Below, piece by piece: positions 1 to 64,000 of a stretch of 64,000 nt of DNA (the stretch's first letter is position 1; the number at the start of each line of letters is the position of its first letter). Made by a program: the position numbers and the translations under genes. Under the pieces are notes generated by a model. It did not search any database. It was not told where the DNA came from and saw only the letters and a program-made list of their open reading frames with translations. Source of the DNA: Deltaproteobacteria bacterium (GTDB lineage Bacteria; Myxococcota; Myxococcia; SLRQ01). The DNA is taken from assembly GCA_029210625.1 (NCBI GenBank), contig JARGFU010000007.1, forward strand, positions 91,742 through 155,741, in the 5' to 3' direction.

Positions 1-965
1 TTGGCCGAGAGCTCGAGGGAGATCGAGACGTCCTCGCGCTCGTACCACTCGTCGTCGAGGGCCAGGAAGGAGAGGTCGTCGTCGCCCACGTGGCCGAGCT
101 CACGGAGGTAGCGGACCATGCGGGCGGCGGGGTTGCCGGGGACCAGCGCGGCGATGCGCTCCTCGAGGGCCCAGACCAGCTCCGAGGCGCGGCGGTAGCG
201 CTTCTCCGGCTTCACCGCCAGGCACTTCTCGACGATCTTCTCGACCGCCCGGGGGATGTCGGAGTCGATCTGCCGCACCCGGGCCCGGTCGCCGCGGGCG
301 ATGGCGATGAAGAGCTCGCCATGGTTCCGGGCCGTGAAGGGCTTGGTCCCGGTGAGGCACTGGAAGAGCACCACCCCCAGGGAGTAGATGTCCGTGCGGT
401 TGTCCGGGCGCTTGCCGGTGACCTGCTCGGGGGAGAGGTAGGCCGGGGTGCCGACGACCAGGCCGGTCTTGGTCAGGTCGTCGAAGGTCAGGTCCTTGGC
501 GATGCCGAAGTCGGTGAGCTTCACCTCGCCGGCGTGGGAGATCAGCACGTTGGAGGGCTTCACGTCCCGGTGGATGACCCGGCGGAAGTGGGCGTGATCC
601 AGCGCGCGGGCGACGCCGTGGGCGATCATCAGGGCGATGTCGAGGGGGAGGGGGCCGTGCTCGAGCAGCTCGGCCACGTCCACGCCCTCGATGTACTCCA
701 TCACCATGAAGAGCTGGCCGTTCTTCTCCACCAGGTCGTGGATCGCCACGATGTTCTCCTGGTGGAGGCCGGCCAGGGCCAGCGCCTCCCGGCGGAAGCG
801 GGTCACGGCCTCCCGGTCCTTCGTGATCTCCGGGAGCATGACCTTCACGGCCACCTCCCGCTGGAGGGACTCCTGGAGGCCCCGGTAGACCTCGGCCATC
901 CCTCCCTTGCCCACGGGCTCGAGGAGGCGGGTCGTGCCGATCACCTTGGTGCGGGTGGAGGCCAT
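1..965 (-). CDS. Ser/Thr protein kinase, C-terminal part beyond window
   Basis: Eukaryotic-type (Hanks) protein kinase, predicted to phosphorylate Ser/Thr on target proteins. Reading leftward from the ATG at 965, the glycine loop (GKGGMAEVYRG, about residues 19-29), the ATP-binding lysine in VAVKVM (K41), HRDVKPSN (about 132-139), DFG (152-154) and the GTPAYLSPEQ activation segment are all present, so the kinase domain looks intact and active. The reading frame is still open at base 1 (321 codons seen), so the C-terminal sensory or membrane part lies outside the window. The sequence after the kinase lobe is acidic and soluble. The gene lies 46 bases downstream of the GH36-like gene on the same strand. 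Confidence 0.9.
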   Translation of the reverse strand, partial: MASTRTKVIGTTRLLEPVGKGGMAEVYRGLQESLQREVAVKVMLPEITKDREAVTRFRREALALAGLHQENIVAIHDLVEKNGQLFMVMEYIEGVDVAELLEHGPLPLDIALMIAHGVARALDHAHFRRVIHRDVKPSNVLISHAGEVKLTDFGIAKDLTFDDLTKTGLVVGTPAYLSPEQVTGKRPDNRTDIYSLGVVLFQCLTGTKPFTARNHGELFIAIARGDRARVRQIDSDIPRAVEKIVEKCLAVKPEKRYRRASELVWALEERIAALVPGNPAARMVRYLRELGHVGDDDLSFLALDDEWYEREDVSISLELSA

Positions 966-1011
966 ACCGGGCCGACTCTAGCGCGAAGCGGATCCCCGAC
1001 GCGAACCATCG

Positions 1012-3645
1012 CTAGAACTCGAGGAGGATCGTGACCTCCTGGCGGGCATCGACCGAGAAGCGCAGCTCGAGGACCTCCCCGGGCACCCCCGGGTGGGTCG
1101 TGGTGGCGGGCAGGATGCTCGCGGAGTCCGCGCCCACCACGGCCACGCTGGCCAGGTCGAAGCCCGGCGGCAGGTGGAAGTAGAGGGCGTGCTCGAAGGG
1201 CACAGCCGCGCTGCCCGGCGCCGCGTCGTAGCGCAGGGTCAGGGTCTCGGCCGGGCCCTCCCAGAGCAGGTCCTTCACCTCGACGGCGCCCTGCAGGAGG
1301 TGGCGGTTGCCCCCCAGATAGGTGGGCCAGTCGCGCCGCGGGCGCAGGGCGAGGAGCTGCACCGAGTGCGGCTGCACGGTGCGCTCGAGCGCTCCTCCCT
1401 CGACCGGGAAGACCTCGCCGGTGAAGAAGTCCCGGGCGAGGTAGGGGCCCTCGAGGAGCCCGAGCGCCTCGAGGTCCACCCTCACCGCGCGCGCGGCGTC
1501 GGCCATCGGCGTGTAGGGGTTCGTGGTGAGGTCGTCGTTCGTTCCCCAGTTGAAGAGGGCGACGACGTCGTAGGCCGGCCCGCCGCCCCCGGTGTTGAGG
1601 CCCTCGCTCGGCCGCACCGGCAGGTGCCAGACCTCGGGGTACTCGCGCTCGAAGAGATCGAGGGGGCGGGCGCTCTTGCCGAAGACCGGGATGGCGGTGC
1701 GGTAGTCGGCGATCCACTCCGGCTGCATCTCGACGATCTTCTCCCCCAGCTTCGTGACGCTCCCCGAGAGGGCCATGGCCGTGAGCAGGGCGCGCGCCTC
1801 GTCCCGGGTGATGGGCGGCACGCCGGGGTCCGGGTGCGAGCGGAAGAAGAGCATGTCGTGGTTGAAGTGGAAGACCCGGTCGTGGAGGAAGTAGCGCCGG
1901 GCGATGGTGCGCACCGTGGGCTTGAAGCCCTGGGCCATGGCCCGGGTCTGGCTGGCCTGGTCCTTCTCCCAGGCTGGCATGGTGTCGAGGTTCATCCGCA
2001 GCGAGTCGACCCGGCCGAGGTGGGGGCCGAGCATGGAGACCGAGAGCCAGAAGGTGTCGCCCGGCTGGCCCCCGGCCTCGAGGGCGCCGGCGTCGAGGCC
2101 CCGCTGGATGGCGGCGAGGCCCATCCGGTAGGCCTCCTCCCGGGTGAGGTCGTCCTCGTAGAAGTCGGTGGCGCCCAGGGCCCAGTAGACGAAGTCGGTC
2201 TTCAGCCAGCGGTAGCCGTCGGCCCGGATCTGGCGGAAGCGGTCCTCCAGCCAGTCCTGCACCGCCGGGTGGGAGAGATCGAGGATGGCCATGCCGCCCC
2301 CGAAGAGGGGGTGCTGCGGCGCGAACCAGCCCTCGGCGACGTGGTCGAGGTAGGTCTGAGAGCTCTGATCCAGCTGGAAGGGGGCGATCCAGACGCCGGG
2401 GATGAGCCCCCGGGCCTCGATCTGGTCGGCCATCCAGGCGGCGCCGTCGGGGAAGCGGTCCGTGCGCCAGTCCCAGTCCCCGTAGAAGTGCTCGTAGCCG
2501 TCGTCGATCTGGAACCATTCCCCGCCGAAGTCGCCGAACTCCTCGGCCATGGCGTCGAGGTTGGCGATCATCAGGTCCTGATCGATGGTCGCCCCGTAGC
2601 CCCCGGAGGAGCCCGAGCCGGTCCAGGAGTTCCAGCCGGTGGGGATGCGGTGGTCCGGGGAGCGCTCGGTGAAGAGCGTGATGCCGTTCCAGGCCTTCAC
2701 CGCGTCGGCGTAGCGCTCGAGGGCCGCCAGGGCGTCCACCTCGGCGGGGGCCAGGTAGATCGTGCCGCCCTCGAGGCTCTCCTCCGGCTCGAGACGCTTG
2801 CCCTGCGGGAGGAGGGGGAACTCGCCGGACCAGTAGGTGAAGCCCGTCCGGCCCCCCGCCTCGGTGGCGAGGGCCGCGTCGAAGGAGGTGTTGAACATCG
2901 GCGAGGAGCGCTCGAAGTCCAGGGCGCCGGCCACCAGGGTGAGGCCCGTCTCCTGATCCCGGATGGCGTGGTGCCAGTTGCTGATCGAGTGGCCCCGCTG
3001 CCAGCCGTGGATCTCCCCGAGGACCTCCCGCTCGGCGGAGGAGGCGACGTCACCGGGCACCAGGTCCACGAAGAAGTCGCTGACCAGGTAGGAGCCGGCC
3101 TCCAGGATCCGGTGGTCGGCGGGGTGAGCCCCCAGGCGCAGGGCTCCGCCCGCCTCGGCGTCGATCTTCAGGGGGACGGCGCGGGTCACGACCAGCGCCT
3201 CGCCGGTGGCGTTCCTCACCCGCAGGCCGGCGGTGAGGTAGGGGCGCTGGCTGCTGCCCTCCAGGGTGAGGAAGAGGTCGGGGGCGCCGGGGTGTCCGGT
3301 GTAGGCGAGCTCGACGGCGAGGGCGTCCTCGCCGGGCCCCGTGCCCTCGAGGCGCCGGGCCGAGACCACCAGGGTATAGCCCTCGGTGCTGCGGTAGACG
3401 GCGGGCTCGGGATCACCTTCGAAGAGGACCTCCACCTCGGCGAAGGCCCCCTCGAGGATCGCGCCGCTCGCGTCGGTCGCTCCCGGCCGCAGGACCGAGA
3501 TGCGCCCGTCGTCGCTCCAGCGGACCTCGAAGCTGCGGTCGGTCGGCAGGTGGAGCGGGAAGGTCTCGGGCCCGTCGCCGCAGCCCTCACAGCCGACGAA
3601 GAGGAGGAGGGGGAGCAGAAGGAGGGGAGTTCGCCCGGTCTTCAT
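1012..3645 (-). CDS. GH36-like glycoside hydrolase lipoprotein (alpha-galactosidase family)
   Basis: Predicted outer-membrane or periplasmic lipoprotein of 877 residues. The N-terminus has a hydrophobic stretch and lipobox (LLFVGC, Cys19). The catalytic half has the clan GH-D barrel pattern: PTGWNSW, then WFQIDDGYEH (about residue 380), GVWIAPF, and WLKTDFVYW (about residue 483), where the Asp in KTD fits the GH36 nucleophile (usually KWD). A beta-sandwich-like N-terminal half of about 330 residues and a C-terminal beta domain flank it, as in GH36 alpha-galactosidases and raffinose synthase-like enzymes. Its substrate is likely an alpha-galactoside but is not fixed by sequence. Other glycan-cleaving lipoproteins lie at 7706 and 12399. 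The ATG at 3645 fits the signal peptide. Confidence 0.85.
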   Translation of the reverse strand: MKTGRTPLLLLPLLLFVGCEGCGDGPETFPLHLPTDRSFEVRWSDDGRISVLRPGATDASGAILEGAFAEVEVLFEGDPEPAVYRSTEGYTLVVSARRLEGTGPGEDALAVELAYTGHPGAPDLFLTLEGSSQRPYLTAGLRVRNATGEALVVTRAVPLKIDAEAGGALRLGAHPADHRILEAGSYLVSDFFVDLVPGDVASSAEREVLGEIHGWQRGHSISNWHHAIRDQETGLTLVAGALDFERSSPMFNTSFDAALATEAGGRTGFTYWSGEFPLLPQGKRLEPEESLEGGTIYLAPAEVDALAALERYADAVKAWNGITLFTERSPDHRIPTGWNSWTGSGSSGGYGATIDQDLMIANLDAMAEEFGDFGGEWFQIDDGYEHFYGDWDWRTDRFPDGAAWMADQIEARGLIPGVWIAPFQLDQSSQTYLDHVAEGWFAPQHPLFGGGMAILDLSHPAVQDWLEDRFRQIRADGYRWLKTDFVYWALGATDFYEDDLTREEAYRMGLAAIQRGLDAGALEAGGQPGDTFWLSVSMLGPHLGRVDSLRMNLDTMPAWEKDQASQTRAMAQGFKPTVRTIARRYFLHDRVFHFNHDMLFFRSHPDPGVPPITRDEARALLTAMALSGSVTKLGEKIVEMQPEWIADYRTAIPVFGKSARPLDLFEREYPEVWHLPVRPSEGLNTGGGGPAYDVVALFNWGTNDDLTTNPYTPMADAARAVRVDLEALGLLEGPYLARDFFTGEVFPVEGGALERTVQPHSVQLLALRPRRDWPTYLGGNRHLLQGAVEVKDLLWEGPAETLTLRYDAAPGSAAVPFEHALYFHLPPGFDLASVAVVGADSASILPATTTHPGVPGEVLELRFSVDARQEVTILLEF

Positions 3646-3706
3646 GCCCCGGACGAGTAGCGGAGATGCTCCGGCCTGTCAGCGTCCGCCGTGGCTGGAG
3701 AAAGGA

Positions 3707-3738
3707 CGGCCCGGGTCAGCCGAAGCCGACCCGGGCCG
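3707..3738 (-). terminator. Intrinsic terminator-like hairpin after the 3765-4984 operon
   Basis: Perfect 11-bp inverted repeat (CGGCCCGGGTC at 3707-3717 and GACCCGGGCCG at 3728-3738) with a 10-base loop. On the minus strand it is followed by a short pyrimidine-rich tract (CCTTTCTCC). It sits 26 bases past the stop at 3765, so it probably ends the two-gene operon. Confidence 0.7.
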
Positions 3739-3764
3739 AAGGAGGGTCCGGTGCGCGGTCTGGA

Positions 3765-4754
3765 TCAGCCGGCGTCGCGGATCTCGAGGTAGACCATGGT
3801 CTGGTTGAGGAGCTGGTAGGCCACCTCACCGAAGGTCATCGGGCCCGTGAAGCTCCCGACCTTCTTTCCCTCGAGCTCGGAGTAGAGATAGTTCAGGATG
3901 CAGTTGCAGCTGAACGCCGTTCCCGCAGCTCCCTCGGGGACGGCCTCGACGAAGTCGCCGACGTAGTCGGCGACGGGCCTCGCGACGCGGTACTCGGTAC
4001 CCTCGAAGACAGGGGCGTAGAAGTCGACCTTGCCCGCCTCGGGGTCGACGTTCTGGATGCTGGTGTTGATCTTGGAGCCGAAGACGTCGGCCACCAGCGG
4101 CAGGCGGGTGTCGATCTCGTTCTCGGTGAGCCACTCGGCCAGGTTCCGCTCCTCGCCGTCGATCTTGCAGGTGGTCGCACCGAAGCCGGTCTCGGCGAAG
4201 GTGAGGACCGGACCCTCGCCCGGCTCGAAGAGGTTCACGATGCCGATGCTGGCCTGCCGCCCTTCGGGCAGCGCGGCGTGGAGGAGCACGGCCCGGTCCT
4301 CGAAGGCCTCGCCGGTCCTGCCGTCGAAGGTCTTCGCGCTGACCTTGCCGAGGTCGGCGAGGTCGAAGCCGGTGATCCAGCCGATGATCGGCTTCATGAA
4401 GAGCCCGGGGTACTCCGGCGCCTCCTGCGCGTAGCTCAGGTGAGCCTCGCTGAAGGCCGGCAGGACGATGATCGAGAAGCCGTTGTCGGGGGCGTCCGCG
4501 GGGATCTTCGCGAGCTCGGCGGCGGGGTAGCTCTTGATCGAGATCTCGGTGACTTCGTCGGTGAGCACCTCGACGAAGATGGCATCCTTGGTCTGGACGC
4601 CGCCCTCGTCGCCGATGAAGTAGGGGATGGTCCCGCCGATCCACTCGCCCTTCGGCAGGTCTCGGAGGAGGGCCTCGTCGCCCGCGAGGAGCAGGCGCTT
4701 TCCATCTGCGAGGAGGCTCTTCACCTCCTCGACGGTCTTCATGTGGATCGTCAT
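3765..4754 (-). CDS. Conserved protein, FIST-like (possibly DUF6976)
   Basis: Soluble 329-residue protein of unknown function. No signal peptide is seen. The C-terminus (SCNCILNYLYSELEGKK, then GPMTFGEVAYQLLNQT) resembles the end of FIST-type sensory domains, where a conserved Cys is followed by a GE-containing turn. I recall this family as DUF6976 but am not certain. The start at 4754 is chosen because GGGAGGTGACC lies immediately before the ATG. A longer frame upstream overlaps the preceding gene and lacks a ribosome site. It follows the 75-residue gene with a 2-base gap, so the two are co-translated. A role in ligand sensing is inference only. Confidence 0.7.
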   Translation of the reverse strand: MTIHMKTVEEVKSLLADGKRLLLAGDEALLRDLPKGEWIGGTIPYFIGDEGGVQTKDAIFVEVLTDEVTEISIKSYPAAELAKIPADAPDNGFSIIVLPAFSEAHLSYAQEAPEYPGLFMKPIIGWITGFDLADLGKVSAKTFDGRTGEAFEDRAVLLHAALPEGRQASIGIVNLFEPGEGPVLTFAETGFGATTCKIDGEERNLAEWLTENEIDTRLPLVADVFGSKINTSIQNVDPEAGKVDFYAPVFEGTEYRVARPVADYVGDFVEAVPEGAAGTAFSCNCILNYLYSELEGKKVGSFTGPMTFGEVAYQLLNQTMVYLEIRDAG

Positions 4755-4756
4755 GG

Positions 4757-4984
4757 TCACCTCCCGAAGATCCGAACTCGGTCGGACTCGAGGATCTTGT
4801 CGTACTTGGTGAAGAAGGCGTGGCACTCGCCGACGAGCTTCTCGAGGTTCGCGCTCGAGGCGTCTTTCTCGGCGAGCCGCACGACCCGGTTGAGCATCAG
4901 GTTGAGGGAGATCGCATCGAAGGGTCCCTGGACCTTTCCGGTGACGAGCTCCTTCCACCTGGGGTGGTCGGGGGCGGGAATCAT
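4757..4984 (-). CDS. Small conserved protein, first gene of a two-gene operon
   Basis: 75-residue soluble, mostly helical protein with no motif I recognise. The start ATG at 4984 is preceded by AGGAG at the right spacing. The stop lies 2 bases before the start of the 329-residue FIST-like protein, so the two products are probably made together and may interact. Charged residues (K/R/D/E) alternate with hydrophobic ones in the middle (NLMLNRVVRLAEK), suggesting an amphipathic helix. Confidence 0.7.
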   Translation of the reverse strand: MIPAPDHPRWKELVTGKVQGPFDAISLNLMLNRVVRLAEKDASSANLEKLVGECHAFFTKYDKILESDRVRIFGR

Positions 4985-5246
4985 TGCACGCTCCTGGGTG
5001 CGGGATCGTGTTGGGGGCGATGGGGGTAGACGCGGGGCCTCGCCTCGTTGCTCGGGCCGGTTGGGTTCACCTCGGGTGAGGCCCCGCGCGGCCTGCGTAA
5101 AGCAAGCTCGGTGCCAGGCCCGGTGCCAGCCGTGCCAGGCGCCGGATCGGCCCGGATCGGCCTCTCCGGGCAGATCTCGCCGGATGGACTTCCGGGGGGT
5201 CCGGGATCCGAGATCCCGATTCCGGCAATCACCCGGATTCGGTCAG

Positions 5247-5330
5247 TGCGGGCGGAGGGACTCGAACCCCCAAGGCAACCAGTGCCAGCCGGTTTTAAGC
5301 CGGCCGCGTCTACCATTCCGCCACGCCCGC
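5247..5330 (-). tRNA. tRNA-Leu(UAA)
   Basis: 84-nt class II tRNA on the minus strand. The acceptor stem GCGGGCG pairs with CGCCCGC, the anticodon loop CTTAAAA gives UAA, a long variable arm follows (GGCACTGGTTGCC region), and the T-loop is GGTTCGAGTCC. CCA is not encoded. It starts 16 bases after the stop of the HD-GYP gene on the same strand. Confidence 0.95.
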
Positions 5331-5346
5331 GAGAGCTACGTCCGGA

Positions 5347-6837
<1,491 letters not shown>

Positions 6838-6904
6838 CGGGGTGGGGTGGGCGGCAAGGGAACGCTTGCGCCCGGGGGCCGGGAGGGGTAGATAGGCTGC
6901 CCTC

Positions 6905-6978
<74 letters not shown>

Positions 6979-6999
6979 CAATTTGGAAGCGAGAAGCGC

Positions 7000-7019
7000 C
7001 AGATTCTTCGAAGAATCTG
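7000..7019. repeat. 20-bp perfect palindrome after tRNA-Arg
   Basis: CAGATTCTTCGAAGAATCTG is a perfect palindrome 21 bases past the tRNA-Arg gene. It could fold as a hairpin that ends or protects the tRNA transcript, but no T-run follows. No integrase gene is seen nearby. Confidence 0.5.
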
Positions 7020-7084
7020 TCGATATCGCTCCCACCCAGGATTCGCTTCGAGGGGAGAGCGACCTGCGGCCGCTACCATTCGTA

Positions 7085-7142
7085 GCTCGCGGCTTCGCCG
7101 CGCGTCGAAGTCGAATCCTTTCCCGGCTCGCGGCTTCGCCGC
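7085..7142. repeat. Two direct copies of a 17-base hairpin unit
   Basis: GCTCGCGGCTTCGCCGC occurs at 7085-7101 and 7126-7142. Each copy contains GCGGC-TTC-GCCGC, a short self-complementary hairpin. They lie between tRNA-Arg and the fucosyltransferase relic, in sequence with no intact gene. They could be a REP-like element or debris of a former insertion. Confidence 0.45.
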
Positions 7143-7182
7143 TCGAAGTGGTCGGGCCGGGGTCTCGGGCGTGCTCGTGGCC

Positions 7183-7583
7183 CTAGGCGCGGACCTCCAG
7201 CTCGTTGTCGATTCGCAGCCACCCGGCGGCGGCCTCGGCCCGGTAGCCCCAGCTGGCCGGGCTCGTCGGCGAAGACGAAGAAGACCGCGCCGGGTACGGC
7301 CTCGGCCACCCGCGCGAGCGCCGCAGCGGGAGGTAGCGGTTCAGGCTCCGGCGCGTCTTCGTCCAGCTGCCCCCGTCACGAAGGGGGCCAGCTCCTAGGC
7401 GGTGGCCTCCCTCACCGGGAGGTCGAAGAGGTCCAGCTGGTAGCTGCGTCCGAAGCCGTCGTCCTGGTAGCCGGTGGTGGCGTCGAGGAGCAGCTCGGTG
7501 CCGGCGCGCAGCGCCAGGGCCCGCGCCGCGGCGTAGCTGAAGAGCTGGTTGCCCGGCCCGCCCATGATCCGGGCGATGATCAT
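7183..7583 (-). pseudogene. Degraded GT11 alpha-1,2-fucosyltransferase-like gene
   Basis: The first 62 codons from the ATG at 7583 read MIIARIMGGPGNQLFSYAAA, the N-terminal GDP-fucose-binding signature of GT11 glycosyltransferases (usually near 290 residues), then stop at 7395. Downstream at about 7260-7310, in the same orientation, the frame containing AEAVPGAVFFVFADEP resembles the later GT11 segment (FFVFSDD-type). The VHVRRGDY-type centre is missing. After that segment the frame shifts again and ends at 7183. This looks like an internal deletion plus frameshifts, not a working enzyme. Family assignment is by motif recall only. Confidence 0.6.
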
Positions 7584-7705
7584 CCGGTCTCGACCTCCCT
7601 GGCCTCAGGCTGCTGGTGGGTAGAGACGGGCCTTGCCCTGACGCTCCCCGAGCATGGGTACTGCATAGACCGGGGGTCGGTGATCTGGATAGTTTCGAGC
7701 GCTAG

Positions 7706-9472
7706 ATGAGGATGCTCACCCGCCTGATCCCGCTGCTCCTGGTGGCGACGCTGCTCCCCGCCTGCAAGCCGCAGGGCGGGGAAGCCGACGGCGGGGTCGA
7801 CGCCGGGCCGCCGCCGATCCACACCCCGCGCTGGGCCTTCGAGCCCTGGATCAGCAAGGACATCTCCGACGGGCCGGACACCTACGCCTTCGTCGAGGGC
7901 TTCCAGTCCCGGGACATCCCGGTGGGGACGGTGGTCCTCGATAGCCCCTGGGAGACGAACTACAACACCTTCATCCCCAACCCGGAGCGCTACCCGGACT
8001 TCGGCCAGATGGTCGCGGACCTGCGAGAGCGCGGGGTGCGGGTGGTGCTCTGGACGACCCAGATGGTCAACGAGGTCAGCTTCGATCTCGAGGCGGGCGG
8101 CGACCAGTACGACGGGCCGGCGGAGAACTTCTACGAGGGCCTCGACGAGGGCTACTACGTCGAGGAGGGCGCGACCTCCTTCTGGTGGAAGGGGGAGGGG
8201 GCCGGGGTGGACTTCTTCGACCCCGACGCCTCGGCCTGGTGGCGGGCGCAGCAGAACCCGCTGCTCGACCTCGGGGTCGCCGGCTGGAAGCTCGACTTCG
8301 GCGAGAACTACCTGGGCGCCGATCCGCTGACGACCGCCGCGGGCGAGCAGAGCCTGCAGGCCTACAGCGAGAAGTACTACGAGGACTTCTGGGTCCACGG
8401 CGCCACCCGGCGGGGCACCGAGGAGTTCGTCACCATGGTCCGCCCCTGGGACGCGTCCTACAACTTCGAGGGCCGCTTCTTCGCCCGCCCCGAGCACGCG
8501 CCGATCTGCTGGGTGGGGGACAACCGGCGGGACTGGATCGGCCTCATCGACGCCCTCGATCACATCTTCCGCTCGGTGGAGGCGGGCTACGTGGTGGTGG
8601 GCTCGGACATCGGGGGCTACCTCGACCGCGACGACGTGGAGCTGACCGAGACGATCCCCTTCGACGAGACGGTCTTCGCCCGCTGGACGGCCGTCGGGGC
8701 GATGACCCCCTTCATGCAGCTCCACGGCCGGGCCAACATCACCCCCTGGACGACCCCGGACGATCCGGCCAGGACCGTCGAGATCTACCGCTACTGGTCG
8801 AAGCTCCACTCCTACCTGGTGCCCTTCTTCTACTCGCTGGCCCAGGAGGCCTACGCCGGTGGGCCCCACCTGATGGATCCGGTGGGGAGCACCCCGGCCG
8901 AGTGGGAGGGCGACTGGCGCTTCCGGGTGGGCGAGGCCTTCCTGGTGGCGCCGATCCTGGACGCCACCGGGGTGCGCGACGTCGCCCTGCCGGCGGGCCG
9001 CTGGCTGGACTGGTGGGCGCTCGACGGCGCGCCGCTGGAGGGGGGCGAGACCCTCGCCGCCTACGACGCCACCGCGACCGAGCGCCTGCCCCTCTTCCTG
9101 GCCGAGGGGGCGGTGGTGCCGATGGTGGTCCGGGACGCGGCCCTGGGCTTCGGCTCGGCGGCGAGCGCAGGCCGGGACTTCGTGCTGGCGTGGCCGGGCA
9201 GCGCGGCCACGACCTTCCGCCGCCACGACGAGGACGGGGAGGTGACGACCCTCTCGGCCTCCAGCGGGAGGCTGGAGCTCTCCCGCCGGCCGCGGGCGGT
9301 GGAGCTGCGCCTGCGCACCGGCGCGATCACCGGCGCCTCGGCGGGCGGCGCCCTGACCCGGGTCGCCGATCGGGCGGCGCTCGAGAGCACGGCCAGCAGC
9401 TGGCGGCAGGAGGGCGAGTGGATCGAGGTCCGCCTCCCCGCGGGCGGCCCCGTCACGCTCACCTGGCAGTAG
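7706..9472 (+). CDS. GH31-like alpha-glycosidase lipoprotein
   Basis: 588-residue predicted lipoprotein with lipobox LLPAC (Cys20). The GH31 barrel is clear: PVGTVVLDSPWETNYNTF, then GWKLDFGE (about residue 195) with the nucleophile Asp, VVGSDIGGY (about residue 300) with the likely acid/base Asp, and FARWTAVGAMTPFMQLHGR. A C-terminal beta-sandwich follows (about 430-588). The family includes alpha-glucosidases, alpha-xylosidases and sulfoquinovosidases, and substrate cannot be read here. The protein is on the cell surface or in the periplasm. It ends 3 bases from the convergent DUF4438 gene. With the GH36-like and PNGase F-like lipoproteins it suggests scavenging of host or prey glycans. Confidence 0.85.
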   Translation: MRMLTRLIPLLLVATLLPACKPQGGEADGGVDAGPPPIHTPRWAFEPWISKDISDGPDTYAFVEGFQSRDIPVGTVVLDSPWETNYNTFIPNPERYPDFGQMVADLRERGVRVVLWTTQMVNEVSFDLEAGGDQYDGPAENFYEGLDEGYYVEEGATSFWWKGEGAGVDFFDPDASAWWRAQQNPLLDLGVAGWKLDFGENYLGADPLTTAAGEQSLQAYSEKYYEDFWVHGATRRGTEEFVTMVRPWDASYNFEGRFFARPEHAPICWVGDNRRDWIGLIDALDHIFRSVEAGYVVVGSDIGGYLDRDDVELTETIPFDETVFARWTAVGAMTPFMQLHGRANITPWTTPDDPARTVEIYRYWSKLHSYLVPFFYSLAQEAYAGGPHLMDPVGSTPAEWEGDWRFRVGEAFLVAPILDATGVRDVALPAGRWLDWWALDGAPLEGGETLAAYDATATERLPLFLAEGAVVPMVVRDAALGFGSAASAGRDFVLAWPGSAATTFRRHDEDGEVTTLSASSGRLELSRRPRAVELRLRTGAITGASAGGALTRVADRAALESTASSWRQEGEWIEVRLPAGGPVTLTWQ

Positions 9473-9475
9473 CCG

Positions 9476-10366
9476 CTACTTCTTCTTGCGGGCGGTGCCG
9501 ATCTTCAGGAGGTCGGCGATGTTCGCCGTCTTCGAGAGCACCGGCTCGATGAGGGGCTTCGGGCAGGTCATCACGGTGGTGATGCCCGGGCCGTGGCCGG
9601 CCAGCAGGCAGTCGCTGTGCACGACGATGCCGATCGAGATGGCGCCCTGCTTGTAGGCCCGGCCGTAGGAGTTGTCGTGGTCCAGCAGGGCCACGAAGTC
9701 GCCGAAGCGCATCTTGTCGAGGCCGTACTTCTTCACGGTCTCGGCGTCGGAGGTCATCACGTCGTAGTCGCCGCTGGCGACGTTGCTCTGCCCGACGCCC
9801 GAGCCCATGCAGGCGGCGGGGACCATCGTGGTGACCGGCACCTTCAGGGTGCCCTTGCCCTCCTTGATCTTCATCTTCTTGAGGAGGGAGGGGTTCAGGT
9901 TGAAGAGCTTGATCTCGGGGTGGTCGAGGAGCCTCAGCCCCTGGCCCTTCGCCTTCACCACCAGCTTGTCGTCGTAGGTCAGCTTCTCCTTCACCGAGCG
10001 GGGGAAGTCGATGATGAGGTGCTCGGAGCCGCCGTGGTGGCCGATGACCACGCCCTTCGCGCCCTTCGCCTTGCCGCTGACGACGACGGCCTCGTCGCCC
10101 ACGCAGGCGTAGAGCTGCAGGGCGCTGTTGGGGTGCTCCATCCGCTTGTTGAAGTCGACGATGGCGCTGACGCCCGGCTCGAGGTGGTCGCCGGCCCAGC
10201 CGAAGGCGGGATCGCCGGCCTCGATGTTCAGGGTGATGCCGCCGATGGAGGGGAGGATGAAGGGCTCACCCTCGTGGGTGACGCTCCAGCCCCGGAAGGC
10301 CACCGGCTGCCCCGGCTGACACTGCAGAAGGAACTCGACGACCTGCTTCTCGTTGGTGCGTAGCAT
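9476..10366 (-). CDS. DUF4438 family protein
   Basis: 296-residue cytoplasmic protein of the DUF4438 type, recognised from its overall sequence: [18 protein letters not shown] near the N-terminus, [17 protein letters not shown] in the middle, then [12 protein letters not shown] and [11 protein letters not shown] near the end. It has many Gly-rich turns and His/Asp/Cys residues that could bind metal, but the function is unknown. It is divergent from the radical SAM gene at 10531, leaving a 164-base shared upstream region, and ends 3 bases from the convergent GH31-like gene. Confidence 0.75.
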
Positions 10367-10500
10367 GGACCCTCTCTAGCCGACCCCGGCCGGGCCGGGA
10401 ACACGGAAATTCGAGGGGGATCGGGGGATCCCGGAGGCGGCCCCGACCCGGACGCCGGGAGAGGCTCCATGATTTCAGGCACTTGGGGGCGGGGGCGGGG

Positions 10501-10515
10501 TGGTACGGCTCTTGC
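10501..10515 (+). promoter_or_regulatory. Sigma-54 type -24/-12 promoter
   Basis: TGGTACG-GCTC-TTGC matches the sigma-54 consensus TGGCACG-N4-TTGC at all but one position, with the invariant GG and GC correctly spaced. The GC element ends at 10515, so transcription should begin near 10527, only about 4 bases before the ATG at 10531. No ribosome site precedes that ATG, which fits a near-leaderless transcript for the radical SAM gene. Confidence 0.7.
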
Positions 10516-10530
10516 GAATCCTCGCCCCCG

Positions 10531-11655
10531 ATGAAGGCCGTGCTCCACCTCACCCAGGCTTGCAACCTGCGCTGCACCTACTGCTACGCGCCGGACAAGC
10601 AGGTGAAGAAGGCCATGAGCCTCACGACGGCGAAGAAGGCCATCGACCTGGTGACCGGCCTCGGCAACGGCTCGGCCTGCGTCTCCTACTTCGGGGGCGA
10701 GCCCCTCCTGGTCTGGGACACCATCGAGACCCTCACCCGCCACGGCCGGGAGGTCGGCGCGCGCCTGGGCAAGACGATGCACTTCCGGCTCTCGACCAAC
10801 GGCACCCTCTTCGACGAGAGGAAGCTGCGCTTCTGCCGGGAGAACAACATGCTCTTCGCCATCTCCCTCGATGGCGACAAGGAGGCCCACGACGCCCAGC
10901 GGATCCTCCCCAACGGCAAGGGCAGCTTCGATCTCCTCGACTCGAAGCTCGACATGATCCTGGAGCTCTGCCCGCACACGGTCTTCACCAGCGTCATCAC
11001 GCCGCAGAGCGCCGCCCGGCTCTCCTCCTCGATCGAGTACATGTGGGGCCGGGGCATCCGCTACATGGTCCACCAGCTGGACTACACCCACCCCGACTGG
11101 GATCCGGACTCGCTGGCCGTCCTGGAGGAGTCCTACCGCCAGATGGCGGCCTTCTACCTGGACAAGGTCCGCGCCGGGGAGCGCTTCCACCTCTCGGTCT
11201 TCGACGACAAGCTCAAGACCCACGCCGACTCGCCCATCGCGCTGGGCGCCATCTGCGACTTCGGCTCCAAGAAGATCTCGGTGGCCCCCGACGGGCGCCT
11301 CTTCCCCTGCGTGCAGTTCGTCTCCGACCGCGAGGACGCCGCCGCCTACTGCATCGGCGACGTGGAGACGGGCTTCTACCCCCGCCGGGACGAGCTGGTG
11401 CGGCTCAACCGGCAGGAGCGCCGCCAGTGCGACGGCTGCGCGCTCCTCGGCCGCTGCTCGAACTACTGCGGCTGCATGAACTGGCAGGTCACCGGCGAGA
11501 TCACCGAGGTCCCCGGGATCCTCTGCGCCCACGAGCAGATGCTGATCCCCATCGCCGACGAGGTGGGCAACGTCCTCTGGGACGAGAAGAACGCCCACTT
11601 CCTGCAGAAGCACTACAAGCACTTCGACTCCCACTTCGCCTATCGCTTCGACTAG
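10531..11655 (+). CDS. Radical SAM/SPASM domain protein, candidate peptide maturase
   Basis: 374-residue enzyme. CNLRCTYC (about residues 11-18) binds the SAM-cleaving 4Fe-4S cluster, and SYFGGEPLL follows as the usual GGEP motif. The C-terminal third holds a SPASM-type Cys pattern: CDFG, LFPC, CDGCALLGRC, NYCGC and a final ILC, enough for auxiliary iron-sulfur clusters. Such enzymes usually modify a peptide or protein encoded next door. Here the next gene, 11 bases downstream, encodes a Cys-rich lipoprotein with an odd N-terminal extension. The start at 10531 places the Cys motif at the usual distance. The partner's role as substrate is inference. Confidence 0.85.
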   Translation: MKAVLHLTQACNLRCTYCYAPDKQVKKAMSLTTAKKAIDLVTGLGNGSACVSYFGGEPLLVWDTIETLTRHGREVGARLGKTMHFRLSTNGTLFDERKLRFCRENNMLFAISLDGDKEAHDAQRILPNGKGSFDLLDSKLDMILELCPHTVFTSVITPQSAARLSSSIEYMWGRGIRYMVHQLDYTHPDWDPDSLAVLEESYRQMAAFYLDKVRAGERFHLSVFDDKLKTHADSPIALGAICDFGSKKISVAPDGRLFPCVQFVSDREDAAAYCIGDVETGFYPRRDELVRLNRQERRQCDGCALLGRCSNYCGCMNWQVTGEITEVPGILCAHEQMLIPIADEVGNVLWDEKNAHFLQKHYKHFDSHFAYRFD

Positions 11656-11666
11656 AGGAGGGCGCG

Positions 11667-12395
11667 ATGGCACGACACGATTTCCAGGTGAGGCCGCTCG
11701 AGCGCTACGAGGGCGCCCGCTACCACTCCGTGCACCTCCAGCGCGCCGCGGACGCGGCGGCGGTCGAGCTGTCCCGGCCGGTCCCCGTCCCCGAGCGCCG
11801 CCGGCCCTCGCTGATGGAGCTGGTGCGGATCGCCTCGATGACGATCCTGGTCTTCACGCTCTCGATGGCGATGGTCGCCTGCTACTCCGAGAACGACGAC
11901 GACCACCAGCAGCAGTGGATCTCCGACGGGGGCAGCGACGGCGGCGACGACACCGACGGCGGTGACATCACGGCCGGGGTGATGGCCGAGTGCACGCCGG
12001 GCGACGTCTACTGCAGCGACGCCCAGACCCTGCAGACCTGCACTGACGGCTACTGGTACGAGGCGGTGGACTGCAACACCTGGTGCCAGGAGACCTACGG
12101 CCCCGAGTACGGCCAGGCCTGGTCCAACGGCTGCGACGCCGACGCGGCGGAGCCCTGCCAGTGCCAGTACGACATGGTGGCCGGGGAGATGGTGCAGTGC
12201 CTGCCCGGGGACATCTACTGCTCGGATCCGGGCACGGCGCAGGTCTGCAACGAGGACCAGATGACCTACTCGGCCATCGACTGCGCGACCCACTGCGAGC
12301 AGACCCACGGGCCGAGCTTCGGCACCACCGGCTGTGACGAGAGCGACCCGGAGAACTTCTGCGGCTGCACCGAGTTCGTACCCCCGAAGGGGTAG
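11667..12395 (+). CDS. Cys-rich lipoprotein with 50-residue N-terminal extension; possible radical SAM substrate
   Basis: 242 residues. AGAGGAGG lies 6 bases before the ATG at 11667. The first ~50 residues are polar and basic with His/Tyr (RYEGARYHSVHL), then a hydrophobic stretch ends in a lipobox (AMVAC, Cys72), unusually far from the start. A second in-frame ATG at 11814 would give an ordinary lipoprotein signal but has no ribosome site. After an acidic Asp/Gly linker come two copies of an eight-Cys module: CTPGDVYC...QTC...DC...WC...C.C and CLPGDIYC...QVC...DC...HC...C.C. The extension could be a leader recognised by the maturase. It ends 3 bases from the convergent PNGase F-like gene. 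Confidence 0.75.
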   Translation: MARHDFQVRPLERYEGARYHSVHLQRAADAAAVELSRPVPVPERRRPSLMELVRIASMTILVFTLSMAMVACYSENDDDHQQQWISDGGSDGGDDTDGGDITAGVMAECTPGDVYCSDAQTLQTCTDGYWYEAVDCNTWCQETYGPEYGQAWSNGCDADAAEPCQCQYDMVAGEMVQCLPGDIYCSDPGTAQVCNEDQMTYSAIDCATHCEQTHGPSFGTTGCDESDPENFCGCTEFVPPKG

Positions 12396-12398
12396 GTC

Positions 12399-14150
12399 TC
12401 ACTTCGTCTCGTAGAGGACGAGGAAGCTCTGCAGGTCGATCCGGCCCGGGAAGTTCGTCGGGTCGGGGGCCGGCTGCGGGACGTAGGGCTGGCCGTCGAG
12501 GCCCGCGTCGTAGCTGAAGACGTTGGCGCCCACCTGCAGGCGCGAGGTCACGTCGAAGACGTGGGGCGCCACCTCCAGGCCCGGGCACCAGCCGCCCCGG
12601 CCCAGGGGCCAGGTGCCGTACTGGTTGGGGACGACGCCGACCTCCACCTGCTTCATGCAGCCCTCGGGATCGCCCACCCAGGGGTGATCGACGTGAAACT
12701 CGCCGCCGCCGTTCACCCCGAAGTCGTGGGTGTGGTTGCAGAACTCGGCGCAGTTGGCGAGGTCGTCCCCGAAGCCGTGGCCGGTCAGCAGCATGACCAG
12801 CTCGGCCCGCGGGGGGAGGGTCGCGAGCTCGTGGCTGATCGGCGGGTGGTTCGCCACGTAGTTCTCGTCGAAGGTGCCGCCGGTGAAGAGGGGCAGGAGC
12901 GAGGCCGGGCGGGTGGCGCTGCCGGTGTCCCGCAACCGCAGGGTCACGCTGATCAGGTAGGAGGTGCCGTTGGGCTGAACCGGCGCGGTGAAGCGCAGGT
13001 GCTTCTCGCCGCCGTCGCCCAGCAGGGCCAGCGCCCAGGTGGCGTCGACCACCCAGCGCCCCTCCCGGTGGTAGGGGGTGATGAAGCGGCCGAGCTGGGT
13101 GGGGCAGGCCCCGTCGGCGGTCTCGCAGAGCTGGACGTGGGCGAGGTAGTCCCACTCCCCGCAGTTGTTGTCGTCGTGGCCGGGGCAGGCGAGGACGAGG
13201 TCGAGGTCGAGGGCGTCGAAGCTCCGCATCGTCGCGGCGTCGGGGAGGGTGACGGTGGCCCGGTGCTCGCCGGTGGTCTCCACCTCGTCGGCGAAGACGA
13301 TCTCCAGGTCGGCGGGCGGGAGGCCGGCCGCCAGCTGCTCCTCCCACTCGTAGTAGCGCGCCTCGTTGGCGAGGAAGCGCAGCTGGGCGGGGCCCTGCAC
13401 CGGCGCCAGCAGGCCCACCTGCCGGAAGCGCTGGCGGGCGTCGATGGCCAGGGCCGCGGGGCCGTGGGTGCGGATGGTGGGGCCGAGCCAGCCGCCCAGG
13501 TTGTTGGCCGCCCGGGTCACGTAGTGGATGCGGGCGCGCCAGTAGAGGGCCTCCTCGGTGGGCAGGCCGGCGAGGGCGACCTCGACCCGGTTGCGCTGCG
13601 CCGAGACGTGATCAAAGGAGCGATCGACCTGATCGCGGTCCACGTAGGCCAGGAAGTAGAGGTGCACGTTGCGGGGCGTCGCCGCGAGGAAGGCGGCGAC
13701 GTCCGAGGCCCAGACCTGCTCGGTGTAGGCCACCCCCGCGGCGTAGAGGGAGAAGAGGTGGTGGTCCGCGCCGGTCCACTCCTTCTCCAGGTCCCACTCT
13801 CCCCGCAGGGTGGGCAGGACGCTCGGCCCGGCCAGCCCCAGGTAGTCGTTGCTGTAGGGCCCCGCCTGGAAGGGGCGCACCGGCGGCAGGCGTACGTCGA
13901 CGAGGCACTCGGCGCCCACCCCGCAGCCGGTGGCGTCCAGCAGGCAGGCCCGCACGGTGGCGTCCTCGCAGCCGAAGACGCAGCGCGCATCGTCCACCTC
14001 CGGGCAGTCCTCCATCGAGGTGCAGCGCGCCAGGCAGGCATCGCCCGCGTCCACCGGCCCCGCGTCGGGCTCGCCGCCCTCCGGGGAGGGGCAGGCGACG
14101 AGCGAGGCGGAGAGCGCGAGGAAGAGGAGGGCCTGCCGGGAGGAGGTCAT
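12399..14150 (-). CDS. PNGase F-like lipoprotein (peptide:N-glycosidase family)
   Basis: 583-residue predicted lipoprotein (lipobox LVAC) with a Cys-rich N-terminal segment (about 40-90). The last ~330 residues align with Flavobacterium PNGase F: CGEWDYLAHV (about 330) matches its CDEWDRYANV, which holds catalytic Asp60, and GRFITPY follows in both. Further on, CAEFCNHTH (about 467) matches CAEWCFRTH with Glu206, and GGWCPG matches AGWCPG. By this eye alignment, Glu118 (GREYS) falls on Ser in GTSYL. PNGase F removes N-linked glycans from glycoproteins. An extra domain of about 200 residues precedes the match. The ATG at 14150 is chosen for the signal peptide; a GTG at 14168 is possible. Confidence 0.8.
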   Translation of the reverse strand: MTSSRQALLFLALSASLVACPSPEGGEPDAGPVDAGDACLARCTSMEDCPEVDDARCVFGCEDATVRACLLDATGCGVGAECLVDVRLPPVRPFQAGPYSNDYLGLAGPSVLPTLRGEWDLEKEWTGADHHLFSLYAAGVAYTEQVWASDVAAFLAATPRNVHLYFLAYVDRDQVDRSFDHVSAQRNRVEVALAGLPTEEALYWRARIHYVTRAANNLGGWLGPTIRTHGPAALAIDARQRFRQVGLLAPVQGPAQLRFLANEARYYEWEEQLAAGLPPADLEIVFADEVETTGEHRATVTLPDAATMRSFDALDLDLVLACPGHDDNNCGEWDYLAHVQLCETADGACPTQLGRFITPYHREGRWVVDATWALALLGDGGEKHLRFTAPVQPNGTSYLISVTLRLRDTGSATRPASLLPLFTGGTFDENYVANHPPISHELATLPPRAELVMLLTGHGFGDDLANCAEFCNHTHDFGVNGGGEFHVDHPWVGDPEGCMKQVEVGVVPNQYGTWPLGRGGWCPGLEVAPHVFDVTSRLQVGANVFSYDAGLDGQPYVPQPAPDPTNFPGRIDLQSFLVLYETK

Positions 14151-14177
14151 CCTCCCAGCATAGCCCACGCGAGTCAG

Positions 14178-14732
14178 CTAGCTCTCCGCCTGCAGGTGCG
14201 CCTCGAGCATCCAGAGCTTCTCGTCGGCGCCCCGCACGAGCTCGGTGAAGAGGTCGGCGGTGGCGGGATCCTTCAGCCGCTCGGCCGCGTCGATCGAGGC
14301 GCGGAGAGAGCGGGTGTAGGTCCGCACGGCGTCCACGAGGGCCCGGAGGTGCTCGGTGCCCGCCACGGCGTCGCCCGGGTAGGGCGAGAGCGGCGTGCTG
14401 GGGACGATGGCCTGGAGGGTGCCCGCGGCGACGCCCCCGAGCTGCACCGCTCGCTCGGCGAGCTGGTCGTTCCAGGCCGAGACCTCGGCGTGGAGCCGGT
14501 CGAAGAGCTCGTGGAGCTGCAGGAAGGCCGGGCCCTTCACGTTCCAGTGGGCCTGCTTCGCCTGCAGGGCCAGGTCGAGGCCGGTGGCCAGGTTCCGGTT
14601 GAGCAGGCGGATGATCTCCAGCTTGATGTGCTCGAGCTCCTCCTCCCGCGAGCCGCTGTGGGTCTCGGGCTCGTCTGCGCCGAGGTTCAGGAGATTGGAG
14701 GGATTCAACTTCTGGACAATGTCTAGCTTCAT
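14178..14732 (-). CDS. dps: Dps-family ferritin-like DNA-protection protein
   Basis: 184 residues, slightly longer than typical Dps because of an N-terminal tail of about 25 residues. The Dps ferroxidase motif KQAHWNVKGPAFLQLHELFD (His, Asp and Glu ligands) and the C-terminal helix with DLFTELVRGADEKLWMLEAH are present. Dps dodecamers oxidise Fe(II) with hydrogen peroxide, store the iron and protect DNA. The gene lies 47 bases downstream of a PerR-like regulator on the same strand and no operator is seen in that gap, so it is probably co-transcribed and peroxide-responsive. Confidence 0.93.
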   Translation of the reverse strand: MKLDIVQKLNPSNLLNLGADEPETHSGSREEELEHIKLEIIRLLNRNLATGLDLALQAKQAHWNVKGPAFLQLHELFDRLHAEVSAWNDQLAERAVQLGGVAAGTLQAIVPSTPLSPYPGDAVAGTEHLRALVDAVRTYTRSLRASIDAAERLKDPATADLFTELVRGADEKLWMLEAHLQAES

Positions 14733-14779
14733 GGTCGCAGTTGCCGGACGCTTCCCGGTCCGGCCAGGGAAGGGGGTTT

Positions 14780-15184
14780 CTAGGGGGTCGGGGTCCGCCG
14801 ACCCCGGAGCACCACCTGGTGCTCGCGGATCGCGAGGCCCTCGAGCTTCTCCAGCCCGGAGACCGAGAGGGCCTCCCAGGCCACGTCGTGGATGCTGCCG
14901 TCGTCCTCGTCGACGAAGTGGTGGTGGTCGTCGACCTTCGAGTCGAAGACCACCTTCCCCTCGGTCAGGACGAAGCTGCGCAGCAGGCCCTTCTGCACGA
15001 AGAGGTTCAGGGTGTTGTAGACGGTCGCCCGGGAGACCTGGGGGAAGGTCTCCCGCACCCGGGAGAAGACCCGCTCCGCCGAGGGGTGGTCGCCGGTGTG
15101 CAGGACGTAGCGGGCGACCGCGACCCGCTGGGCGGAGGGATTGATCCCGTGCTCCCGCAGGAGGGTGACGTCGTCGTGGGCCAT
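14780..15184 (-). CDS. Fur-family regulator, PerR-like, without CxxC zinc site
   Basis: 134 residues. The winged helix includes SRATVYNTL, the Fur-family recognition helix. The dimerisation domain has VVFDSKVDDHHHF, the regulatory metal-ligand pattern. The segment that normally reads CxxC (structural zinc) is DEDDG here, and no Cys is present anywhere in the protein, as in some proteobacterial PerR/Irr-type proteins. Its start sits 4 bases from a 17-bp palindrome that should be its own operator, so it is predicted to repress itself and the downstream dps gene until peroxide or metal changes release it. Confidence 0.88.
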   Translation of the reverse strand: MAHDDVTLLREHGINPSAQRVAVARYVLHTGDHPSAERVFSRVRETFPQVSRATVYNTLNLFVQKGLLRSFVLTEGKVVFDSKVDDHHHFVDEDDGSIHDVAWEALSVSGLEKLEGLAIREHQVVLRGRRTPTP

Positions 15185-15187
15185 GAC

Positions 15188-15204
15188 TTTAGACTAAGTC
15201 TAAA
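15188..15204. promoter_or_regulatory. PerR/Fur-type operator
   Basis: TTTAGACTAAGTCTAAA is a perfect 8-1-8 inverted repeat and fits the PerR-box layout (TTAnAATnATTnTAA). It overlaps the predicted -10 element and ends 4 bases before the start codon of the PerR-like gene, so bound repressor would block both transcription and start-site access. Confidence 0.85.
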
Positions 15205-15219
15205 GGTGGACTTTGTCAA
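15191..15219 (-). promoter_or_regulatory. Promoter of perR-like/dps operon
   Basis: On the minus strand TTGACA (15219-15214) and TAGTCT (15196-15191) are separated by 17 bases. The -10 lies inside the operator. Expected transcription start is at or very near the ATG at 15184 and no ribosome site exists, so the message is probably leaderless. Confidence 0.65.
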
Positions 15220-15225
15220 GCGGAC

Positions 15226-16677
15226 TCAGGGCAGGGGGTGGGGCATCCCCAGGCCGCCCCCGACGAAGTCGAAGCTCTCGCCGTAGGTCTTCATCATCAG
15301 CTTGAAGGCGCTGAGCATGTAGGTCCGCTTGTAGCCCTTCGGGAGGGCCAGGACCTCCTTCATCTTGTGCCGGTAGAACTTCATGTAGCAGCGCCCGAGG
15401 GCCTTGGTGACCTCCTCCAGGCTCATGGCCTCCGGCTCGATGATGGGGGTCACCAGGTTGTACTTCGAGTAGTCCCAGACCCGGATCCGGTCCTTCATCT
15501 CCGCGTAGATCGGCGTGAAGGGCATGGGCGTGACGACCGGGAAGACTGCCACGTCGGGGTTCAGGTAGATGGCCGACTCGATGGTCCGCTCGATCGACTC
15601 CCAGGTCTCGGTGGGGAAGCCGATCATGAACGAGGCCTCGGTCATGATCTCGTGCTCGCGCAGCAGATCGAGGGCGCGCTTGTTCTGCTCGAAGGCCGTG
15701 CCCTTGTTGAGGACCGAGAGCACCTCGTCCTCGGCGCTCTCGGCGCCGATGTAGACGTGGACGATACCCGCCCGGGCGTACTTCTCGAGGATGTCCTCGT
15801 CCCGGATGATGTCCTCGACCCGGGTCTCGATGAGGAGCCGCACGCCGAGCTCCGCCTCGATGAGCAGGTCGAGGTAGTGCTCCCAGCGGCGCCGGTTCTT
15901 GGTCGGGTAGGCGTCGATGAGGGTGAAGTACTCGACCTGGTGCGCCTCGATGAGGTGCCGCATCTCGGCGACCACGGCCTCGGGCTCGCGGCTGCGCCAG
16001 TCCTTCTCCCAGAACATCCGCTGGCTGCAGAAGGCGCAGCCCATGTCGCAGCCGCGCGAGGAGAGGATCGAGGCCATCCGGCCCTGGGGCTCGACGAGGT
16101 AGTGGTAGTCCTCCCAGTCCAGGAGGTGCCAGGCGGGCTCGAGGGTGTCGAGGGCCTCGATGTGCGGCTGGCGGGGGGTCACCACGGTCTCGCTGCCCCG
16201 GCGGAAGGCCAGGCCGGCGACCGCGGCGCGGGCCTCGGGGGTCGGGGCCTGCAGGAGGGCCATGAGGATGGCCTCGGGCTCGCCGCGCAGGACGTAGTCG
16301 ATCTGGTTGGCGGGGTCCCCGAGCATCTCGTGGAACATGAAGGTGGGGTGGGGGCCGCCGGTGAGGGTGACGATCGCCGGATCGACCTCCTTGGCCAGGT
16401 TCAGGATCCGGATGACGTCCGGCACGGTGGCCGTGCTGATGGCGCCGGTCACCGGCAGGTAGTCGATGGCCATGACGAAGTCGGGGCGGTAGCGCTCGAT
16501 CTCCTCGCGGATCTCGGCGAAGCCCAGCTTCTTGTTCATGGCGTCGAAGATGCGGGCCTCGGCGCCCGCCTGGAGGGCGGCGCCGGCGAGGTAGGTCAGG
16601 TGGAGCGGCGGCCAGGTGCCCACCACCTGCACCCCCCAGCAGTGATAGGGGGCGGTCACGAACAGGATCTTCTTCAT
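15226..16677 (-). CDS. B12-binding domain radical SAM protein
   Basis: 483 residues. The N-terminal half (about 1-180) is a Rossmann-like cobalamin-binding domain with TLTGGPHPTF. Then comes the radical SAM core with CDMGCAFC (about 207) and a TIM-barrel pattern (YFTLIDAYPTKN, VHVYIGAES, SFMIGFPTET). The layout is class B radical SAM, a group of methylases and ring-forming enzymes such as BchE and HpnJ-like proteins. The substrate cannot be told. The gene stands alone with a divergent neighbour at 16766. The ATG at 16677 fits the family N-terminus (MKKILFVTAPY). Confidence 0.85.
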   Translation of the reverse strand: MKKILFVTAPYHCWGVQVVGTWPPLHLTYLAGAALQAGAEARIFDAMNKKLGFAEIREEIERYRPDFVMAIDYLPVTGAISTATVPDVIRILNLAKEVDPAIVTLTGGPHPTFMFHEMLGDPANQIDYVLRGEPEAILMALLQAPTPEARAAVAGLAFRRGSETVVTPRQPHIEALDTLEPAWHLLDWEDYHYLVEPQGRMASILSSRGCDMGCAFCSQRMFWEKDWRSREPEAVVAEMRHLIEAHQVEYFTLIDAYPTKNRRRWEHYLDLLIEAELGVRLLIETRVEDIIRDEDILEKYARAGIVHVYIGAESAEDEVLSVLNKGTAFEQNKRALDLLREHEIMTEASFMIGFPTETWESIERTIESAIYLNPDVAVFPVVTPMPFTPIYAEMKDRIRVWDYSKYNLVTPIIEPEAMSLEEVTKALGRCYMKFYRHKMKEVLALPKGYKRTYMLSAFKLMMKTYGESFDFVGGGLGMPHPLP

Positions 16678-16765
16678 CGAGAGGAGAACCTAGGCCATGG
16701 CGGGCGAAGACGCACGCGGCGCGTGCTGGTGTCCGGCTCCCGGGGGCGCTATCTGAAGGAGCGCG

Positions 16766-17917
16766 ATGCACTGGCGTCCACTCCAGCTCACCCTCGTCCT
16801 CGCCGGCCTCCTCCTCTCCGCCGCCTGTGCCCACGTGCGGGCGGGGGGGCGCACCCTCGAGCGGGGCGTCGCGCCGCGGGCGGGGGTGGTCGCCTTCTCC
16901 CCCGACGGAGAGCGGCTGGCGCTGGTGCGCGGGGGTGACCTCGTCGTGCTCGGCCTCGACGGAGCGGTCGAGCAGACGCTGGACGGCCTCGGCGCCCGGC
17001 AGGTGGACTGGAGCGAGGTCCACGGCCTGCTCGTGATCCACGAGGTCGAGGGGGAGCCCCGCCTCTCGCGGATCGATCCGGCGAGCGGGGAGCGAACGCC
17101 GCTCCCACTCGAGGGGAGCCCCGACGGCGTGCGCGCCTGGGGCGAGCGGCTGGCAGTGGTCGACGCCCACCTGCGGCCGATGCGCTTCGGGGTGGTCGGC
17201 GGCATCGATCTGATCAGCGTGGATCCCGCGGGCCCGGGGCGCCCCCGGCTCTCCCACTCCGTCTCCTTCCCGACCCGGGAGGGTGACCAGGACTTCCTCG
17301 CGGGCTGGCTCCACGCCATGCCGCGCCCGGGGGTGGGGAGCCTGGCGGTGGCGCTCTACAAGGACCCTCCGGCCGTGCCCCCCTCCTGCCTGATCGTGGA
17401 GGTCGATCCGGTCGCGGGTGAGCCGCGGCGCCTCCACGAGGCCCCGGGCCAGCGCTTCACCCTGCCGCTCTCCTTCTCGGCGGACGGCGGCCGGCTGGCC
17501 TACACGGACGACGCCGGGGCGCTGCACCTGGTGGACCTGAAGAGCGGCGCGGTCTCGCCGGGCCCGGAGAGCCCGGCGCGGGGTCTGGCGCCGACCTTCG
17601 GTCCGCGGGGCCGCTGGCTGCACCTCGGCGGCTGGCTCGTCGATCTCTCCGCGTCCACCTCCCGCCAGCTCCTGCGCGACGCGCCGGAGGCCCTCGGCAC
17701 CTTCTCTCCCGACGGCGGACACCTGGCGGTGGTCGATGCGCGGGGCCTGCACCTCTTCACCCTCGCGCGCGACCCGGCGCCCCCGCTCGAGCCCGACGCG
17801 GCGCTCGCCGCCAAGCTCGCCACCCTGCGCGGGTTGCTCCGGAAGAACCTCATCACCGAGACCGACTACCTCGAGCGGCGCGATGGCCTGCTGCGCGCCG
17901 CAGGGCACCTGCCATGA
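16766..17917 (+). CDS. Beta-propeller-like lipoprotein with SHOCT-like tail
   Basis: 383-residue lipoprotein (lipobox LSAAC). The body contains repeated FSPDGERLA / FSADGGRLAY / FSPDGGHLAV motifs, the TolB/WD40-type propeller blade signature. The last ~30 residues (LRGLLRKNLITETDYLERRDGLL) resemble a SHOCT domain (short helical tail with LITE.E). The stop overlaps the start of the multiheme cytochrome by four bases (ATGA), so the two are co-translated. The cytochrome ends in a similar tail, hinting that the pair assemble together. Function unknown. Confidence 0.75.
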   Translation: MHWRPLQLTLVLAGLLLSAACAHVRAGGRTLERGVAPRAGVVAFSPDGERLALVRGGDLVVLGLDGAVEQTLDGLGARQVDWSEVHGLLVIHEVEGEPRLSRIDPASGERTPLPLEGSPDGVRAWGERLAVVDAHLRPMRFGVVGGIDLISVDPAGPGRPRLSHSVSFPTREGDQDFLAGWLHAMPRPGVGSLAVALYKDPPAVPPSCLIVEVDPVAGEPRRLHEAPGQRFTLPLSFSADGGRLAYTDDAGALHLVDLKSGAVSPGPESPARGLAPTFGPRGRWLHLGGWLVDLSASTSRQLLRDAPEALGTFSPDGGHLAVVDARGLHLFTLARDPAPPLEPDAALAAKLATLRGLLRKNLITETDYLERRDGLLRAAGHLP

Positions 17918-19257
17918 AGCGCACCCTCGTGATCCTCCTCGCGGCCGGCGTGGCCGCCGCGGCCCTCGGCGCCCCGAAGAAGAAGACCCCGCCGGCGAAG
18001 TCCGACTGCGCGGGCTGCCATCAGAAGGAGACGCCAGGGGTGATGAAGCCCTTCAGCGACTCGGCCCACGCGGGCGAGGTCTCCTGCGAGGCCTGCCACG
18101 GCGAGAGCTACGAGGCCAACCACCCGGCCCCCGGCGCGAAGCGCCGCAAGGCCGTCGGCAAGGACACCTGCGGTGGCTGCCACGCGCAGGCGACGGCCGA
18201 CCACGAGAAGAGCGCCCACAGCATCGGCCTGCGGGCGGGCAGCGCTTGCACCCGCAACGAGAAGCACGCCACCGACCCGGACGCGGACTGCGGCACCTGC
18301 CACGAGAAGGACACCGCCGTCCCGCGCACGGGGAAGCAGTGCGCCCTCTTCCTGGCCCAGAGCCCCACGATGCAGCAGCAGGGCTGCAGCGCCTGCCACG
18401 CGGTGGAGCAGCGCTGCGACAGCTGCCACGGCCCTCACGACACCGACCTCCGCATCGTGAAGGATCCGGCGGTCTGCGCCACCTGCCACATGGGGCCGGA
18501 CCACGCCCAGTGGGAGATGTGGAAGACATCCCGTCACGGCATCGCCTGGAAGCAGCTGGGCCCCGAGCGCGGGCCGGACTGTCAGCGCTGCCACATGCCG
18601 GGCGGCACCCACGACGTGAGCTACGGCATCTCCCTGGACCTGGCCGGCGTGCCCTACCCGCAGCCCCTCTTCGGGAAGCGGCGCGCTGAGATGCTCGACG
18701 TCTGCGACGACTGCCACACCCGCGCCTTCTCGGCCCGCGCCCTGGAGGGGGCCGACGTCGTCCACGCCGAGTCGCTGGCGATGGTGCAGGCGGCCGCGGC
18801 GATCATCGAGGCCCTGGAGGCGGAGGGCCTGCTCATGCCCTCCATCGCCGAGCGCCCGGCGCACCCCCTCTTCGGCAAGAAGCTCGAGCTGGGCGGGCAC
18901 ATGCTCTACGAGGACCTCTCCGGAGTGGAGACCCTCTACTTCCGGATGAAGACCTTCGCCTTCCTCTCGGCCTTCAAGGGCGCCTTCCACCAGAGCCCGG
19001 ACTACACCCACTGGTATGGCAACGCGCCCCTGAAGCTCCTGCTCTCCCGGATCCGCTCCGAGGCCGCGACCCTGCGCCGCCTGAAGCTGCTGGAGGAGAA
19101 GCTGGAGCTGGTGAAGGGCGGCGCCGGCACGGCGGTCGAGCTGGAGGCCGTCGAGGAGGAGCTGCGGGCCCTCAAGGCCCTGATGCTCGAGGGCGCCATC
19201 GACGCCGCGACCTTCGAGACCCGCAAGCGGGCGGTGCTCGAGAAGCACGGGCTCTAG
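17914..19257 (+). CDS. Nine-heme cytochrome c, HAO-like, with SHOCT-like tail
   Basis: 447-residue secreted multiheme cytochrome. It has a signal peptide (residues 1-20) and nine CxxCH heme sites at about residues 32, 58, 86, 126, 158, 168, 188, 223 and 264, all in the first 270 residues. The spacing, with paired CEACHG and CSACH/CDSCH motifs, SRHGIAW and CQRCHMPGGTHDVSYG, resembles the hydroxylamine oxidoreductase/octaheme group. The rest is helical, and the end (ALMLEGAIDAATFETRKRAV) looks SHOCT-like. Likely periplasmic electron transfer or redox catalysis; substrate unknown. It overlaps the propeller lipoprotein gene by four bases and faces the photolyase gene with an 18-base gap. Confidence 0.88.
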   Translation: MKRTLVILLAAGVAAAALGAPKKKTPPAKSDCAGCHQKETPGVMKPFSDSAHAGEVSCEACHGESYEANHPAPGAKRRKAVGKDTCGGCHAQATADHEKSAHSIGLRAGSACTRNEKHATDPDADCGTCHEKDTAVPRTGKQCALFLAQSPTMQQQGCSACHAVEQRCDSCHGPHDTDLRIVKDPAVCATCHMGPDHAQWEMWKTSRHGIAWKQLGPERGPDCQRCHMPGGTHDVSYGISLDLAGVPYPQPLFGKRRAEMLDVCDDCHTRAFSARALEGADVVHAESLAMVQAAAAIIEALEAEGLLMPSIAERPAHPLFGKKLELGGHMLYEDLSGVETLYFRMKTFAFLSAFKGAFHQSPDYTHWYGNAPLKLLLSRIRSEAATLRRLKLLEEKLELVKGGAGTAVELEAVEEELRALKALMLEGAIDAATFETRKRAVLEKHGL

Positions 19258-19275
19258 GGTTACCGGCGCGCTCGC

Positions 19276-20730
19276 TCAGCCCGCCGCGTGGCGCGCGAGG
19301 TAGGCGCGCACCCGCACCTTGCGGGCGGTGTTCTCCGAGGACATGTAGCGGACCTTGCCGAAGATGGCGCGCTCGGGGCCCCAGGCCCGGTCGTAGCGGC
19401 CGAGCACCCAGAGGATGCCCGAGAGGGAGTTGGGATCGCGCCCGTCGAGGGCGTAGCGGTCGTTGAGCTCGAGCATCACCTTCAGCGCGGCGCGCGGGTC
19501 GCGGCTCCACTCCAGGATCTTCTTGCCCCAGAGCATGCGCAGGTAGTTGTGGATGGTGCCCTCGCGCACCAGCTGCCGCTGGGCCGCGTTCCAGAGCTCG
19601 TCGTGGGTGCCCGCCTGCTCCAGGGTGCGCGGGCCGTAGGCGTGGGGCCGCGGGTCGGCGGCGTGGAGGTCGAGGGTCTGCCGGGCCCAGGCGGGGAGGG
19701 AGCCCCAGGTGCCGAAGCCCGGCTCGTGGGCGCAGGCGTTCAGGCCCAGCTCCCGCCAGGTCACCAGCTGATCGAGGAAGGCCTCGGCCGCGGCGGAGGC
19801 ACCCCACCAGCCCTCCCGGCTGCCGGTGGCCCTCGGCGCGAGGAGATCGGGCGCCCAGTCCTCCCTCGCCATGAGGCGGGCGAAGATCTCGTGGGCCGAG
19901 AGGTGGCCGAAGTGGAGGTAGGGGGAGAGGCCGCTGGCGGCCTCCTGCTCGGGCTGGTTGCGCCCCTCCGGGTAGGCCTCGAGGCGGTGCGCGAGGAAGG
20001 CCTCGAGGCGCCGGGCGGCGGCCCGGGCACCGCCTCGCAGCGGCGCGGGCGCGACCGCCTGCGGGTAGGCGAGCGCCGCGAGCGCGCCGTCCTCCGGGAG
20101 GTGGGCCGGCCAGCGCCGGGCCAGCTCCGGCGGGCAGGTGACCGGCGGCAGGTCCAGGCCCCGCAAGGGCGCGGCCCGCGGGGCGTGATCGATGTGCGCC
20201 GGCAGGGTCTTCTGCAGGTGCCGCCGGAAGGAGGCGGCGGTGGTGAAGATCCGGTCGGTCGCCCGCAGGGGGTGGAGGCCGTTGCCGTCGACCGCCTCCA
20301 GGCGCACGGCGAGGCGCTCGGCGGCGGCGGCCTGCATCCGGGGGAGGAAGTAGGCCGGGAGGTCGTCGGTCACCACCAGGGCGGCCTCGCGGGCCCAGGC
20401 CTCCAGCAGCCCCCGGCCGGCGCCGGGGGCGGTCTCGACGTAGGGGTGGTAGCGCACCGGCGTGGCCTCGAGGGCCGCGCGGTTGTCCCGCATGCCCTCG
20501 ACGACGAAGCGATGGAGCCGCTCGCTGGCCCAGGGGTGATCCAGCCGGAGGGCCTCCAGCACCACCAGCCCCACGCCCAGCTCCCGGGCCCGGTCGAGGG
20601 CGTGATCGAGGGCGAAGCTCCAGCGGGTGCGCCGGGCGGCGGTCATCCAGTAGAGGACGTGGCTCCCCCCCGGCCGCAGCGGGGCGTCGTTCAGCGCGCG
20701 GACGCGGATCGCCGGGACCTTGGAGCTCAT
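19276..20730 (-). CDS. phr: Class II CPD photolyase
   Basis: 484 residues, normal for class II photolyases. The C-terminal FAD-binding half carries the class II signature: HNYLRMLWGKKILEW, NDRYALDGRDPNS, then GILWVLGRYDRAW and FGKVRYM. It repairs UV-induced cyclobutane pyrimidine dimers with light and FADH-. The N-terminal antenna domain (about 20-180) is present. The ATG at 20730 gives a full-length protein; a start of the same type further upstream is not needed. The DCC and DUF523/DUF1722 genes often found near photolyases lie 2.4 kb to the right. Confidence 0.93.
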   Translation of the reverse strand: MSSKVPAIRVRALNDAPLRPGGSHVLYWMTAARRTRWSFALDHALDRARELGVGLVVLEALRLDHPWASERLHRFVVEGMRDNRAALEATPVRYHPYVETAPGAGRGLLEAWAREAALVVTDDLPAYFLPRMQAAAAERLAVRLEAVDGNGLHPLRATDRIFTTAASFRRHLQKTLPAHIDHAPRAAPLRGLDLPPVTCPPELARRWPAHLPEDGALAALAYPQAVAPAPLRGGARAAARRLEAFLAHRLEAYPEGRNQPEQEAASGLSPYLHFGHLSAHEIFARLMAREDWAPDLLAPRATGSREGWWGASAAAEAFLDQLVTWRELGLNACAHEPGFGTWGSLPAWARQTLDLHAADPRPHAYGPRTLEQAGTHDELWNAAQRQLVREGTIHNYLRMLWGKKILEWSRDPRAALKVMLELNDRYALDGRDPNSLSGILWVLGRYDRAWGPERAIFGKVRYMSSENTARKVRVRAYLARHAAG

Positions 20731-20763
20731 GGCGGCAGGATAGTCCCCGATCCCGCGAAACGA

Positions 20764-20799
20764 CGAGGCCGCGCACCCTCGATGAGGGGCGCGGCCTCG
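20764..20799 (-). terminator. Terminator hairpin after the beta-helix gene
   Basis: Perfect 11-bp inverted repeat, CGAGGCCGCGC (20764-20774) and CGCGGCCTCG-type arm (20789-20799), with a 14-base loop. On the minus strand it is followed by TCGTCGTTTCG. A second hairpin, GAGCCGCC-GG-GGCGGCTC (20807-20824), lies between it and the stop at 20837, giving two stem-loops in tandem. Confidence 0.7.
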
Positions 20800-20836
20800 A
20801 AGGGAGGAGCCGCCGGGGCGGCTCAGGGAGCCCGGA

Positions 20837-22153
20837 CTAGGGCTTCTGGGCGCCCTTGCCCTCGATGCCCCCGAAGAGCTTCACGGCCGCGTCGACGGGG
20901 TAGCGGTTGCCGAACATCGAGACCTTCGTCTCGATCTTGCCGACCTTGTTCATCCCCATCACCGAGCGCAGCACGTTGGCCGGGGAGTTCTCGTCGTAGT
21001 CGGTCTTCTCGCTGTAGCGCGCGGCGAGGAAGCCCTCGAGGTAGGCCTTGTCGATGGTGAAGCCCTTGGGCATCTTCGTCGTGTTGCCGCTGACGCTGGT
21101 GAGCTCGAGATCCGCGAACTCCTCGGCCCGCAGGGTGAGCTTGGTGTTGCTCTCGGGGCTGTACTCGAGGTCGGCGTTCTTGTTCACGAAGAAGCCGTTG
21201 TTGTCGATCTTGATGTCCAGCTGGTTGAAGCGGGAGTGATCGATGCCGGCCTGGATGTTGGTCCCGAAGATGTTGTCGTGGACGTCGTAGCTGACCATGG
21301 TCATCACGCGGAAGCCGTAGCCCATGTCGAGGAAGTCCTCGAGGCGGCTCCAGGTGAAGAGCACGGTGTTGTGGTCGAACTCGACGTGCCCGCAGAGGTT
21401 GGTCTGGCGGGCGGTCGGGCCCGGCTTGGTCACCCGGCAGGTCCCGTAGATCTCGACCGCGGCCATCCGGTTGGCGACGAAGACGTTGTTGCTGACCTTC
21501 CAGGTGCCGCCCCGCAGGCCGCCCTGGATGCCGTAGCTGGCGCAGTTGGCGAAGACGTTGTTGGTGATGGTGACGCTGCCCTCCTTGGCGGCGCTCGGGA
21601 TGGAGAGGCAGGGCTCGGTGACGGTGGCGTTCTGGCCCGGCTCCTTCTTCGGGGGCAGGAGCAGCATGCCGGTCTCGACGCCCGCGGGCTGCCCGTCCTT
21701 GCTGGAGTAGGCGTTGCGCTGGCCGAGATCGAAGACGAAGCCGTCGATGACGAGGCCGTCCACCTCGGAGGTGAACTTGAGGAGGGCCTTGCGGGACTTG
21801 GCGCCGCTCTTGTTGTCGGGCTGCAGGAGGGTGGGGTGGGCGATGATGTCGCGCTTGCTGAAGTCCTTGCTGTAGCTGCCGTACATCTTCACGGCCTTCT
21901 TCGACTCGAAGAAGCCGATGTCGAAGGTGCCGCTGTAGGAGCCGCCGCAGACCAGGATGGTCTCGCCGCCCTTGGCGCTCTTGAGCACCTTGTCGATGTT
22001 CTTGAGGGGCGCCTCCTTGGTGCCGGCGGCCTTGTTGTCGCCGCCTTCCTTGCAGACGTGGATGGCGCCGGTGGCGTCGGGCATCTCCATGGCCGAGGCC
22101 GGGAGGGCGAAGAGGGAAGCGGTCAGCAGGGCCACGAGCGTACGCGCGTGCAT
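20837..22153 (-). CDS. Secreted right-handed beta-helix protein
   Basis: 438-residue exported protein: signal peptide ending ALPASA (about 21), then repeated beta-helix-type rungs with Asn/Asp ladders (VTITNNVFANCASYGIQGG, WKVSNNVFVANRM, HVEFDHNTV, YDVHDNIFGTNI, IKIDNNGFFVN). This is the pectate-lyase-like fold seen in many surface proteins of Myxococcota. No catalytic set is obvious. The end is a non-repetitive region. A tandem hairpin terminator follows. Function unknown; it could bind or degrade polysaccharide. Confidence 0.75.
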   Translation of the reverse strand: MHARTLVALLTASLFALPASAMEMPDATGAIHVCKEGGDNKAAGTKEAPLKNIDKVLKSAKGGETILVCGGSYSGTFDIGFFESKKAVKMYGSYSKDFSKRDIIAHPTLLQPDNKSGAKSRKALLKFTSEVDGLVIDGFVFDLGQRNAYSSKDGQPAGVETGMLLLPPKKEPGQNATVTEPCLSIPSAAKEGSVTITNNVFANCASYGIQGGLRGGTWKVSNNVFVANRMAAVEIYGTCRVTKPGPTARQTNLCGHVEFDHNTVLFTWSRLEDFLDMGYGFRVMTMVSYDVHDNIFGTNIQAGIDHSRFNQLDIKIDNNGFFVNKNADLEYSPESNTKLTLRAEEFADLELTSVSGNTTKMPKGFTIDKAYLEGFLAARYSEKTDYDENSPANVLRSVMGMNKVGKIETKVSMFGNRYPVDAAVKLFGGIEGKGAQKP

Positions 22154-22268
22154 GAGGATCTCCTTTTCGGGGCCTGGAAGCCCGAAGGCGGGAAACGTTC
22201 GGGAGCGCGCGGACGGTACCCGCCGACGGTGCGGCGATCAATCGGAGATCACAGAACTGGTTCGAAGA

Positions 22269-22994
22269 TCAGCTCGCGGGGTAGCGCAGCCCCATCACCC
22301 AGCGCTCCCACTCGCGCTGGAAGGCCGCCATCTCGGAGGCGCGGCGCCCGAGGATCTCGCGCAGGCTGCGGTAGCCCGTGGGGTCCTTCGAGCGCTGGCG
22401 CCGGTAGCGGGCGTAGAAGCCCGGCAGCAGGCCGGCCTCCTGCAGGTAGTAGAGGAGGTAGCGGGCCTGGGCGTAGTTCGTGCCGCGGTCCTCTCGATAG
22501 AAGGCGTGGGGGGTGGCCGCGAGGAGGGCCTCGAAGGAGGGGACCTCCCCGGCCGCGATCGCGGCCTGCAGGCCGGGCAGCCGCCAGTTGGTGAGCCCCA
22601 CGATCCGTCCATCGCGCTCGGCGGACTGCTCGTAGAGGGAGCCGAGGCCCTCGTCCAGCCAGGGCGGGCAGCCCGGCAGGTTGGCCTCGACGTAGGGGTG
22701 GACGATCTCGTGGACCAGGGTGCCGCCCCCGGTGGCGATGTTCATCACCAGGGCGTCGTCGGCCGCCGAGTAGTAGCCGTAGGGGGTGTCCGCCACGCTG
22801 CCGAAGAGGCGGCGGGCGTTGCGCCGGTAGCTGATGCCGTCACGGAAGAGCCAGGCCTCGACGATGCGATCGGGCGTGCGATCGAAGTAGGCCTCCGCGA
22901 GGCGCTCGCTCGCCCAGCGCACCGTCTTCCGGGCGCGGCGCTCGACCACCGCCGGGGCCTCGTCGCCGATGACGACGAAGGGGGGCTCGACCAC
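22269..22994 (-). CDS. Gluzincin-type metallopeptidase, start uncertain
   Basis: The visible protein has HEIVH (zinc-binding HExxH) followed 23 residues later by WLDEGLGSLYE, whose Glu would be the third zinc ligand, the peptidase MA-like (gluzincin) pattern. The GTG at 22994 is the first standard start. Upstream in the same frame, coding-quality sequence continues to about 23136, including a hydrophobic HHLLLVALPLLGGF stretch that looks like an export signal. That stretch lacks ATG, GTG or TTG, so the true start may be a rare codon (a CTG is present) or a sequence error may exist. Likely a secreted protease or peptidase-like protein. Confidence 0.7.
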   Translation of the reverse strand: MVEPPFVVIGDEAPAVVERRARKTVRWASERLAEAYFDRTPDRIVEAWLFRDGISYRRNARRLFGSVADTPYGYYSAADDALVMNIATGGGTLVHEIVHPYVEANLPGCPPWLDEGLGSLYEQSAERDGRIVGLTNWRLPGLQAAIAAGEVPSFEALLAATPHAFYREDRGTNYAQARYLLYYLQEAGLLPGFYARYRRQRSKDPTGYRSLREILGRRASEMAAFQREWERWVMGLRYPAS

Positions 22995-23177
22995 GATGTG
23001 GAAGTGCTGGCCCGGGAGCCGATCGGCGATGCGGGCCTCGATGCCCGCGACCCGCAGCTCGTAGTCGATCTCGGTGAAGCCCCCGAGGAGGGGGAGGGCG
23101 ACGAGGAGGAGGTGGTGTCCCTTCTTGCCCCCGAGGTTAGAGAGGAGGCGGGCCGCCGGGGGTAACGGCCGGGTAAC

Positions 23178-23630
23178 TCAGCGCCGGGGGCGGCGGCCGG
23201 TACGCACCGGCACCGGGGCCAGCTGGAGGTGCGCGCCGTCGGGGATCGTGCACGCATCGTCCTCGCAGCGCCCGGTCAGCCGCAGGCGGTTGCGGGCGAA
23301 GACGCGGTAGCCCCAGTCGAGCAGGTGCGAGATCCCGGGCAGGCGGGTCGGCGCCACCAGCCAGCCGAAGCCCAGGAGGGAGTAGAGCCGGCGGAAGACC
23401 TCCACCCCCTCGAGGGTGGTTCCGTCGGGCTCCCGGGCGTGGATGCGATCCATGAGGTCCCGATAGGGGATGCCCACGGCCGCGGCGTCGAAGCCCGGCG
23501 CGGCCAGGTCCGTGAAGCGGATCTGGCCCCGGTGGTCGCGGGCGCGCAGGAGGCGCATCTCCCGGGTGCAGAGGGGACAGGCGCCGTCGTAGAAGACCTC
23601 GAGGCGGGGGTCGGTCTGGGGCTTGTTCAT
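23178..23630 (-). CDS. DCC-family thiol-disulfide oxidoreductase-like protein
   Basis: 150 residues. [12 protein letters not shown] near the N-terminus is the DUF393/DCC signature (DxxCPxC, thioredoxin-like redox pair). The middle segment [16 protein letters not shown] matches the conserved hydrophobic helix of the family. The C-terminus is basic. It is probably a cytoplasmic redox protein. It is divergent from the DUF523/DUF1722 gene and the two share the palindrome at 23658. Genes of this type often sit with photolyase genes, as here. Confidence 0.88.
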
Positions 23631-23641
23631 GGCGATAGCAT

Positions 23642-23739
23642 GGGGCCGATTTGGTGGTTTTCAACTTGAAAATCTCCCAAAAGCGACCATAATGACGGTA
23701 TGGACCACCAAGAAACCACCAAATCCATGAATCGGCCCC
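23642..23739. repeat. Interrupted inverted repeat flanking the divergent operator
   Basis: GGGGCCGATTTGGTGGTTT at 23642-23660 is matched on the opposite strand at 23713-23739, in two blocks (AAACCACCAAAT and AATCGGCCCC) split by a few extra bases. The arms enclose the operator and overlap the first codons of the DUF523 gene. They could form a cruciform or an RNA stem near the start codon. Confidence 0.5.
23658..23672. promoter_or_regulatory. Palindromic operator in a divergent promoter
   Basis: TTTTCAACTTGAAAA is a perfect 7-1-7 inverted repeat midway between two divergent genes. Each arm contains TTGAAA facing outward. On the plus strand TTGAAA (23666-23671) is followed 16 bases later by CATAAT (23688-23693). 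On the minus strand TTGAAA (23664-23659) heads the other gene. A dimeric regulator bound here would cover both -35 elements at once. Confidence 0.65.
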
Positions 23740-24710
23740 GGATCGGCATCTCCTCCTGCTTGCTCGGGGCGGAGGTGCGTCACGACGGCGGGCATCGCCG
23801 GGACGCCTGGGTGAGCTCGCGCCTCGCCGACTTCGTGGAGCTGGTCCCGGTCTGCCCCGAGGTCGAGTCCGGGATGCCGGTCCCGCGGGAGAGCCTGCGC
23901 CTCGTCGGGGAGGTCGCGCGCCCGCGGCTGGTGGCCCCCCGCAGCGGGACGGACCACACCGCCACGCTCTCGGACTGGTCCTGGCTGAAGGTGGAGGGGC
24001 TCGCCCGCCAGCACCTCGACGGCTTCCTGCTGGAGAAGGGCTCGCCCAGCTGCGGTCTGGAGCGGGTGCGGGTCTACCCCGAGCACGAGGGGCGTCCACC
24101 GCGCCACGAGGGACGGGGAGTCTTCGCCGGGATCCTCGCCGAGCGCCTGCCCCACCTCCCCCTCTGCGAGCGCGGCTGGCTCAACGACGACGGCCTGCGC
24201 GAGAGCTTCCTGGTCCGGGTCTTCACCCACCACCGGCTGCGCGAGCAGGTGCTGGAGCGGGAGGGCGGCCCGACCCTGGCGGCGCTCATCGACTTCCACG
24301 GCGCGCACAAGTTCCTCTACCTGGCTCACAGCCCCGCCCACTACCGCTCGCTCGGCCGGCTGGTCGGCAGCGCGGGGGAGCGACCCCTCGAGGAGACCCT
24401 GGCGCGCTATCGCCTCGGCGCGATGGAGGCGCTGGCGCTGCGGCCGACCGCGGGCAAGCAGGTGAACGTGCTGGAGCACATCCTGGGCTACTTCAAGGAC
24501 CAGCTCGACGCCGACGAGAAGCGGGAGCTCCTCGAGCTCATCACCGACTACCGGGCGGGCCTGCGGCGGCGGGAGGTGCCGATGGCCCTCCTCGGCCACC
24601 ACCTCCGGCGCCTCACCGCCGCCGCCGGGGGAACGCAGGCCGGCCTGCCCTGGCTGGCGCGGCAGGTCTACTTCCAGCCCTTCCCCCTCGAGCTCGCGGG
24701 CGCCCGCTGA
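23700..24710 (+). CDS. DUF523 and DUF1722 domain protein
   Basis: 336 residues. The N-terminal DUF523 domain (about 10-160) has ISSCLLGAEVRHDGG, VCPEVESGMPVPRE and KGSPSCGLERV. The C-terminal DUF1722 domain (about 190-320) has DFHGAHKFLYLAHSPAHY and LEHILGYFKDQL. The fused form is common beside photolyase, MerR-type light regulators and DCC genes, but its biochemical role is unknown to me. Conserved Cys and His/Asp residues in DUF523 suggest metal or thiol chemistry. Starts at 23700 or 23727 are both possible. The predicted promoter would start transcription close to 23700, favouring either a leaderless message or the second ATG. Confidence 0.88.
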   Translation: MDHQETTKSMNRPRIGISSCLLGAEVRHDGGHRRDAWVSSRLADFVELVPVCPEVESGMPVPRESLRLVGEVARPRLVAPRSGTDHTATLSDWSWLKVEGLARQHLDGFLLEKGSPSCGLERVRVYPEHEGRPPRHEGRGVFAGILAERLPHLPLCERGWLNDDGLRESFLVRVFTHHRLREQVLEREGGPTLAALIDFHGAHKFLYLAHSPAHYRSLGRLVGSAGERPLEETLARYRLGAMEALALRPTAGKQVNVLEHILGYFKDQLDADEKRELLELITDYRAGLRRREVPMALLGHHLRRLTAAAGGTQAGLPWLARQVYFQPFPLELAGAR

Positions 24711-24773
24711 ACGTCGCCTGAACGTCGCCCCGGACCCTTCCCGCATCCCCGCGCTCCGCGCTATCGAGACGGG

Positions 24774-25049
24774 ATGAAGACCAAAGGGATCGGCCTCGCC
24801 CTCCTCGCCACCTTCGCGCTCCTCGCCTCGGCGGGCTGCGTGCCGGTGGAGAAGCTCCGCAAGCGCGCCGCCTTCGACATCTCCTGTCCCGAGGAGAAGC
24901 TGGAGGTCGTGGATCTCGGGGGCACGACCCGGGGGGTCACGGGCTGCGAGAAGAAGGCGACCTACCTCTGGATCTGCGGGGGCGGTCAGCCCTGCAACTG
25001 GGTCATGAACACCGACGCCGGCGCGGCCGGCGAGAAGGAGAGCGAGTGA
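24774..25049 (+). CDS. Small lipoprotein
   Basis: 91 residues. Signal peptide with lipobox ASAGC (Cys22), then about 70 residues with four further Cys (SCPEEK, TGCEKK, WICGG, QPCNW) that probably form two disulfides. Similar small Cys-containing lipoproteins occur in Myxococcota genomes. No function assigned. The stop overlaps the start of the amphi-Trp gene (TGATG), so the two are translationally coupled. Confidence 0.7.
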   Translation: MKTKGIGLALLATFALLASAGCVPVEKLRKRAAFDISCPEEKLEVVDLGGTTRGVTGCEKKATYLWICGGGQPCNWVMNTDAGAAGEKESE

Positions 25050-25273
25050 TGGCGGTGCGACAGAAGAAGGCCGAGCGGGATGTCGAGAAGCGCTACCCGG
25101 CCAGGCAGTTCGTGGCCAAGCTCCGGCGCCTGGCGGACGCCATCGAGGCCGGCGAGGCCTTTCGCATCCAGGTGGGCGGCGAGCGGGTGACCGTGCCGGC
25201 CACCGCCACCGTCAGCGTCGAGCACGAGCGCGAGGGTGGCGAGGAGGAGCTCGAGCTGCAGTTCCGCTGGTGA
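25049..25273 (+). CDS. Amphi-Trp domain protein
   Basis: 74 residues. The C-terminal ~60 residues match the amphi-Trp domain: FVAKLRRLADAIEAGEAFRI helix, then a short beta part ending ELQFRW, with the terminal Trp that names the family. Function unknown. The ATG at 25049 overlaps the upstream stop (TGATG). A GTG at 25046 would add one residue. Confidence 0.75.
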   Translation: MAVRQKKAERDVEKRYPARQFVAKLRRLADAIEAGEAFRIQVGGERVTVPATATVSVEHEREGGEEELELQFRW

Positions 25274-25290
25274 GCGGCCCGGCGGCCGCC

Positions 25291-26274
25291 TCAGGCGGCC
25301 GCCTCGTCCTTCTTGGCGAAGGGATCGTAGTCCTTGGGCCGGTGGTTCACCGGCCCGCTGTGGATCACGTTCGCGCGCAGGCGCTGGCCGATGATCTCCT
25401 CGGCGCGCAGGCCGTTGTCGATCATCTTCCGGATGTCGACGCCGGTGCTCACGCCGCACTCCTCGAGGAGGCAGATCAGGTCCTCGGAGCAGGTGTTGCC
25501 GGTGAAGCCGAACTGGTACTTGTTCGCCCCCGTCGCCGGCTGGCCGCCGATGGCCCCCAGGGAGGTGTCGACGTAGCGCAGGCCCAGCTCGAGGGCCGCG
25601 AAGGTGTTGATGATCCCGTTGCCCCGGGTGTCGTGGAAGTGCGCGATGAACTCGGTCCCGGGGAAGGTGGTGAGGAGCTCGCCGATCCGCTCGCGCACCT
25701 GCAGGGGGTTCGCGGCGCCGGTGGTGTCGCCCAGCATGATGGTGTGGGCGCCCTCCTCGACGTAGAAGCGGGTGACCTTGATGACCTCGGACATCGGCAC
25801 GTCGCCGGCGATGGCGCAGCCGTAGACCGTGCCGGGGCAGCCGATGACCCGCACGCCCAGGTCGTGGGCCCGCTTCATCACGGCGGCGTGGGCCTGGAAG
25901 GCCTCCTCGTGCTTCATCCGGAAGTTGACCGTGTTGTGGGCCTCGCTGGCCGAGATCATCAGGATGATCTCGTCGGCGCCGTAGCCCTCCTTCACGCAGG
26001 TCTCGAAGCGCTCGAAGCCCTTGGCGTTGGGCATGAGCACCACGTAGGTGACGTCGTCGACGCGCTTGATGCGCTTGAGCACCTCGACGCTGTCGGCGAA
26101 CTGCGGCAGGAGCTTCGGGTGCGAGAAGGAGGTGACCTCGAGCTTCTTCACGCCGGAGTCGATGATCCGGTCGATCATCTCGACCTTGTCATCGGTGGAA
26201 ATCACCTTGGGGATGGACTGGAGCCCGTCGCGGGCCCAGCACTCACAAAGGATCACGGAGTCGGGAAGTGCCAT
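25291..26274 (-). CDS. HMG-CoA lyase-like protein with altered catalytic loop
   Basis: 327 residues from the ATG at 26274 (a start at 26310 would add 12). It has the HMGL/aconitate-type TIM barrel: CWARDGLQ with the catalytic Arg-Asp, IPKVISTDDKVEMID, then EFIAHFHDTRGNG with metal-binding His residues, and TSLGAIGGQP. In HMG-CoA lyases the last motif is GGCP and its Cys is essential; here Gln replaces it (GGQPATGA). A Cys does appear 15 residues later (GNTCSEDL), where HMGL has GNxATED. It may cleave or form another acyl-CoA or 2-hydroxy acid. Confidence 0.8.
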   Translation of the reverse strand: MALPDSVILCECWARDGLQSIPKVISTDDKVEMIDRIIDSGVKKLEVTSFSHPKLLPQFADSVEVLKRIKRVDDVTYVVLMPNAKGFERFETCVKEGYGADEIILMISASEAHNTVNFRMKHEEAFQAHAAVMKRAHDLGVRVIGCPGTVYGCAIAGDVPMSEVIKVTRFYVEEGAHTIMLGDTTGAANPLQVRERIGELLTTFPGTEFIAHFHDTRGNGIINTFAALELGLRYVDTSLGAIGGQPATGANKYQFGFTGNTCSEDLICLLEECGVSTGVDIRKMIDNGLRAEEIIGQRLRANVIHSGPVNHRPKDYDPFAKKDEAAA

Positions 26275-26377
26275 GACCCGCTCATCGCTGGCCGACCTGC
26301 GATCTGTCAAGGCACAGCCGGACGCGCGGGCGATTGGTTAGACCGATCCGCTGACTCGACCTATCCTCGACCCCGAG

Positions 26378-27208
26378 ATGGGAGAGCACGAGCCACTGCG
26401 GGAGGACCAGGCGAACTGGCGCCACACCCTCCACGAGGTGATCTTCGAGGCCGACACCCCGGCGGGGAAGGCCTTCGACCTGGTCCTGCTCCTGCTCATC
26501 GTGGCCTCGATGGTCGCGGTGATGCTCGAGAGCGTGGCGCCCATCGCCGCCGAGTACGGGGCGTGGCTGCGCGTCGCCGAGTGGGTGCTAACCCTCCTCT
26601 TCACCCTCGAGTACGCGGCCCGGTTGCTGACGGTCCGCCACCCCCTGCGCTTCGCGCTCTCCTTCTACGGGCTGGTCGATCTGGCGGCCGTGGTCCCGAC
26701 CTACCTCTCCCTCCTCATCCCCGGCGCGCAGTCCCTGCTCGTCATCCGGGCCCTGCGCCTCCTGCGGGTCTTCCGGGTGCTGAAGCTGGTGCGCTTCCTC
26801 GGGGAGGCCGGCGAGCTGGCCCGGGCCCTCAAGCAGAGCCGGGAGAAGGTGATCATCTTCCTCGGGGTGGTGCTCACGGTGGACCTGATCGTCGGCACCC
26901 TGATGTACCTGATCGAGGGCGAGGCCTCGGGCTTCGACTCGATCCCCCGGGGCTTCTACTGGGCCATCGTCACCATGACGACGGTGGGCTTCGGGGACAT
27001 CGCGCCCGTCACGCCCCTGGGCCAGAGCCTGGCGGCCCTGGTGATGATCCTCGGCTACGGGATCATCGCCGTCCCCACCGGCATCGTCACCAGCGAGCTG
27101 GCCCGGGCGCGGAAGCCCGCGGTCACCACCCAGGCCTGCCGCAGCTGCATGGCCGAGGACCACGACCCCGACGCGAAGCACTGCAAGCACTGCGGCGAGC
27201 GGCTGTAG
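26378..27208 (+). CDS. Voltage-gated-type potassium channel with zinc-ribbon tail
   Basis: 276-residue inner-membrane protein with six transmembrane segments. S4 carries regularly spaced arginines (RALRLLRVFRVLKLVR, about 124-139), the voltage-sensor pattern. The pore loop has TMTTVGFGD (about 199-207), the K+ selectivity filter. The C-terminus is not a typical RCK domain: after a short linker it ends in CRSCMAEDHDPDAKHCKHCGERL-type residues, a CxxC...CxxC zinc ribbon. The ribbon may tune gating or bind a partner. It is divergent from the HMGL-like gene. Confidence 0.9.
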   Translation: MGEHEPLREDQANWRHTLHEVIFEADTPAGKAFDLVLLLLIVASMVAVMLESVAPIAAEYGAWLRVAEWVLTLLFTLEYAARLLTVRHPLRFALSFYGLVDLAAVVPTYLSLLIPGAQSLLVIRALRLLRVFRVLKLVRFLGEAGELARALKQSREKVIIFLGVVLTVDLIVGTLMYLIEGEASGFDSIPRGFYWAIVTMTTVGFGDIAPVTPLGQSLAALVMILGYGIIAVPTGIVTSELARARKPAVTTQACRSCMAEDHDPDAKHCKHCGERL

Positions 27209-27217
27209 TTCCCGGAC

Positions 27218-28273
27218 CTAGGGCTTCTCGAGCGTCAGCAGCAACCGGGCGGTGTCGAGGGCCAGGTCGGGCAGGCGCTTCTCGGTGTCGAGCGCGAAGA
27301 CCTGGTAGAGGCGCCCCTCGCGGCAGGTGACCGCCGCCGCGCCGGGGACCAGCTTCCCTCCGCCGATGTCGGTGCGCGCCCGGGCGAGGAAGAGCCTCTG
27401 CTTCTTGTGCCGCAGCCAGCGGCTGTCCTGGAAGTGCACCTTGCCGGGGGCGTCCCGGGGCGCCACGTCGCCGGTGATCTTGGCCCAGTCCGCCTCGTCG
27501 AGGGCGTCGCAGGGCTTCGGGGAGGGCCCCTCGCCCAGGCTCAGGAAGGCTCCGGTGGAGGGCACGTAGTAGCGGCCCTGCAGCAGCCAGCTCTCGGGGG
27601 GCAGGTCGAGGGTCTCTCCGCCCGCGAAGCGGTAGGCGAGGGCGCCCGGCGACTCCACCACCCTCAGGGAGGCGAAGAGGGCCTTCGCGCCCTTGCCGCC
27701 GCGCCGCAGATCGCTGCCCTCGAGGCCGGCGAGCATCATGTTCACGAACCAGCCCCGCACGAAGAAGGAGCGGCTCTCGCCCACGAAGTGGCGCTCGGGC
27801 GGCCCGAACTCGAACTCGACCCGCCGGGCGTCCTCGGCGCCGGCCTGCTCGTAGGGCTGCGGCTCGGAGAGGACGAGCCCCTGGGCGCCGATGGCCTCCA
27901 GGAACTTCTTCGCGTAGCTCTCCTGCTCCTTCTCCCGCCCCGGCTGCAGGACCCAGGGGGCGGGCTTGTAGGAGACGACGGCGATGCTGTCGGCGGTGCC
28001 CAGCTGGATCGAGAGCCAGCCCCGGCCGAAGGTCTGCTCGTAGGTCTTGCCCGGCTCGAGGGCGACCTCGAAGGGCACCCCCCGGCAGCGGTAGACCCCC
28101 TCGGGGTCGAGGGGGGCGGTCTTCTGCTGCTGGGTGCAGACCGGGCGCTCGTCGAGGGGCTGGCGCTTCGGGGGCTTCACCTTCTCGGGCTTCTGGAAGG
28201 TGCCCGCGTCCGCGGCCCCGGCCGGCGCCGGGAGGGTGAGGAGGGCGGCGAGGAGGAGGAGGGTCGCGCGCAT
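27218..28273 (-). CDS. Secreted protein of unknown function
   Basis: 351 residues with a signal peptide (LLTLPAPAGAADAG, cleavage near residue 21). No family recognised. It has a proline/lysine-rich early region and three Cys (VCTQQQ, YRCRG and CDALDE), and the rest reads as beta-rich globular sequence. It is followed by convergent channel gene 9 bases away and preceded by the HAD phosphatase gene 32 bases upstream on the same strand, so the two may share a transcript. Confidence 0.65.
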   Translation of the reverse strand: MRATLLLLAALLTLPAPAGAADAGTFQKPEKVKPPKRQPLDERPVCTQQQKTAPLDPEGVYRCRGVPFEVALEPGKTYEQTFGRGWLSIQLGTADSIAVVSYKPAPWVLQPGREKEQESYAKKFLEAIGAQGLVLSEPQPYEQAGAEDARRVEFEFGPPERHFVGESRSFFVRGWFVNMMLAGLEGSDLRRGGKGAKALFASLRVVESPGALAYRFAGGETLDLPPESWLLQGRYYVPSTGAFLSLGEGPSPKPCDALDEADWAKITGDVAPRDAPGKVHFQDSRWLRHKKQRLFLARARTDIGGGKLVPGAAAVTCREGRLYQVFALDTEKRLPDLALDTARLLLTLEKP

Positions 28274-28305
28274 GGGAGCTCCCGGGCGGCCGCGGGCCGC
28301 GAGGT

Positions 28306-28959
28306 TCAGGCCAGGAGGCCGGAGAGGGAGGAGAGGAGGGGGGCGCCGTGGGCGGCGAGGCGCCCGGCGCTCTGGTGGCCCGAGGGGACGAGGTAGCAGC
28401 GCAGGCCGAGGGCCTCGGCGACCTCGAGGTCGTGGTCGGTGTCGCCCACCAGGAGGGTGGTCGCGGGGTCGATGCCGGTCTCGTCCAGCCAGTCCCGGCC
28501 GATCTCGATCTTCCCGCCGGCGTAGTGGTCGTCGAGGCCGAGGAGCTCGGAGAAGTGGTGGTCGATCGCGTGGTCGCGCGCCTGGCGGTGCAGGCGCGTA
28601 CGCTGGCTGGCCGAGAGCACGCTCTGGCCGATCCCCCGGCCGGCGATGGCCTCGAGGACCTCTCGTGCCCCGGGCTGCAGCTGGCAGCCGCGCTGGCCGG
28701 CCTCGTAGCCCTCGATGAACTCGGTGCCGACGGCCTCCCAGGGCTCCGCCGCGAAGTCGAAGCCCAGGCCGACGTAGTAGTCCTTCACCGGGAAGGCGAA
28801 GACCTCCTGGTAGCGCTCGAGGGAGAGGGGCGGGAGGCCCCGGCGGGAGAGGAGGCCGTTCATCACCTCGACGCAGAGCCAGGCGTCGTCGAGGAGGGTG
28901 CCGTTCCAGTCCCAGATGAGGTGCCGCACGCCGGCGAGTGGTGAGCCGTTGCCCTTCAT
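28306..28959 (-). CDS. HAD-family hydrolase, phosphoglycolate phosphatase-like
   Basis: 217 residues. Motif I is DWNGTLLDD (nucleophile Asp near residue 16), motif II SVLSAS, and motif IV VGDTDHDLEVA, with a helical cap between motifs I and II. This is HAD subfamily IA, which dephosphorylates small phosphometabolites such as phosphoglycolate. W replaces the usual F/L of the DxDGT motif, and the second residue is W-N (DWNGT), giving Asn where the general acid Asp normally stands, so activity may be altered. Confidence 0.82.
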   Translation of the reverse strand: MKGNGSPLAGVRHLIWDWNGTLLDDAWLCVEVMNGLLSRRGLPPLSLERYQEVFAFPVKDYYVGLGFDFAAEPWEAVGTEFIEGYEAGQRGCQLQPGAREVLEAIAGRGIGQSVLSASQRTRLHRQARDHAIDHHFSELLGLDDHYAGGKIEIGRDWLDETGIDPATTLLVGDTDHDLEVAEALGLRCYLVPSGHQSAGRLAAHGAPLLSSLSGLLA

Positions 28960-28980
28960 GTCGGGGACGAGGGTAGCAGG

Positions 28981-30036
28981 TCAGCGGTCCTTGAGCTTCT
29001 GCACCTGCTTGCGCCAGCGCCCGATCGTGGTCTTCTCGTGGTGGCGCTGGGCGTGGACGCTGGCGCGCCGCTCGGAGACCTCGGCCTCGTGCCGCAGGGC
29101 CAGGAAGCGCTCGAGGCGGTCGGCGGCGATCTCGCCGGCCTCCACCGCCACCCGCACCGCGCAGCCCGGCTCGCTGCGGTGCCCGCAGTCGGCGAAGCGG
29201 CAGCCGGCGGCCCGCTCGGTGATCTCGTCGAAGGTCTCCTCGAGCCCCTCGAGGTCCCCGAGGAGCCCCACCTCCCGCATCCCGGGGGTGTCGATCATCA
29301 CGCCCCCGCCGGGCATCGGCAGGAGCACCCGGGCGGTGGTGGTGTGGCGGCCCTTGCTGTCGTCCTCGCGGACCTCGCGGGTGGCCATCGCCTCCCGGCC
29401 GAGGAGGCGGTTGAGCAGGGAGGACTTGCCCGCCCCCGAGGAGCCCAGGAGGACCCCGCTGCGGCCGGCGCCGACCTCGGCCCGCAGCGCCTCGACGCCC
29501 TCGCCGCTCTGAGCGCTCACCAGCAGCACCGGCACCCCGCGGGCGACGGCCTCCGCCTCCCGCAGGCGGGGCGCCGGATCCTCGAGGAGGTCGGCCTTGT
29601 TCAGGACGATCACCGGCACCGCCCCGGCGGTGCGGGTGAGGGCGAGGTAGCGCTCGAGCCGGCGGGGGTTGAAGTCGTGGTCGAGGCCGGCGACCAGGAA
29701 GGCGACGTCGATGTTGGCGGCGATGGGCTGCTCGGGCCGCCCCTCGCCGTGGCCCCGGGCGAAGAGGGTCTGGCGGGGCAGGAGGGCGCGCAGCAGCGTG
29801 GCGTCGTCGATCTCCTCCAGGGCGCAGAAGTCGCCCGTGGCCGGCGCCCCGGCCTCGCCGCCGCCGGCCACCGGGAGCGGGGTGCGCCAGGTGGCGCTGC
29901 GCTCTCCCCGGTCGGTGAAGAGCGTCACCAGCCCCCGGTCCACCCGCACGATCCGGCCGGGGAAGAGGCCGGGCCGCTCGAGGGCGTCGAGGTGGAACTG
30001 CCAGATGGGCGACCAGCCCAGGTCGTCGAGGCGCAT
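28981..30036 (-). CDS. rsgA: Ribosome small-subunit-dependent GTPase A
   Basis: 351 residues. Circularly permuted GTPase order: G4 VLNKADL, then G5 SAQSG, G1 GSSGAGKSSLLNRL (about 199) and G3 DTPGMRE. The zinc site C..CGH..EPGC is near 279. An OB-fold precedes the GTPase. RsgA matures the 30S subunit and releases RbfA. The ATG at 30036 fits the family N-terminus. Upstream in-frame sequence lies in the promoter region of the divergent Crp-like gene and is not needed. Confidence 0.93.
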   Translation of the reverse strand: MRLDDLGWSPIWQFHLDALERPGLFPGRIVRVDRGLVTLFTDRGERSATWRTPLPVAGGGEAGAPATGDFCALEEIDDATLLRALLPRQTLFARGHGEGRPEQPIAANIDVAFLVAGLDHDFNPRRLERYLALTRTAGAVPVIVLNKADLLEDPAPRLREAEAVARGVPVLLVSAQSGEGVEALRAEVGAGRSGVLLGSSGAGKSSLLNRLLGREAMATREVREDDSKGRHTTTARVLLPMPGGGVMIDTPGMREVGLLGDLEGLEETFDEITERAAGCRFADCGHRSEPGCAVRVAVEAGEIAADRLERFLALRHEAEVSERRASVHAQRHHEKTTIGRWRKQVQKLKDR

Positions 30037-30114
30037 GGCGGCATGATCGCTCCTGCGGGCCACCGGCGTCGATGGCGGATGGTGGGCTCCGGCGAAACTT
30101 GCTAGAGCGAGCCC

Positions 30115-30945
30115 ATGGGGACGCTGGAGCACCTTTGCCGGGAGCACCCGGAGGGCGACCTCCTCTTCGAGGAGGGCGACGTCGGGAAGAAGATGTTCGT
30201 CATCCAGTCCGGGCAGGTGCAGATCTTCCGCACGGTGGGCAAGGACCGCATCGTCCTGGCGCACCTCGGGCCCGGAGAGTTCTTCGGGGAGATGGCCATC
30301 CTGGAGGGCCTCCCGCGCTCGGCCTCGGCCCTGGTGGTCGAGCCGACGAAGCTCATCGAGGTCGACTCGAGGATGTTCGAGGAGATGATCTCGGAGAACG
30401 CCGAGATCGCCATCCGCATCATGCGCAAGCTCGCCGGCCGGGTGCGCGAGCTCGATCTGCGGCTGCAGAACCTCCTCTCGGAGGGCGGCGTGGGCCGGGC
30501 CATCGAGGTCCTGCGGCAGATGGCGGCGAAGGGCTCGCCCGAGTCGGGCGGGCGGGTGCGCCTGGCGGCCTCGGCCGTGCACATCGCGATCACCGCCCAG
30601 TGCAACCTCTCGCCCGCCGAGGTCGAGCCGGTCCTCGAGCAGCTGCGCCGCAGCGGCTGCATCCGCACCGAGGGGATCGAGATCGTGGTGGCCGACGAGG
30701 TCCACCTCGAGCGCTTCGCGGTCTACCTGGACCTCAAGCGGAAGTTCGAGCCGGCGCAGTCGGAGCTCTCGGACACCGCCCGCCGCCGGATGGACCGCCT
30801 CATCCGGGCCCTCGAGCTCGAGGAGGACGACCTGCACTTCAACCGCACCGTCCTCGCCGAGCAGTACCAGCGCTACCTCGATCTCAAGGGCGACTTCGAG
30901 GCGCTGCCCGCCGCCGGCCCGGGGACCCCGAGCGACGCGCCGTAG
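30115..30945 (+). CDS. Crp/Fnr-type cyclic-nucleotide-binding regulator
   Basis: 276 residues. The N-terminal cNMP-binding domain has GDVGKKMFVIQSGQVQIF and GPGEFFGEMAILEGLPRSASA, the phosphate-binding cassette with conserved Glu and Arg. The middle long helix (IAIRIMRKLAGRVRELDLRLQNLL) is the dimer interface. The C-terminal part (about 145-230) can form a winged helix, but its recognition motif is weak. A further helical tail of 40 residues is unusual. It heads a run with two cyclase genes, so it probably senses their product. Confidence 0.85.
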   Translation: MGTLEHLCREHPEGDLLFEEGDVGKKMFVIQSGQVQIFRTVGKDRIVLAHLGPGEFFGEMAILEGLPRSASALVVEPTKLIEVDSRMFEEMISENAEIAIRIMRKLAGRVRELDLRLQNLLSEGGVGRAIEVLRQMAAKGSPESGGRVRLAASAVHIAITAQCNLSPAEVEPVLEQLRRSGCIRTEGIEIVVADEVHLERFAVYLDLKRKFEPAQSELSDTARRRMDRLIRALELEEDDLHFNRTVLAEQYQRYLDLKGDFEALPAAGPGTPSDAP

Positions 30946-30974
30946 GTGGGACGGGGCCGGGGGAGGAGGCGACG

Positions 30975-31694
30975 ATGAAGATGCACCCGCTCACGCTGGC
31001 CTTCGAGGATCCGGAGGTCGAGGCGAGCTTCGACGCCGCGCACCGCGAGCGGGGGGCGCGGCGCGTCCGCGGCATCATCCTGGTCTTCTGCGGGGCCCTG
31101 CTGCTCTCGATCGGCTTCGACGTCTCGGCCGTGCCTCACCTCTGGCACTTCTCCCTGATCTTCAAGCTGGGCCTCGCCATCCCCGGGCTCCTGATCGTCG
31201 CGGCCCTCTCCCGCAAGCCCTTCTTCGTCCGGCACTTCAACGGCGCCGTCCTCATCGGCTCGGTGATCCTGGGGGCCGCGGTGCTCCGGCTCCCCGCGGC
31301 GGAGGGCTGGGCCCTGGCCGGCTTCACCTGGGTGCTGCAGTCCCTCGTCCTCTACGGGGCCTACCAGCTCGAGCACGCCGAGCGCCGGGCCTGGCTGGCC
31401 AACCGCAAGAGCGAGCGCCTGCTCCTGAACATCCTGCCCGAGCCGGTCGCCCACCGACTCCGCGACCGGCCCGGCACGATCGCCGAGCACTTCGAGGAGG
31501 TGACGGTGCTCTTCGCCGACATCGTCGGCTTCACGACCCTCGCCTCGAAGGTCAGCCCCGAGAGCCTGGTCTCGGGGCTCGACGAGGTCTTCTCGGCCTT
31601 CGACGATCTCGCGGACCAGGGCGAGATCGAGGTGAAGGGGAAGGGGACCATGCGGGTCTGGGAGCTCACCGGCCGGCAGGCGAGGGCCGCGTGA
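30975..31694 (+). CDS. Class III cyclase-like membrane protein with deleted catalytic core
   Basis: 239 residues. Several transmembrane helices (about 30-135) are followed by the start of a class III nucleotidyl cyclase domain: VTVLFADIVGFTTLASKVSPE with the first metal Asp, then FSAFDDLAD. The protein then jumps straight to QGEIEVKGKGTMRVW, the domain's last strand. About 95 residues that hold the second metal Asp, the ribose-binding Asn/Arg and the base-specificity residues are absent, with the frame kept. The enzyme must be inactive as a cyclase. It overlaps the intact cyclase gene by four bases (GTGA). Confidence 0.85.
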   Translation: MKMHPLTLAFEDPEVEASFDAAHRERGARRVRGIILVFCGALLLSIGFDVSAVPHLWHFSLIFKLGLAIPGLLIVAALSRKPFFVRHFNGAVLIGSVILGAAVLRLPAAEGWALAGFTWVLQSLVLYGAYQLEHAERRAWLANRKSERLLLNILPEPVAHRLRDRPGTIAEHFEEVTVLFADIVGFTTLASKVSPESLVSGLDEVFSAFDDLADQGEIEVKGKGTMRVWELTGRQARAA

Positions 31695-33013
31695 GGACCG
31701 GCGAGCTCCAGGCGATCTCCTGGCGCCTGCTCCAGGAGGAGCGGGCGAAGGGGGAGGCGCGCCTGGCGCGGGTCCGGATGATCGTCCTCTGGCTGGTGAC
31801 CCTGGTTCAGATCGGCTTCCTCCTCCCGGCGCCCCCCAGCGACCTCGCGGTCCAGCTCCGGGCGGTCCTCGTCTTCGGCGCCGCCGCCCTCGTGGCCACG
31901 CTCTGGTGGTGGGTGTACCGGCGCTTCGGGCTCTTCCCCGGCGCCATCGCCCTCTCCACCTCCTTCGACGTCGCGGTGGCCGGGGCGATCACCCTCAACT
32001 GGAGCATCTACCCCGGCGGGGAGGTGCTCCCCACCCAGCTGAAGTTCGGGGTGGGCTACGGGATCTTCCTGGCGGTCCTCACCCTGACCGCGGTGCGCTT
32101 CGACTACCGCTCGGTGCTCCTGGCCACCGCCGAGAGCCTGCTCTTCTTCGCCGGGCTGGCCCTGCTGGTGGCGAGCGTGGGCGAGGTCGAGTTCGTCGCC
32201 GCCGTCGAGGACAGCTTCCAGCCCCACACCGTCAACGCGATCGACCTGGCGGGGCGCTTCACGGTCCTGGTCTTCGCCGGGGGCATCCTGGCCTATGGCG
32301 CCTACCGGGTCGATCGGATGCTCCAGCAGGGGGTGAGGATCGCCCACCAGAAGCAGATGCTGGGCCAGTTCGTCAGCCAGCGGGTGGCCGAGGCCCTGGA
32401 GACCGGCGACGCCGGGCTCGATCTCTCGGGGCAGCGGCGGCACATCGCCATCCTCTTCTGCGACATCCGGGGCTTCACGACCCTCTCCGAGACGATGGAG
32501 CCCGAGGCCCTGCTGGCCTTGCTCAACGCCTACTACGAGCAGGCGGCGGAGGTCGTCTTCGAGCACCAGGGCACCCTCGACAAGTACCTGGGCGACGGCT
32601 TCATGGCCCTCTTCGGGGCGCCGACGCCCCTGGCCAGCCCCTCCCGGGCGGCCCTCGACTGCGCCCGGGACCTGCTCCGGCGCCTGGAGACCTTCCGCGG
32701 ACCGGGGGGCCGGCGGATCTCGATCGGGGTCGGGATCCACAGCGGCGAGGTGGTGGTCGGCAACCTCGGCACCGAGGCCTACAAGAGCTACACGGCCATC
32801 GGCCGGGGGGTGAACCTGGCCGCCCGGATCGAGGCCGCCACCCGGGAGGCCGGAGAGGACCTGCTCTTCTCGGAGGCCGTGCGGGCGGCGCTGGCCGACG
32901 ACGGAGGCGCGCCGGTCGAGGTGATCGAGGCGGGCACCTTCGCCCTCAAGGGCATCGCCGAGCCCCAGGCCCTCTTCACGGTCCGGGAGGGCCCGCCGGG
33001 CGCCCCCGCCTGA
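31691..33013 (+). CDS. Adenylate/guanylate cyclase with N-terminal membrane domain
   Basis: 440 residues, GTG start overlapping the previous stop (GTGA). About six transmembrane helices (30-220) precede a complete class III cyclase domain: AILFCDIRGFT with first metal Asp, DKYLGDGFMALFG with second metal Asp, then SYTAIGRGVNLAARIE with the Asn and Arg of the active site. It should make cAMP or cGMP at the inner membrane. Its neighbours are the truncated cyclase and a cNMP-binding regulator upstream, implying a local second-messenger circuit. Confidence 0.9.
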   Translation: MRTGELQAISWRLLQEERAKGEARLARVRMIVLWLVTLVQIGFLLPAPPSDLAVQLRAVLVFGAAALVATLWWWVYRRFGLFPGAIALSTSFDVAVAGAITLNWSIYPGGEVLPTQLKFGVGYGIFLAVLTLTAVRFDYRSVLLATAESLLFFAGLALLVASVGEVEFVAAVEDSFQPHTVNAIDLAGRFTVLVFAGGILAYGAYRVDRMLQQGVRIAHQKQMLGQFVSQRVAEALETGDAGLDLSGQRRHIAILFCDIRGFTTLSETMEPEALLALLNAYYEQAAEVVFEHQGTLDKYLGDGFMALFGAPTPLASPSRAALDCARDLLRRLETFRGPGGRRISIGVGIHSGEVVVGNLGTEAYKSYTAIGRGVNLAARIEAATREAGEDLLFSEAVRAALADDGGAPVEVIEAGTFALKGIAEPQALFTVREGPPGAPA

Positions 33014-33035
33014 GGAGGGATCCCCGGCCTGATTT

Positions 33036-33176
33036 CCCCCGTGATTCCGGGGGTCTGGTGGGGTGATGGAACCATGACCGGGTGGCTATCGCCATCGCGG
33101 GGGCGCGATGGTAAACACCCCCCCTCGTGCATCCCGTCAGGGGGCCAGGCGGGGCGCTTTTCCGGGCAGAGCCCGG
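33036..33176 (+). promoter_or_regulatory. Leader/intergenic region with three hairpins before the pfa-ole operon
   Basis: Three perfect stem-loops: CCCCCG-TGATTC-CGGGGG (33036-33053), CCATCGCG-GGGG-CGCGATGG (33092-33111) and CCGGGC-AGA-GCCCGG (33162-33176). The first may end the upstream cyclase operon. The other two lie between it and the ATG at 33234 and could be operator or leader structures of the seven-gene operon. No convincing -35/-10 pair was found. Confidence 0.4.
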
Positions 33177-33233
33177 GGGGCACCGTCCGCCGCGCGCCTC
33201 GCTGACCAGCCCGAATCCTGGGGAGCTCACATC

Positions 33234-34847
33234 ATGCGACCGACCGTGACCGGCAGCCCGACGCGCCCCGCCGCCGAGACCCGCTCGGCGGAGACCCTCG
33301 CCGAGGTGCTGCCCCGGATCGACCGGGCCTACGCCGTGCTGCCTCCCCGGGCGGACGGGGCGCGGCCCGTGCGCCCCTGGTCGGGCCCGGCCGGGGACGA
33401 GGCCCCGGTGGCCATCCTCCCGGCGGCCCCGCTCTCGCAGCTCGGTGATCCGGCCTTCTGCGCGGCCCACGGCCTGCGCCTCCCCTACGTGGGCGGCGCC
33501 ATGGCCCACGGCATCTCCTCGGTGGAGCTGGTCGTGGCGCTCGGGCGCGCCGGCCTGCTCGGCGTCTTCGGCGCCGCCGGCCTGCCCCTCGCCCGGGTGG
33601 AGGCCGCCCTCGACGCCCTCGAGGCCGCGAGAGGGGAGGGGAGCTTCCCCTTCGCGATGAACCTCATCCACAGCCCCTCCGAGCCCTCCATCGAGCAGGG
33701 CGCGGTCGACCTCTACCTGCGCCGCGGCGTGCGCCTGGTGGAGGCGTCGGCCTACCTGCGGCTGAACCTGCAGGTGGTGCGCTACCGCCTCAAGGGGCTG
33801 CACCGGGACGCCGCCGGCCGGGTCGTGGCCCCCAACAAGATCATCGCGAAGGTCTCCCGGGTCGAGGTCGCCGAGGGCTTCCTCGGGCCGGCCCCGGAGC
33901 GGCTCGTGAACGAGCTCTTGCGGCGCGGCGACATCAGCGCCGAGGAGGCCGAGCTCTCGCGGCACGTGCCGGTGGCCACGGACCTCACCGTCGAGGCGGA
34001 CTCCGGCGGGCACACCGACAACCGGCCCCTGGTGACCCTCCTGCCGACCATGATCGCCCTGCGGGACCGGCTGCAGGCCGAGCATGGCTTCCCCGAGCCG
34101 GTGCGGATCGGCGCCGGCGGCGGCATCGCCACCCCCGCCTCGGCGGCCGCGGCCTTCGCGATGGGCGCCGCCTATCTGGTCGTCGGCTCGGTGAACCAGG
34201 CCTGCCGCGAGTCCGGGACCTCGGACCTGGTCCGGCAGCTCCTGGCCGAGACCCGGCAGGCCGACATCACGATGGCGCCGGCGGCGGACATGTTCGAGAT
34301 GGGCGTGAAGGTGCAGGTGCTCAAGCGCGGCACCCTCTTCGCGCAGCGGGCGAACAAGCTCTACGAGCTCTACCGCAAGCACGAGAGCCTGGACGCCCTC
34401 CCGCCGAAGGAGCGCGAGGAGCTGGAGCGGAAGGTCTTCCGCCTCCCGCTCACCCAGGTCTGGGAGGAGACCCGGCGCTTCTTCGCCGAGCGCGACCCCT
34501 CCCAGCTCGAGCGCGCCGAGACCGACCCCAAGCACCAGCTGGCCCTGACCTTCCGCTGGTACCTGGGCCAGAGCTCCTTCTGGGCCAAGGCCGGCCTCGA
34601 GGAGCGGCGGGTGGACCTGCAGATCTGGTGCGGCCCCGCCATGGGCGCCTTCAACGAGTGGACCCGGGGGAGCTTCCTCGAGGCCGCCGCCGCCCGCGAC
34701 GTCGTGACCGTCGCCCACAACCTCCTCCACGGGGCCGCCCTCCTCGCCCGCGTCCACGCGCTGGCGATCCAGGGGGTGCGCCTGCCGGCCGGCGCCGTGG
34801 ACACCTCTCCGAAGACCCTCTCGCAGCTCGAGGAGCAGCTTTCGTGA
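33234..34847 (+). CDS. pfaD: PfaD-type enoyl reductase of PUFA synthase
   Basis: 537 residues, close to the family size. It is the trans-acting FMN-dependent enoyl reductase of polyunsaturated fatty acid synthases: nitronate monooxygenase-like barrel with AHGISSVELVVALGRAGLLGVFGAAGL, IHSPSEPS, PVATDLTVEADSGGHTDN and VRIGAGGGIATPASAAAAF. The ATG at 33234 has GGGGAG 10 bases upstream. An upstream extension in frame runs through the hairpin leader and is rejected. The gene is first in the operon, as in myxobacterial pfa1-pfa2-pfa3, and overlaps the next by four bases (GTGA). Confidence 0.93.
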   Translation: MRPTVTGSPTRPAAETRSAETLAEVLPRIDRAYAVLPPRADGARPVRPWSGPAGDEAPVAILPAAPLSQLGDPAFCAAHGLRLPYVGGAMAHGISSVELVVALGRAGLLGVFGAAGLPLARVEAALDALEAARGEGSFPFAMNLIHSPSEPSIEQGAVDLYLRRGVRLVEASAYLRLNLQVVRYRLKGLHRDAAGRVVAPNKIIAKVSRVEVAEGFLGPAPERLVNELLRRGDISAEEAELSRHVPVATDLTVEADSGGHTDNRPLVTLLPTMIALRDRLQAEHGFPEPVRIGAGGGIATPASAAAAFAMGAAYLVVGSVNQACRESGTSDLVRQLLAETRQADITMAPAADMFEMGVKVQVLKRGTLFAQRANKLYELYRKHESLDALPPKEREELERKVFRLPLTQVWEETRRFFAERDPSQLERAETDPKHQLALTFRWYLGQSSFWAKAGLEERRVDLQIWCGPAMGAFNEWTRGSFLEAAAARDVVTVAHNLLHGAALLARVHALAIQGVRLPAGAVDTSPKTLSQLEEQLS

Positions 34848-37800
34848 AGCACCCCGTCGCCATCGTCGGAATCGGCTGCATCTTCCCGGACGCCCCGGAC
34901 TTCGCCCGCTACTGGGCGAACATCAAGCGGGGCCACGACGCCATCCGCGAGATCCCCGAGGGCCACTGGCCCGTCGAGGACTACTTCCGCGACGCGCCGG
35001 CGCCGGACCTCACCTACGCGCGGCGCGGCGGCTTCATCCCGCCCACCGACTTCGATCCCCTCGCCTTCGGCATCGTGCCGGACAACCTCGAGGCCACGGA
35101 CACGACCCAGCTCCTCGGGATGCTCGTCGCCCAGAAGGCCCTCGAGGACGCGGGCTTCGATCCGGCCGAGGAGGACACCGAGAAGGTGAGCGTGGTGCTG
35201 GGCGTCACCGGCACCCTGCCCCTGGTCATCCCCCTGGGCGCCCGGCTCGGGCACCCCATCTGGCGCAAGGCCCTGAAGGACGCGGGCGTCGAGGGCGAGC
35301 TCGCCGAGGACGTGGTGCAGCGGATCTCCGACGCCTACGTGCCCTGGAAGGAGAACTCCTTCCCCGGGCTGCTGGGCAACGTGGTGGCCGGCCGCATCGC
35401 CAACCGCCTCGACCTCCACGGCACCAACTGCGTGGTGGACGCGGCCTGCGCCTCGTCGCTCTCGGCGGCGCACCTCGCGGCGATGGAGCTGGAGAGCGGC
35501 CGGGCGGACCTGGTGGTCACCGGCGGCCTCGACACCTTCAACGACATCTTCATGTACATGTGCTTCAGCCAGACGCCGGCGCTCTCGCCCAGCGGCGACT
35601 CGCGGCCCTTCGACCGCGACGGCGACGGCACGATCCTCGGCGAGGGGCTGGGCATCGTGGTGCTCAAGCGCCTGGAGGACGCCGAGCGGGACGGCGACCG
35701 CATCTACGCCCTCATCAAGGCCGTGGGCTCGTCCAGCGACGGGCAGGGCCAGGCCATCTACGCGCCGAGCGCCGCGGGGCAGGCCCGCGCCCTGCGCAAG
35801 GCCTACTCGGCGGCCGGCGTCGGCCCCGAGACCGTGGAGCTCGTCGAGAGCCACGGCACCGGCACCAAGGTCGGCGACGCCATCGAGGCCACCGCGCTCT
35901 CCGAGGTCTTCCGGGAGGCCCGCGCCGAGGGGACCTGGTGCGCCCTGGGCTCGGTGAAGTCGCAGATCGGGCACACCAAGGCCGCCGCCGGCGCCGCCGG
36001 GCTCATCAAGGCCGCGCTGGCCCTCCACCACCGGGTGCTGCCGCCCACCATCAAGGTCGAGCAGCCCCTGGAGATGCTGGCCGCCGGCAAGACCCCCTTC
36101 TACGTGAACACCCAGCAGCGCCCCTGGCTGCCCGCGGCCGCCGGCCACCCGCGCCGGGCGGCGGTGAGCGCCCTGGGCTTCGGGGGCAGCAACTTCCACG
36201 TCGTCCTCGAGGAGTACCCCGACAGCCACCCGGGCATCGACTGGACGGGCACCGTGCAGATCGTGCCCTTCTCGGCGAGCAGCCGCGAGCAGCTCCTGGC
36301 CGCCCTCGACGGCTGGGAGAAGCTCTCCTGCTGGACCGACCGGCGGGTCTGGGCCGGCGCCCTGCGCGCCAGCTTCGATCCCGGCGCGCCCCTGCGCCTG
36401 GCCTTCGTCGCCAGCGCCGAGCCCGGGGACGACGAGGTCGATCTGGAGCGCGTGCGCCGCCACCTCGGGGACGAGAGCAAGACCAGCTTCACCACCCCCG
36501 ACGGCGCCTGCTTCGAGGCGCGCGCGGGCGAGGCGCCCGGCCGCCTGGCCTTCCTCTTCCCGGGGCAGGGCGCCCAGTACCCCGGGATGCTGCGGGATCT
36601 GGCCTGCGCCTTCCCCCAGCTCCAGGAGAGCCTGGCCGCCGCCGACGCCGCCCTGGAGCTCGGCGGAGCGCGCCTCGTCGATCGCATCTACCCCCACTCG
36701 ATCTTCGACGCCGAGGCCCGGGCCGAGTCGGTGGCGGCGCTGCGCGCCACCGAGGTCGCCCAGCCCGCCCTGGGCGCGGTGAGCCTGGGAGCCCTCGAGC
36801 TCCTGCGGCACTTCGGGCTCTCGCCCGACGCGGTGGCCGGCCACTCCTACGGCGAGCTGGTCGCGCTCACCGCCGCCGGCGTGATCGACCCGGCCGATCT
36901 GCCGGCCCTCTCGCGGCTGCGCGGCGAGCTGATGGCGGGGATGGCCGAGGGCGACGCGGGCACGATGCTCGCGGCCTCCTGCGAGCTGCCGAGGCTCGAG
37001 GCGATCCTCGCCGAGGCCGGCCTGGAGGTGGTCGTCGCCAACCGCAACACCCCCACCCAGAACGTCCTCTCGGGGAGCCGGAAGGCCATCGAGGCCGCCG
37101 AGGCCCTGCTGGTCACGAAGGAGATCCCCGTGACCCGGCTGGAGGTGGCCGCCGCCTTCCACAGCCCGCTGGTCGCGGGCGCCGAGGGTCCCCTGCGCGA
37201 GGCCCTCGATGGCCGCCCCTTCGGCGAGCCCGGCCTGCCGGTCTGGGCCAACACCACCGCGCGACCCTACCCCCCGGAGGCCGACGCGGCGCGGGCGCTC
37301 CTCGCCGGGCAGCTGGCCCGGCCGGTGGAGTTCTGCGCGACCCTCGAGGGCCTCCACGCCGAGGGCGTGCGCACCTTCGTCGAGGTGGGCCCGGGCGCCC
37401 GCCTCTCTGGCATGGTGCAGAAGACCCTGCAGGACCCGGACGTGCAGGCCCTCGCCCTCGACGCCTCCTCCGGGCGCCGCAACGGCCTGATCGATCTCGG
37501 CCGCCTCCTCGCCCGCCTCGCCGTGCTCGGCCACGAGCTCGAGCTCGAGCGCTGGGATCCCGAGGCCATCGGCTCCAAGCCCGAGGCGCCCGCACGCAAG
37601 GGGCCGAAGATGTCGGTGCCCCTCTCGGGCGTGAACTACGTGAGCCCGCGCCCCGCGCGTCCGCCGGCCACGCCTCGCCCCGTCTTGGCGCCGGCGACCG
37701 CCGCGCCCGCGCCCGCGCCGGCCGCGCTTCCCTCCTCCGCGCCCGTCGTCGGGACTTCGTCCCGCCCAACGGCGGCGCCCATCGCCTTCACCGAGCAGGT

Positions 37801-40800
37801 ACGCCCGATGTCCGACGATCCCCGCCACGCCGCGCTCAACGCGAACCTCCAGGCGCTGCTGCAGATGCAGTCCCAGACCGCCGACCTCCACCGCCTCTTC
37901 CTCGAGGGGCAGGAGGCCGCCACCGCAACCTTCCGGGACCTGATCCTGCGCCAGCAGGGCCTGATCACCGGGCAGGCGGTGGAGCCGCTCGCCCTCTCCA
38001 CCGGCCACGGCCTCCCGGCGCTGGCGGCGGTGGCCGCGCCGGCGATCGTGGCCGCCCCGCAGCCCGTGCCGGCGCCCGCGCTGGCGCCCGCCCCCGTGGC
38101 CCAGCCCGAGCCCGCGCTCACGGCCGTGGCCCCGGCGCCGGCTGCCGGCGTCGAGCTGGCCCCGGCCCTGCTGGAGATCGTCTCCGAGCGCACCGGCTAC
38201 CCCGTCGAGGTCCTCGAGCTCGACATGGATCTCGACACCGATCTGGGCATCGACTCCATCAAGCGGGTGGAGATCCTCTCGGCCCTGCAGGCAAAGCTGC
38301 CCGGGCTGGCCGCGCCCGATCCCGAGGCCCTGGGCCAGCTGCGCACCCTGGGCGAGATCGTCGCCTTCATGCAGGACGCCCCGGCGCCCGCGCCCGCCGC
38401 CGCGCCCCTGGCGGGGGCCGCGCCCTCCGCGGCCGACCTGCCCGGCGACGGCTCGGTGATCTCCGCCGCGCTCCTCGAGGTGGTCTCGGAGAAGACCGGC
38501 TATCCGGTGGAGGTCCTCGAGCTGGACATGGACCTCGACACCGATCTGGGCATCGACTCCATCAAGCGGGTGGAGATCCTCTCGGCCCTCCAGGCCCGGC
38601 ACCCCGAGCTGCCGGCCCCGGATCCCGAACAGCTCGCCGAGCTTCGCACCCTCGGCAGCATCGTCTCCTTCCTCTACGGCGCCGCCGAGGGGGTGCCCGC
38701 GGCCGCCCCGGCGCCCGCGGCGAAGGCCCCCGTCACCCCCGCGGCGCCCGCCGCCGCGCCGGCCGCCGGACCGCGGCCGCTCTACCGGGCCGAGCTGGCG
38801 AGCGCGCCCCTCGGCTCCGAGGCCGGAGCCCTGAGCCTCCCCGCGGGGACGGTGGTGCTCATCGATGGGGGCGACGCCCTGGGCGAGGCGCTGGCCCTGG
38901 CCCTGCGGGCGCGCGGCAGCGAGACCCTGCGCCTGGGCTGGCGCGAGGTGGAGGGGGCCGCCCTGCCCGGGCAGGTGGCCGGCCTCCTCCTCCTGCCGCC
39001 CCTCACCCTCGAGGCCGAGGCCGAGCTGGAGCTCTTCCAGGCGGCGCTGCGCGGCCTGCAGCGGGTCCGCCCCCTGCTCTCCACCGGCGCGCTCCTCTCC
39101 TCCCTCTCCCGGATGGACGGCCACCTCGGCCTCGCCGGGACGGCCTCCGCCGACGCCGTGACCGGCGGTGCCCTCGCGGGCCTGATCAAGACCGCCGGGC
39201 TGGAGTGGGAGGGCTGCCAGGCGCGGGTGCTCGATCTCGATCCCGAGCTGGCCGTCTCGGCCGGCGCGATCCTGGACGCGCTCCTCGCCGCCGGCCCGGT
39301 CGAGCGCGGCCTCTCGGCCGAGGGGCTGCGGGGCCTGGTCCTGCACGAGGCCGAGGTGCCCGCCGGCGGCCACCGCTTCGGGCGCGAGGATCGCGTGCTC
39401 CTCACCGGCGGCGCCCGGGGGGTCACCGCCGCCGCCGCCCTGGCGCTGGCCGAGGCCAGCCAGGCGACCCTCTTCCTCCTGGGCCGCAGCCCGGCCCCCG
39501 CGGCCGAGCCCGAGTGGCTCGCGGCCCTCGCCGACGAGGCCGCGATCAAGCGCGCCCTCCTCGAGCGGGGTGGCGGGCAGAGCGGCGCCCTCGCCGCCAT
39601 CGAGCAGGAGTGCCAGGCCATCCTCCGCGACCGGGAGATCCGGGAGAACCTGCGGCGGATCGAGGCCGCGGGCTCGCGGGTGATCTACCGCTCGGTGGAT
39701 CTGCGGGACGCGGCGGCCCTCGCGGCCGTCCTCGCCGAGCTCGGCGCCGAGCACGGCGCCCCCACCGCCGTCGTCCACGGCGCCGGCGTGCTGGCCGACG
39801 GCCACCTCGACGAGAAGCGCGCCGAGGGGCTGGCGGCCGTCGTCACCACCAAGCTCACCGGCTGGCGCAACCTGCGCGCCGCGCTGGAGGGCGCGCCCCT
39901 GAAGGCCCTGGTCTTCTTCTCCTCCACCACCGCGCGGGTGGGGCGCCGGGGCCAGGCGGACTACGCCCTGGCCAACGAGGCCCTCGACAAGCTCGCCCAC
40001 GTGGAGCGGGCCGCCCGCCCCGGGACCCGCGTCGTCTCCATCGGCTGGGGGCCCTGGGAGGGCGGCATGGTCACCCCCTCCCTGGCCCGCCTCTTCGCCG
40101 CCGAGGGCGTGCCGCTGATCCCGCTGCCGGCGGGCGCGCGGCTGCTGGTCGACGAGCTGCAGGCGCCCCCCGAGGCCGCGGCGCAGACCGTGGTGCTCGG
40201 CGGCCCGGTCGACCAGCCGGGCCTCGCCCCCGCGCCCCGGAGCGCCGCCGCGCCGGCCGCCGGGGCCGAGCACCTGGCCTTCGAGATCGGCCTCGAGCCC
40301 GAGCGCCAGCCCTTCCTCTCCGACCACGTCATCGCCGGTCAGGCGGTGCTGCCCCTGGCCCTCTCGGCGGAGTGGCTGGCTCAGGCCGCGCTCCACGAGC
40401 AGCCCGGCCTCGAGCTGATCGGGATCGACGGGCTGCGCCTCTTCAAGGGCGTGCGCCTCGGCGCCGGCGAGCGCCGGGCGCTGGAGCTGCGCTTCGGTGC
40501 GGCGCGAGGCGAGGCGGGGCTGCTGCGCCTCCCCGCGCGCCTGCAGGAGCGGGGCGAGCGCCCCAACGTGCAGGCCGAGGTGCTGCTCGGCGACGCGGCG
40601 CAGCGGCAGGAGCCGCCCCGGCTCCTCACGCTGCCCGCCCGGCGGATCGCCTCGGGCCTCGCCGCCGAGCCCGCGGCGCTCTACCGCACCCTCTTCCACG
40701 GCAACGCCCTGCGCTGCCTCGAGTCCCTCGAGGCGCACACCGAGCAGCAGATCGTCGCCCGCATCCGCCGCGCGCCGCAGCCGGCCGAGTGGCTGGAGGC

Positions 40801-41149
40801 TCCGCTGCGCGGCAGCTGGCTCACCGATCCCCTGGCCCTCGACGCCGCCTTCCAGCTGGGCATCCTCTGGTCGGTGGCCGCCCGGGGCGAGCCCTGCCTG
40901 CCCGCCGCGGTCGCCACCTACCGCCAGAAGGTCAGCCGCTTCCCCGAGACGATGCTGCTCCTGGGCGAGGTCGAGTCCCTCGAGGGGCAGACCCTGAAGA
41001 TGGCCTTCGACTGGCGCTCGATCGAGGGTGAGCTCCTGGCCTGGATGCGCGGCGCCGAGATGATCCTCGACCCGGCCCTCACCCGGGCCTTCGAGGAGCG
41101 GAGCCTCGCGCCCCGGACCGGCCCGGAAGTGCGGATCGAGCAGCGTTGA
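34844..41149 (+). CDS. pfaA: PfaA-like PUFA synthase: KS-AT-ACP-ACP-KR-DH
   Basis: 2101 residues, GTG start overlapping the pfaD stop. Domains: ketosynthase (1-440; Cys202, His337, His377), malonyl-type acyltransferase (about 560-880; GHSYGE Ser668), a Pro/Ala linker, two nearly identical acyl carrier domains (LGIDSIKRVE, Ser1138 and Ser1239), ketoreductase (GGARGVTAAA near 1520, catalytic Tyr1707) and a C-terminal hot-dog dehydratase-like domain (about 1805-2095; LSDHVIAGQAVLP). It extends the chain by malonyl units and reduces the keto group. Two ACPs is fewer than the five or more of most marine enzymes. Phosphopantetheinyl transferase is not in the window. Confidence 0.93.
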   Translation: MKHPVAIVGIGCIFPDAPDFARYWANIKRGHDAIREIPEGHWPVEDYFRDAPAPDLTYARRGGFIPPTDFDPLAFGIVPDNLEATDTTQLLGMLVAQKALEDAGFDPAEEDTEKVSVVLGVTGTLPLVIPLGARLGHPIWRKALKDAGVEGELAEDVVQRISDAYVPWKENSFPGLLGNVVAGRIANRLDLHGTNCVVDAACASSLSAAHLAAMELESGRADLVVTGGLDTFNDIFMYMCFSQTPALSPSGDSRPFDRDGDGTILGEGLGIVVLKRLEDAERDGDRIYALIKAVGSSSDGQGQAIYAPSAAGQARALRKAYSAAGVGPETVELVESHGTGTKVGDAIEATALSEVFREARAEGTWCALGSVKSQIGHTKAAAGAAGLIKAALALHHRVLPPTIKVEQPLEMLAAGKTPFYVNTQQRPWLPAAAGHPRRAAVSALGFGGSNFHVVLEEYPDSHPGIDWTGTVQIVPFSASSREQLLAALDGWEKLSCWTDRRVWAGALRASFDPGAPLRLAFVASAEPGDDEVDLERVRRHLGDESKTSFTTPDGACFEARAGEAPGRLAFLFPGQGAQYPGMLRDLACAFPQLQESLAAADAALELGGARLVDRIYPHSIFDAEARAESVAALRATEVAQPALGAVSLGALELLRHFGLSPDAVAGHSYGELVALTAAGVIDPADLPALSRLRGELMAGMAEGDAGTMLAASCELPRLEAILAEAGLEVVVANRNTPTQNVLSGSRKAIEAAEALLVTKEIPVTRLEVAAAFHSPLVAGAEGPLREALDGRPFGEPGLPVWANTTARPYPPEADAARALLAGQLARPVEFCATLEGLHAEGVRTFVEVGPGARLSGMVQKTLQDPDVQALALDASSGRRNGLIDLGRLLARLAVLGHELELERWDPEAIGSKPEAPARKGPKMSVPLSGVNYVSPRPARPPATPRPVLAPATAAPAPAPAALPSSAPVVGTSSRPTAAPIAFTEQVRPMSDDPRHAALNANLQALLQMQSQTADLHRLFLEGQEAATATFRDLILRQQGLITGQAVEPLALSTGHGLPALAAVAAPAIVAAPQPVPAPALAPAPVAQPEPALTAVAPAPAAGVELAPALLEIVSERTGYPVEVLELDMDLDTDLGIDSIKRVEILSALQAKLPGLAAPDPEALGQLRTLGEIVAFMQDAPAPAPAAAPLAGAAPSAADLPGDGSVISAALLEVVSEKTGYPVEVLELDMDLDTDLGIDSIKRVEILSALQARHPELPAPDPEQLAELRTLGSIVSFLYGAAEGVPAAAPAPAAKAPVTPAAPAAAPAAGPRPLYRAELASAPLGSEAGALSLPAGTVVLIDGGDALGEALALALRARGSETLRLGWREVEGAALPGQVAGLLLLPPLTLEAEAELELFQAALRGLQRVRPLLSTGALLSSLSRMDGHLGLAGTASADAVTGGALAGLIKTAGLEWEGCQARVLDLDPELAVSAGAILDALLAAGPVERGLSAEGLRGLVLHEAEVPAGGHRFGREDRVLLTGGARGVTAAAALALAEASQATLFLLGRSPAPAAEPEWLAALADEAAIKRALLERGGGQSGALAAIEQECQAILRDREIRENLRRIEAAGSRVIYRSVDLRDAAALAAVLAELGAEHGAPTAVVHGAGVLADGHLDEKRAEGLAAVVTTKLTGWRNLRAALEGAPLKALVFFSSTTARVGRRGQADYALANEALDKLAHVERAARPGTRVVSIGWGPWEGGMVTPSLARLFAAEGVPLIPLPAGARLLVDELQAPPEAAAQTVVLGGPVDQPGLAPAPRSAAAPAAGAEHLAFEIGLEPERQPFLSDHVIAGQAVLPLALSAEWLAQAALHEQPGLELIGIDGLRLFKGVRLGAGERRALELRFGAARGEAGLLRLPARLQERGERPNVQAEVLLGDAAQRQEPPRLLTLPARRIASGLAAEPAALYRTLFHGNALRCLESLEAHTEQQIVARIRRAPQPAEWLEAPLRGSWLTDPLALDAAFQLGILWSVAARGEPCLPAAVATYRQKVSRFPETMLLLGEVESLEGQTLKMAFDWRSIEGELLAWMRGAEMILDPALTRAFEERSLAPRTGPEVRIEQR
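38192..38595 (+). repeat. Direct repeat encoding two tandem ACP domains
   Basis: About 100 bases around each phosphopantetheine Ser codon (38194-38290 and 38497-38595) are near-identical, with the stretch from CTCGACACCGATCTGGGCAT through the helix II codons the same in both copies. Spacing is 303 bases (101 residues). It is a recent or gene-converted domain duplication. Confidence 0.85.
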
Positions 41150-44100
41150 AGCGGGTGGATCCCATCGCGGTCGTCGGGCTCGGCGGCCGCTTCCCGGATG
41201 CGAGGGACGTCGCGGCGTTCTGGGAGCTCGTGCGCGCGGGGCGCTCGGCCGTGCGCGAGGTGCCCGCCGGGCGCTGGGTGATCCCTCCCGCGCGCGCGCT
41301 GGCCACGGAGGAGGGCGCGCAGCCCGACCGGGTCACCTCGGCGCGGGCCTGCTTCCTCGAGGACGAGCACCTCGAGCTCGAGGGCCTCGCGCTCTCCGAC
41401 GAGCTCGTCGAGCTGCTGCCGGGCCTCGACCCGATGTTCCGGATCGGCCTCGCCGCCGCCCGGGACGCCTGGCTCGACTGCCGGCGCGAGGACCTCGACC
41501 CGCAGCGGGTCGACGTGGTGCTCGGCAACATCGCCCTGCCCACCGAGACCACCTCCCGCCTGGCCGTGGAGGTCCTCGGCGGAAAGCGGCGCCCGAGCGT
41601 CCACCCCCTCAACCGCTTCGTGGTGGGCCTCCCCGCCGGCCTCATCGCCCGGGCCCTCGGGCTCGGCGGCGATCAGCTGGCCCTCGACGCCGCCTGCGCC
41701 TCCTCGCTCTTCGCCGTGGCCCTCGCCTGCGAGCGCCTCTGGTCGCGCCGCGCCGACGCCGTCCTCGCCGGCGGCATCGGCCGCCCCGACTCCCTCTACA
41801 CCCACATGGGCTTCTCCCAGCTGCGGGCCCTCTCGCCCGACGGCCGCTGCGCGCCCTTCGATCGCCGGGGCAACGGCCTGGTGATGGGGGAGGGCGCCGG
41901 CGTCTTCGTGCTCAAGCGCCTCGAGGACGCGCTGCGCGCCGGTGACCGCATCCGCGGGCTCATCCGCGGGGTGGGGCTCTCCAACGACACCGACGGCAAG
42001 CTCCTCTCGCCGAGCAGCGAGGGGCAGCTGCGCGCGATGCGGGCGGCGTACCGCCAGGCGGGCTGGTCGCCCTCCAGCGTCGAGCTCATCGAGTGCCACG
42101 CCACCGGCACCCCGGTGGGCGACGCCACCGAGCTGCGCTCCCTGCGCGCCCTCTGGGAGGACGCCGGGGGAGACGCGCGCCGCTGCATCATCGGCTCGGT
42201 GAAGTCGAACGTCGGCCACCTCCTCACCGGCGCCGGCGCCGCCGGGATGATGAAGGCCCTGCAGGCCCTCGAGCACCGCACCCTGCCGCCCACCGCGAAC
42301 TTCGAGGAGGGCCTCGCCGATCTCGCCGACAGCCCCTTCGAGGTGCTGCGCCGGGCCGAGCCCTGGGCCGCGCCCATCGGCGGCGGCGCCCGCCGCGCGG
42401 CGGTGAGCGGCTTCGGCTTCGGCGGCACCAACGCCCACCTCCTCCTGGAGGAGTGGAGGGCCGAAGACGGCCCCGCCGCCGGCCTCGTCGCGCCGGCCCC
42501 CGCCCCCCGGGCGCGCCCGGCCGTCGCCATCGTCGGGCTGGGGGGCCGCTTCGGTCCCTGGGCCGGCCGCGAGGCGCTGACCGAGCGCCTCCTGGGGCTC
42601 GCGACCCCCGGCGAGCCGCCGGCGCCCGGCCCGCACGCCTGGGCGGACGAGGGGCTCGATCGACCCGGTCACTACCTCGAGGCCATCGAGGTGGCCTTCG
42701 GCGCCTTCCGCATCCCGCCCACCGAGCTCAAGGAGATGCTGCCGCAGCAGCTGCTGATGCTGGTGGCTGCGGCCGAGGCGCTCGCGCAGGCGGGCGGCCC
42801 GGGGGAGGAGGGCCTCACGACCGGCGCCTACCTCGGCATCGGCCTCGATCTGAACACGACCACCTACCACGCCCGGTGGGTGGCCCTCGAGCAGGGCGCC
42901 GAGGCCGCGGCGCGCGTCGGGCCTCCGCTGACGCCGGATCGGACGATGGGGGCGCTGGGCGGGATCGTCGCCAGCCGCATCGCCCGCGAGTTCGGGCTGG
43001 GCGGCCCCTGCTTCGTCCTCTCCAGCGAGGAGAGCAGCGCCCTCTCCGCGCTGGAGCTCGCCGTGCGCGCGCTGCAGCGAGGGGAGATCGATCGCGCGCT
43101 GGCCGGCGCCGTGGACCTCGCCGGCGACGTGCGCGTGCAGGCCCTGCCGCTGCCGGGGCAGGAGCCCGCGGTGGTGGGGGAGGGCGCGGGGGCCGTCGTG
43201 CTGCGCCGCCTCGAGGACGCGCTGGCCGCCGGCGAGGAGGTGCTCGCCGTCATCGAGGGCGTGGGCAGCGCCAGCGGGGGCGGGCTCCTGGAGGGCAGCC
43301 CCGAGCCCGAGACCTTCCTGCGCGCGGCCCGGCGGGCGCGCGCCGACGCCGCGGGGGACGAGGCGCTCCCCGTCGACCTCCTCGAGCTGGTCCGCGGGGG
43401 GGTGCCCACCCGCGCCCGGCAGGAGCTGATCGGCTGGCTGGAGGAGGGCCGGGATCGCGAGGGCGACGCGCTGACCCTCGTCCGGGCGAGCGAGCGGGTC
43501 GGGGAGAGCGGCGCCGCCTCCGGCATGGCCGGCCTGCTGCGCGCCGTCCTCTCCCTGCACCACCGCATCCTCCCGGCCGACGCCGAGGGCGCGGCCCGGC
43601 CCTGGCTCCGCGACGCGCAGGGGCCTCCCCGCCGCGCCGCGATCAGCGCGCACTCGGTGGACGGCAAGGTCGTCCACGTCCTGCTGCGCGAGGGCGAGCG
43701 CCGCTCGCCCACCCTCGAGCCGCGCCCCGCGACGCTGGCCCGGGAGACCCTCCTGCTCCTCTCCGCCGACGACCGGCCCTCCCTCGCGGCGGCCCTGCGC
43801 TCCCTGGCCGGCGAGCTCTCCCGGGAGCCGCTCCTCGAGGTCGCGCGCCGCGCCGCGGCCCGCCAGCAGGCCGAGCCCGGGCGCTTCGGGCTGGCGCTGG
43901 TGGCCCGCGACGGCGAGGAGGGGCACGGCCTGGCCACCCTGGCCCTCGCCGTCCTCGAGGATCCCTCGCGCAGCGAGGCCGCCCTCGAGAGCGAGCTGAT
44001 GCTCGGCAGCCGCGGGCGGATCACCTGCACCTTCTCCCCCCTGGGCGGCGACCCCGAGGCCCTCGCCTTCGTCTACCCGGGCTCGGGCAACCACTTCCCG

Positions 44101-47100
44101 GGGATGGGCCGCTGGGCCGGGCTGCGCTGGCCCCACCTCCTCGAGCCCGCCGCGGGCGAGGACGCGGCGAAGGCCGGCGGGATCAAGGGGCAGCTGCAGC
44201 CCCGCCTCTCCTGGCAGACCGAGCTGGCCGGGATGAACGCCGATCCGGCGGGGCTGATCCGCGCGCAGGTCGCCCTCGGGATCGCCCTGACCCGGCTGGT
44301 CGAGGGCTTCGGGCTGCGCCCCCGCCACGCCCTGGGCTACAGCCTGGGAGAGACCGCCGCCCTCTTCTCCCTCGGGGCCTGGACCGACCGCGCCGAGATG
44401 GCCCGGCGGATGCGGGAGACCCCGCTCTTCGTCGACCAGCTCTGCGGCGCGAACCTCGCGGCCCGCGAGCTCCTCGGCGAGCGCGAGCCCCTCGAGTGGG
44501 CGATGGCCGTCGTGCAGCGCGACCCCCTCTCCCTCAAGCTGCGCCTCGTGGACGAGGAGCGGGTCTTCCTCCTCATCGTCAACACCCCCGAGGAGTGCGT
44601 GATCGGCGGTGAGGCCCGGGCCGTCGCGGCCTTCGCCGGCCGGGAGGGCCTCGAGCTCCACCCCGTCGAGGGCGTGACCACCGTCCACTGTCCGGTGGTG
44701 CAGCCGGTGGGATCGGCCTACCGTGACCTGCACCTCCTGCCGACGACGCCGCCCGAGGGCGTGACCTTCTACAGCGGCGCCCGGGGCGAGCCCTACCGCG
44801 TCGATCGCGAGAGCGCCGCGGACGCCATCCTGGCCCAGGCTCTCGAGGGCATCGACTTCGCCGCCACGGTGGAGAGCGCCCACGCCGGAGGGGCGCGGCT
44901 CTTCCTGGAGATCGGACCGGGGGGCTCCTGCACCCGGATGATCTCCCGCACCCTCGCGGATCGGCCGCACGCCGCGGTGGCGCTCCACGTCGCCGGCCAG
45001 GATCCCGAGCGGACCCTGCTGCGGGCGCTGGCCCTGCTCCACGTGCACCGCGTGCCGCTGGATCTCTCTCCCCTCTTCGAGGGGCGGAGCGCGCCGCCGG
45101 TGAAGGACGAGCGCCCGGGGATGACCCTGAAGGTGGGTCTGGGGCCGATCGCAAGGGAGAAGACGGGGACGGAGACGGGGACGGAAAGGGCGAGGACTCC
45201 GATCGTCACGGAGATTCCGATGGCGACGGACGAGCCCCTGCCGCGCACGCGCACGAGCACCCGCACGCGCACGGTCGTTCCCGTCGAGCCCGCGCCACCG
45301 CCCCCGGTCCCGATGGCGTCCCCGGCCCCGTGGCCGGCCGCGCCGATGGATCCCATGCTCGCCGCCCTCGCCGACGCGGCGGCGCGCCGGGCGGAGGCCC
45401 ACCGCTTCTTCCTCGCGAGCAGTCAGGCGAACCTCCAGGCCCTCGGCCAGGGCTTCGCCCAGCTCGCCGGATCCGGGGACGTACACGTACACGTACACGA
45501 ACACGTCCACGGTCTCTCCCGGGTCGAGCCGGAGCAGCCCTCTCCCCGGGCTCCGCACCCGCTCTCGAGCGAGGTCCCCCGCAGCCTCGATCACGATCAG
45601 TGCATCCAGTTCGCCGTCGGCAAGATCGGCGAGGTCCTCGGCGCCCGCTTCGCCCACGTCGACGCCCACCCCACCCGGGTCCGCCTCCCTGAGGGACCCC
45701 TGATGCTGGTCGATCGGATCCCCCTCATCGAGGGTGAGCCGAACTCGATGCGGCCGGGGAGGGTGCTCACCGAGCACACCGTCCACCCGGGGCGCTGGTA
45801 CCTCGACGCCGGCCGGATCCCCACCGGGGTCTGCGTCGAGTCGGGGCAGGCCGACCTCTTCCTCTCGGGCTGGCTGGGCATCGACAGCGAGACGAGGGGA
45901 GAGGCGGTCTATCGCCTCCTCGACGCCAAGGTGACCTTCCACCGGGGCCTTCCGCGCTCCGGCGAGACGATCCTCCACGACATCCGCATCCTCGAGTTCT
46001 TCCAGCAGGCGGGCAGCTGGTTCTTCCGCTTCGAGTACGACTCGACCATCGAGGGCGAGCCGGTCCTGACGATGCGCGACGGCCTCGCGGGCTTCTTCAC
46101 CGACGCCGCCCTCGCGGCGGGCGAGGGGCTGAAGGCCTCCCGCCTGGACCTGGAGCAGCGCCGGCCCCGGCCGGCCCCCGAGCTGCCCGCCGCCGCGCCT
46201 CCGATCCGGGGCGAGGCCTGGGACGGGGCCGCCCTCGACGCCCTCGAGCGGGGCGACCTCGGGGCCGCCTTCGGCGGCGCCTTCGCCTCCCTCGGCCTGC
46301 GCGCGCCGACCCGGCTGCCCGGCGGTAAGCTGCGCCTGGTCGACGCCATCACCGAGGCCGACGAGTCCGGTGGGTGGTACGGGCGCGGCCGGATCGTCGC
46401 CACCCGCGCCATCCACCCCGACGACTGGTTCCTCACCTGCCACTTCGTGGACGACCAGGTGATGCCCGGCACCCTGATGTACGAGAGCGCCCTGCAGGCC
46501 CTGCGGGTCTTCCTGATGCGCAAGGGCTGGGTGGGCGAGCAGGGCGCGGTGGTCTTCGAGCCGGTGCCCGGCGTGCAGAGCGTGCTCAAGTGCCGGGGGC
46601 AGGTCGTCGCCAGCACCCGCGAGGCCACCTACGAGGTGCAGGTGAAGGAGCTCGCCGTCGAGCCCGGCCGCCCGCCCCACGCCCTGGCCGACGTGATCAT
46701 GTACGCCGACGGCCGGCCCATCGTGGAGATCGTCGATATGTCGCTGCAGGCCACCGGCCTCGACCGGGACGCCCTAGTGGCGCTCTGGGGCGCCCACCCG
46801 GCCGAGCCGGCGACCCTCTACGGACCCGAGCAGATCCGCGCCTACGCCGAGGGCCGCCCCTCCGAGGGCTTCGGCGAGCCCTACCGGATCTTCGACGAGG
46901 AGCGCCGCATCGCCCGCCTGCCCCGCGACCCCTACCTCTTCATGGACCGGGTCACCCGGGTGAAGGGGGCGCCCTTCGTCTTCGAGAAGGGCGCCGAGGT
47001 CGACGCCGAGGTCGCGGTGGATCCGGCGGCCTGGTACTTCCGCGACGGCCGCCAACCCACCCTGCCCTTCGCGGTGCTCCTGGAGATCGCCCTGCAGCCC

Positions 47101-47880
47101 TGCGGCTGGCTGGCGGCCTACGTGGGCTCGGCGCTGCAGAGCGCGACCGACCTGCACTTCCGCAACCTCGGCGGCGAGGCCCGCCACCACCGGCTCGTCA
47201 CCGCCGAGACCGGGCTGCTCTACACCCGCACCCGCCTCACCGATCTCTCGAAGTCGGGGGACACGATCATCCAGCACTTCGCCTTCGAGGTGCTCGATGC
47301 CCAGGGGCCGGTCTACACCGGCACCACCTACTTCGGCTTCTTCACCGGCGCGGCCCTCGCCAACCAGGTCGGGCTGCGCGGCAAGTCGCTCCACGATCTC
47401 TCGGCGCTCCCCGCCGCCGCCTCGTCCGCGCTCGACGGGCCGGGCCTGCCGGTCGGGATGCTGCGGATGATGGACGCCGTCGATCACCTCTCCCGCGAGG
47501 GCGGCCCCCACGGGCACGGCGGGGTGCAGGGGAGCAAGACCATCGATCCCGCCGAGTGGTTCTTCCAGGCGCACTTCTACCAGGACCCGGTCTGGCCCGG
47601 CTCGCTGGGCATCGAGGCCTTCCTCCAGCTCCTGATGGCCGCCGGGGCCGAGCGCTGGGGCGCCCGCCGCTTCACGCCCGTGCTCGGCGCGGATCACCGC
47701 TGGAGCTACCGCGGCCAGGTCATCCCCGCCGACCAGAAGGTCATCGTCCAGACCGTGCCGACGGCGATCGACGACACCACCCGAACCATGAAGGCCGACG
47801 GCTTCCTGGCGGTGGACGGCCGCCTGATCTACGAGATGAAGGACTTCGCCCTCCGCTGCGATCCCGAGGAGACCCCATGA
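41146..47880 (+). CDS. pfaC: PfaC-like PUFA synthase: KS-CLF-AT-DH-DH
   Basis: 2244 residues, TTG start overlapping the previous stop (TTGA); a GTG at 41155 is an alternative. Domains: ketosynthase (1-440; Cys184, His318, His358), chain-length factor (about 455-830) whose active-site Cys is replaced (SSEESS, 626-631), acyltransferase (about 970-1290; GYSLGE Ser1066), a low-complexity linker (about 1320-1480) and four hot-dog folds forming two FabA-like dehydratase/isomerase units (about 1515-2240). This matches myxobacterial Pfa3, including the AT that takes the place of separate PfaB, but the C-terminal acylglycerolphosphate acyltransferase reported for some Pfa3 proteins is absent. It ends four bases into oleA. 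Confidence 0.92.
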   Translation: MKRVDPIAVVGLGGRFPDARDVAAFWELVRAGRSAVREVPAGRWVIPPARALATEEGAQPDRVTSARACFLEDEHLELEGLALSDELVELLPGLDPMFRIGLAAARDAWLDCRREDLDPQRVDVVLGNIALPTETTSRLAVEVLGGKRRPSVHPLNRFVVGLPAGLIARALGLGGDQLALDAACASSLFAVALACERLWSRRADAVLAGGIGRPDSLYTHMGFSQLRALSPDGRCAPFDRRGNGLVMGEGAGVFVLKRLEDALRAGDRIRGLIRGVGLSNDTDGKLLSPSSEGQLRAMRAAYRQAGWSPSSVELIECHATGTPVGDATELRSLRALWEDAGGDARRCIIGSVKSNVGHLLTGAGAAGMMKALQALEHRTLPPTANFEEGLADLADSPFEVLRRAEPWAAPIGGGARRAAVSGFGFGGTNAHLLLEEWRAEDGPAAGLVAPAPAPRARPAVAIVGLGGRFGPWAGREALTERLLGLATPGEPPAPGPHAWADEGLDRPGHYLEAIEVAFGAFRIPPTELKEMLPQQLLMLVAAAEALAQAGGPGEEGLTTGAYLGIGLDLNTTTYHARWVALEQGAEAAARVGPPLTPDRTMGALGGIVASRIAREFGLGGPCFVLSSEESSALSALELAVRALQRGEIDRALAGAVDLAGDVRVQALPLPGQEPAVVGEGAGAVVLRRLEDALAAGEEVLAVIEGVGSASGGGLLEGSPEPETFLRAARRARADAAGDEALPVDLLELVRGGVPTRARQELIGWLEEGRDREGDALTLVRASERVGESGAASGMAGLLRAVLSLHHRILPADAEGAARPWLRDAQGPPRRAAISAHSVDGKVVHVLLREGERRSPTLEPRPATLARETLLLLSADDRPSLAAALRSLAGELSREPLLEVARRAAARQQAEPGRFGLALVARDGEEGHGLATLALAVLEDPSRSEAALESELMLGSRGRITCTFSPLGGDPEALAFVYPGSGNHFPGMGRWAGLRWPHLLEPAAGEDAAKAGGIKGQLQPRLSWQTELAGMNADPAGLIRAQVALGIALTRLVEGFGLRPRHALGYSLGETAALFSLGAWTDRAEMARRMRETPLFVDQLCGANLAARELLGEREPLEWAMAVVQRDPLSLKLRLVDEERVFLLIVNTPEECVIGGEARAVAAFAGREGLELHPVEGVTTVHCPVVQPVGSAYRDLHLLPTTPPEGVTFYSGARGEPYRVDRESAADAILAQALEGIDFAATVESAHAGGARLFLEIGPGGSCTRMISRTLADRPHAAVALHVAGQDPERTLLRALALLHVHRVPLDLSPLFEGRSAPPVKDERPGMTLKVGLGPIAREKTGTETGTERARTPIVTEIPMATDEPLPRTRTSTRTRTVVPVEPAPPPPVPMASPAPWPAAPMDPMLAALADAAARRAEAHRFFLASSQANLQALGQGFAQLAGSGDVHVHVHEHVHGLSRVEPEQPSPRAPHPLSSEVPRSLDHDQCIQFAVGKIGEVLGARFAHVDAHPTRVRLPEGPLMLVDRIPLIEGEPNSMRPGRVLTEHTVHPGRWYLDAGRIPTGVCVESGQADLFLSGWLGIDSETRGEAVYRLLDAKVTFHRGLPRSGETILHDIRILEFFQQAGSWFFRFEYDSTIEGEPVLTMRDGLAGFFTDAALAAGEGLKASRLDLEQRRPRPAPELPAAAPPIRGEAWDGAALDALERGDLGAAFGGAFASLGLRAPTRLPGGKLRLVDAITEADESGGWYGRGRIVATRAIHPDDWFLTCHFVDDQVMPGTLMYESALQALRVFLMRKGWVGEQGAVVFEPVPGVQSVLKCRGQVVASTREATYEVQVKELAVEPGRPPHALADVIMYADGRPIVEIVDMSLQATGLDRDALVALWGAHPAEPATLYGPEQIRAYAEGRPSEGFGEPYRIFDEERRIARLPRDPYLFMDRVTRVKGAPFVFEKGAEVDAEVAVDPAAWYFRDGRQPTLPFAVLLEIALQPCGWLAAYVGSALQSATDLHFRNLGGEARHHRLVTAETGLLYTRTRLTDLSKSGDTIIQHFAFEVLDAQGPVYTGTTYFGFFTGAALANQVGLRGKSLHDLSALPAAASSALDGPGLPVGMLRMMDAVDHLSREGGPHGHGGVQGSKTIDPAEWFFQAHFYQDPVWPGSLGIEAFLQLLMAAGAERWGARRFTPVLGADHRWSYRGQVIPADQKVIVQTVPTAIDDTTRTMKADGFLAVDGRLIYEMKDFALRCDPEETP
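45480..45515 (+). repeat. Short tandem ACGTAC-type repeat in the pfaC linker
   Basis: GTACAC is repeated three times and continues with close variants (GAACAC, GTCCAC), encoding alternating Val-His (VHVHVHEHVHG). Other simple stretches, Arg-Thr (45241-45280) and Gly-Thr/Glu-Thr (45160-45190), lie just before. They mark the flexible AT-DH linker and are slippage-prone. Confidence 0.7.
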
Positions 47881-48953
47881 GGTACGAGCGGGTCTTCCTC
47901 GACACCCTGGCCTTCGAGCTGGCGCCGATGGTGGTGAGCACCGCCGAGCTGGAGGACCGCCTGGCGCCGGCCTTCCGGCGCCTCCACATCCAGCCCGGGC
48001 AGGTCGAGGCCCTCACCGGCATCCGCGAGCGCCGCTTCTGGGCGCCGGGCACGAAGGTCAGCGAGGGCGCCATCAAGGCCGCCCGCCGGGCGCTGGCCGA
48101 CTCGCCGGTGAGCCCGGAGGACCTCGGGGCCCTGATCTTCGCCGGCGTCTGCCGGGACGAGTACGAGCCGGCGACCGCCACCCACGTCGCCGCCGAGATC
48201 GGCGTGCACCCCCGGGCGATGGTCTACGACCTCTCCAACGCCTGCCTCGGCGTGCTCAACGGCATCCTCGACCTGGCCAACCGGATCGAGCTCGGCCAGA
48301 TCCGCGCCGGGATGGTGGTCTCCTGCGAGTCCGCCCGGGAGATCGTCGACGAGATGATCTCCGCGATGCTGGCGCAGGAGGACCCCGACCTCGTCGTCCC
48401 CGGTGAGGTCGAGAAGTCTCTCGACGCCTTCCGGCTCGGACTGGCGACCCTCACCGGCGGCTCGGGCGCCATCGCGGTGATCGTCACCGACGGCTCCTTC
48501 GCGCCGAAGCGGCGGCGGCTGGTCGGCGGCGTGAACCGCAACGCGCCGGAGCACCACCTGCTCTGCCGCTGGGGCGTGGAGAAGATCGACGCCGAGACCT
48601 ACCGCCCCTACATGCGCACCGACTCGGTGAAGGTGCTCGAGCACGGGGTGGCCCTCGGGCGGGAGACCTTCCGCGACTTCCTGGCCGAGCTCTCCTGGAC
48701 CCAGGAGGCCATCGACCGGGTCATCTGCCACCAGGTGGGCGCGGCGCACCAGGCGCAGATCCTCAAGACCCTGGAGATCCCGCCCGAGAAGGACTTCGCC
48801 ACCTACGGGCACCTCGGGAACATGGGCACCGTCGCCCTGCCCGCGGCGGCGGCCCTCGCCGAGCGGCGGGGCTTCCTCGCCCCCGGTCAGCGGGTGGCCT
48901 TCCTGGGCATCGGCTCCGGCCTCAACTGCACCATGCTGGGGATCGAGTGGTGA
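47877..48953 (+). CDS. oleA: OleA: thiolase-like head-to-head acyl-CoA condensing enzyme
   Basis: 358 residues, ATG overlapping the pfaC stop (ATGA). KASIII/thiolase fold with SNACLG nucleophile Cys123, His285 in CHQVG and Asn315 in GNMGT. Glu97 sits 26 residues before the Cys, the same spacing as Glu117-Cys143 of Xanthomonas OleA, the glutamate that reaches into the partner's active site and separates OleA from FabH. OleA joins two acyl-CoAs (or acyl groups) into a beta-keto acid. Position next to the PUFA synthase suggests that polyunsaturated chains are used; that is inference. Confidence 0.92.
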   Translation: MRYERVFLDTLAFELAPMVVSTAELEDRLAPAFRRLHIQPGQVEALTGIRERRFWAPGTKVSEGAIKAARRALADSPVSPEDLGALIFAGVCRDEYEPATATHVAAEIGVHPRAMVYDLSNACLGVLNGILDLANRIELGQIRAGMVVSCESAREIVDEMISAMLAQEDPDLVVPGEVEKSLDAFRLGLATLTGGSGAIAVIVTDGSFAPKRRRLVGGVNRNAPEHHLLCRWGVEKIDAETYRPYMRTDSVKVLEHGVALGRETFRDFLAELSWTQEAIDRVICHQVGAAHQAQILKTLEIPPEKDFATYGHLGNMGTVALPAAAALAERRGFLAPGQRVAFLGIGSGLNCTMLGIEW

Positions 48954-49852
48954 GAGACTACCCCTTCGAGTCGAACTTCCTTCCCCGCCCCGGCGGCCGC
49001 CTCCACTACCTCGACGAGGGGCCGAAGGACGCGCCGCCGGTGCTGATGGTCCACGGTAACCCGACCTGGTCCTACTACTACCGGCACCTGGTGCTCGCCC
49101 TGCGCGAGAGCCACCGGGTGATCGTGCCCGACCACCTCGGCTGCGGGCTCTCGGACAAGCCGGCCGAGGGCGAGTACCCCTTCACCCTCGAGGCGCGCAT
49201 CGCCGACCTCGAGGCGCTGATGGAGCAGCTCGAGCCCCTGCGGCCGGTGAAGCTCGTCGTCCACGACTGGGGTGGGATGATCGGCAGCGGCTGGGCCACC
49301 CGCCACCCCGAGCGGGTGGAGCGGCTGGTCGTGCTCAACACCGCCGCCTTCCACCGGCCGGCGGGCAAGGCCATCCCCTGGCAGCTGAAGCTGGTGCGGG
49401 AGACCCCCTTCGGCGGCCTGCTGGTGCGGGGCTTCAACGCCTTCGCCCGCGGGGCCGTGCGCTCCTGCGTCACCGAGACGACCCTCGACGCCGAGACCCG
49501 GGAGGCCTACCTCGCCCCCTACGGCTCCTGGCAGGACCGCCTGGCGGTGCTGCGCTTCGTCGAGGACATCCCGCTGAAGCGCTCGCACCCCTCCTACGAC
49601 ACGGTGACCGAGGTCGAGGCGCGCCTGCCGGCGCTGCTGGAGAAGCCGATGCGGATCTACTGGGGGATGCGGGACTTCGTCTTCGACGGCGACTACCTGG
49701 CCGAGTGGGAGCGCCGCTTCCCCCGCGCCGAGGTCCACCGCTTCGAGGCGGCGGGCCACTACGTCCTCGAGGACCGGCGCGAGGCCATCGTCGCGGGCGT
49801 GAGGGAGTTCTTCGGGGCCGGCGCGCCGGCAGTGCAGGAGGCCACCTCGTGA
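48950..49852 (+). CDS. oleB: OleB: alpha/beta hydrolase, beta-lactone decarboxylase
   Basis: 300 residues, GTG at 48950 overlapping the oleA stop (GTGA); GTG at 48947 would add one residue. Haloalkane dehalogenase-like alpha/beta hydrolase: HGNPTWSYYYRHL oxyanion region, nucleophile Asp106 in VVHDWGGM, and His270 in AGHYVLED. An Asp nucleophile, not Ser, is the OleB pattern. OleB removes CO2 from the beta-lactone made by OleC to give a cis-olefin. It acts in a multi-protein assembly with OleC and OleD. Confidence 0.9.
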   Translation: MRDYPFESNFLPRPGGRLHYLDEGPKDAPPVLMVHGNPTWSYYYRHLVLALRESHRVIVPDHLGCGLSDKPAEGEYPFTLEARIADLEALMEQLEPLRPVKLVVHDWGGMIGSGWATRHPERVERLVVLNTAAFHRPAGKAIPWQLKLVRETPFGGLLVRGFNAFARGAVRSCVTETTLDAETREAYLAPYGSWQDRLAVLRFVEDIPLKRSHPSYDTVTEVEARLPALLEKPMRIYWGMRDFVFDGDYLAEWERRFPRAEVHRFEAAGHYVLEDRREAIVAGVREFFGAGAPAVQEATS

Positions 49853-51537
49853 ACGTCCGCATCCTCAAGTTCCCGAAGTTCCCCAGCCCCAACGTCGCCA
49901 GCCACCTGCCGCGGATGGCGGCCATCCAGCCGGAGCGGGTGGCGGTGGCGGTGGCCCGCGGCCGGGCGGTGGACGGCTCGCGCCGCTACGATCGGCTGAC
50001 CTTCGCCGAGCTAGACGACGAGTGCGACCGGCTGGCCTGGGGGCTGCAGGCCGTGGGCCTCTCGCGGGGGCAGCGGGTGGTGCTGATGGTCCCGCCCAGC
50101 CTGGAGTTCTTCACCCTCACCTTCGCCCTCTTCAAGATCGGCGCGGTGCCGGTGCTGGTCGATCCGGGCATGGGCCTGCCCTCCCTGAAGAAGTGCCTGG
50201 AGGAGGCCGAGCCCCGCGCCTTCATCGGCACGACCAAGGCCCACCTCGCGCGGACCCTCTTCGGCTGGGCCCCCGGCGCCGACCGCCTCGTCACCGTCGG
50301 GCCCCGCCTCTTCTGGGGCGGCAAGACCCTGGAGCAGGTGCGGGCCGCCGGGCGGGCCCTTCCCCATCAGGTCGCCGACGTGGAGCCCTCCGAGACCGCG
50401 GCGATCCTCTTCACCAGCGGCAGCACCGGTGTCCCCAAGGGCGCCGTCTACCGCCACGAGGTCTTCGCCGCTCAGGTCGAGATGCTCCGCAGCCTCTACG
50501 GCATCCGGCCCGGCGAGATGGATCTGGCCACCTTCCCCCTCTTCGCCCTCTTCGGTCCGGCGCTGGGGATGAGCGCCATCGTCCCGGAGATGGACGCCTC
50601 GAAGCCGGGCTCGGCCGATCCCGAGAAGCTGGTCGCGGCCATCGAGGACTTCGGCTGCACCAACATGTTCGGCTCTCCGGCGCTGGTGGATCGCCTCTCC
50701 CGCCACGGCGAGCGCCTGGGGTTGAAGCTGCCGACCCTGAAGCGCGTGCTCTCGGCCGGCGCCCCCGTCCGCGGCGAGGTGCTGGCCCGGATGCAGGGGC
50801 TGCTCTCCGAGGGCGCCCAGGTCTTCACCCCCTACGGCGCGACCGAGGTCCTGCCGGTCTGCTCCATCGGCTCCGACGAGCTGCAGGCCACCCTCGAGGC
50901 GACGGGGGAGGGCGCCGGGGTCTGCGTCGGGCGGCCCGCCGAGGGCAACGAGCTGAAGATCATCCGCATCGACGACGGCCCCATCGAGCGCTGGAGCGAC
51001 GAGCTGGAGCTGCCGGCGGGCGAGATCGGCGAGATCGTGGTGCGCGGCCCCACCGTCACCCACGCCTACCACGGGCGCCCGGAGTCCACGGCGCTGGCGA
51101 AGATCAGCGACGGCGCGCGCGAATCGCGCTACCCGATCTGGCACCGGATGGGCGACCTCGGCCGCCTCGACGAGGAGGGGCGGCTCTGGTTCCAGGGCCG
51201 CAAGGCCCACCGGGTCGTGCTCCCCGGGGGCACGCTCTTCACCGTGCCCTGCGAGCGGGTCTTCGACACCCACCCCGCGGTGCGCCGCACGGCCCTGGTC
51301 GGCATCGAGCGCGAGGGCGCGCGGCAGCCGGTGATCTGCGTCGAGCTCGAGCCGGGGATCGGCCGCGGGCAGCACGCGCGGATCACCGCCGAGCTGCGCC
51401 GGCTGGGCGCGTGGCGCGCGCACACCCGAAAGATCGAGCGCTTCCTCTTCCACCCGGGCTTCCCGGTGGACGTGCGCCACAACGCGAAGATCTTCCGGGA
51501 GAAGCTCGCCCTCTGGGCTCAGGAGGTCGCGCCTTGA
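49849..51537 (+). CDS. oleC: OleC: AMP-forming beta-lactone synthetase
   Basis: 562 residues, GTG overlapping the oleB stop (GTGA). ANL-superfamily adenylate-forming enzyme: LFTSGSTGVPKGA near residue 189 (P-loop), YGATEVLP (about 330), then HRMGDLGRLDEEGRLWFQGR hinge. The C-terminal Lys-bearing subdomain is present (VRHNAKIFREKLA), though Lys sits in an HNAKI context. OleC adenylates the beta-hydroxy acid and closes the beta-lactone. Size matches characterised OleC proteins. Confidence 0.92.
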   Translation: MNVRILKFPKFPSPNVASHLPRMAAIQPERVAVAVARGRAVDGSRRYDRLTFAELDDECDRLAWGLQAVGLSRGQRVVLMVPPSLEFFTLTFALFKIGAVPVLVDPGMGLPSLKKCLEEAEPRAFIGTTKAHLARTLFGWAPGADRLVTVGPRLFWGGKTLEQVRAAGRALPHQVADVEPSETAAILFTSGSTGVPKGAVYRHEVFAAQVEMLRSLYGIRPGEMDLATFPLFALFGPALGMSAIVPEMDASKPGSADPEKLVAAIEDFGCTNMFGSPALVDRLSRHGERLGLKLPTLKRVLSAGAPVRGEVLARMQGLLSEGAQVFTPYGATEVLPVCSIGSDELQATLEATGEGAGVCVGRPAEGNELKIIRIDDGPIERWSDELELPAGEIGEIVVRGPTVTHAYHGRPESTALAKISDGARESRYPIWHRMGDLGRLDEEGRLWFQGRKAHRVVLPGGTLFTVPCERVFDTHPAVRRTALVGIEREGARQPVICVELEPGIGRGQHARITAELRRLGAWRAHTRKIERFLFHPGFPVDVRHNAKIFREKLALWAQEVAP

Positions 51538-52526
51538 GGGTCCTGGTCACCGGCGGCGGTGGCTTCATCGGCGGCGGCCTGGCCCGGCGCCTGGCGGAGG
51601 CCGGCGAGGCCGTCCGCACCTTCTCGCGGGGCGACTACCCGGAGCTGGCCCGGCTCGGCGTCGAGCAGCACCGGGGCGACCTCGGAGATCCCGAGGCGGT
51701 GGCGCGGGCGGTGGAGGGCTGCGAGCTGGTCTTCCACGTCGGCGCCAAGGCCGGGGTCTGGGGCGCGGCCGAGGACTTCCACCGCGCCAACGTCCTGGGC
51801 ACCCGCAACGTCCTCGACGCCTGCCGGCGCCACGGCGTGCGCAGGCTGGTCTTCACCTCCTCGCCCAGCGTGGTCTTCGACGGCGGTGACCTCGAGGGCA
51901 TCGACGAGTCGCAGCCCTACCCCGAGCGCTATCCCTCGCCCTATCCCGAGACCAAGGCCATCTCCGAGCGCGAGGTCCGCGCGGCGGCCAGCGAGGGGCT
52001 GATGACCGTCTCCCTGCGGCCCCACTCGGTCTGGGGGCCGGGGGATCCCCACTTCGTCCCTCGCATCGTCGAGCGGGCGCGGGCGGGGCAGCTGCGGCAG
52101 ATCGGCGACGACACCAAGCTGGTCGACAGCACCTACATCGACAACGTGGTCGACGCGCACCTGCTGGCGGCCGAGAAGCTCGGCCCCGAGCTCAACGGCA
52201 GGGTCTACTTCGTGAGTAACGGCGAGCCGCGGCCCACCTGGCAGCTCATCAACGCCATCGCCGTGGCCGCGGGCGCGCCGCCCATCGAGAAGAGGGTCCC
52301 CCGGGGCCTGGCCTACGCGGCCGGCTCGGTGGTGGAGGGGATCTGGAAGACCTTCGGGATCGCCTCCGAGCCGCGGATGACCCGCTTCCTGGTGAAGGAG
52401 CTGACCACCGCCCACTGGTTCGATCTGAGCGCGATCCGCCGGGATCTGGGCTATTCGCCGCGGATCAGCATCGACGAGGGGCTCCGGCGACTCTCCGTCT
52501 CGACCGATCGGTCCTCGACCCGATAG
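51534..52526 (+). CDS. oleD: OleD: NAD(P)H-dependent beta-keto acid reductase
   Basis: 330 residues, TTG overlapping the oleC stop (TTGA). Extended short-chain dehydrogenase: TGGGGFIGGGLARRL nucleotide loop (6-20), TSSPSVVFDGGDLEGIDES, and catalytic Tyr137 and Lys141 (YPETK). The SPSVVFDG stretch is typical of OleD and related sterol dehydrogenases. It reduces the OleA product to the beta-hydroxy acid for OleC. Last gene of the seven-gene run. The next gene begins 9 bases later and could still be on the same transcript. Confidence 0.92.
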   Translation: MRVLVTGGGGFIGGGLARRLAEAGEAVRTFSRGDYPELARLGVEQHRGDLGDPEAVARAVEGCELVFHVGAKAGVWGAAEDFHRANVLGTRNVLDACRRHGVRRLVFTSSPSVVFDGGDLEGIDESQPYPERYPSPYPETKAISEREVRAAASEGLMTVSLRPHSVWGPGDPHFVPRIVERARAGQLRQIGDDTKLVDSTYIDNVVDAHLLAAEKLGPELNGRVYFVSNGEPRPTWQLINAIAVAAGAPPIEKRVPRGLAYAAGSVVEGIWKTFGIASEPRMTRFLVKELTTAHWFDLSAIRRDLGYSPRISIDEGLRRLSVSTDRSSTR

Positions 52527-52535
52527 ATAGGGCCG

Positions 52536-53531
52536 ATGGGTGATTGGACGGGTGGTTTCAGGGGGCCTCGTGCGGGCCTGTTCGTTCTCTGCGTGCTCCT
52601 GGCTCTGCCGGCGAGCGCCCTCGCCGAGGCGGTGAAGGGGGAGGAAGAGGCGCCGCTGCCCTCGCTGGGCTTCCTCGGGATGACCGCCGGCGCGGGCGTC
52701 GAGGAGGACCAGACCAAGGCGGTGGCCGACTACATCCAGACCGATCTGGTGGCCATCGGCGCCTACCGGGTCATGGGGCAGAGCGAGATCCAGGCCCTCC
52801 TCGATCTCGAGTCGAAGAAGCAGCTCATGGGCTGCGGGGAGGCCAGCTGCATCGCCGAGATCGCCGGCGCCCTCGGCACCGATCGCGCGCTCACCGGCAC
52901 CCTGGCCCGGCTCGGCGAGTCGGTGATCCTCAACCTCTCCCTCCTCGACGTGGACGACGCCAAGGTCATCCTGCGGGCGGGCCGCCGGGTCGAGGGGGCG
53001 GGCACCCTGGAGAAGCTCCTCGATCAGGTCCGCTCGCTCCTGCTGGAGCTGGTGGACGCCGACCCCGAGGCCGAGGCGAGGAACCGCCTCGCCGCCGGGG
53101 CGAGCACCCGCCTGATCATGGATCTCGGGCTGCGCCTCGACGGGGATCTCCTGGCCGCCGCCGACCTGCGTCCCATCCCCGGCCTCACCTTCTCCCTGGG
53201 CACCCAGCGCGCCGCGGGCGAGGTGACCCTCCTCTGGGTGCCCTCCAGCGGGCTCGCGCCCGGCGGGGTCGAGCGGCCCTTCGTGCTGCGGCTCCAGGGG
53301 CGCTACCAGTTCCGGCCGGCCTCCCGGATCCAGCCCTTCGCCGCGGGCGGCGTGGTCCTGGCCATCCCGGACCTGGCCCTGCGGGCCGCCTTCGGGGCCC
53401 GCTTCGCCCTGGGCAGCCGCTTCTACGCCCTGACCGAGCTCGCCTTCGAGCGCTTCCTCGTCCAGGAGTCGCCCGAGCTCTTCGACCCCAACGCCTTCGT
53501 CTTCGGGGCCGGCTTCGGAGTCAGCCTGTGA
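52536..53531 (+). CDS. Exported protein with possible outer-membrane barrel
   Basis: 331 residues with a signal peptide ending PASALAEA (about 31). The middle (about 45-170) reads like the CsgG/FlgO-type domain common in Myxococcota: VADYIQTDLVAIGAYRVMGQSEI and CGEASCIAEIAGALGTDRALTGTLARL with two Cys. The C-terminal third has alternating hydrophobic strands (RLQGRYQFRPASRIQPFAAGG, FYALTELAFERF) ending in GAGFGVSL, as in small outer-membrane barrels. It overlaps the following kelch gene by four bases (GTGA). Confidence 0.7.
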   Translation: MGDWTGGFRGPRAGLFVLCVLLALPASALAEAVKGEEEAPLPSLGFLGMTAGAGVEEDQTKAVADYIQTDLVAIGAYRVMGQSEIQALLDLESKKQLMGCGEASCIAEIAGALGTDRALTGTLARLGESVILNLSLLDVDDAKVILRAGRRVEGAGTLEKLLDQVRSLLLELVDADPEAEARNRLAAGASTRLIMDLGLRLDGDLLAAADLRPIPGLTFSLGTQRAAGEVTLLWVPSSGLAPGGVERPFVLRLQGRYQFRPASRIQPFAAGGVVLAIPDLALRAAFGARFALGSRFYALTELAFERFLVQESPELFDPNAFVFGAGFGVSL

Positions 53532-56500
53532 TCGCCTCTCGTCGCTCCCACCTCCTCGCCGCACTCCTGGCGCTCCTCGCTCCGCTTCCCGCCGCGGCCC
53601 AGGCCGCCCTGGAGTGGTCCGATCTGCCGAACGCTCCCTTCTCCGTGTCCAACACGGCCCGCAGCTTCACGGCGACCGGGCTGGCCGACGGCCGGGTGAT
53701 GATCTTCGGCCCCACCCCGGGCCTGCTCGATCCGGACACCGGGGAGTGGACCCTGCTGTCGCCGACCTACCGGCGGTGGAACCACGACGCGATCCTCCTC
53801 CCGGACGGCCGGGTGCTCCTGACCGGCGGGATGGAGACCGGCAGCGGGGCCTGGCTGAACACCGACGAGCTCTGGGCTCCGGAGGACGGGAGCTGGTCCC
53901 TGGCGACCGGCTGGCGACCGCGGGTCGACTCCGCCACGGTGCTCCTGAACGACGGCCGGGCCCTCGCCGTGGGGGGGAAGTACGGCATCGGCGCCGCCCA
54001 GTCCCCCATCGCCTCCAGCGCGCTCTTCGATCCGGGCACGGACAGCTGGTCCGGGTCGCTCCCGCTGGAGACGGCGCGGCAGTGGCACGGGCTCACCCGG
54101 CTGCTGGACGGCCGGGTGCTGGTCGCCGGCGGCTACACCTCCTCGGACGCCTGGGGAGAGGTCTTCGATCCGGCGACGGAGCTCTGGTCCCGGAGCGCCG
54201 AGGGGCCCACCGCGATCTTGAGCGCCAGCTCCGCGATCCTCCTCGCCGATGGACGAGCCCTGCTGCCCTCGCAGGACCCGCCCCTGATCTACGATCCGGT
54301 CGCCGAGACGATGACCGGCGCGGGGGTCCCGGACATGGCCCCCTCCCATGCGACGGTGTTGCTCCCCGACGACCGCGTCCTGGACCTCTGGCGGAGTGGT
54401 GCTGCGCTGGGGAGCCAGACCGCCGAGGAGCTCTACACCCTGGACGAGGCGACCTGGAGCTGGGTGTCGCTGGGACCGAAGCCCTGGACGGCGACCATTC
54501 AGGTTCCGGTGCTGCTGCCCGACGGCCGGGTGCTGCTCCTGGGGCCCGATCCCGTCCCCGCGCGGCTGCGCGCCGCGCTCCTCACCGCCCGGGTAGGGGA
54601 CGCCACCTCGGGAGGGGCGCTGCCGGCCGCCGTGGAGGGGGCGGTGGCGCTGCGCCTGCCCGACGGGCGAGCGCTGCTGGTGGGCGGCCGCGGCGCGGGG
54701 GCGGCCGCGACGGACGCCTCCTTCGTCCAGGAGGCGGACGGTAGCTGGAGCCACCTGGGATCGCTCGTCCAGGCCCGGGACCGGCACGCCGCCAGCCTGA
54801 CCTTCGACGGCAGCGCGCTGGTCACCGGCGGGCGGGACGCCGGCGGCGCCCTGGCCTCGGTCGAGCGGCTCACGGCCGGCGGCGCGGTCTGGAGCGGGGT
54901 CAGCCCCCTCGCGGTCGCCCGAGAGGCCCACGCGCAGGTGACGCTGCCGGATCGCTCCGTGCTGGTGGCCGGGGGTCAGGGTGCGGGTGGCGCCGCCCTG
55001 TCCAGCACCGAGCGCTACGACGCCGCGAGCGATCTCTGGACCGCCAGCGGCGCGCAGGGGAGCGCCCGCTACCGCCACACCCTCACCCTCCTGCGGGACG
55101 GGCGGGTGCTCGCGGTGGGCGGCCTCGACGACGTGGGGCACCTGCGCAGCACCGAGCTCTACGATCCCGCCACCGGCACCTGGAGCCCGGCCGGGGATCT
55201 CGCCGCGCCCCGGGCCCGCCACGCGGCCCTCCTGCTGGTCACCGGCGAGGTGCTGGTGGTCGGGGGCACCGACGCCAGCTCGCCCCTGGCCACCGCCGAG
55301 CTCTTCGATCCGGTCACCGCCACCTGGAGCAGCGCCGGCACCATGAGCTCCGCCCGGGTGGACCACGCCGCGGCGCTCCTGCCCGACGGCCGGGTGCTCG
55401 TGGCGGGGGGCTTCGACGGCACCACGACCCTGGCCGACGCCGAGGTGTGGTCGCCCGCGGAGAAGGCCTGGACCGCGACCGCGGCGCTGGGCGGGGCGCG
55501 GAGCCGCGCCGTGGCCATCCCCGGGCGGCGCTCCGGGATCGAGCTGCTCGGCGGCCTGGACGCGAGCGGCCTGCCGCTGGCCGGCACGCTCCACCTCTCC
55601 GACTTCCCCGGCCGGACCAGCGGCCGCAGGCCCACCCCCACGCTGGCGGCCGCCGGCGTCATCGGCGGCGATCTGATCCTCGAGGGCACGGGGCTGCGTG
55701 GCGCCCACCCCGGGGCGGGCGCCGCCCCGGGCGTCTTCTCGGGCAACGATCACCCGGTGGTCAGCCTGATGGGCCCGGGCGTGGGGCGCCGCTTCCTCCT
55801 GACCCGCTCCGAAGGCGCCACCCGCGCGGTGGCCTCCCTGCCGGCCGATCTCCTGCCGGGCTGGTACGAGGCCCGGGTCCACGTGGGGGGGATCGCCAGC
55901 GAGGTCCTCCTCGTGCGGGTGAACGACCGGAGCGACGAGCCCCTCGCCCTGGGCTTCACCTCCGCGCCTCACGCGCTGGTCGCCGGGAGCTGCTCCCCGG
56001 CCATCACCTTCGAGGTGCGGGACGCCACCGGCCCGACCACCCTCGTCGAGGCGCTCGTCGTGATCCCGGAGAGCGATCAGCCCTCCGAGACCGGCCTCTT
56101 CGCGGACGCGGCCTGCACCCAGCCCCTCAGTCAGCTCGAGCTGGCGGCCGGCGCCACGGGCGGCACCTTCCACGTCCGGGCGACCACCGCGGGAGACCTG
56201 CGCCTCCGCCTCTACGCACCGGGGCTCCGGGGGGCCGAGCAGACCCACGCCGTCGCGCCGGCCCTCCCGAGCGCGCTGCGCTTCGTCGGTCTGCCGGCGA
56301 CCTCCCCGGTGGGGAGCTGCGCGGGTCCCGTGGAGCTGCGCACCGAGGACGCCAACGGCAACGCCTCCCTGCTCGCCGCGGACACCGTCTTGAGCCTCAG
56401 CGCGACCCCGGCGGGCGCGGTGCTCTTCTACGCCGATCCGGGCTGCACCGCGGCCCTGGGCTCGAGCCTGACGATCCTGGAGGCGCGGGATCGCACGACC

Positions 56501-59500
56501 CTCTACCTGGTGGGCCAGACCGAGGTCACCGTCGATCTCGCGGCCGCCGCCGCGGGCTTCACCCCGGCGAGCGGGCAGGTGAGTGTCCTCTCCTCCGACA
56601 TCCCGGTGGCGCTGGGGATGGTCTCCCCGCCCCGCAGCGTCGTGGCCGGCACCTGCTCTCCAGCGGTGACCGTCCGGGCCGAGACCTTCGACGGCCGCAA
56701 CCCCACCGTCGGCGCCGACCTCCCGCTGGCGATCACCGCTGACTCGCCCACGCTGGCTCTCTTCGCCGACGCGGCCTGCACGGTCCCCCTGAGCGCGCCG
56801 GCGATCACCGCGGGAAGCGTCTCCCTCGACCTCCACTTCCTGGACGTCGTGGCCGGCAGCCCGACCCTGAGCTTCGCCGCCGCGGGCCTCGCGCCCACCG
56901 CGCAGCAGCAGACCGTCACTCCGGCGGCGGCCGCTCGCCTCGTCTTCGTCGCCCTGCAGAGCACGACCGAGGCCGGCACCCCGCTGGGCTTCGCCCTCGA
57001 GGCCCGCGACGCCTACGAGAACGTGGTGCCCACCTACGCCGGCACCGTCACCTTCTCGGTGAGCGGCGATCCCCTGGCCTCGCTGCCGGGGGACGAGACC
57101 TTCACCGGCGTCGAGGGCGGCTCGGCCCTGATCGGCGACCAGGGGGATCCCCTGATCCTGCGCACGGCGGGCACCCAGGTCGTGGAGGCCAGCGACGGCA
57201 GCATCACGGGACAGCAGAGCGTGCTGGTGAACCCGGCGCCGGCGCACCGGGTGGCGATCACCGGCGCGGCGAGCGCCGACGTGCTGCAGCTCGTCCCCCT
57301 GGGCCTCCAGCTGGTCGACGCCTTCGGCAACGACCGGCCCGAGGTCCTGCCCCTCACCGTCGAGGTCCGCGACAGCACGGCGGTGGTGATCGCCAGCACC
57401 ACCCTCGACGGCGCGATCCCGCCGGGGCGCACCCTGGCCGGGGACACCGACGCGAGCGGCGGCGCCCGCGTGGACGTCCTCTCCACCGCGGCGACCAGCG
57501 CCCGGGTCTGCGCCGGGGGAACCCTCCCGGGCGGCGAGACCTGCCACGCGCTCCTCTTCGGCTCGGACGCGGCGGACCACGTGGCCCTGCTGCCGGACGC
57601 CACCAGCACGGCGGCGGGGACCACCCTCGGCGTCGAGCTGCGCCTCCTCGACTTCCTCGGCAACGCGGTGGCGGTCGACGCCACCCTCGAGCTCGCGGTC
57701 GACGGCGAGGCCCACTTCGTCTCCTCCGGGACCGCCACCGAGACGGTCAGCGTCACCGCCGGCGCGGCCCGGGTCGAGCTCTCCGGAGAGCGGGCGGAGA
57801 CGGTGACGGTCACCGTCGTCACGGCCGTCGACCCCGGCGGCGCCCTGCCCGAGGTGGTCCCCCACGAGAGCGCCGAGCTGACCTTCGTGCCGGCGGCGGC
57901 CAGCGGGGTCCTCCTCGCCGCGGACGACGGCCTCGCCGAGGCCTGCGAGAGCGAGACGATCACGATCCAGGTGGTCGACGCCTTCGGCAACGCCGCGCCG
58001 GAGGTGGCCACCCTGCGGATGGGGGTCCGCGCCGCCTCCGGGGCGCCGGTCATCCTGGTGACCTCCCTCGCCGGGGCGAGCGCTGGCGGCAGCGAGGTCA
58101 CCGGCGACACCGACGCCAGCGGCCAGGCCACGCTCACCGTCAGCCTCGACACCGCCGACGCCCTCGAGGTGCTTCGCCTCACCGGCGGGAGCCTCCCGGC
58201 CGATCCCACCACCGAGCCCGTCCTCGGGGTGAGCTTCGGGGTGGGCGCCGCCGATCCGATGGCCTCGACCCTCCAGGCCTCGGGCAGCGAGGTCTTCGCC
58301 GGCAGCGGCCAGGTCACCCTCACGGTGGCGCCCCACGACGACTGCGGGGTCTCCCTGGGGCGGGGCCAGCTCGTCGAGCTCTTCGCCAGCTACGGCGCCC
58401 TCGAGCCCGTGGTGGACCTCGGCGACGGCACCTACCAGGCGGCCTTCCGTACGGCGGTGGGCGAGTGCCCGGCCGCCGCCGCCGAGATCACCGCCCGGGT
58501 CAACGGCGTGGTGCTCTCGGGCAGCGCCTCGATCGACGCCACCTGCCTGCCCCTCGACCCCGGCTCGGCGGTCACCGTCGAGACCACCGGCGTGCGCGCC
58601 TGCGCGAGCCAGGGGGAGTGGGCCCGGCTCCACGTCGATCCGCGGGACCAGGGCGGCGCGCCCCTGCCCGCCGGCCAGGAGGTGACCGTGGACGTGAGCC
58701 CGCCGCACCTGGTGGCGGGCGCGGTGCGCGAGCTCACCGGCCCCGGCGGCGCGCCCCTCTACGAGGTCGAGGTGGGCTCCGAGCGCTGCGGCGTCCAGGC
58801 CGTCCCCCTGCGGGTGGGCGGGGTGCTCCTCGACGAGCAGCCCCTCGTCGACTTCGCCTGCCCGGCGGTCGACCCGGCGGCCATCACCCTGGTGGCGACG
58901 CCGAGCAGCCTCGCCGCGGACGGGTCCACCCGGGCCGAGCTGGTGCTCGGCGCCCTCGACGTCTGCGGGAACCCGGCCTTCGATCGCAGCGCCTCCCTGG
59001 CGGTGAGAGAGGGCTCGCCTCCGGTGTCCCTCGGCGCGAGCGCGGCGGTGCTGGCCTCGGCCGGCCGGACCGGCGACGACCTCGGCGGCAGCGAGGACGG
59101 CGTGGCGCGCTGGGAGGTCAGCAGCCCGGCGGCCGGCGTCGCCGGCTTCGAGGCCCGGGTCGACGGCGTGGGGTATCTGGCGCCCTCGCTCGTGACCTTC
59201 ACCCTGCCTCCGGAGGCCGTGCTGCGAACCTTCGCCTTCGATCGCGAGGTGGCCGTGGTCGGCGACGCCGTCCTGCTCGAGGCCCAGCTGGAGTCGGCCT
59301 ACGGCGCGGAGCTCGACGGGCTGACGGTGACGCCGGTCTGGAGCGGCCTGGAGGTGAAGGCCGTGCGCGGCGCGAGCCACGAGGCCGACGGCTCCTTCCT
59401 GGTGGGCGAGCTGCCCGCCGGCGAGACCCTGAGCTTCGAGGTCGAGCTGCGGGTGGTCGGTCAGGAGGCGGTGGGCGTCGAGCTCTCGACGAGCTGGCGG

Positions 59501-59689
59501 GAGCCGGTGACGAACGAGACCGACTCCGCGAGCGAGGCGAGGCTGCCGCTCCCGGTCGAGGCCCGGCACTACTACGACTACCGGGGCTGCGGCTGCGAGA
59601 GCGATCGCGCGAGCCACCCCGGGCTGGCCCTCCTGCTCGGCCTGCTGCTCCTGGCCCGCCGCCGTCAGGGAAGCTCGCCGAGCAGGTAG
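53528..59689 (+). CDS. Kelch-repeat and Ig-like surface protein with MYXO-CTERM anchor
   Basis: 2053 residues, GTG start overlapping the previous stop. Signal peptide (PLPAAAQA, about 25). Residues ~40-700 are kelch-type blades, each with LPDGRVLL.GG or close variants and a Tyr/Trp later. From about 800 on are Ig-like or Big_1-type domains (for example VVDAFGNAAPEVATLRM, LVDAFGNDRPEVLPL), with spaced Cys pairs. The end has GCGCESDRASHPGLALLLGLLLLARRRQ, a MYXO-CTERM sorting signal (Cys, transmembrane segment, Arg cluster). Probably displayed on the surface for adhesion or matrix binding. Its last 25 bases overlap the convergent glycosidase gene. Confidence 0.88.
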   Translation: MIASRRSHLLAALLALLAPLPAAAQAALEWSDLPNAPFSVSNTARSFTATGLADGRVMIFGPTPGLLDPDTGEWTLLSPTYRRWNHDAILLPDGRVLLTGGMETGSGAWLNTDELWAPEDGSWSLATGWRPRVDSATVLLNDGRALAVGGKYGIGAAQSPIASSALFDPGTDSWSGSLPLETARQWHGLTRLLDGRVLVAGGYTSSDAWGEVFDPATELWSRSAEGPTAILSASSAILLADGRALLPSQDPPLIYDPVAETMTGAGVPDMAPSHATVLLPDDRVLDLWRSGAALGSQTAEELYTLDEATWSWVSLGPKPWTATIQVPVLLPDGRVLLLGPDPVPARLRAALLTARVGDATSGGALPAAVEGAVALRLPDGRALLVGGRGAGAAATDASFVQEADGSWSHLGSLVQARDRHAASLTFDGSALVTGGRDAGGALASVERLTAGGAVWSGVSPLAVAREAHAQVTLPDRSVLVAGGQGAGGAALSSTERYDAASDLWTASGAQGSARYRHTLTLLRDGRVLAVGGLDDVGHLRSTELYDPATGTWSPAGDLAAPRARHAALLLVTGEVLVVGGTDASSPLATAELFDPVTATWSSAGTMSSARVDHAAALLPDGRVLVAGGFDGTTTLADAEVWSPAEKAWTATAALGGARSRAVAIPGRRSGIELLGGLDASGLPLAGTLHLSDFPGRTSGRRPTPTLAAAGVIGGDLILEGTGLRGAHPGAGAAPGVFSGNDHPVVSLMGPGVGRRFLLTRSEGATRAVASLPADLLPGWYEARVHVGGIASEVLLVRVNDRSDEPLALGFTSAPHALVAGSCSPAITFEVRDATGPTTLVEALVVIPESDQPSETGLFADAACTQPLSQLELAAGATGGTFHVRATTAGDLRLRLYAPGLRGAEQTHAVAPALPSALRFVGLPATSPVGSCAGPVELRTEDANGNASLLAADTVLSLSATPAGAVLFYADPGCTAALGSSLTILEARDRTTLYLVGQTEVTVDLAAAAAGFTPASGQVSVLSSDIPVALGMVSPPRSVVAGTCSPAVTVRAETFDGRNPTVGADLPLAITADSPTLALFADAACTVPLSAPAITAGSVSLDLHFLDVVAGSPTLSFAAAGLAPTAQQQTVTPAAAARLVFVALQSTTEAGTPLGFALEARDAYENVVPTYAGTVTFSVSGDPLASLPGDETFTGVEGGSALIGDQGDPLILRTAGTQVVEASDGSITGQQSVLVNPAPAHRVAITGAASADVLQLVPLGLQLVDAFGNDRPEVLPLTVEVRDSTAVVIASTTLDGAIPPGRTLAGDTDASGGARVDVLSTAATSARVCAGGTLPGGETCHALLFGSDAADHVALLPDATSTAAGTTLGVELRLLDFLGNAVAVDATLELAVDGEAHFVSSGTATETVSVTAGAARVELSGERAETVTVTVVTAVDPGGALPEVVPHESAELTFVPAAASGVLLAADDGLAEACESETITIQVVDAFGNAAPEVATLRMGVRAASGAPVILVTSLAGASAGGSEVTGDTDASGQATLTVSLDTADALEVLRLTGGSLPADPTTEPVLGVSFGVGAADPMASTLQASGSEVFAGSGQVTLTVAPHDDCGVSLGRGQLVELFASYGALEPVVDLGDGTYQAAFRTAVGECPAAAAEITARVNGVVLSGSASIDATCLPLDPGSAVTVETTGVRACASQGEWARLHVDPRDQGGAPLPAGQEVTVDVSPPHLVAGAVRELTGPGGAPLYEVEVGSERCGVQAVPLRVGGVLLDEQPLVDFACPAVDPAAITLVATPSSLAADGSTRAELVLGALDVCGNPAFDRSASLAVREGSPPVSLGASAAVLASAGRTGDDLGGSEDGVARWEVSSPAAGVAGFEARVDGVGYLAPSLVTFTLPPEAVLRTFAFDREVAVVGDAVLLEAQLESAYGAELDGLTVTPVWSGLEVKAVRGASHEADGSFLVGELPAGETLSFEVELRVVGQEAVGVELSTSWREPVTNETDSASEARLPLPVEARHYYDYRGCGCESDRASHPGLALLLGLLLLARRRQGSSPSR

Positions 59690-61047
59690 ACGGGCAGGGC
59701 GCCGTAGGCGACGCGGGCTCCGCCCGCCACCCGCTCGAAGGGGACCTCCACCCCGAGGGCGTTCACCGCCCGGAGGCTCGCGCCCTCCACCACCGGCACC
59801 ACCACCTCTCCGGCGAAGCGGTCGTCGAGGGACCAGAGGGCGTGGGCCCAGGTCGTGCCCGTCTCGTCGGCGAGGAGGAGGGCGTGGGCGCCGTTGCCCA
59901 GCCCCAGGGCGTCGTCGATCCACTCGACGAAGGCGAGGCCGCCCAGCTCGTGGGAAAGGGTGTTCATCGCGTGCCAGGCGGGCTTGGCGTCACCGACCTC
60001 GCCGGTGGTCGGGTCCCAGGCGAAGAGGCCGAAGTCGTCCTCGGGCGGGAAGGTGCCGGTGAAGCGGCCGTCGATCATCGTGAACCAGCAGGCCAGCTCG
60101 ACGCCCGAGGCCAGCAGCCAGAGGGTCTCCCGGGCGAGGTAGGCGGCCTGCAGCTCGCCGCTGACCTCCCCGTAGACCGGCCACCCGAACTCCGTGACCA
60201 CCAGCGGGTGCTCGAGGCCGTGCTCGTCGAGCACCCCCTGCACGCCCTCGACCATCTCGTCCACCGGCACCTGCCCCTCGTCGGCGCCCTCGGGCGGCGC
60301 GGTCGGCGGGTAGAGGGGGTAGGGGTGGAAGGCGAAGGCGTCGAAGTCCTCGCCGGCGTGGGGGTGAGCCTCGAGGTGCGCCTGGAGGAAGGGCAGGGCC
60401 CCGGTGATCACCTGCTCGTGGAAGAAGAGACCCCCGTAGACGACGCGGGCCTCCGGGCGCTCGCCGCGCACCGCCGCGGCGGCCTGGTGGAGCAGCTCGG
60501 CGTAGGCCGCCGGATCCTCCTGCGGCTTCCAGAAGCGGAAGCCCGAGTTCTGCTCGTTCCAGATCTCGAGGGTGCGGACCCGGTCGCCGTAGCGCGCGGC
60601 CATCCGGCCGGCGTAGGCGGCGAAGTCGGCCGGATCGTCGGGGGGGAAGGCGCTGTCGGTGTCGGTCTGGCTGGAGGCCCAGGCGACGCCGTAGTCGAGG
60701 ATGCCGATCATCTCGAGGCCCCGGGACGCGATCTCGGCGATGCCCGCGTCGAAGGGCTCCCAGTGCAGCTCCCCCTCGGCCGGCTCGTGCAGGCGCCAGC
60801 GCAGATCGTGGCGCAGCGTGCCGACCGCGAGCTCCTCGAAGCGATCGAGGTGCCAGGCGCGCTGCTCGGCCTCGGCCGCCGTCTCCCCCAGGCGGAAGCG
60901 CTCGTCGGAGATGCAGAGGGTCTCGGCCAGCTTCGTCGCCCCCGCGGCGGCCGGCTTCACCCCCCGGGGCGCCTCGGGCGTCGCCGGGCAAGCGGCCGAG
61001 AGGAGCAGCAGGAGGGTGAGGCAGCTCCCGGTGGCGGCGCAGCGCAT
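59665..61047 (-). CDS. Clan GH-A glycosidase lipoprotein (GH39/GH5-like)
   Basis: 460 residues with lipobox LSAAC (Cys20). The (beta/alpha)8 barrel has LEIWNEQNSGFRFW near residue 163 with the acid/base Glu, and LVVTEFGWPVYG near residue 286 with the nucleophile Glu, the NE...E pattern of clan GH-A with about 123 residues between. A small C-terminal beta domain follows. Closest in pattern to GH39 and related families, so a xylosidase or other beta-glycosidase activity is possible. The ATG at 61047 gives the signal peptide. The 3' end overlaps the MYXO-CTERM gene on the other strand by 25 bases. Confidence 0.83.
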   Translation of the reverse strand: MRCAATGSCLTLLLLLSAACPATPEAPRGVKPAAAGATKLAETLCISDERFRLGETAAEAEQRAWHLDRFEELAVGTLRHDLRWRLHEPAEGELHWEPFDAGIAEIASRGLEMIGILDYGVAWASSQTDTDSAFPPDDPADFAAYAGRMAARYGDRVRTLEIWNEQNSGFRFWKPQEDPAAYAELLHQAAAAVRGERPEARVVYGGLFFHEQVITGALPFLQAHLEAHPHAGEDFDAFAFHPYPLYPPTAPPEGADEGQVPVDEMVEGVQGVLDEHGLEHPLVVTEFGWPVYGEVSGELQAAYLARETLWLLASGVELACWFTMIDGRFTGTFPPEDDFGLFAWDPTTGEVGDAKPAWHAMNTLSHELGGLAFVEWIDDALGLGNGAHALLLADETGTTWAHALWSLDDRFAGEVVVPVVEGASLRAVNALGVEVPFERVAGGARVAYGALPVYLLGELP

Positions 61048-61092
61048 GGCGCGCAGTATTCCACCGGCGCGCTCCCGTGTCAGGATGAGGCC

Positions 61093-61452
61093 ATGAAGGG
61101 TCGGCACGCGAGCACGGGTGGGAGCTGCATCGTCCTCTTCGCGCTCCTCCTCGCCGGGGGTTGTCCCTCGGCGAAGACCGAACGCAAGGAGGCGACCATG
61201 GATCCGCGGGCCATCGTCGACGCCGCGCTGAAGAAGAACGGGGATCTCGGGGCCTACGGCGATCTCTCCGCCGGGCTGGCCGCCCTGGAGGCGGAGTTCG
61301 ACGTCCGGATCGAGGTCGAGGGCGAGGTCCTCCTCGTCGACGCCGGGCCGCACTCGGGAGAGGGTCACGACTTCAGCTTCAAGGTGCTGCCGGCCACCCT
61401 CGAGCTGAAGGACGTGGTCATCGGGGAGCTGGACTCGGAGCCCGAGCCCTAG
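61093..61452 (+). CDS. Small lipoprotein of unknown function
   Basis: 119 residues. Signal peptide with lipobox LAGGC (Cys24), then an acidic soluble domain (about 40-119) with no family recognised. It is divergent from the glycosidase gene with 45 bases between starts, and its stop overlaps the convergent membrane protein gene by four bases. Confidence 0.68.
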   Translation: MKGRHASTGGSCIVLFALLLAGGCPSAKTERKEATMDPRAIVDAALKKNGDLGAYGDLSAGLAALEAEFDVRIEVEGEVLLVDAGPHSGEGHDFSFKVLPATLELKDVVIGELDSEPEP

Positions 61453-61991
61453 AAGCGCAGGCCGGCCAGCACGATCGAGGGCGGCCCCTCGAGGCGGGCG
61501 CTCTGCTGGAGCGAGTAGAGCTCCTCCCGGAGCGAGCGGCGGCGCTCGCGCAGCGCGTCCTTCTCGGTCTTCGCCGCGTTGCTGCCCTCGACGCCCTCCA
61601 TGATCCCCCAGATCATCAGCACCAGGCCGGCCACGCCGACCGCGCTGAAGACCCCCCCGAGCATCATCAGGCCGGGGCCGCCCGCCTCGCCGCTGGCGCT
61701 CCAGGCGACGCCGACGAGGAGGAGGGGGAGGCCCAGGAGGATCACCGGGGCCGTGAAGTAGCCGATGGTGGCCTTGATCAGCGCGCCGGTGGGCCAGGCC
61801 ACGCCGATGGCGCCGATCTTGGTGTCGAGCTCGGCGATCTCGGCCTTCAGCTGGGCCTCCCGCGCGCCCGGCGCCTGGGCCACCAGCTCCAGGGGGACGC
61901 AGGCCTCGCAGCCGAGCCGCATCCCGCCGCCCACCCCGAGCGGGCTGCCGGAGAGGGAGACCGTGGCGACCAGGAGCAGGGCGTGGATCAT
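61449..61991 (-). CDS. Membrane protein of unknown function
   Basis: 180 residues. N-terminal signal-like helix, then a coiled-coil stretch with heptads (REAQLKAEIAELDTKIGAIG, about 45-65), two or three transmembrane helices (about 75-135: APVILLGLPLLLVGVAW, GLMMLGGVFSAVGVAGLVLMIW) and a charged helical tail (KTEKDALRERRRSLREELYSL). Two Cys near the N-terminus (GCEACVP) may form a disulfide. Such small proteins are common in Myxococcota; no function assigned. Confidence 0.65.
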   Translation of the reverse strand: MIHALLLVATVSLSGSPLGVGGGMRLGCEACVPLELVAQAPGAREAQLKAEIAELDTKIGAIGVAWPTGALIKATIGYFTAPVILLGLPLLLVGVAWSASGEAGGPGLMMLGGVFSAVGVAGLVLMIWGIMEGVEGSNAAKTEKDALRERRRSLREELYSLQQSARLEGPPSIVLAGLRF

Positions 61992-62042
61992 GTCCGAGAG
62001 GATACGAAGGCTCGCGGCGCGGCATCAAGGTATGCTCCCCCC

Positions 62043-62525
62043 ATGCGACGGCACCTCTCGATCCTGCTCCTGCTCCCCCTCCTCCTGCTCGGCGGCTGTC
62101 CCTCGGGTGACGACGACGGCCACGACGGGGGCGCCGGCGACGGCGCGGTCACCGACGGTGGCGGCGGTGACGCGGGCAGCGACGGCGGGCTGCCCGGGCC
62201 CTACACCACCTGCGACGAGGGGGGCCTCGCCGACTGCTTCTCGAACCACGATTGCCAGGCCAGCGAGGTCTGCCGGGACGTCGGCGTGGCGCCCGACCAC
62301 CTGCCCTGCTGCGTCCCGGGCGTCCGGGGCACCCTGGCCGCGGGGGAGGCCTGCGATCCGGTGGAGGGCGAGACCCAGTGCGCCAGCTCCCTCTGCCTCG
62401 AGGACACGGCCGCCGCGCGCTGCACCGACCGCTGCGTCGCCGACGCCGACTGCCCGACCGGGATGCAGCTCTGCACCGAGATCGTCTTCAGCGGCAGCAG
62501 CGACCGCTGGTGCCTCTTCGAGTAG
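62043..62525 (+). CDS. Cys-rich lipoprotein with Asp/Gly linker
   Basis: 160 residues. Lipobox LLGGC, then an Asp/Gly-rich unstructured linker (20-50), then a Cys-rich domain: CDEGGLADC, CQASEVC, CCVPG, CDPVEGETQC, SSLC, CTDRC, DADCPTGMQLC. Ten or more Cys probably form disulfides, with Cys spacing (C..D.DCP.GM.LC) like many myxobacterial surface proteins. It ends before a hairpin terminator shared with the convergent sulfur-relay operon. Confidence 0.75.
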   Translation: MRRHLSILLLLPLLLLGGCPSGDDDGHDGGAGDGAVTDGGGGDAGSDGGLPGPYTTCDEGGLADCFSNHDCQASEVCRDVGVAPDHLPCCVPGVRGTLAAGEACDPVEGETQCASSLCLEDTAAARCTDRCVADADCPTGMQLCTEIVFSGSSDRWCLFE

Positions 62526-62542
62526 GGGCCGAAAAACAAGAA

Positions 62543-62566
62543 CGGCCCCCGCTCGCGCGAGGGCCG
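62543..62566 (-). terminator. Terminator hairpin after the sulfur-relay operon
   Basis: CGGCCC (62543-62548) pairs with GGGCCG (62561-62566), a 6-bp stem whose loop contains further complementarity (CTCGCGCGAG). On the minus strand it is followed by TTCTTGTTTTTC, so it would terminate the DsrE-like gene's transcript. Confidence 0.65.
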
Positions 62567-62597
62567 CTCAGGGCTCCCGGGATGGGCGCCAGATCTT

Positions 62598-63122
62598 CTA
62601 GATGAAGATGATGTTGGCGCCCTTGGCGTGATCGAAGAAGTCCATCGCGGAGATGATGCCCTTCACCTGCGGGACGAGGTCGTCCTGGGTGAGCTTCATC
62701 ATCTCGGCGGCCAGGCCGCAGGCGTACATCTCGGCGCCGGCGTCACCGAGGATCTCGAGCATCTCGCTCACGGGCGGGATGTCGAGCTCCTCGATGGTCT
62801 TCTTCATCATGCGAGTGGCCATGGTCTCCATGCCCGGCAGGCCGCCGAGGAAGGTCGGCATCCCCATCGAGGGGTTGCCCACCGGGGTGACGTGGAGCTT
62901 GTCCACCTTCTTCTTGGTGATGATGTCCATCCCCCAGAAGGTGAAGAAGAGGGTGGCCTCGATGCCGCTCATCCGGGCGGCGTTCGCCAGGATCAGGCCC
63001 GGGTAGGCCATGTCGAGGGTGCCCTTCGAGCAGATGATGGCGATCTTGCGGGTGGGCTCGGCCACGGGGGTGGGCTGCGGCTCGAAGAGGTTCTGATGGG
63101 CGTTGGTGATGACGTCGGCCAT
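62598..63122 (-). CDS. DsrE/DsrF-like sulfurtransferase-type protein (DsrE2)
   Basis: 174 residues. DsrE/DsrF/DrsH fold: KIAIICSKGTLDMAYPGLILANAA, TLFFTFWGMDI, and the Cys in YACGLAAEMM, the position of the sulfur-carrying Cys in DsrE2. Proteins of this type move sulfane sulfur between carriers such as TusA and DsrC. It lies 32 bases downstream of the DsrC/TusE-like gene on the same strand. Cytoplasmic, possibly membrane-associated. Confidence 0.87.
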   Translation of the reverse strand: MADVITNAHQNLFEPQPTPVAEPTRKIAIICSKGTLDMAYPGLILANAARMSGIEATLFFTFWGMDIITKKKVDKLHVTPVGNPSMGMPTFLGGLPGMETMATRMMKKTIEELDIPPVSEMLEILGDAGAEMYACGLAAEMMKLTQDDLVPQVKGIISAMDFFDHAKGANIIFI

Positions 63123-63154
63123 GGTGGCTTCCTTTCGTCGGTGAAGGGGCGGGC

Positions 63155-63469
63155 CTAGAGGCAGCCGGTGGGCTTGGCGAGGCCGGAGATCTTGGCGGCC
63201 AGCTTGCCGGGGCCGCCGGCGAAGAGGCTGTACATGTCCTTGGTGGGGATGCCGCCGACCTTGGTGATGCGGCGCACGCCCGGGGACTTGCCGGTGTCCT
63301 CGAAGTCCTTGCGGCAGAACTGGATGACGGCCCAGTGGGCGTCGGTGAGCTGGATGTTCTCGAGGCGGGCCAGCTCGGCGGCGACCTCCTCGGTCCAGTC
63401 GGCGGGGTTCACGAGGAAGCCCTCGTCGTTCACGTTCACGGTGCTTCCGTTGACCTGCAGCGCGGGCAT
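63155..63469 (-). CDS. DsrC/TusE-family sulfur-relay protein with a single C-terminal Cys
   Basis: 104 residues. DsrC fold: DEGFLVNPADWTEEVAAELA, LTDAHWAVIQFCRKDF, GGIPTKDMYSLFAGGPGKLAAKISGL and C-terminal KPTGCL. The penultimate Cys (CysB) is present. The second Cys about 10 residues upstream, found in sulfate/sulfur-respiring DsrC proteins, is missing. So it is TusE-like, carrying one sulfur, not a trisulfide-forming DsrC. Upstream DUF1641 and downstream DsrE-like genes suggest sulfide or sulfane sulfur handling. Confidence 0.9.
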   Translation of the reverse strand: MPALQVNGSTVNVNDEGFLVNPADWTEEVAAELARLENIQLTDAHWAVIQFCRKDFEDTGKSPGVRRITKVGGIPTKDMYSLFAGGPGKLAAKISGLAKPTGCL

Positions 63470-63486
63470 GGCGGTACTCCTTGGGA

Positions 63487-64000
63487 TCAGTTGTGAGAGG
63501 GGAGGGCGGGGGTGCCAGGGGTGGGGGCCGCCTGGCGAAGGATGGCGATCATGACGCCGAGGCCGGCCTGGACCTGCGGGTCGCGCATGGCGCCGAGGAG
63601 ACCGAAGAGGCCCAGGGGCTTGCTGGACGACTCGGGGTGGTCGATGACCTCGAGGGTCTGGTTCAGGGCGGCCAGCATCTCGGGCTGGGTCATCCGCTTC
63701 ACCGTGTCGAGGATGAAGACGATGTTGTCCGAGAGCCTGTCGATGTCGTCCTGGGTGTAGTGGCCGGCGATGCGGTCCACGAGCTGGAGGCCGCCCTCGG
63801 CGAGGCGGAAGTAGCCCTTCTCCTCGGCCGTGTGCAGCTTGCAGACGAGGTCCTTCATGACCTCCTTGCCGAGCGGCTCGATCTCGCTCACGAGGCCGTC
63901 CACGCTCTCGAGCATGTCGAGGAGGCGGATGAGGCGCGGGGTCGCCCGCAGGGCCTTTCGCAGGAGGTGCTGGATCTCCTCGGCGTTGAACTCGTGCTCG
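63487..64000 (-). CDS. DUF1641 domain protein, N-terminal part beyond window
   Basis: The frame is open through the window edge, so the start lies outside (an internal Met at 63915 is not the start). The visible part has ALRATPRLIRLLDMLESVD, LAEGGLQLVDRI and VFILDTVKRMTQPEMLAAL, the DUF1641 pattern. This family is often encoded beside sulfide:quinone oxidoreductase-like flavoproteins and sulfur carriers. It is first in the visible part of the operon with DsrC/TusE- and DsrE-like genes. The C-terminus is Pro-rich. Confidence 0.85.
   Translation of the reverse strand, partial: EHEFNAEEIQHLLRKALRATPRLIRLLDMLESVDGLVSEIEPLGKEVMKDLVCKLHTAEEKGYFRLAEGGLQLVDRIAGHYTQDDIDRLSDNIVFILDTVKRMTQPEMLAALNQTLEVIDHPESSSKPLGLFGLLGAMRDPQVQAGLGVMIAILRQAAPTPGTPALPSHN

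Follow-up and report, generated by a model that had tools for sequence, protein, structure and literature searches.

A Seven-Gene pfa-ole Operon in a Member of the Myxococcota, Predicted To Direct Synthesis of a Polyunsaturated Hydrocarbon

Introduction

In Geobacter bemidjiensis, the genes for a polyunsaturated fatty acid (PUFA) synthase and for olefin synthesis lie in tandem, in the order pfaD-A-B-C-oleA-B-C-D-pfaE, and the organism makes hentriacontanonaene (C31:9), according to a review (PMC4882568). The ole genes are often linked to pfa clusters, and the Type I cluster has been suggested to be a feeder for olefin synthesis (PMC3098273). The Pfa synthase produces a 16:4 n-3 chain, OleA condenses it, and OleD, OleC, and OleB complete the olefin (PMC6463001). 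OleA joins the two pathways in vivo, and the OleA ketone is formed in a strain without the FadD acyl-CoA synthetase (PMC6463001). Since the legend of Figure 1 in that study states that pfaE may lie elsewhere, we regard pfaE at the operon end as a variable feature that does not define this kind of operon.

Other described systems share parts of this arrangement. In the Shewanella species that produce C31:9 (PMC6463001), pfa and ole are at separate loci, and the published systems have pfaA, pfaB, pfaC, and pfaD as individual genes. In Photobacterium profundum SS9, the two pathways are adjacent, forming two operons separated by the thioesterase gene pfaT, and hydrocarbon was not detected (PMC6463001); adjacency thus does not guarantee a product. 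Myxobacterial Type L clusters, from Aetherobacter and Minicystis (PMC6731297), start with pfaD, followed by pfaA and by a PfaC that contains an AT, and their final domain is an AGPAT that serves phospholipid transfer; Aetherobacter PfaC has such an AGPAT-type acyltransferase domain (PMC4882568), and its PPTase is encoded elsewhere. Finally, the Xanthomonas oleABCD system (OleA structure 3row) uses FAS chains and has no tie to pfa. Here, we describe a locus in a 64,000-nucleotide stretch of DNA from a member of the Myxococcota ("the window").

Results

Seven open reading frames occupy positions 33234-52526 of the window (+ strand), in the order pfaD, pfaA, pfaBC, oleA, oleB, oleC, oleD, with no intergenic gaps. 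The features are as follows.

33014..33233, +, noncoding leader, 220 bp, 5′ of pfaD; the sole intergenic gap
33234..34847, +, pfaD, FMN-dependent trans enoyl reductase (ER), 537 aa; GGGGAG precedes the ATG start
34844..41149, +, pfaA, KS-MAT-ACP-ACP-KR-DH, 2101 aa; GTG start within the pfaD stop (GTGA)
41146..47880, +, pfaBC fusion, KS-CLF-AT-FabA-type DH pairs, 2244 aa; TTG start (TTGA overlap)
47877..48953, +, oleA, thiolase for head-to-head Claisen condensation, 358 aa; overlaps pfaBC at ATGA
48947..49852, +, oleB, β-lactone decarboxylase with the haloalkane-dehalogenase fold, 301 aa; matches alpha/beta hydrolase models
49849..51537, +, oleC, olefin β-lactone synthetase, AMP-binding, 562 aa; GTGA overlap
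51534..52526, +, oleD, NAD(P)H-dependent 2-alkyl-3-oxoalkanoate reductase (SDR), 330 aa; TTGA overlap

Neighboring genes share 4 to 7 bp at each junction (junction types GTGA, TTGA, and ATGA), and the seven genes are probably transcribed as one unit. Reading frames and profile matches both agree with a first-pass annotation, in which a complete pfaD, pfaA, and pfaC-like set ran straight into oleABCD on the same strand and without gaps. The minus-strand reading frames across 33234-52526 look like GC-rich shadow frames. Using profile searches and the translations, we found all the expected domains and every catalytic motif that we looked for in the seven proteins.

PfaD matched TIGR02814 with 635 bits (cutoff, 449), and its best relative in the PDB was PfaD 6lkc (E = 3e-171). 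PfaA matched TIGR02813 (omega_3_PfaA) with 1366 bits (cutoff, 1010); its Pfam domains are KS, MAT, two ACPs, KR, and a C-terminal DH, and it carries two LGIDSIKRVEIL motifs. The third gene had been annotated as pfaC-like. It does encode the PfaC domains, but an AT lies between the CLF and the FabA-type DH domains, making it a pfaBC fusion; residues 972-1313 match the pfaB_fam model TIGR02816, below the cutoff, and the translated CLF lacks the catalytic Cys. Of the features of Pfa-type PUFA synthases, the three genes encode a PfaD ER, a PfaA with KS-MAT-tandem ACP-KR, and a KS-CLF with FabA-type dehydratase/isomerase and AT. A Pfam search of PfaBC did not detect the AGPAT domain (PF01553), so this trait of the myxobacterial Type L clusters is missing from the window protein. 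The earlier description of the PUFA synthase as complete holds for pfaD, pfaA, and pfaBC but not for pfaE: the operon includes no pfaE or other PPTase gene, and the gene following oleD encodes a DUF3280-like protein. Two Sfp-like candidate PPTase genes are present elsewhere in the genome: the first shares the contig of the operon, ~58 kb downstream of it, and the second is on a different contig. The operon also has no pfaT. At the thresholds used, the genome encodes one PfaD and one OleA.

OleA matched PRK09258 with 455 bits (cutoff, 285) and the Xanthomonas campestris OleA structures with an E value of 4e-56. It has the motifs NACLG, CRDEYEP, CHQVG, and GNMGT, with the Cys-His-Asn triad and the Glu; Cys123, His285, and Asn315 are invariant in our alignment of Myxococcota OleAs (A1). 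Compared with the other 11 OleAs in A1, the window protein has ~12 additional residues, which lie near residues ~166-180 (window positions 48370-48430). All three of oleB, oleC, and oleD adjoin oleA. OleB matched Abhydrolase and haloalkane-dehalogenase-type models and has the nucleophile elbow HDWGG. OleC, with the P-loop TSGSTGVPKG, matched PRK09274 with 752 bits (cutoff, 478) and the OlefBLtnSyn (olefin β-lactone synthetase) models with 725 and 675 bits (cutoffs, 900 and 850). OleD, with the motifs GGGGFIGG and YPETK, matched OleD models with 412 and 395 bits; every other family scored far lower, although the cutoff of 580 was not reached. Hence, OleC and OleD score strongly against Ole models yet fall under the strict equivalog cutoffs.

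Position alone points to the leader at 33014..33233, the one intergenic gap there, as the sole obvious site for a putative operon promoter. It had no Rfam match, and we therefore rejected an RNA regulator at this position; a promoter scan detected no sigma-70-like site in it, and a terminator scan yielded nothing useful. The region directly 5′ of the operon on the same strand (30115-33013, +) contains a gene for a cyclic-nucleotide-binding protein, a short gene (~30975-31694, +) whose product resembles, at its C terminus, a cyclase domain without its middle, and a gene for an intact class III nucleotide cyclase (31691-33013, +). These predicted functions make a link between the operon and cyclic nucleotides possible. 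Downstream, 52536-53531 (+) starts 9 bp past oleD; its product probably carries a signal peptide and weakly matches DUF3280/DUF2380. Immediately behind pfaC in another locus of the phylum, L041, where no ole genes are nearby, is a stretch related to this protein (37% over 92 aa; E = 1e-12). A large reading frame at 52544-59689 (+; start approximate) encodes Kelch repeats and bacterial Ig-like domains.

The first-pass annotation had proposed looking for pfaC-oleA adjacency in other Myxococcota, and had named an adjacency confined to one genome as a result that would count against it. We surveyed 195 genomes of the phylum with a match threshold of E = 1e-60 and detected OleA in 23 and PfaD in 48. 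The adjacency was found. Within the window's class, the order pfaD-pfaA-pfaBC-oleA-B-C-D was read in at least six other genomes (L027-L032), with oleD cut by the end of the stretch in L027 and L030 and L032 stopping within oleC. In six more (L052 and L054-L058), pfaC is followed by oleA, and the stretches or contigs break off within the genes upstream of pfaC or before reaching them. The sole genome of the same family in the sample (G164, 85% complete) had neither OleA nor PfaD at E = 1e-60. Other members of the phylum have a stand-alone OleA with no adjoining pfa cluster.

We also examined the 80 closest named OleA loci among 84,980 species genomes. In 50 of these, with some loci too short to tell, pfaC lies ≤2 kb upstream of oleA. 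The linked loci come from Geobacterales/Desulfuromonadales, Planctomycetota, Acidobacteriota, Verrucomicrobiota, and others; none of the gammaproteobacterial loci among the 80 has pfaC within 2 kb upstream. In all 10 named loci read at full length, the order is pfaD-pfaA-pfaC-oleA-oleB; wherever the stretch does not end too early, oleC and oleD follow, with the exception of L150, where neither gene was found within reach. The pfa-ole order, complete or continuing to the edge of the stretch, was seen in Geomonas, Pelotalea, Desulfuromonadaceae, Aquisphaera, other Planctomycetota, and Acidobacteriota. Many of the Geobacterales/Desulfuromonadales loci have a PPTase gene after oleD, which the window lacks. 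Linkage in the class genomes and in several phyla rules out an adjacency limited to one genome.

To place the window OleA, we built a tree of 103 rows by a quick method, with SH-aLRT and no bootstrap. The window protein falls in a clade of 94 rows (SH-aLRT, 100) that takes in all the linked OleAs together with those of Shewanella, Psychromonas, Moritella, Pseudoalteromonas, and the Geobacter type. Xanthomonas OleA and the stand-alone Myxococcota OleAs, save that of L059, are left out. PfaD is present in all 20 of the hosts tested from this clade. Membership of the clade, together with the presence of PfaD in these hosts, ties the window OleA to enzymes that condense Pfa-derived chains. Within the OleA tree, the window protein stands apart from its classmates with weak support, whereas a seven-protein tree places the window on the side of the Myxococcota operons with support of 99 and a very short branch. 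The place of the window within the clade is therefore uncertain, and we did not adopt the idea that the operon was recently acquired by horizontal transfer from a Geobacter-like organism.

Discussion

From the gene content and order, the intact motifs, the conservation, and the OleA clade, we conclude that the operon is very probably a polyunsaturated-hydrocarbon operon of the G. bemidjiensis kind. Like the window, G. bemidjiensis Bem, with the Type I pfa cluster of Shulse and Allen (PMC4882568, PMC3098273), has pfaD-A-(B)C-oleA-B-C-D, and the Type I cluster carries the AT with PfaC, as in the window's pfaBC fusion. This likeness to G. bemidjiensis is drawn from published descriptions; in sequence, proteins of the Geomonas and Pelotalea operons are ~45 to 60% identical to those of the window, and the Geobacter and Geomonas loci examined share its OleA clade. 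Window PfaA has two ACPs, compared with 3 to 5 in the Geobacterales/Desulfuromonadales PfaA proteins read. Shewanella has the same enzymes and the same OleA clade, with pfa and ole apart where the window has them joined, and separate pfa genes where the window has a pfaBC fusion. The loci are neighbors in P. profundum SS9, as in the window, which has no pfaT between them. The window resembles the Type L clusters in the order of pfaD, pfaA, and a PfaC with an internal AT, and, with its candidate PPTase genes elsewhere, it also resembles Aetherobacter, but it continues into oleABCD where Type L ends in AGPAT. With Xanthomonas it shares the OleA fold family and the four-step pathway, and not the OleA clade.

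In the proposed pathway, a PPTase encoded elsewhere would activate the PUFA synthase, and PfaA, PfaBC, and PfaD would iteratively assemble a methylene-interrupted polyunsaturated acyl chain on the PfaA ACPs. OleA would then join Pfa-made acyl chains head to head, OleD would reduce the β-keto acid, OleC would close the β-lactone, and OleB would decarboxylate it to the olefin, which would be placed in membranes. The line dedicated to polyunsaturated long-chain olefins that the first-pass annotation had proposed is well supported by the predicted domains, the conserved gene order, and the OleA clade. As to substrate, product, and chain length, we infer that the product is most likely hentriacontanonaene (C31:9) or a close relative.

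It is possible, though we favor it less than not, that the synthase supplies phospholipid PUFA as well as the hydrocarbon and that OleA competes for the chain as it grows, as happens in Shewanella strains that make both eicosapentaenoic acid (EPA) and C31:9. In Shewanella pealeana both products are made, and OleA lowers EPA (PMC6463001). Within the operon, no gene serves phospholipid transfer. A two-product synthase would be compatible with the assignment as a pfa-ole hydrocarbon operon, not exclusive of it. We consider it rather unlikely that the product of the Myxococcota operons is a polyunsaturated hydrocarbon that differs from C31:9 in length or unsaturation, with OleA as the sole off-loader and the PUFA synthase serving the hydrocarbon alone.

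Could the two gene sets be mere neighbors, with most of the PUFA made by pfa going into membrane phospholipids, as in Aetherobacter and Minicystis, and ole drawing on ordinary saturated or monounsaturated chains? Phospholipid PUFA is the product of the PUFA synthases of other myxobacteria (PMC6731297, PMC4882568), and the Xanthomonas-type Ole system takes FAS chains (PMC6463001). Against this stand the overlapping reading frames in the window, the linkage in at least six other class genomes and several phyla, and the place of the window OleA in the pfa-associated clade. The window PfaBC also lacks AGPAT, unlike the unlinked PfaCs of L038 and L042. This last point is supporting rather than decisive, since other unlinked PfaCs also lack the domain; L041, L047, and L048 have neither AGPAT nor adjacent ole genes, and we therefore rejected AGPAT loss as a clean marker of ole linkage. 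Taken together, we regard mere proximity as improbable. That the pathway ends at polyunsaturated ketones or β-lactones is very improbable: OleA alone yields a 31:8 ketone (PMC6463001) and the window OleB, OleC, and OleD diverge from the model proteins, but oleB, oleC, and oleD are all present with intact catalytic motifs, so such release is not expected.

The separate Shewanella loci that the first-pass annotation cited agree with the Shewanella loci that we examined. The novelty that it implied for the linkage did not survive: tandem operons have been published (PMC4882568, PMC3098273, PMC6463001) and are common in databases. In the literature searched, mostly non-subscription, we found no explicit report of a joined pfa-ole operon in Myxococcota, and we therefore regard the operon as a further taxonomic case of a known arrangement. 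With this operon, the known range of the hydrocarbon pathway reaches this phylum, beyond the marine gammaproteobacteria and Geobacter of the original descriptions; no new kind of system is opened. Among the close OleA relatives examined, joined pfa-ole is usual outside the Gammaproteobacteria, and Shewanella-style separation looks like a special case in this sample. The compact seven-gene operon could serve heterologous production.

Two further observations concern other members of the phylum. L059, from a small genome (G163; 2.7 Mb), has diverged oleA and oleC genes of the window's OleA clade, with no oleB, oleD, or pfa matches on the contig, perhaps reflecting decay or a β-lactone-type pathway. 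In L055 (1295-3228) and L056 (13397-15330), the operon is followed by a second, divergent OleA-like/OleD-like pair (32 to 35% identity), whose predicted products suggest a second condensation product.
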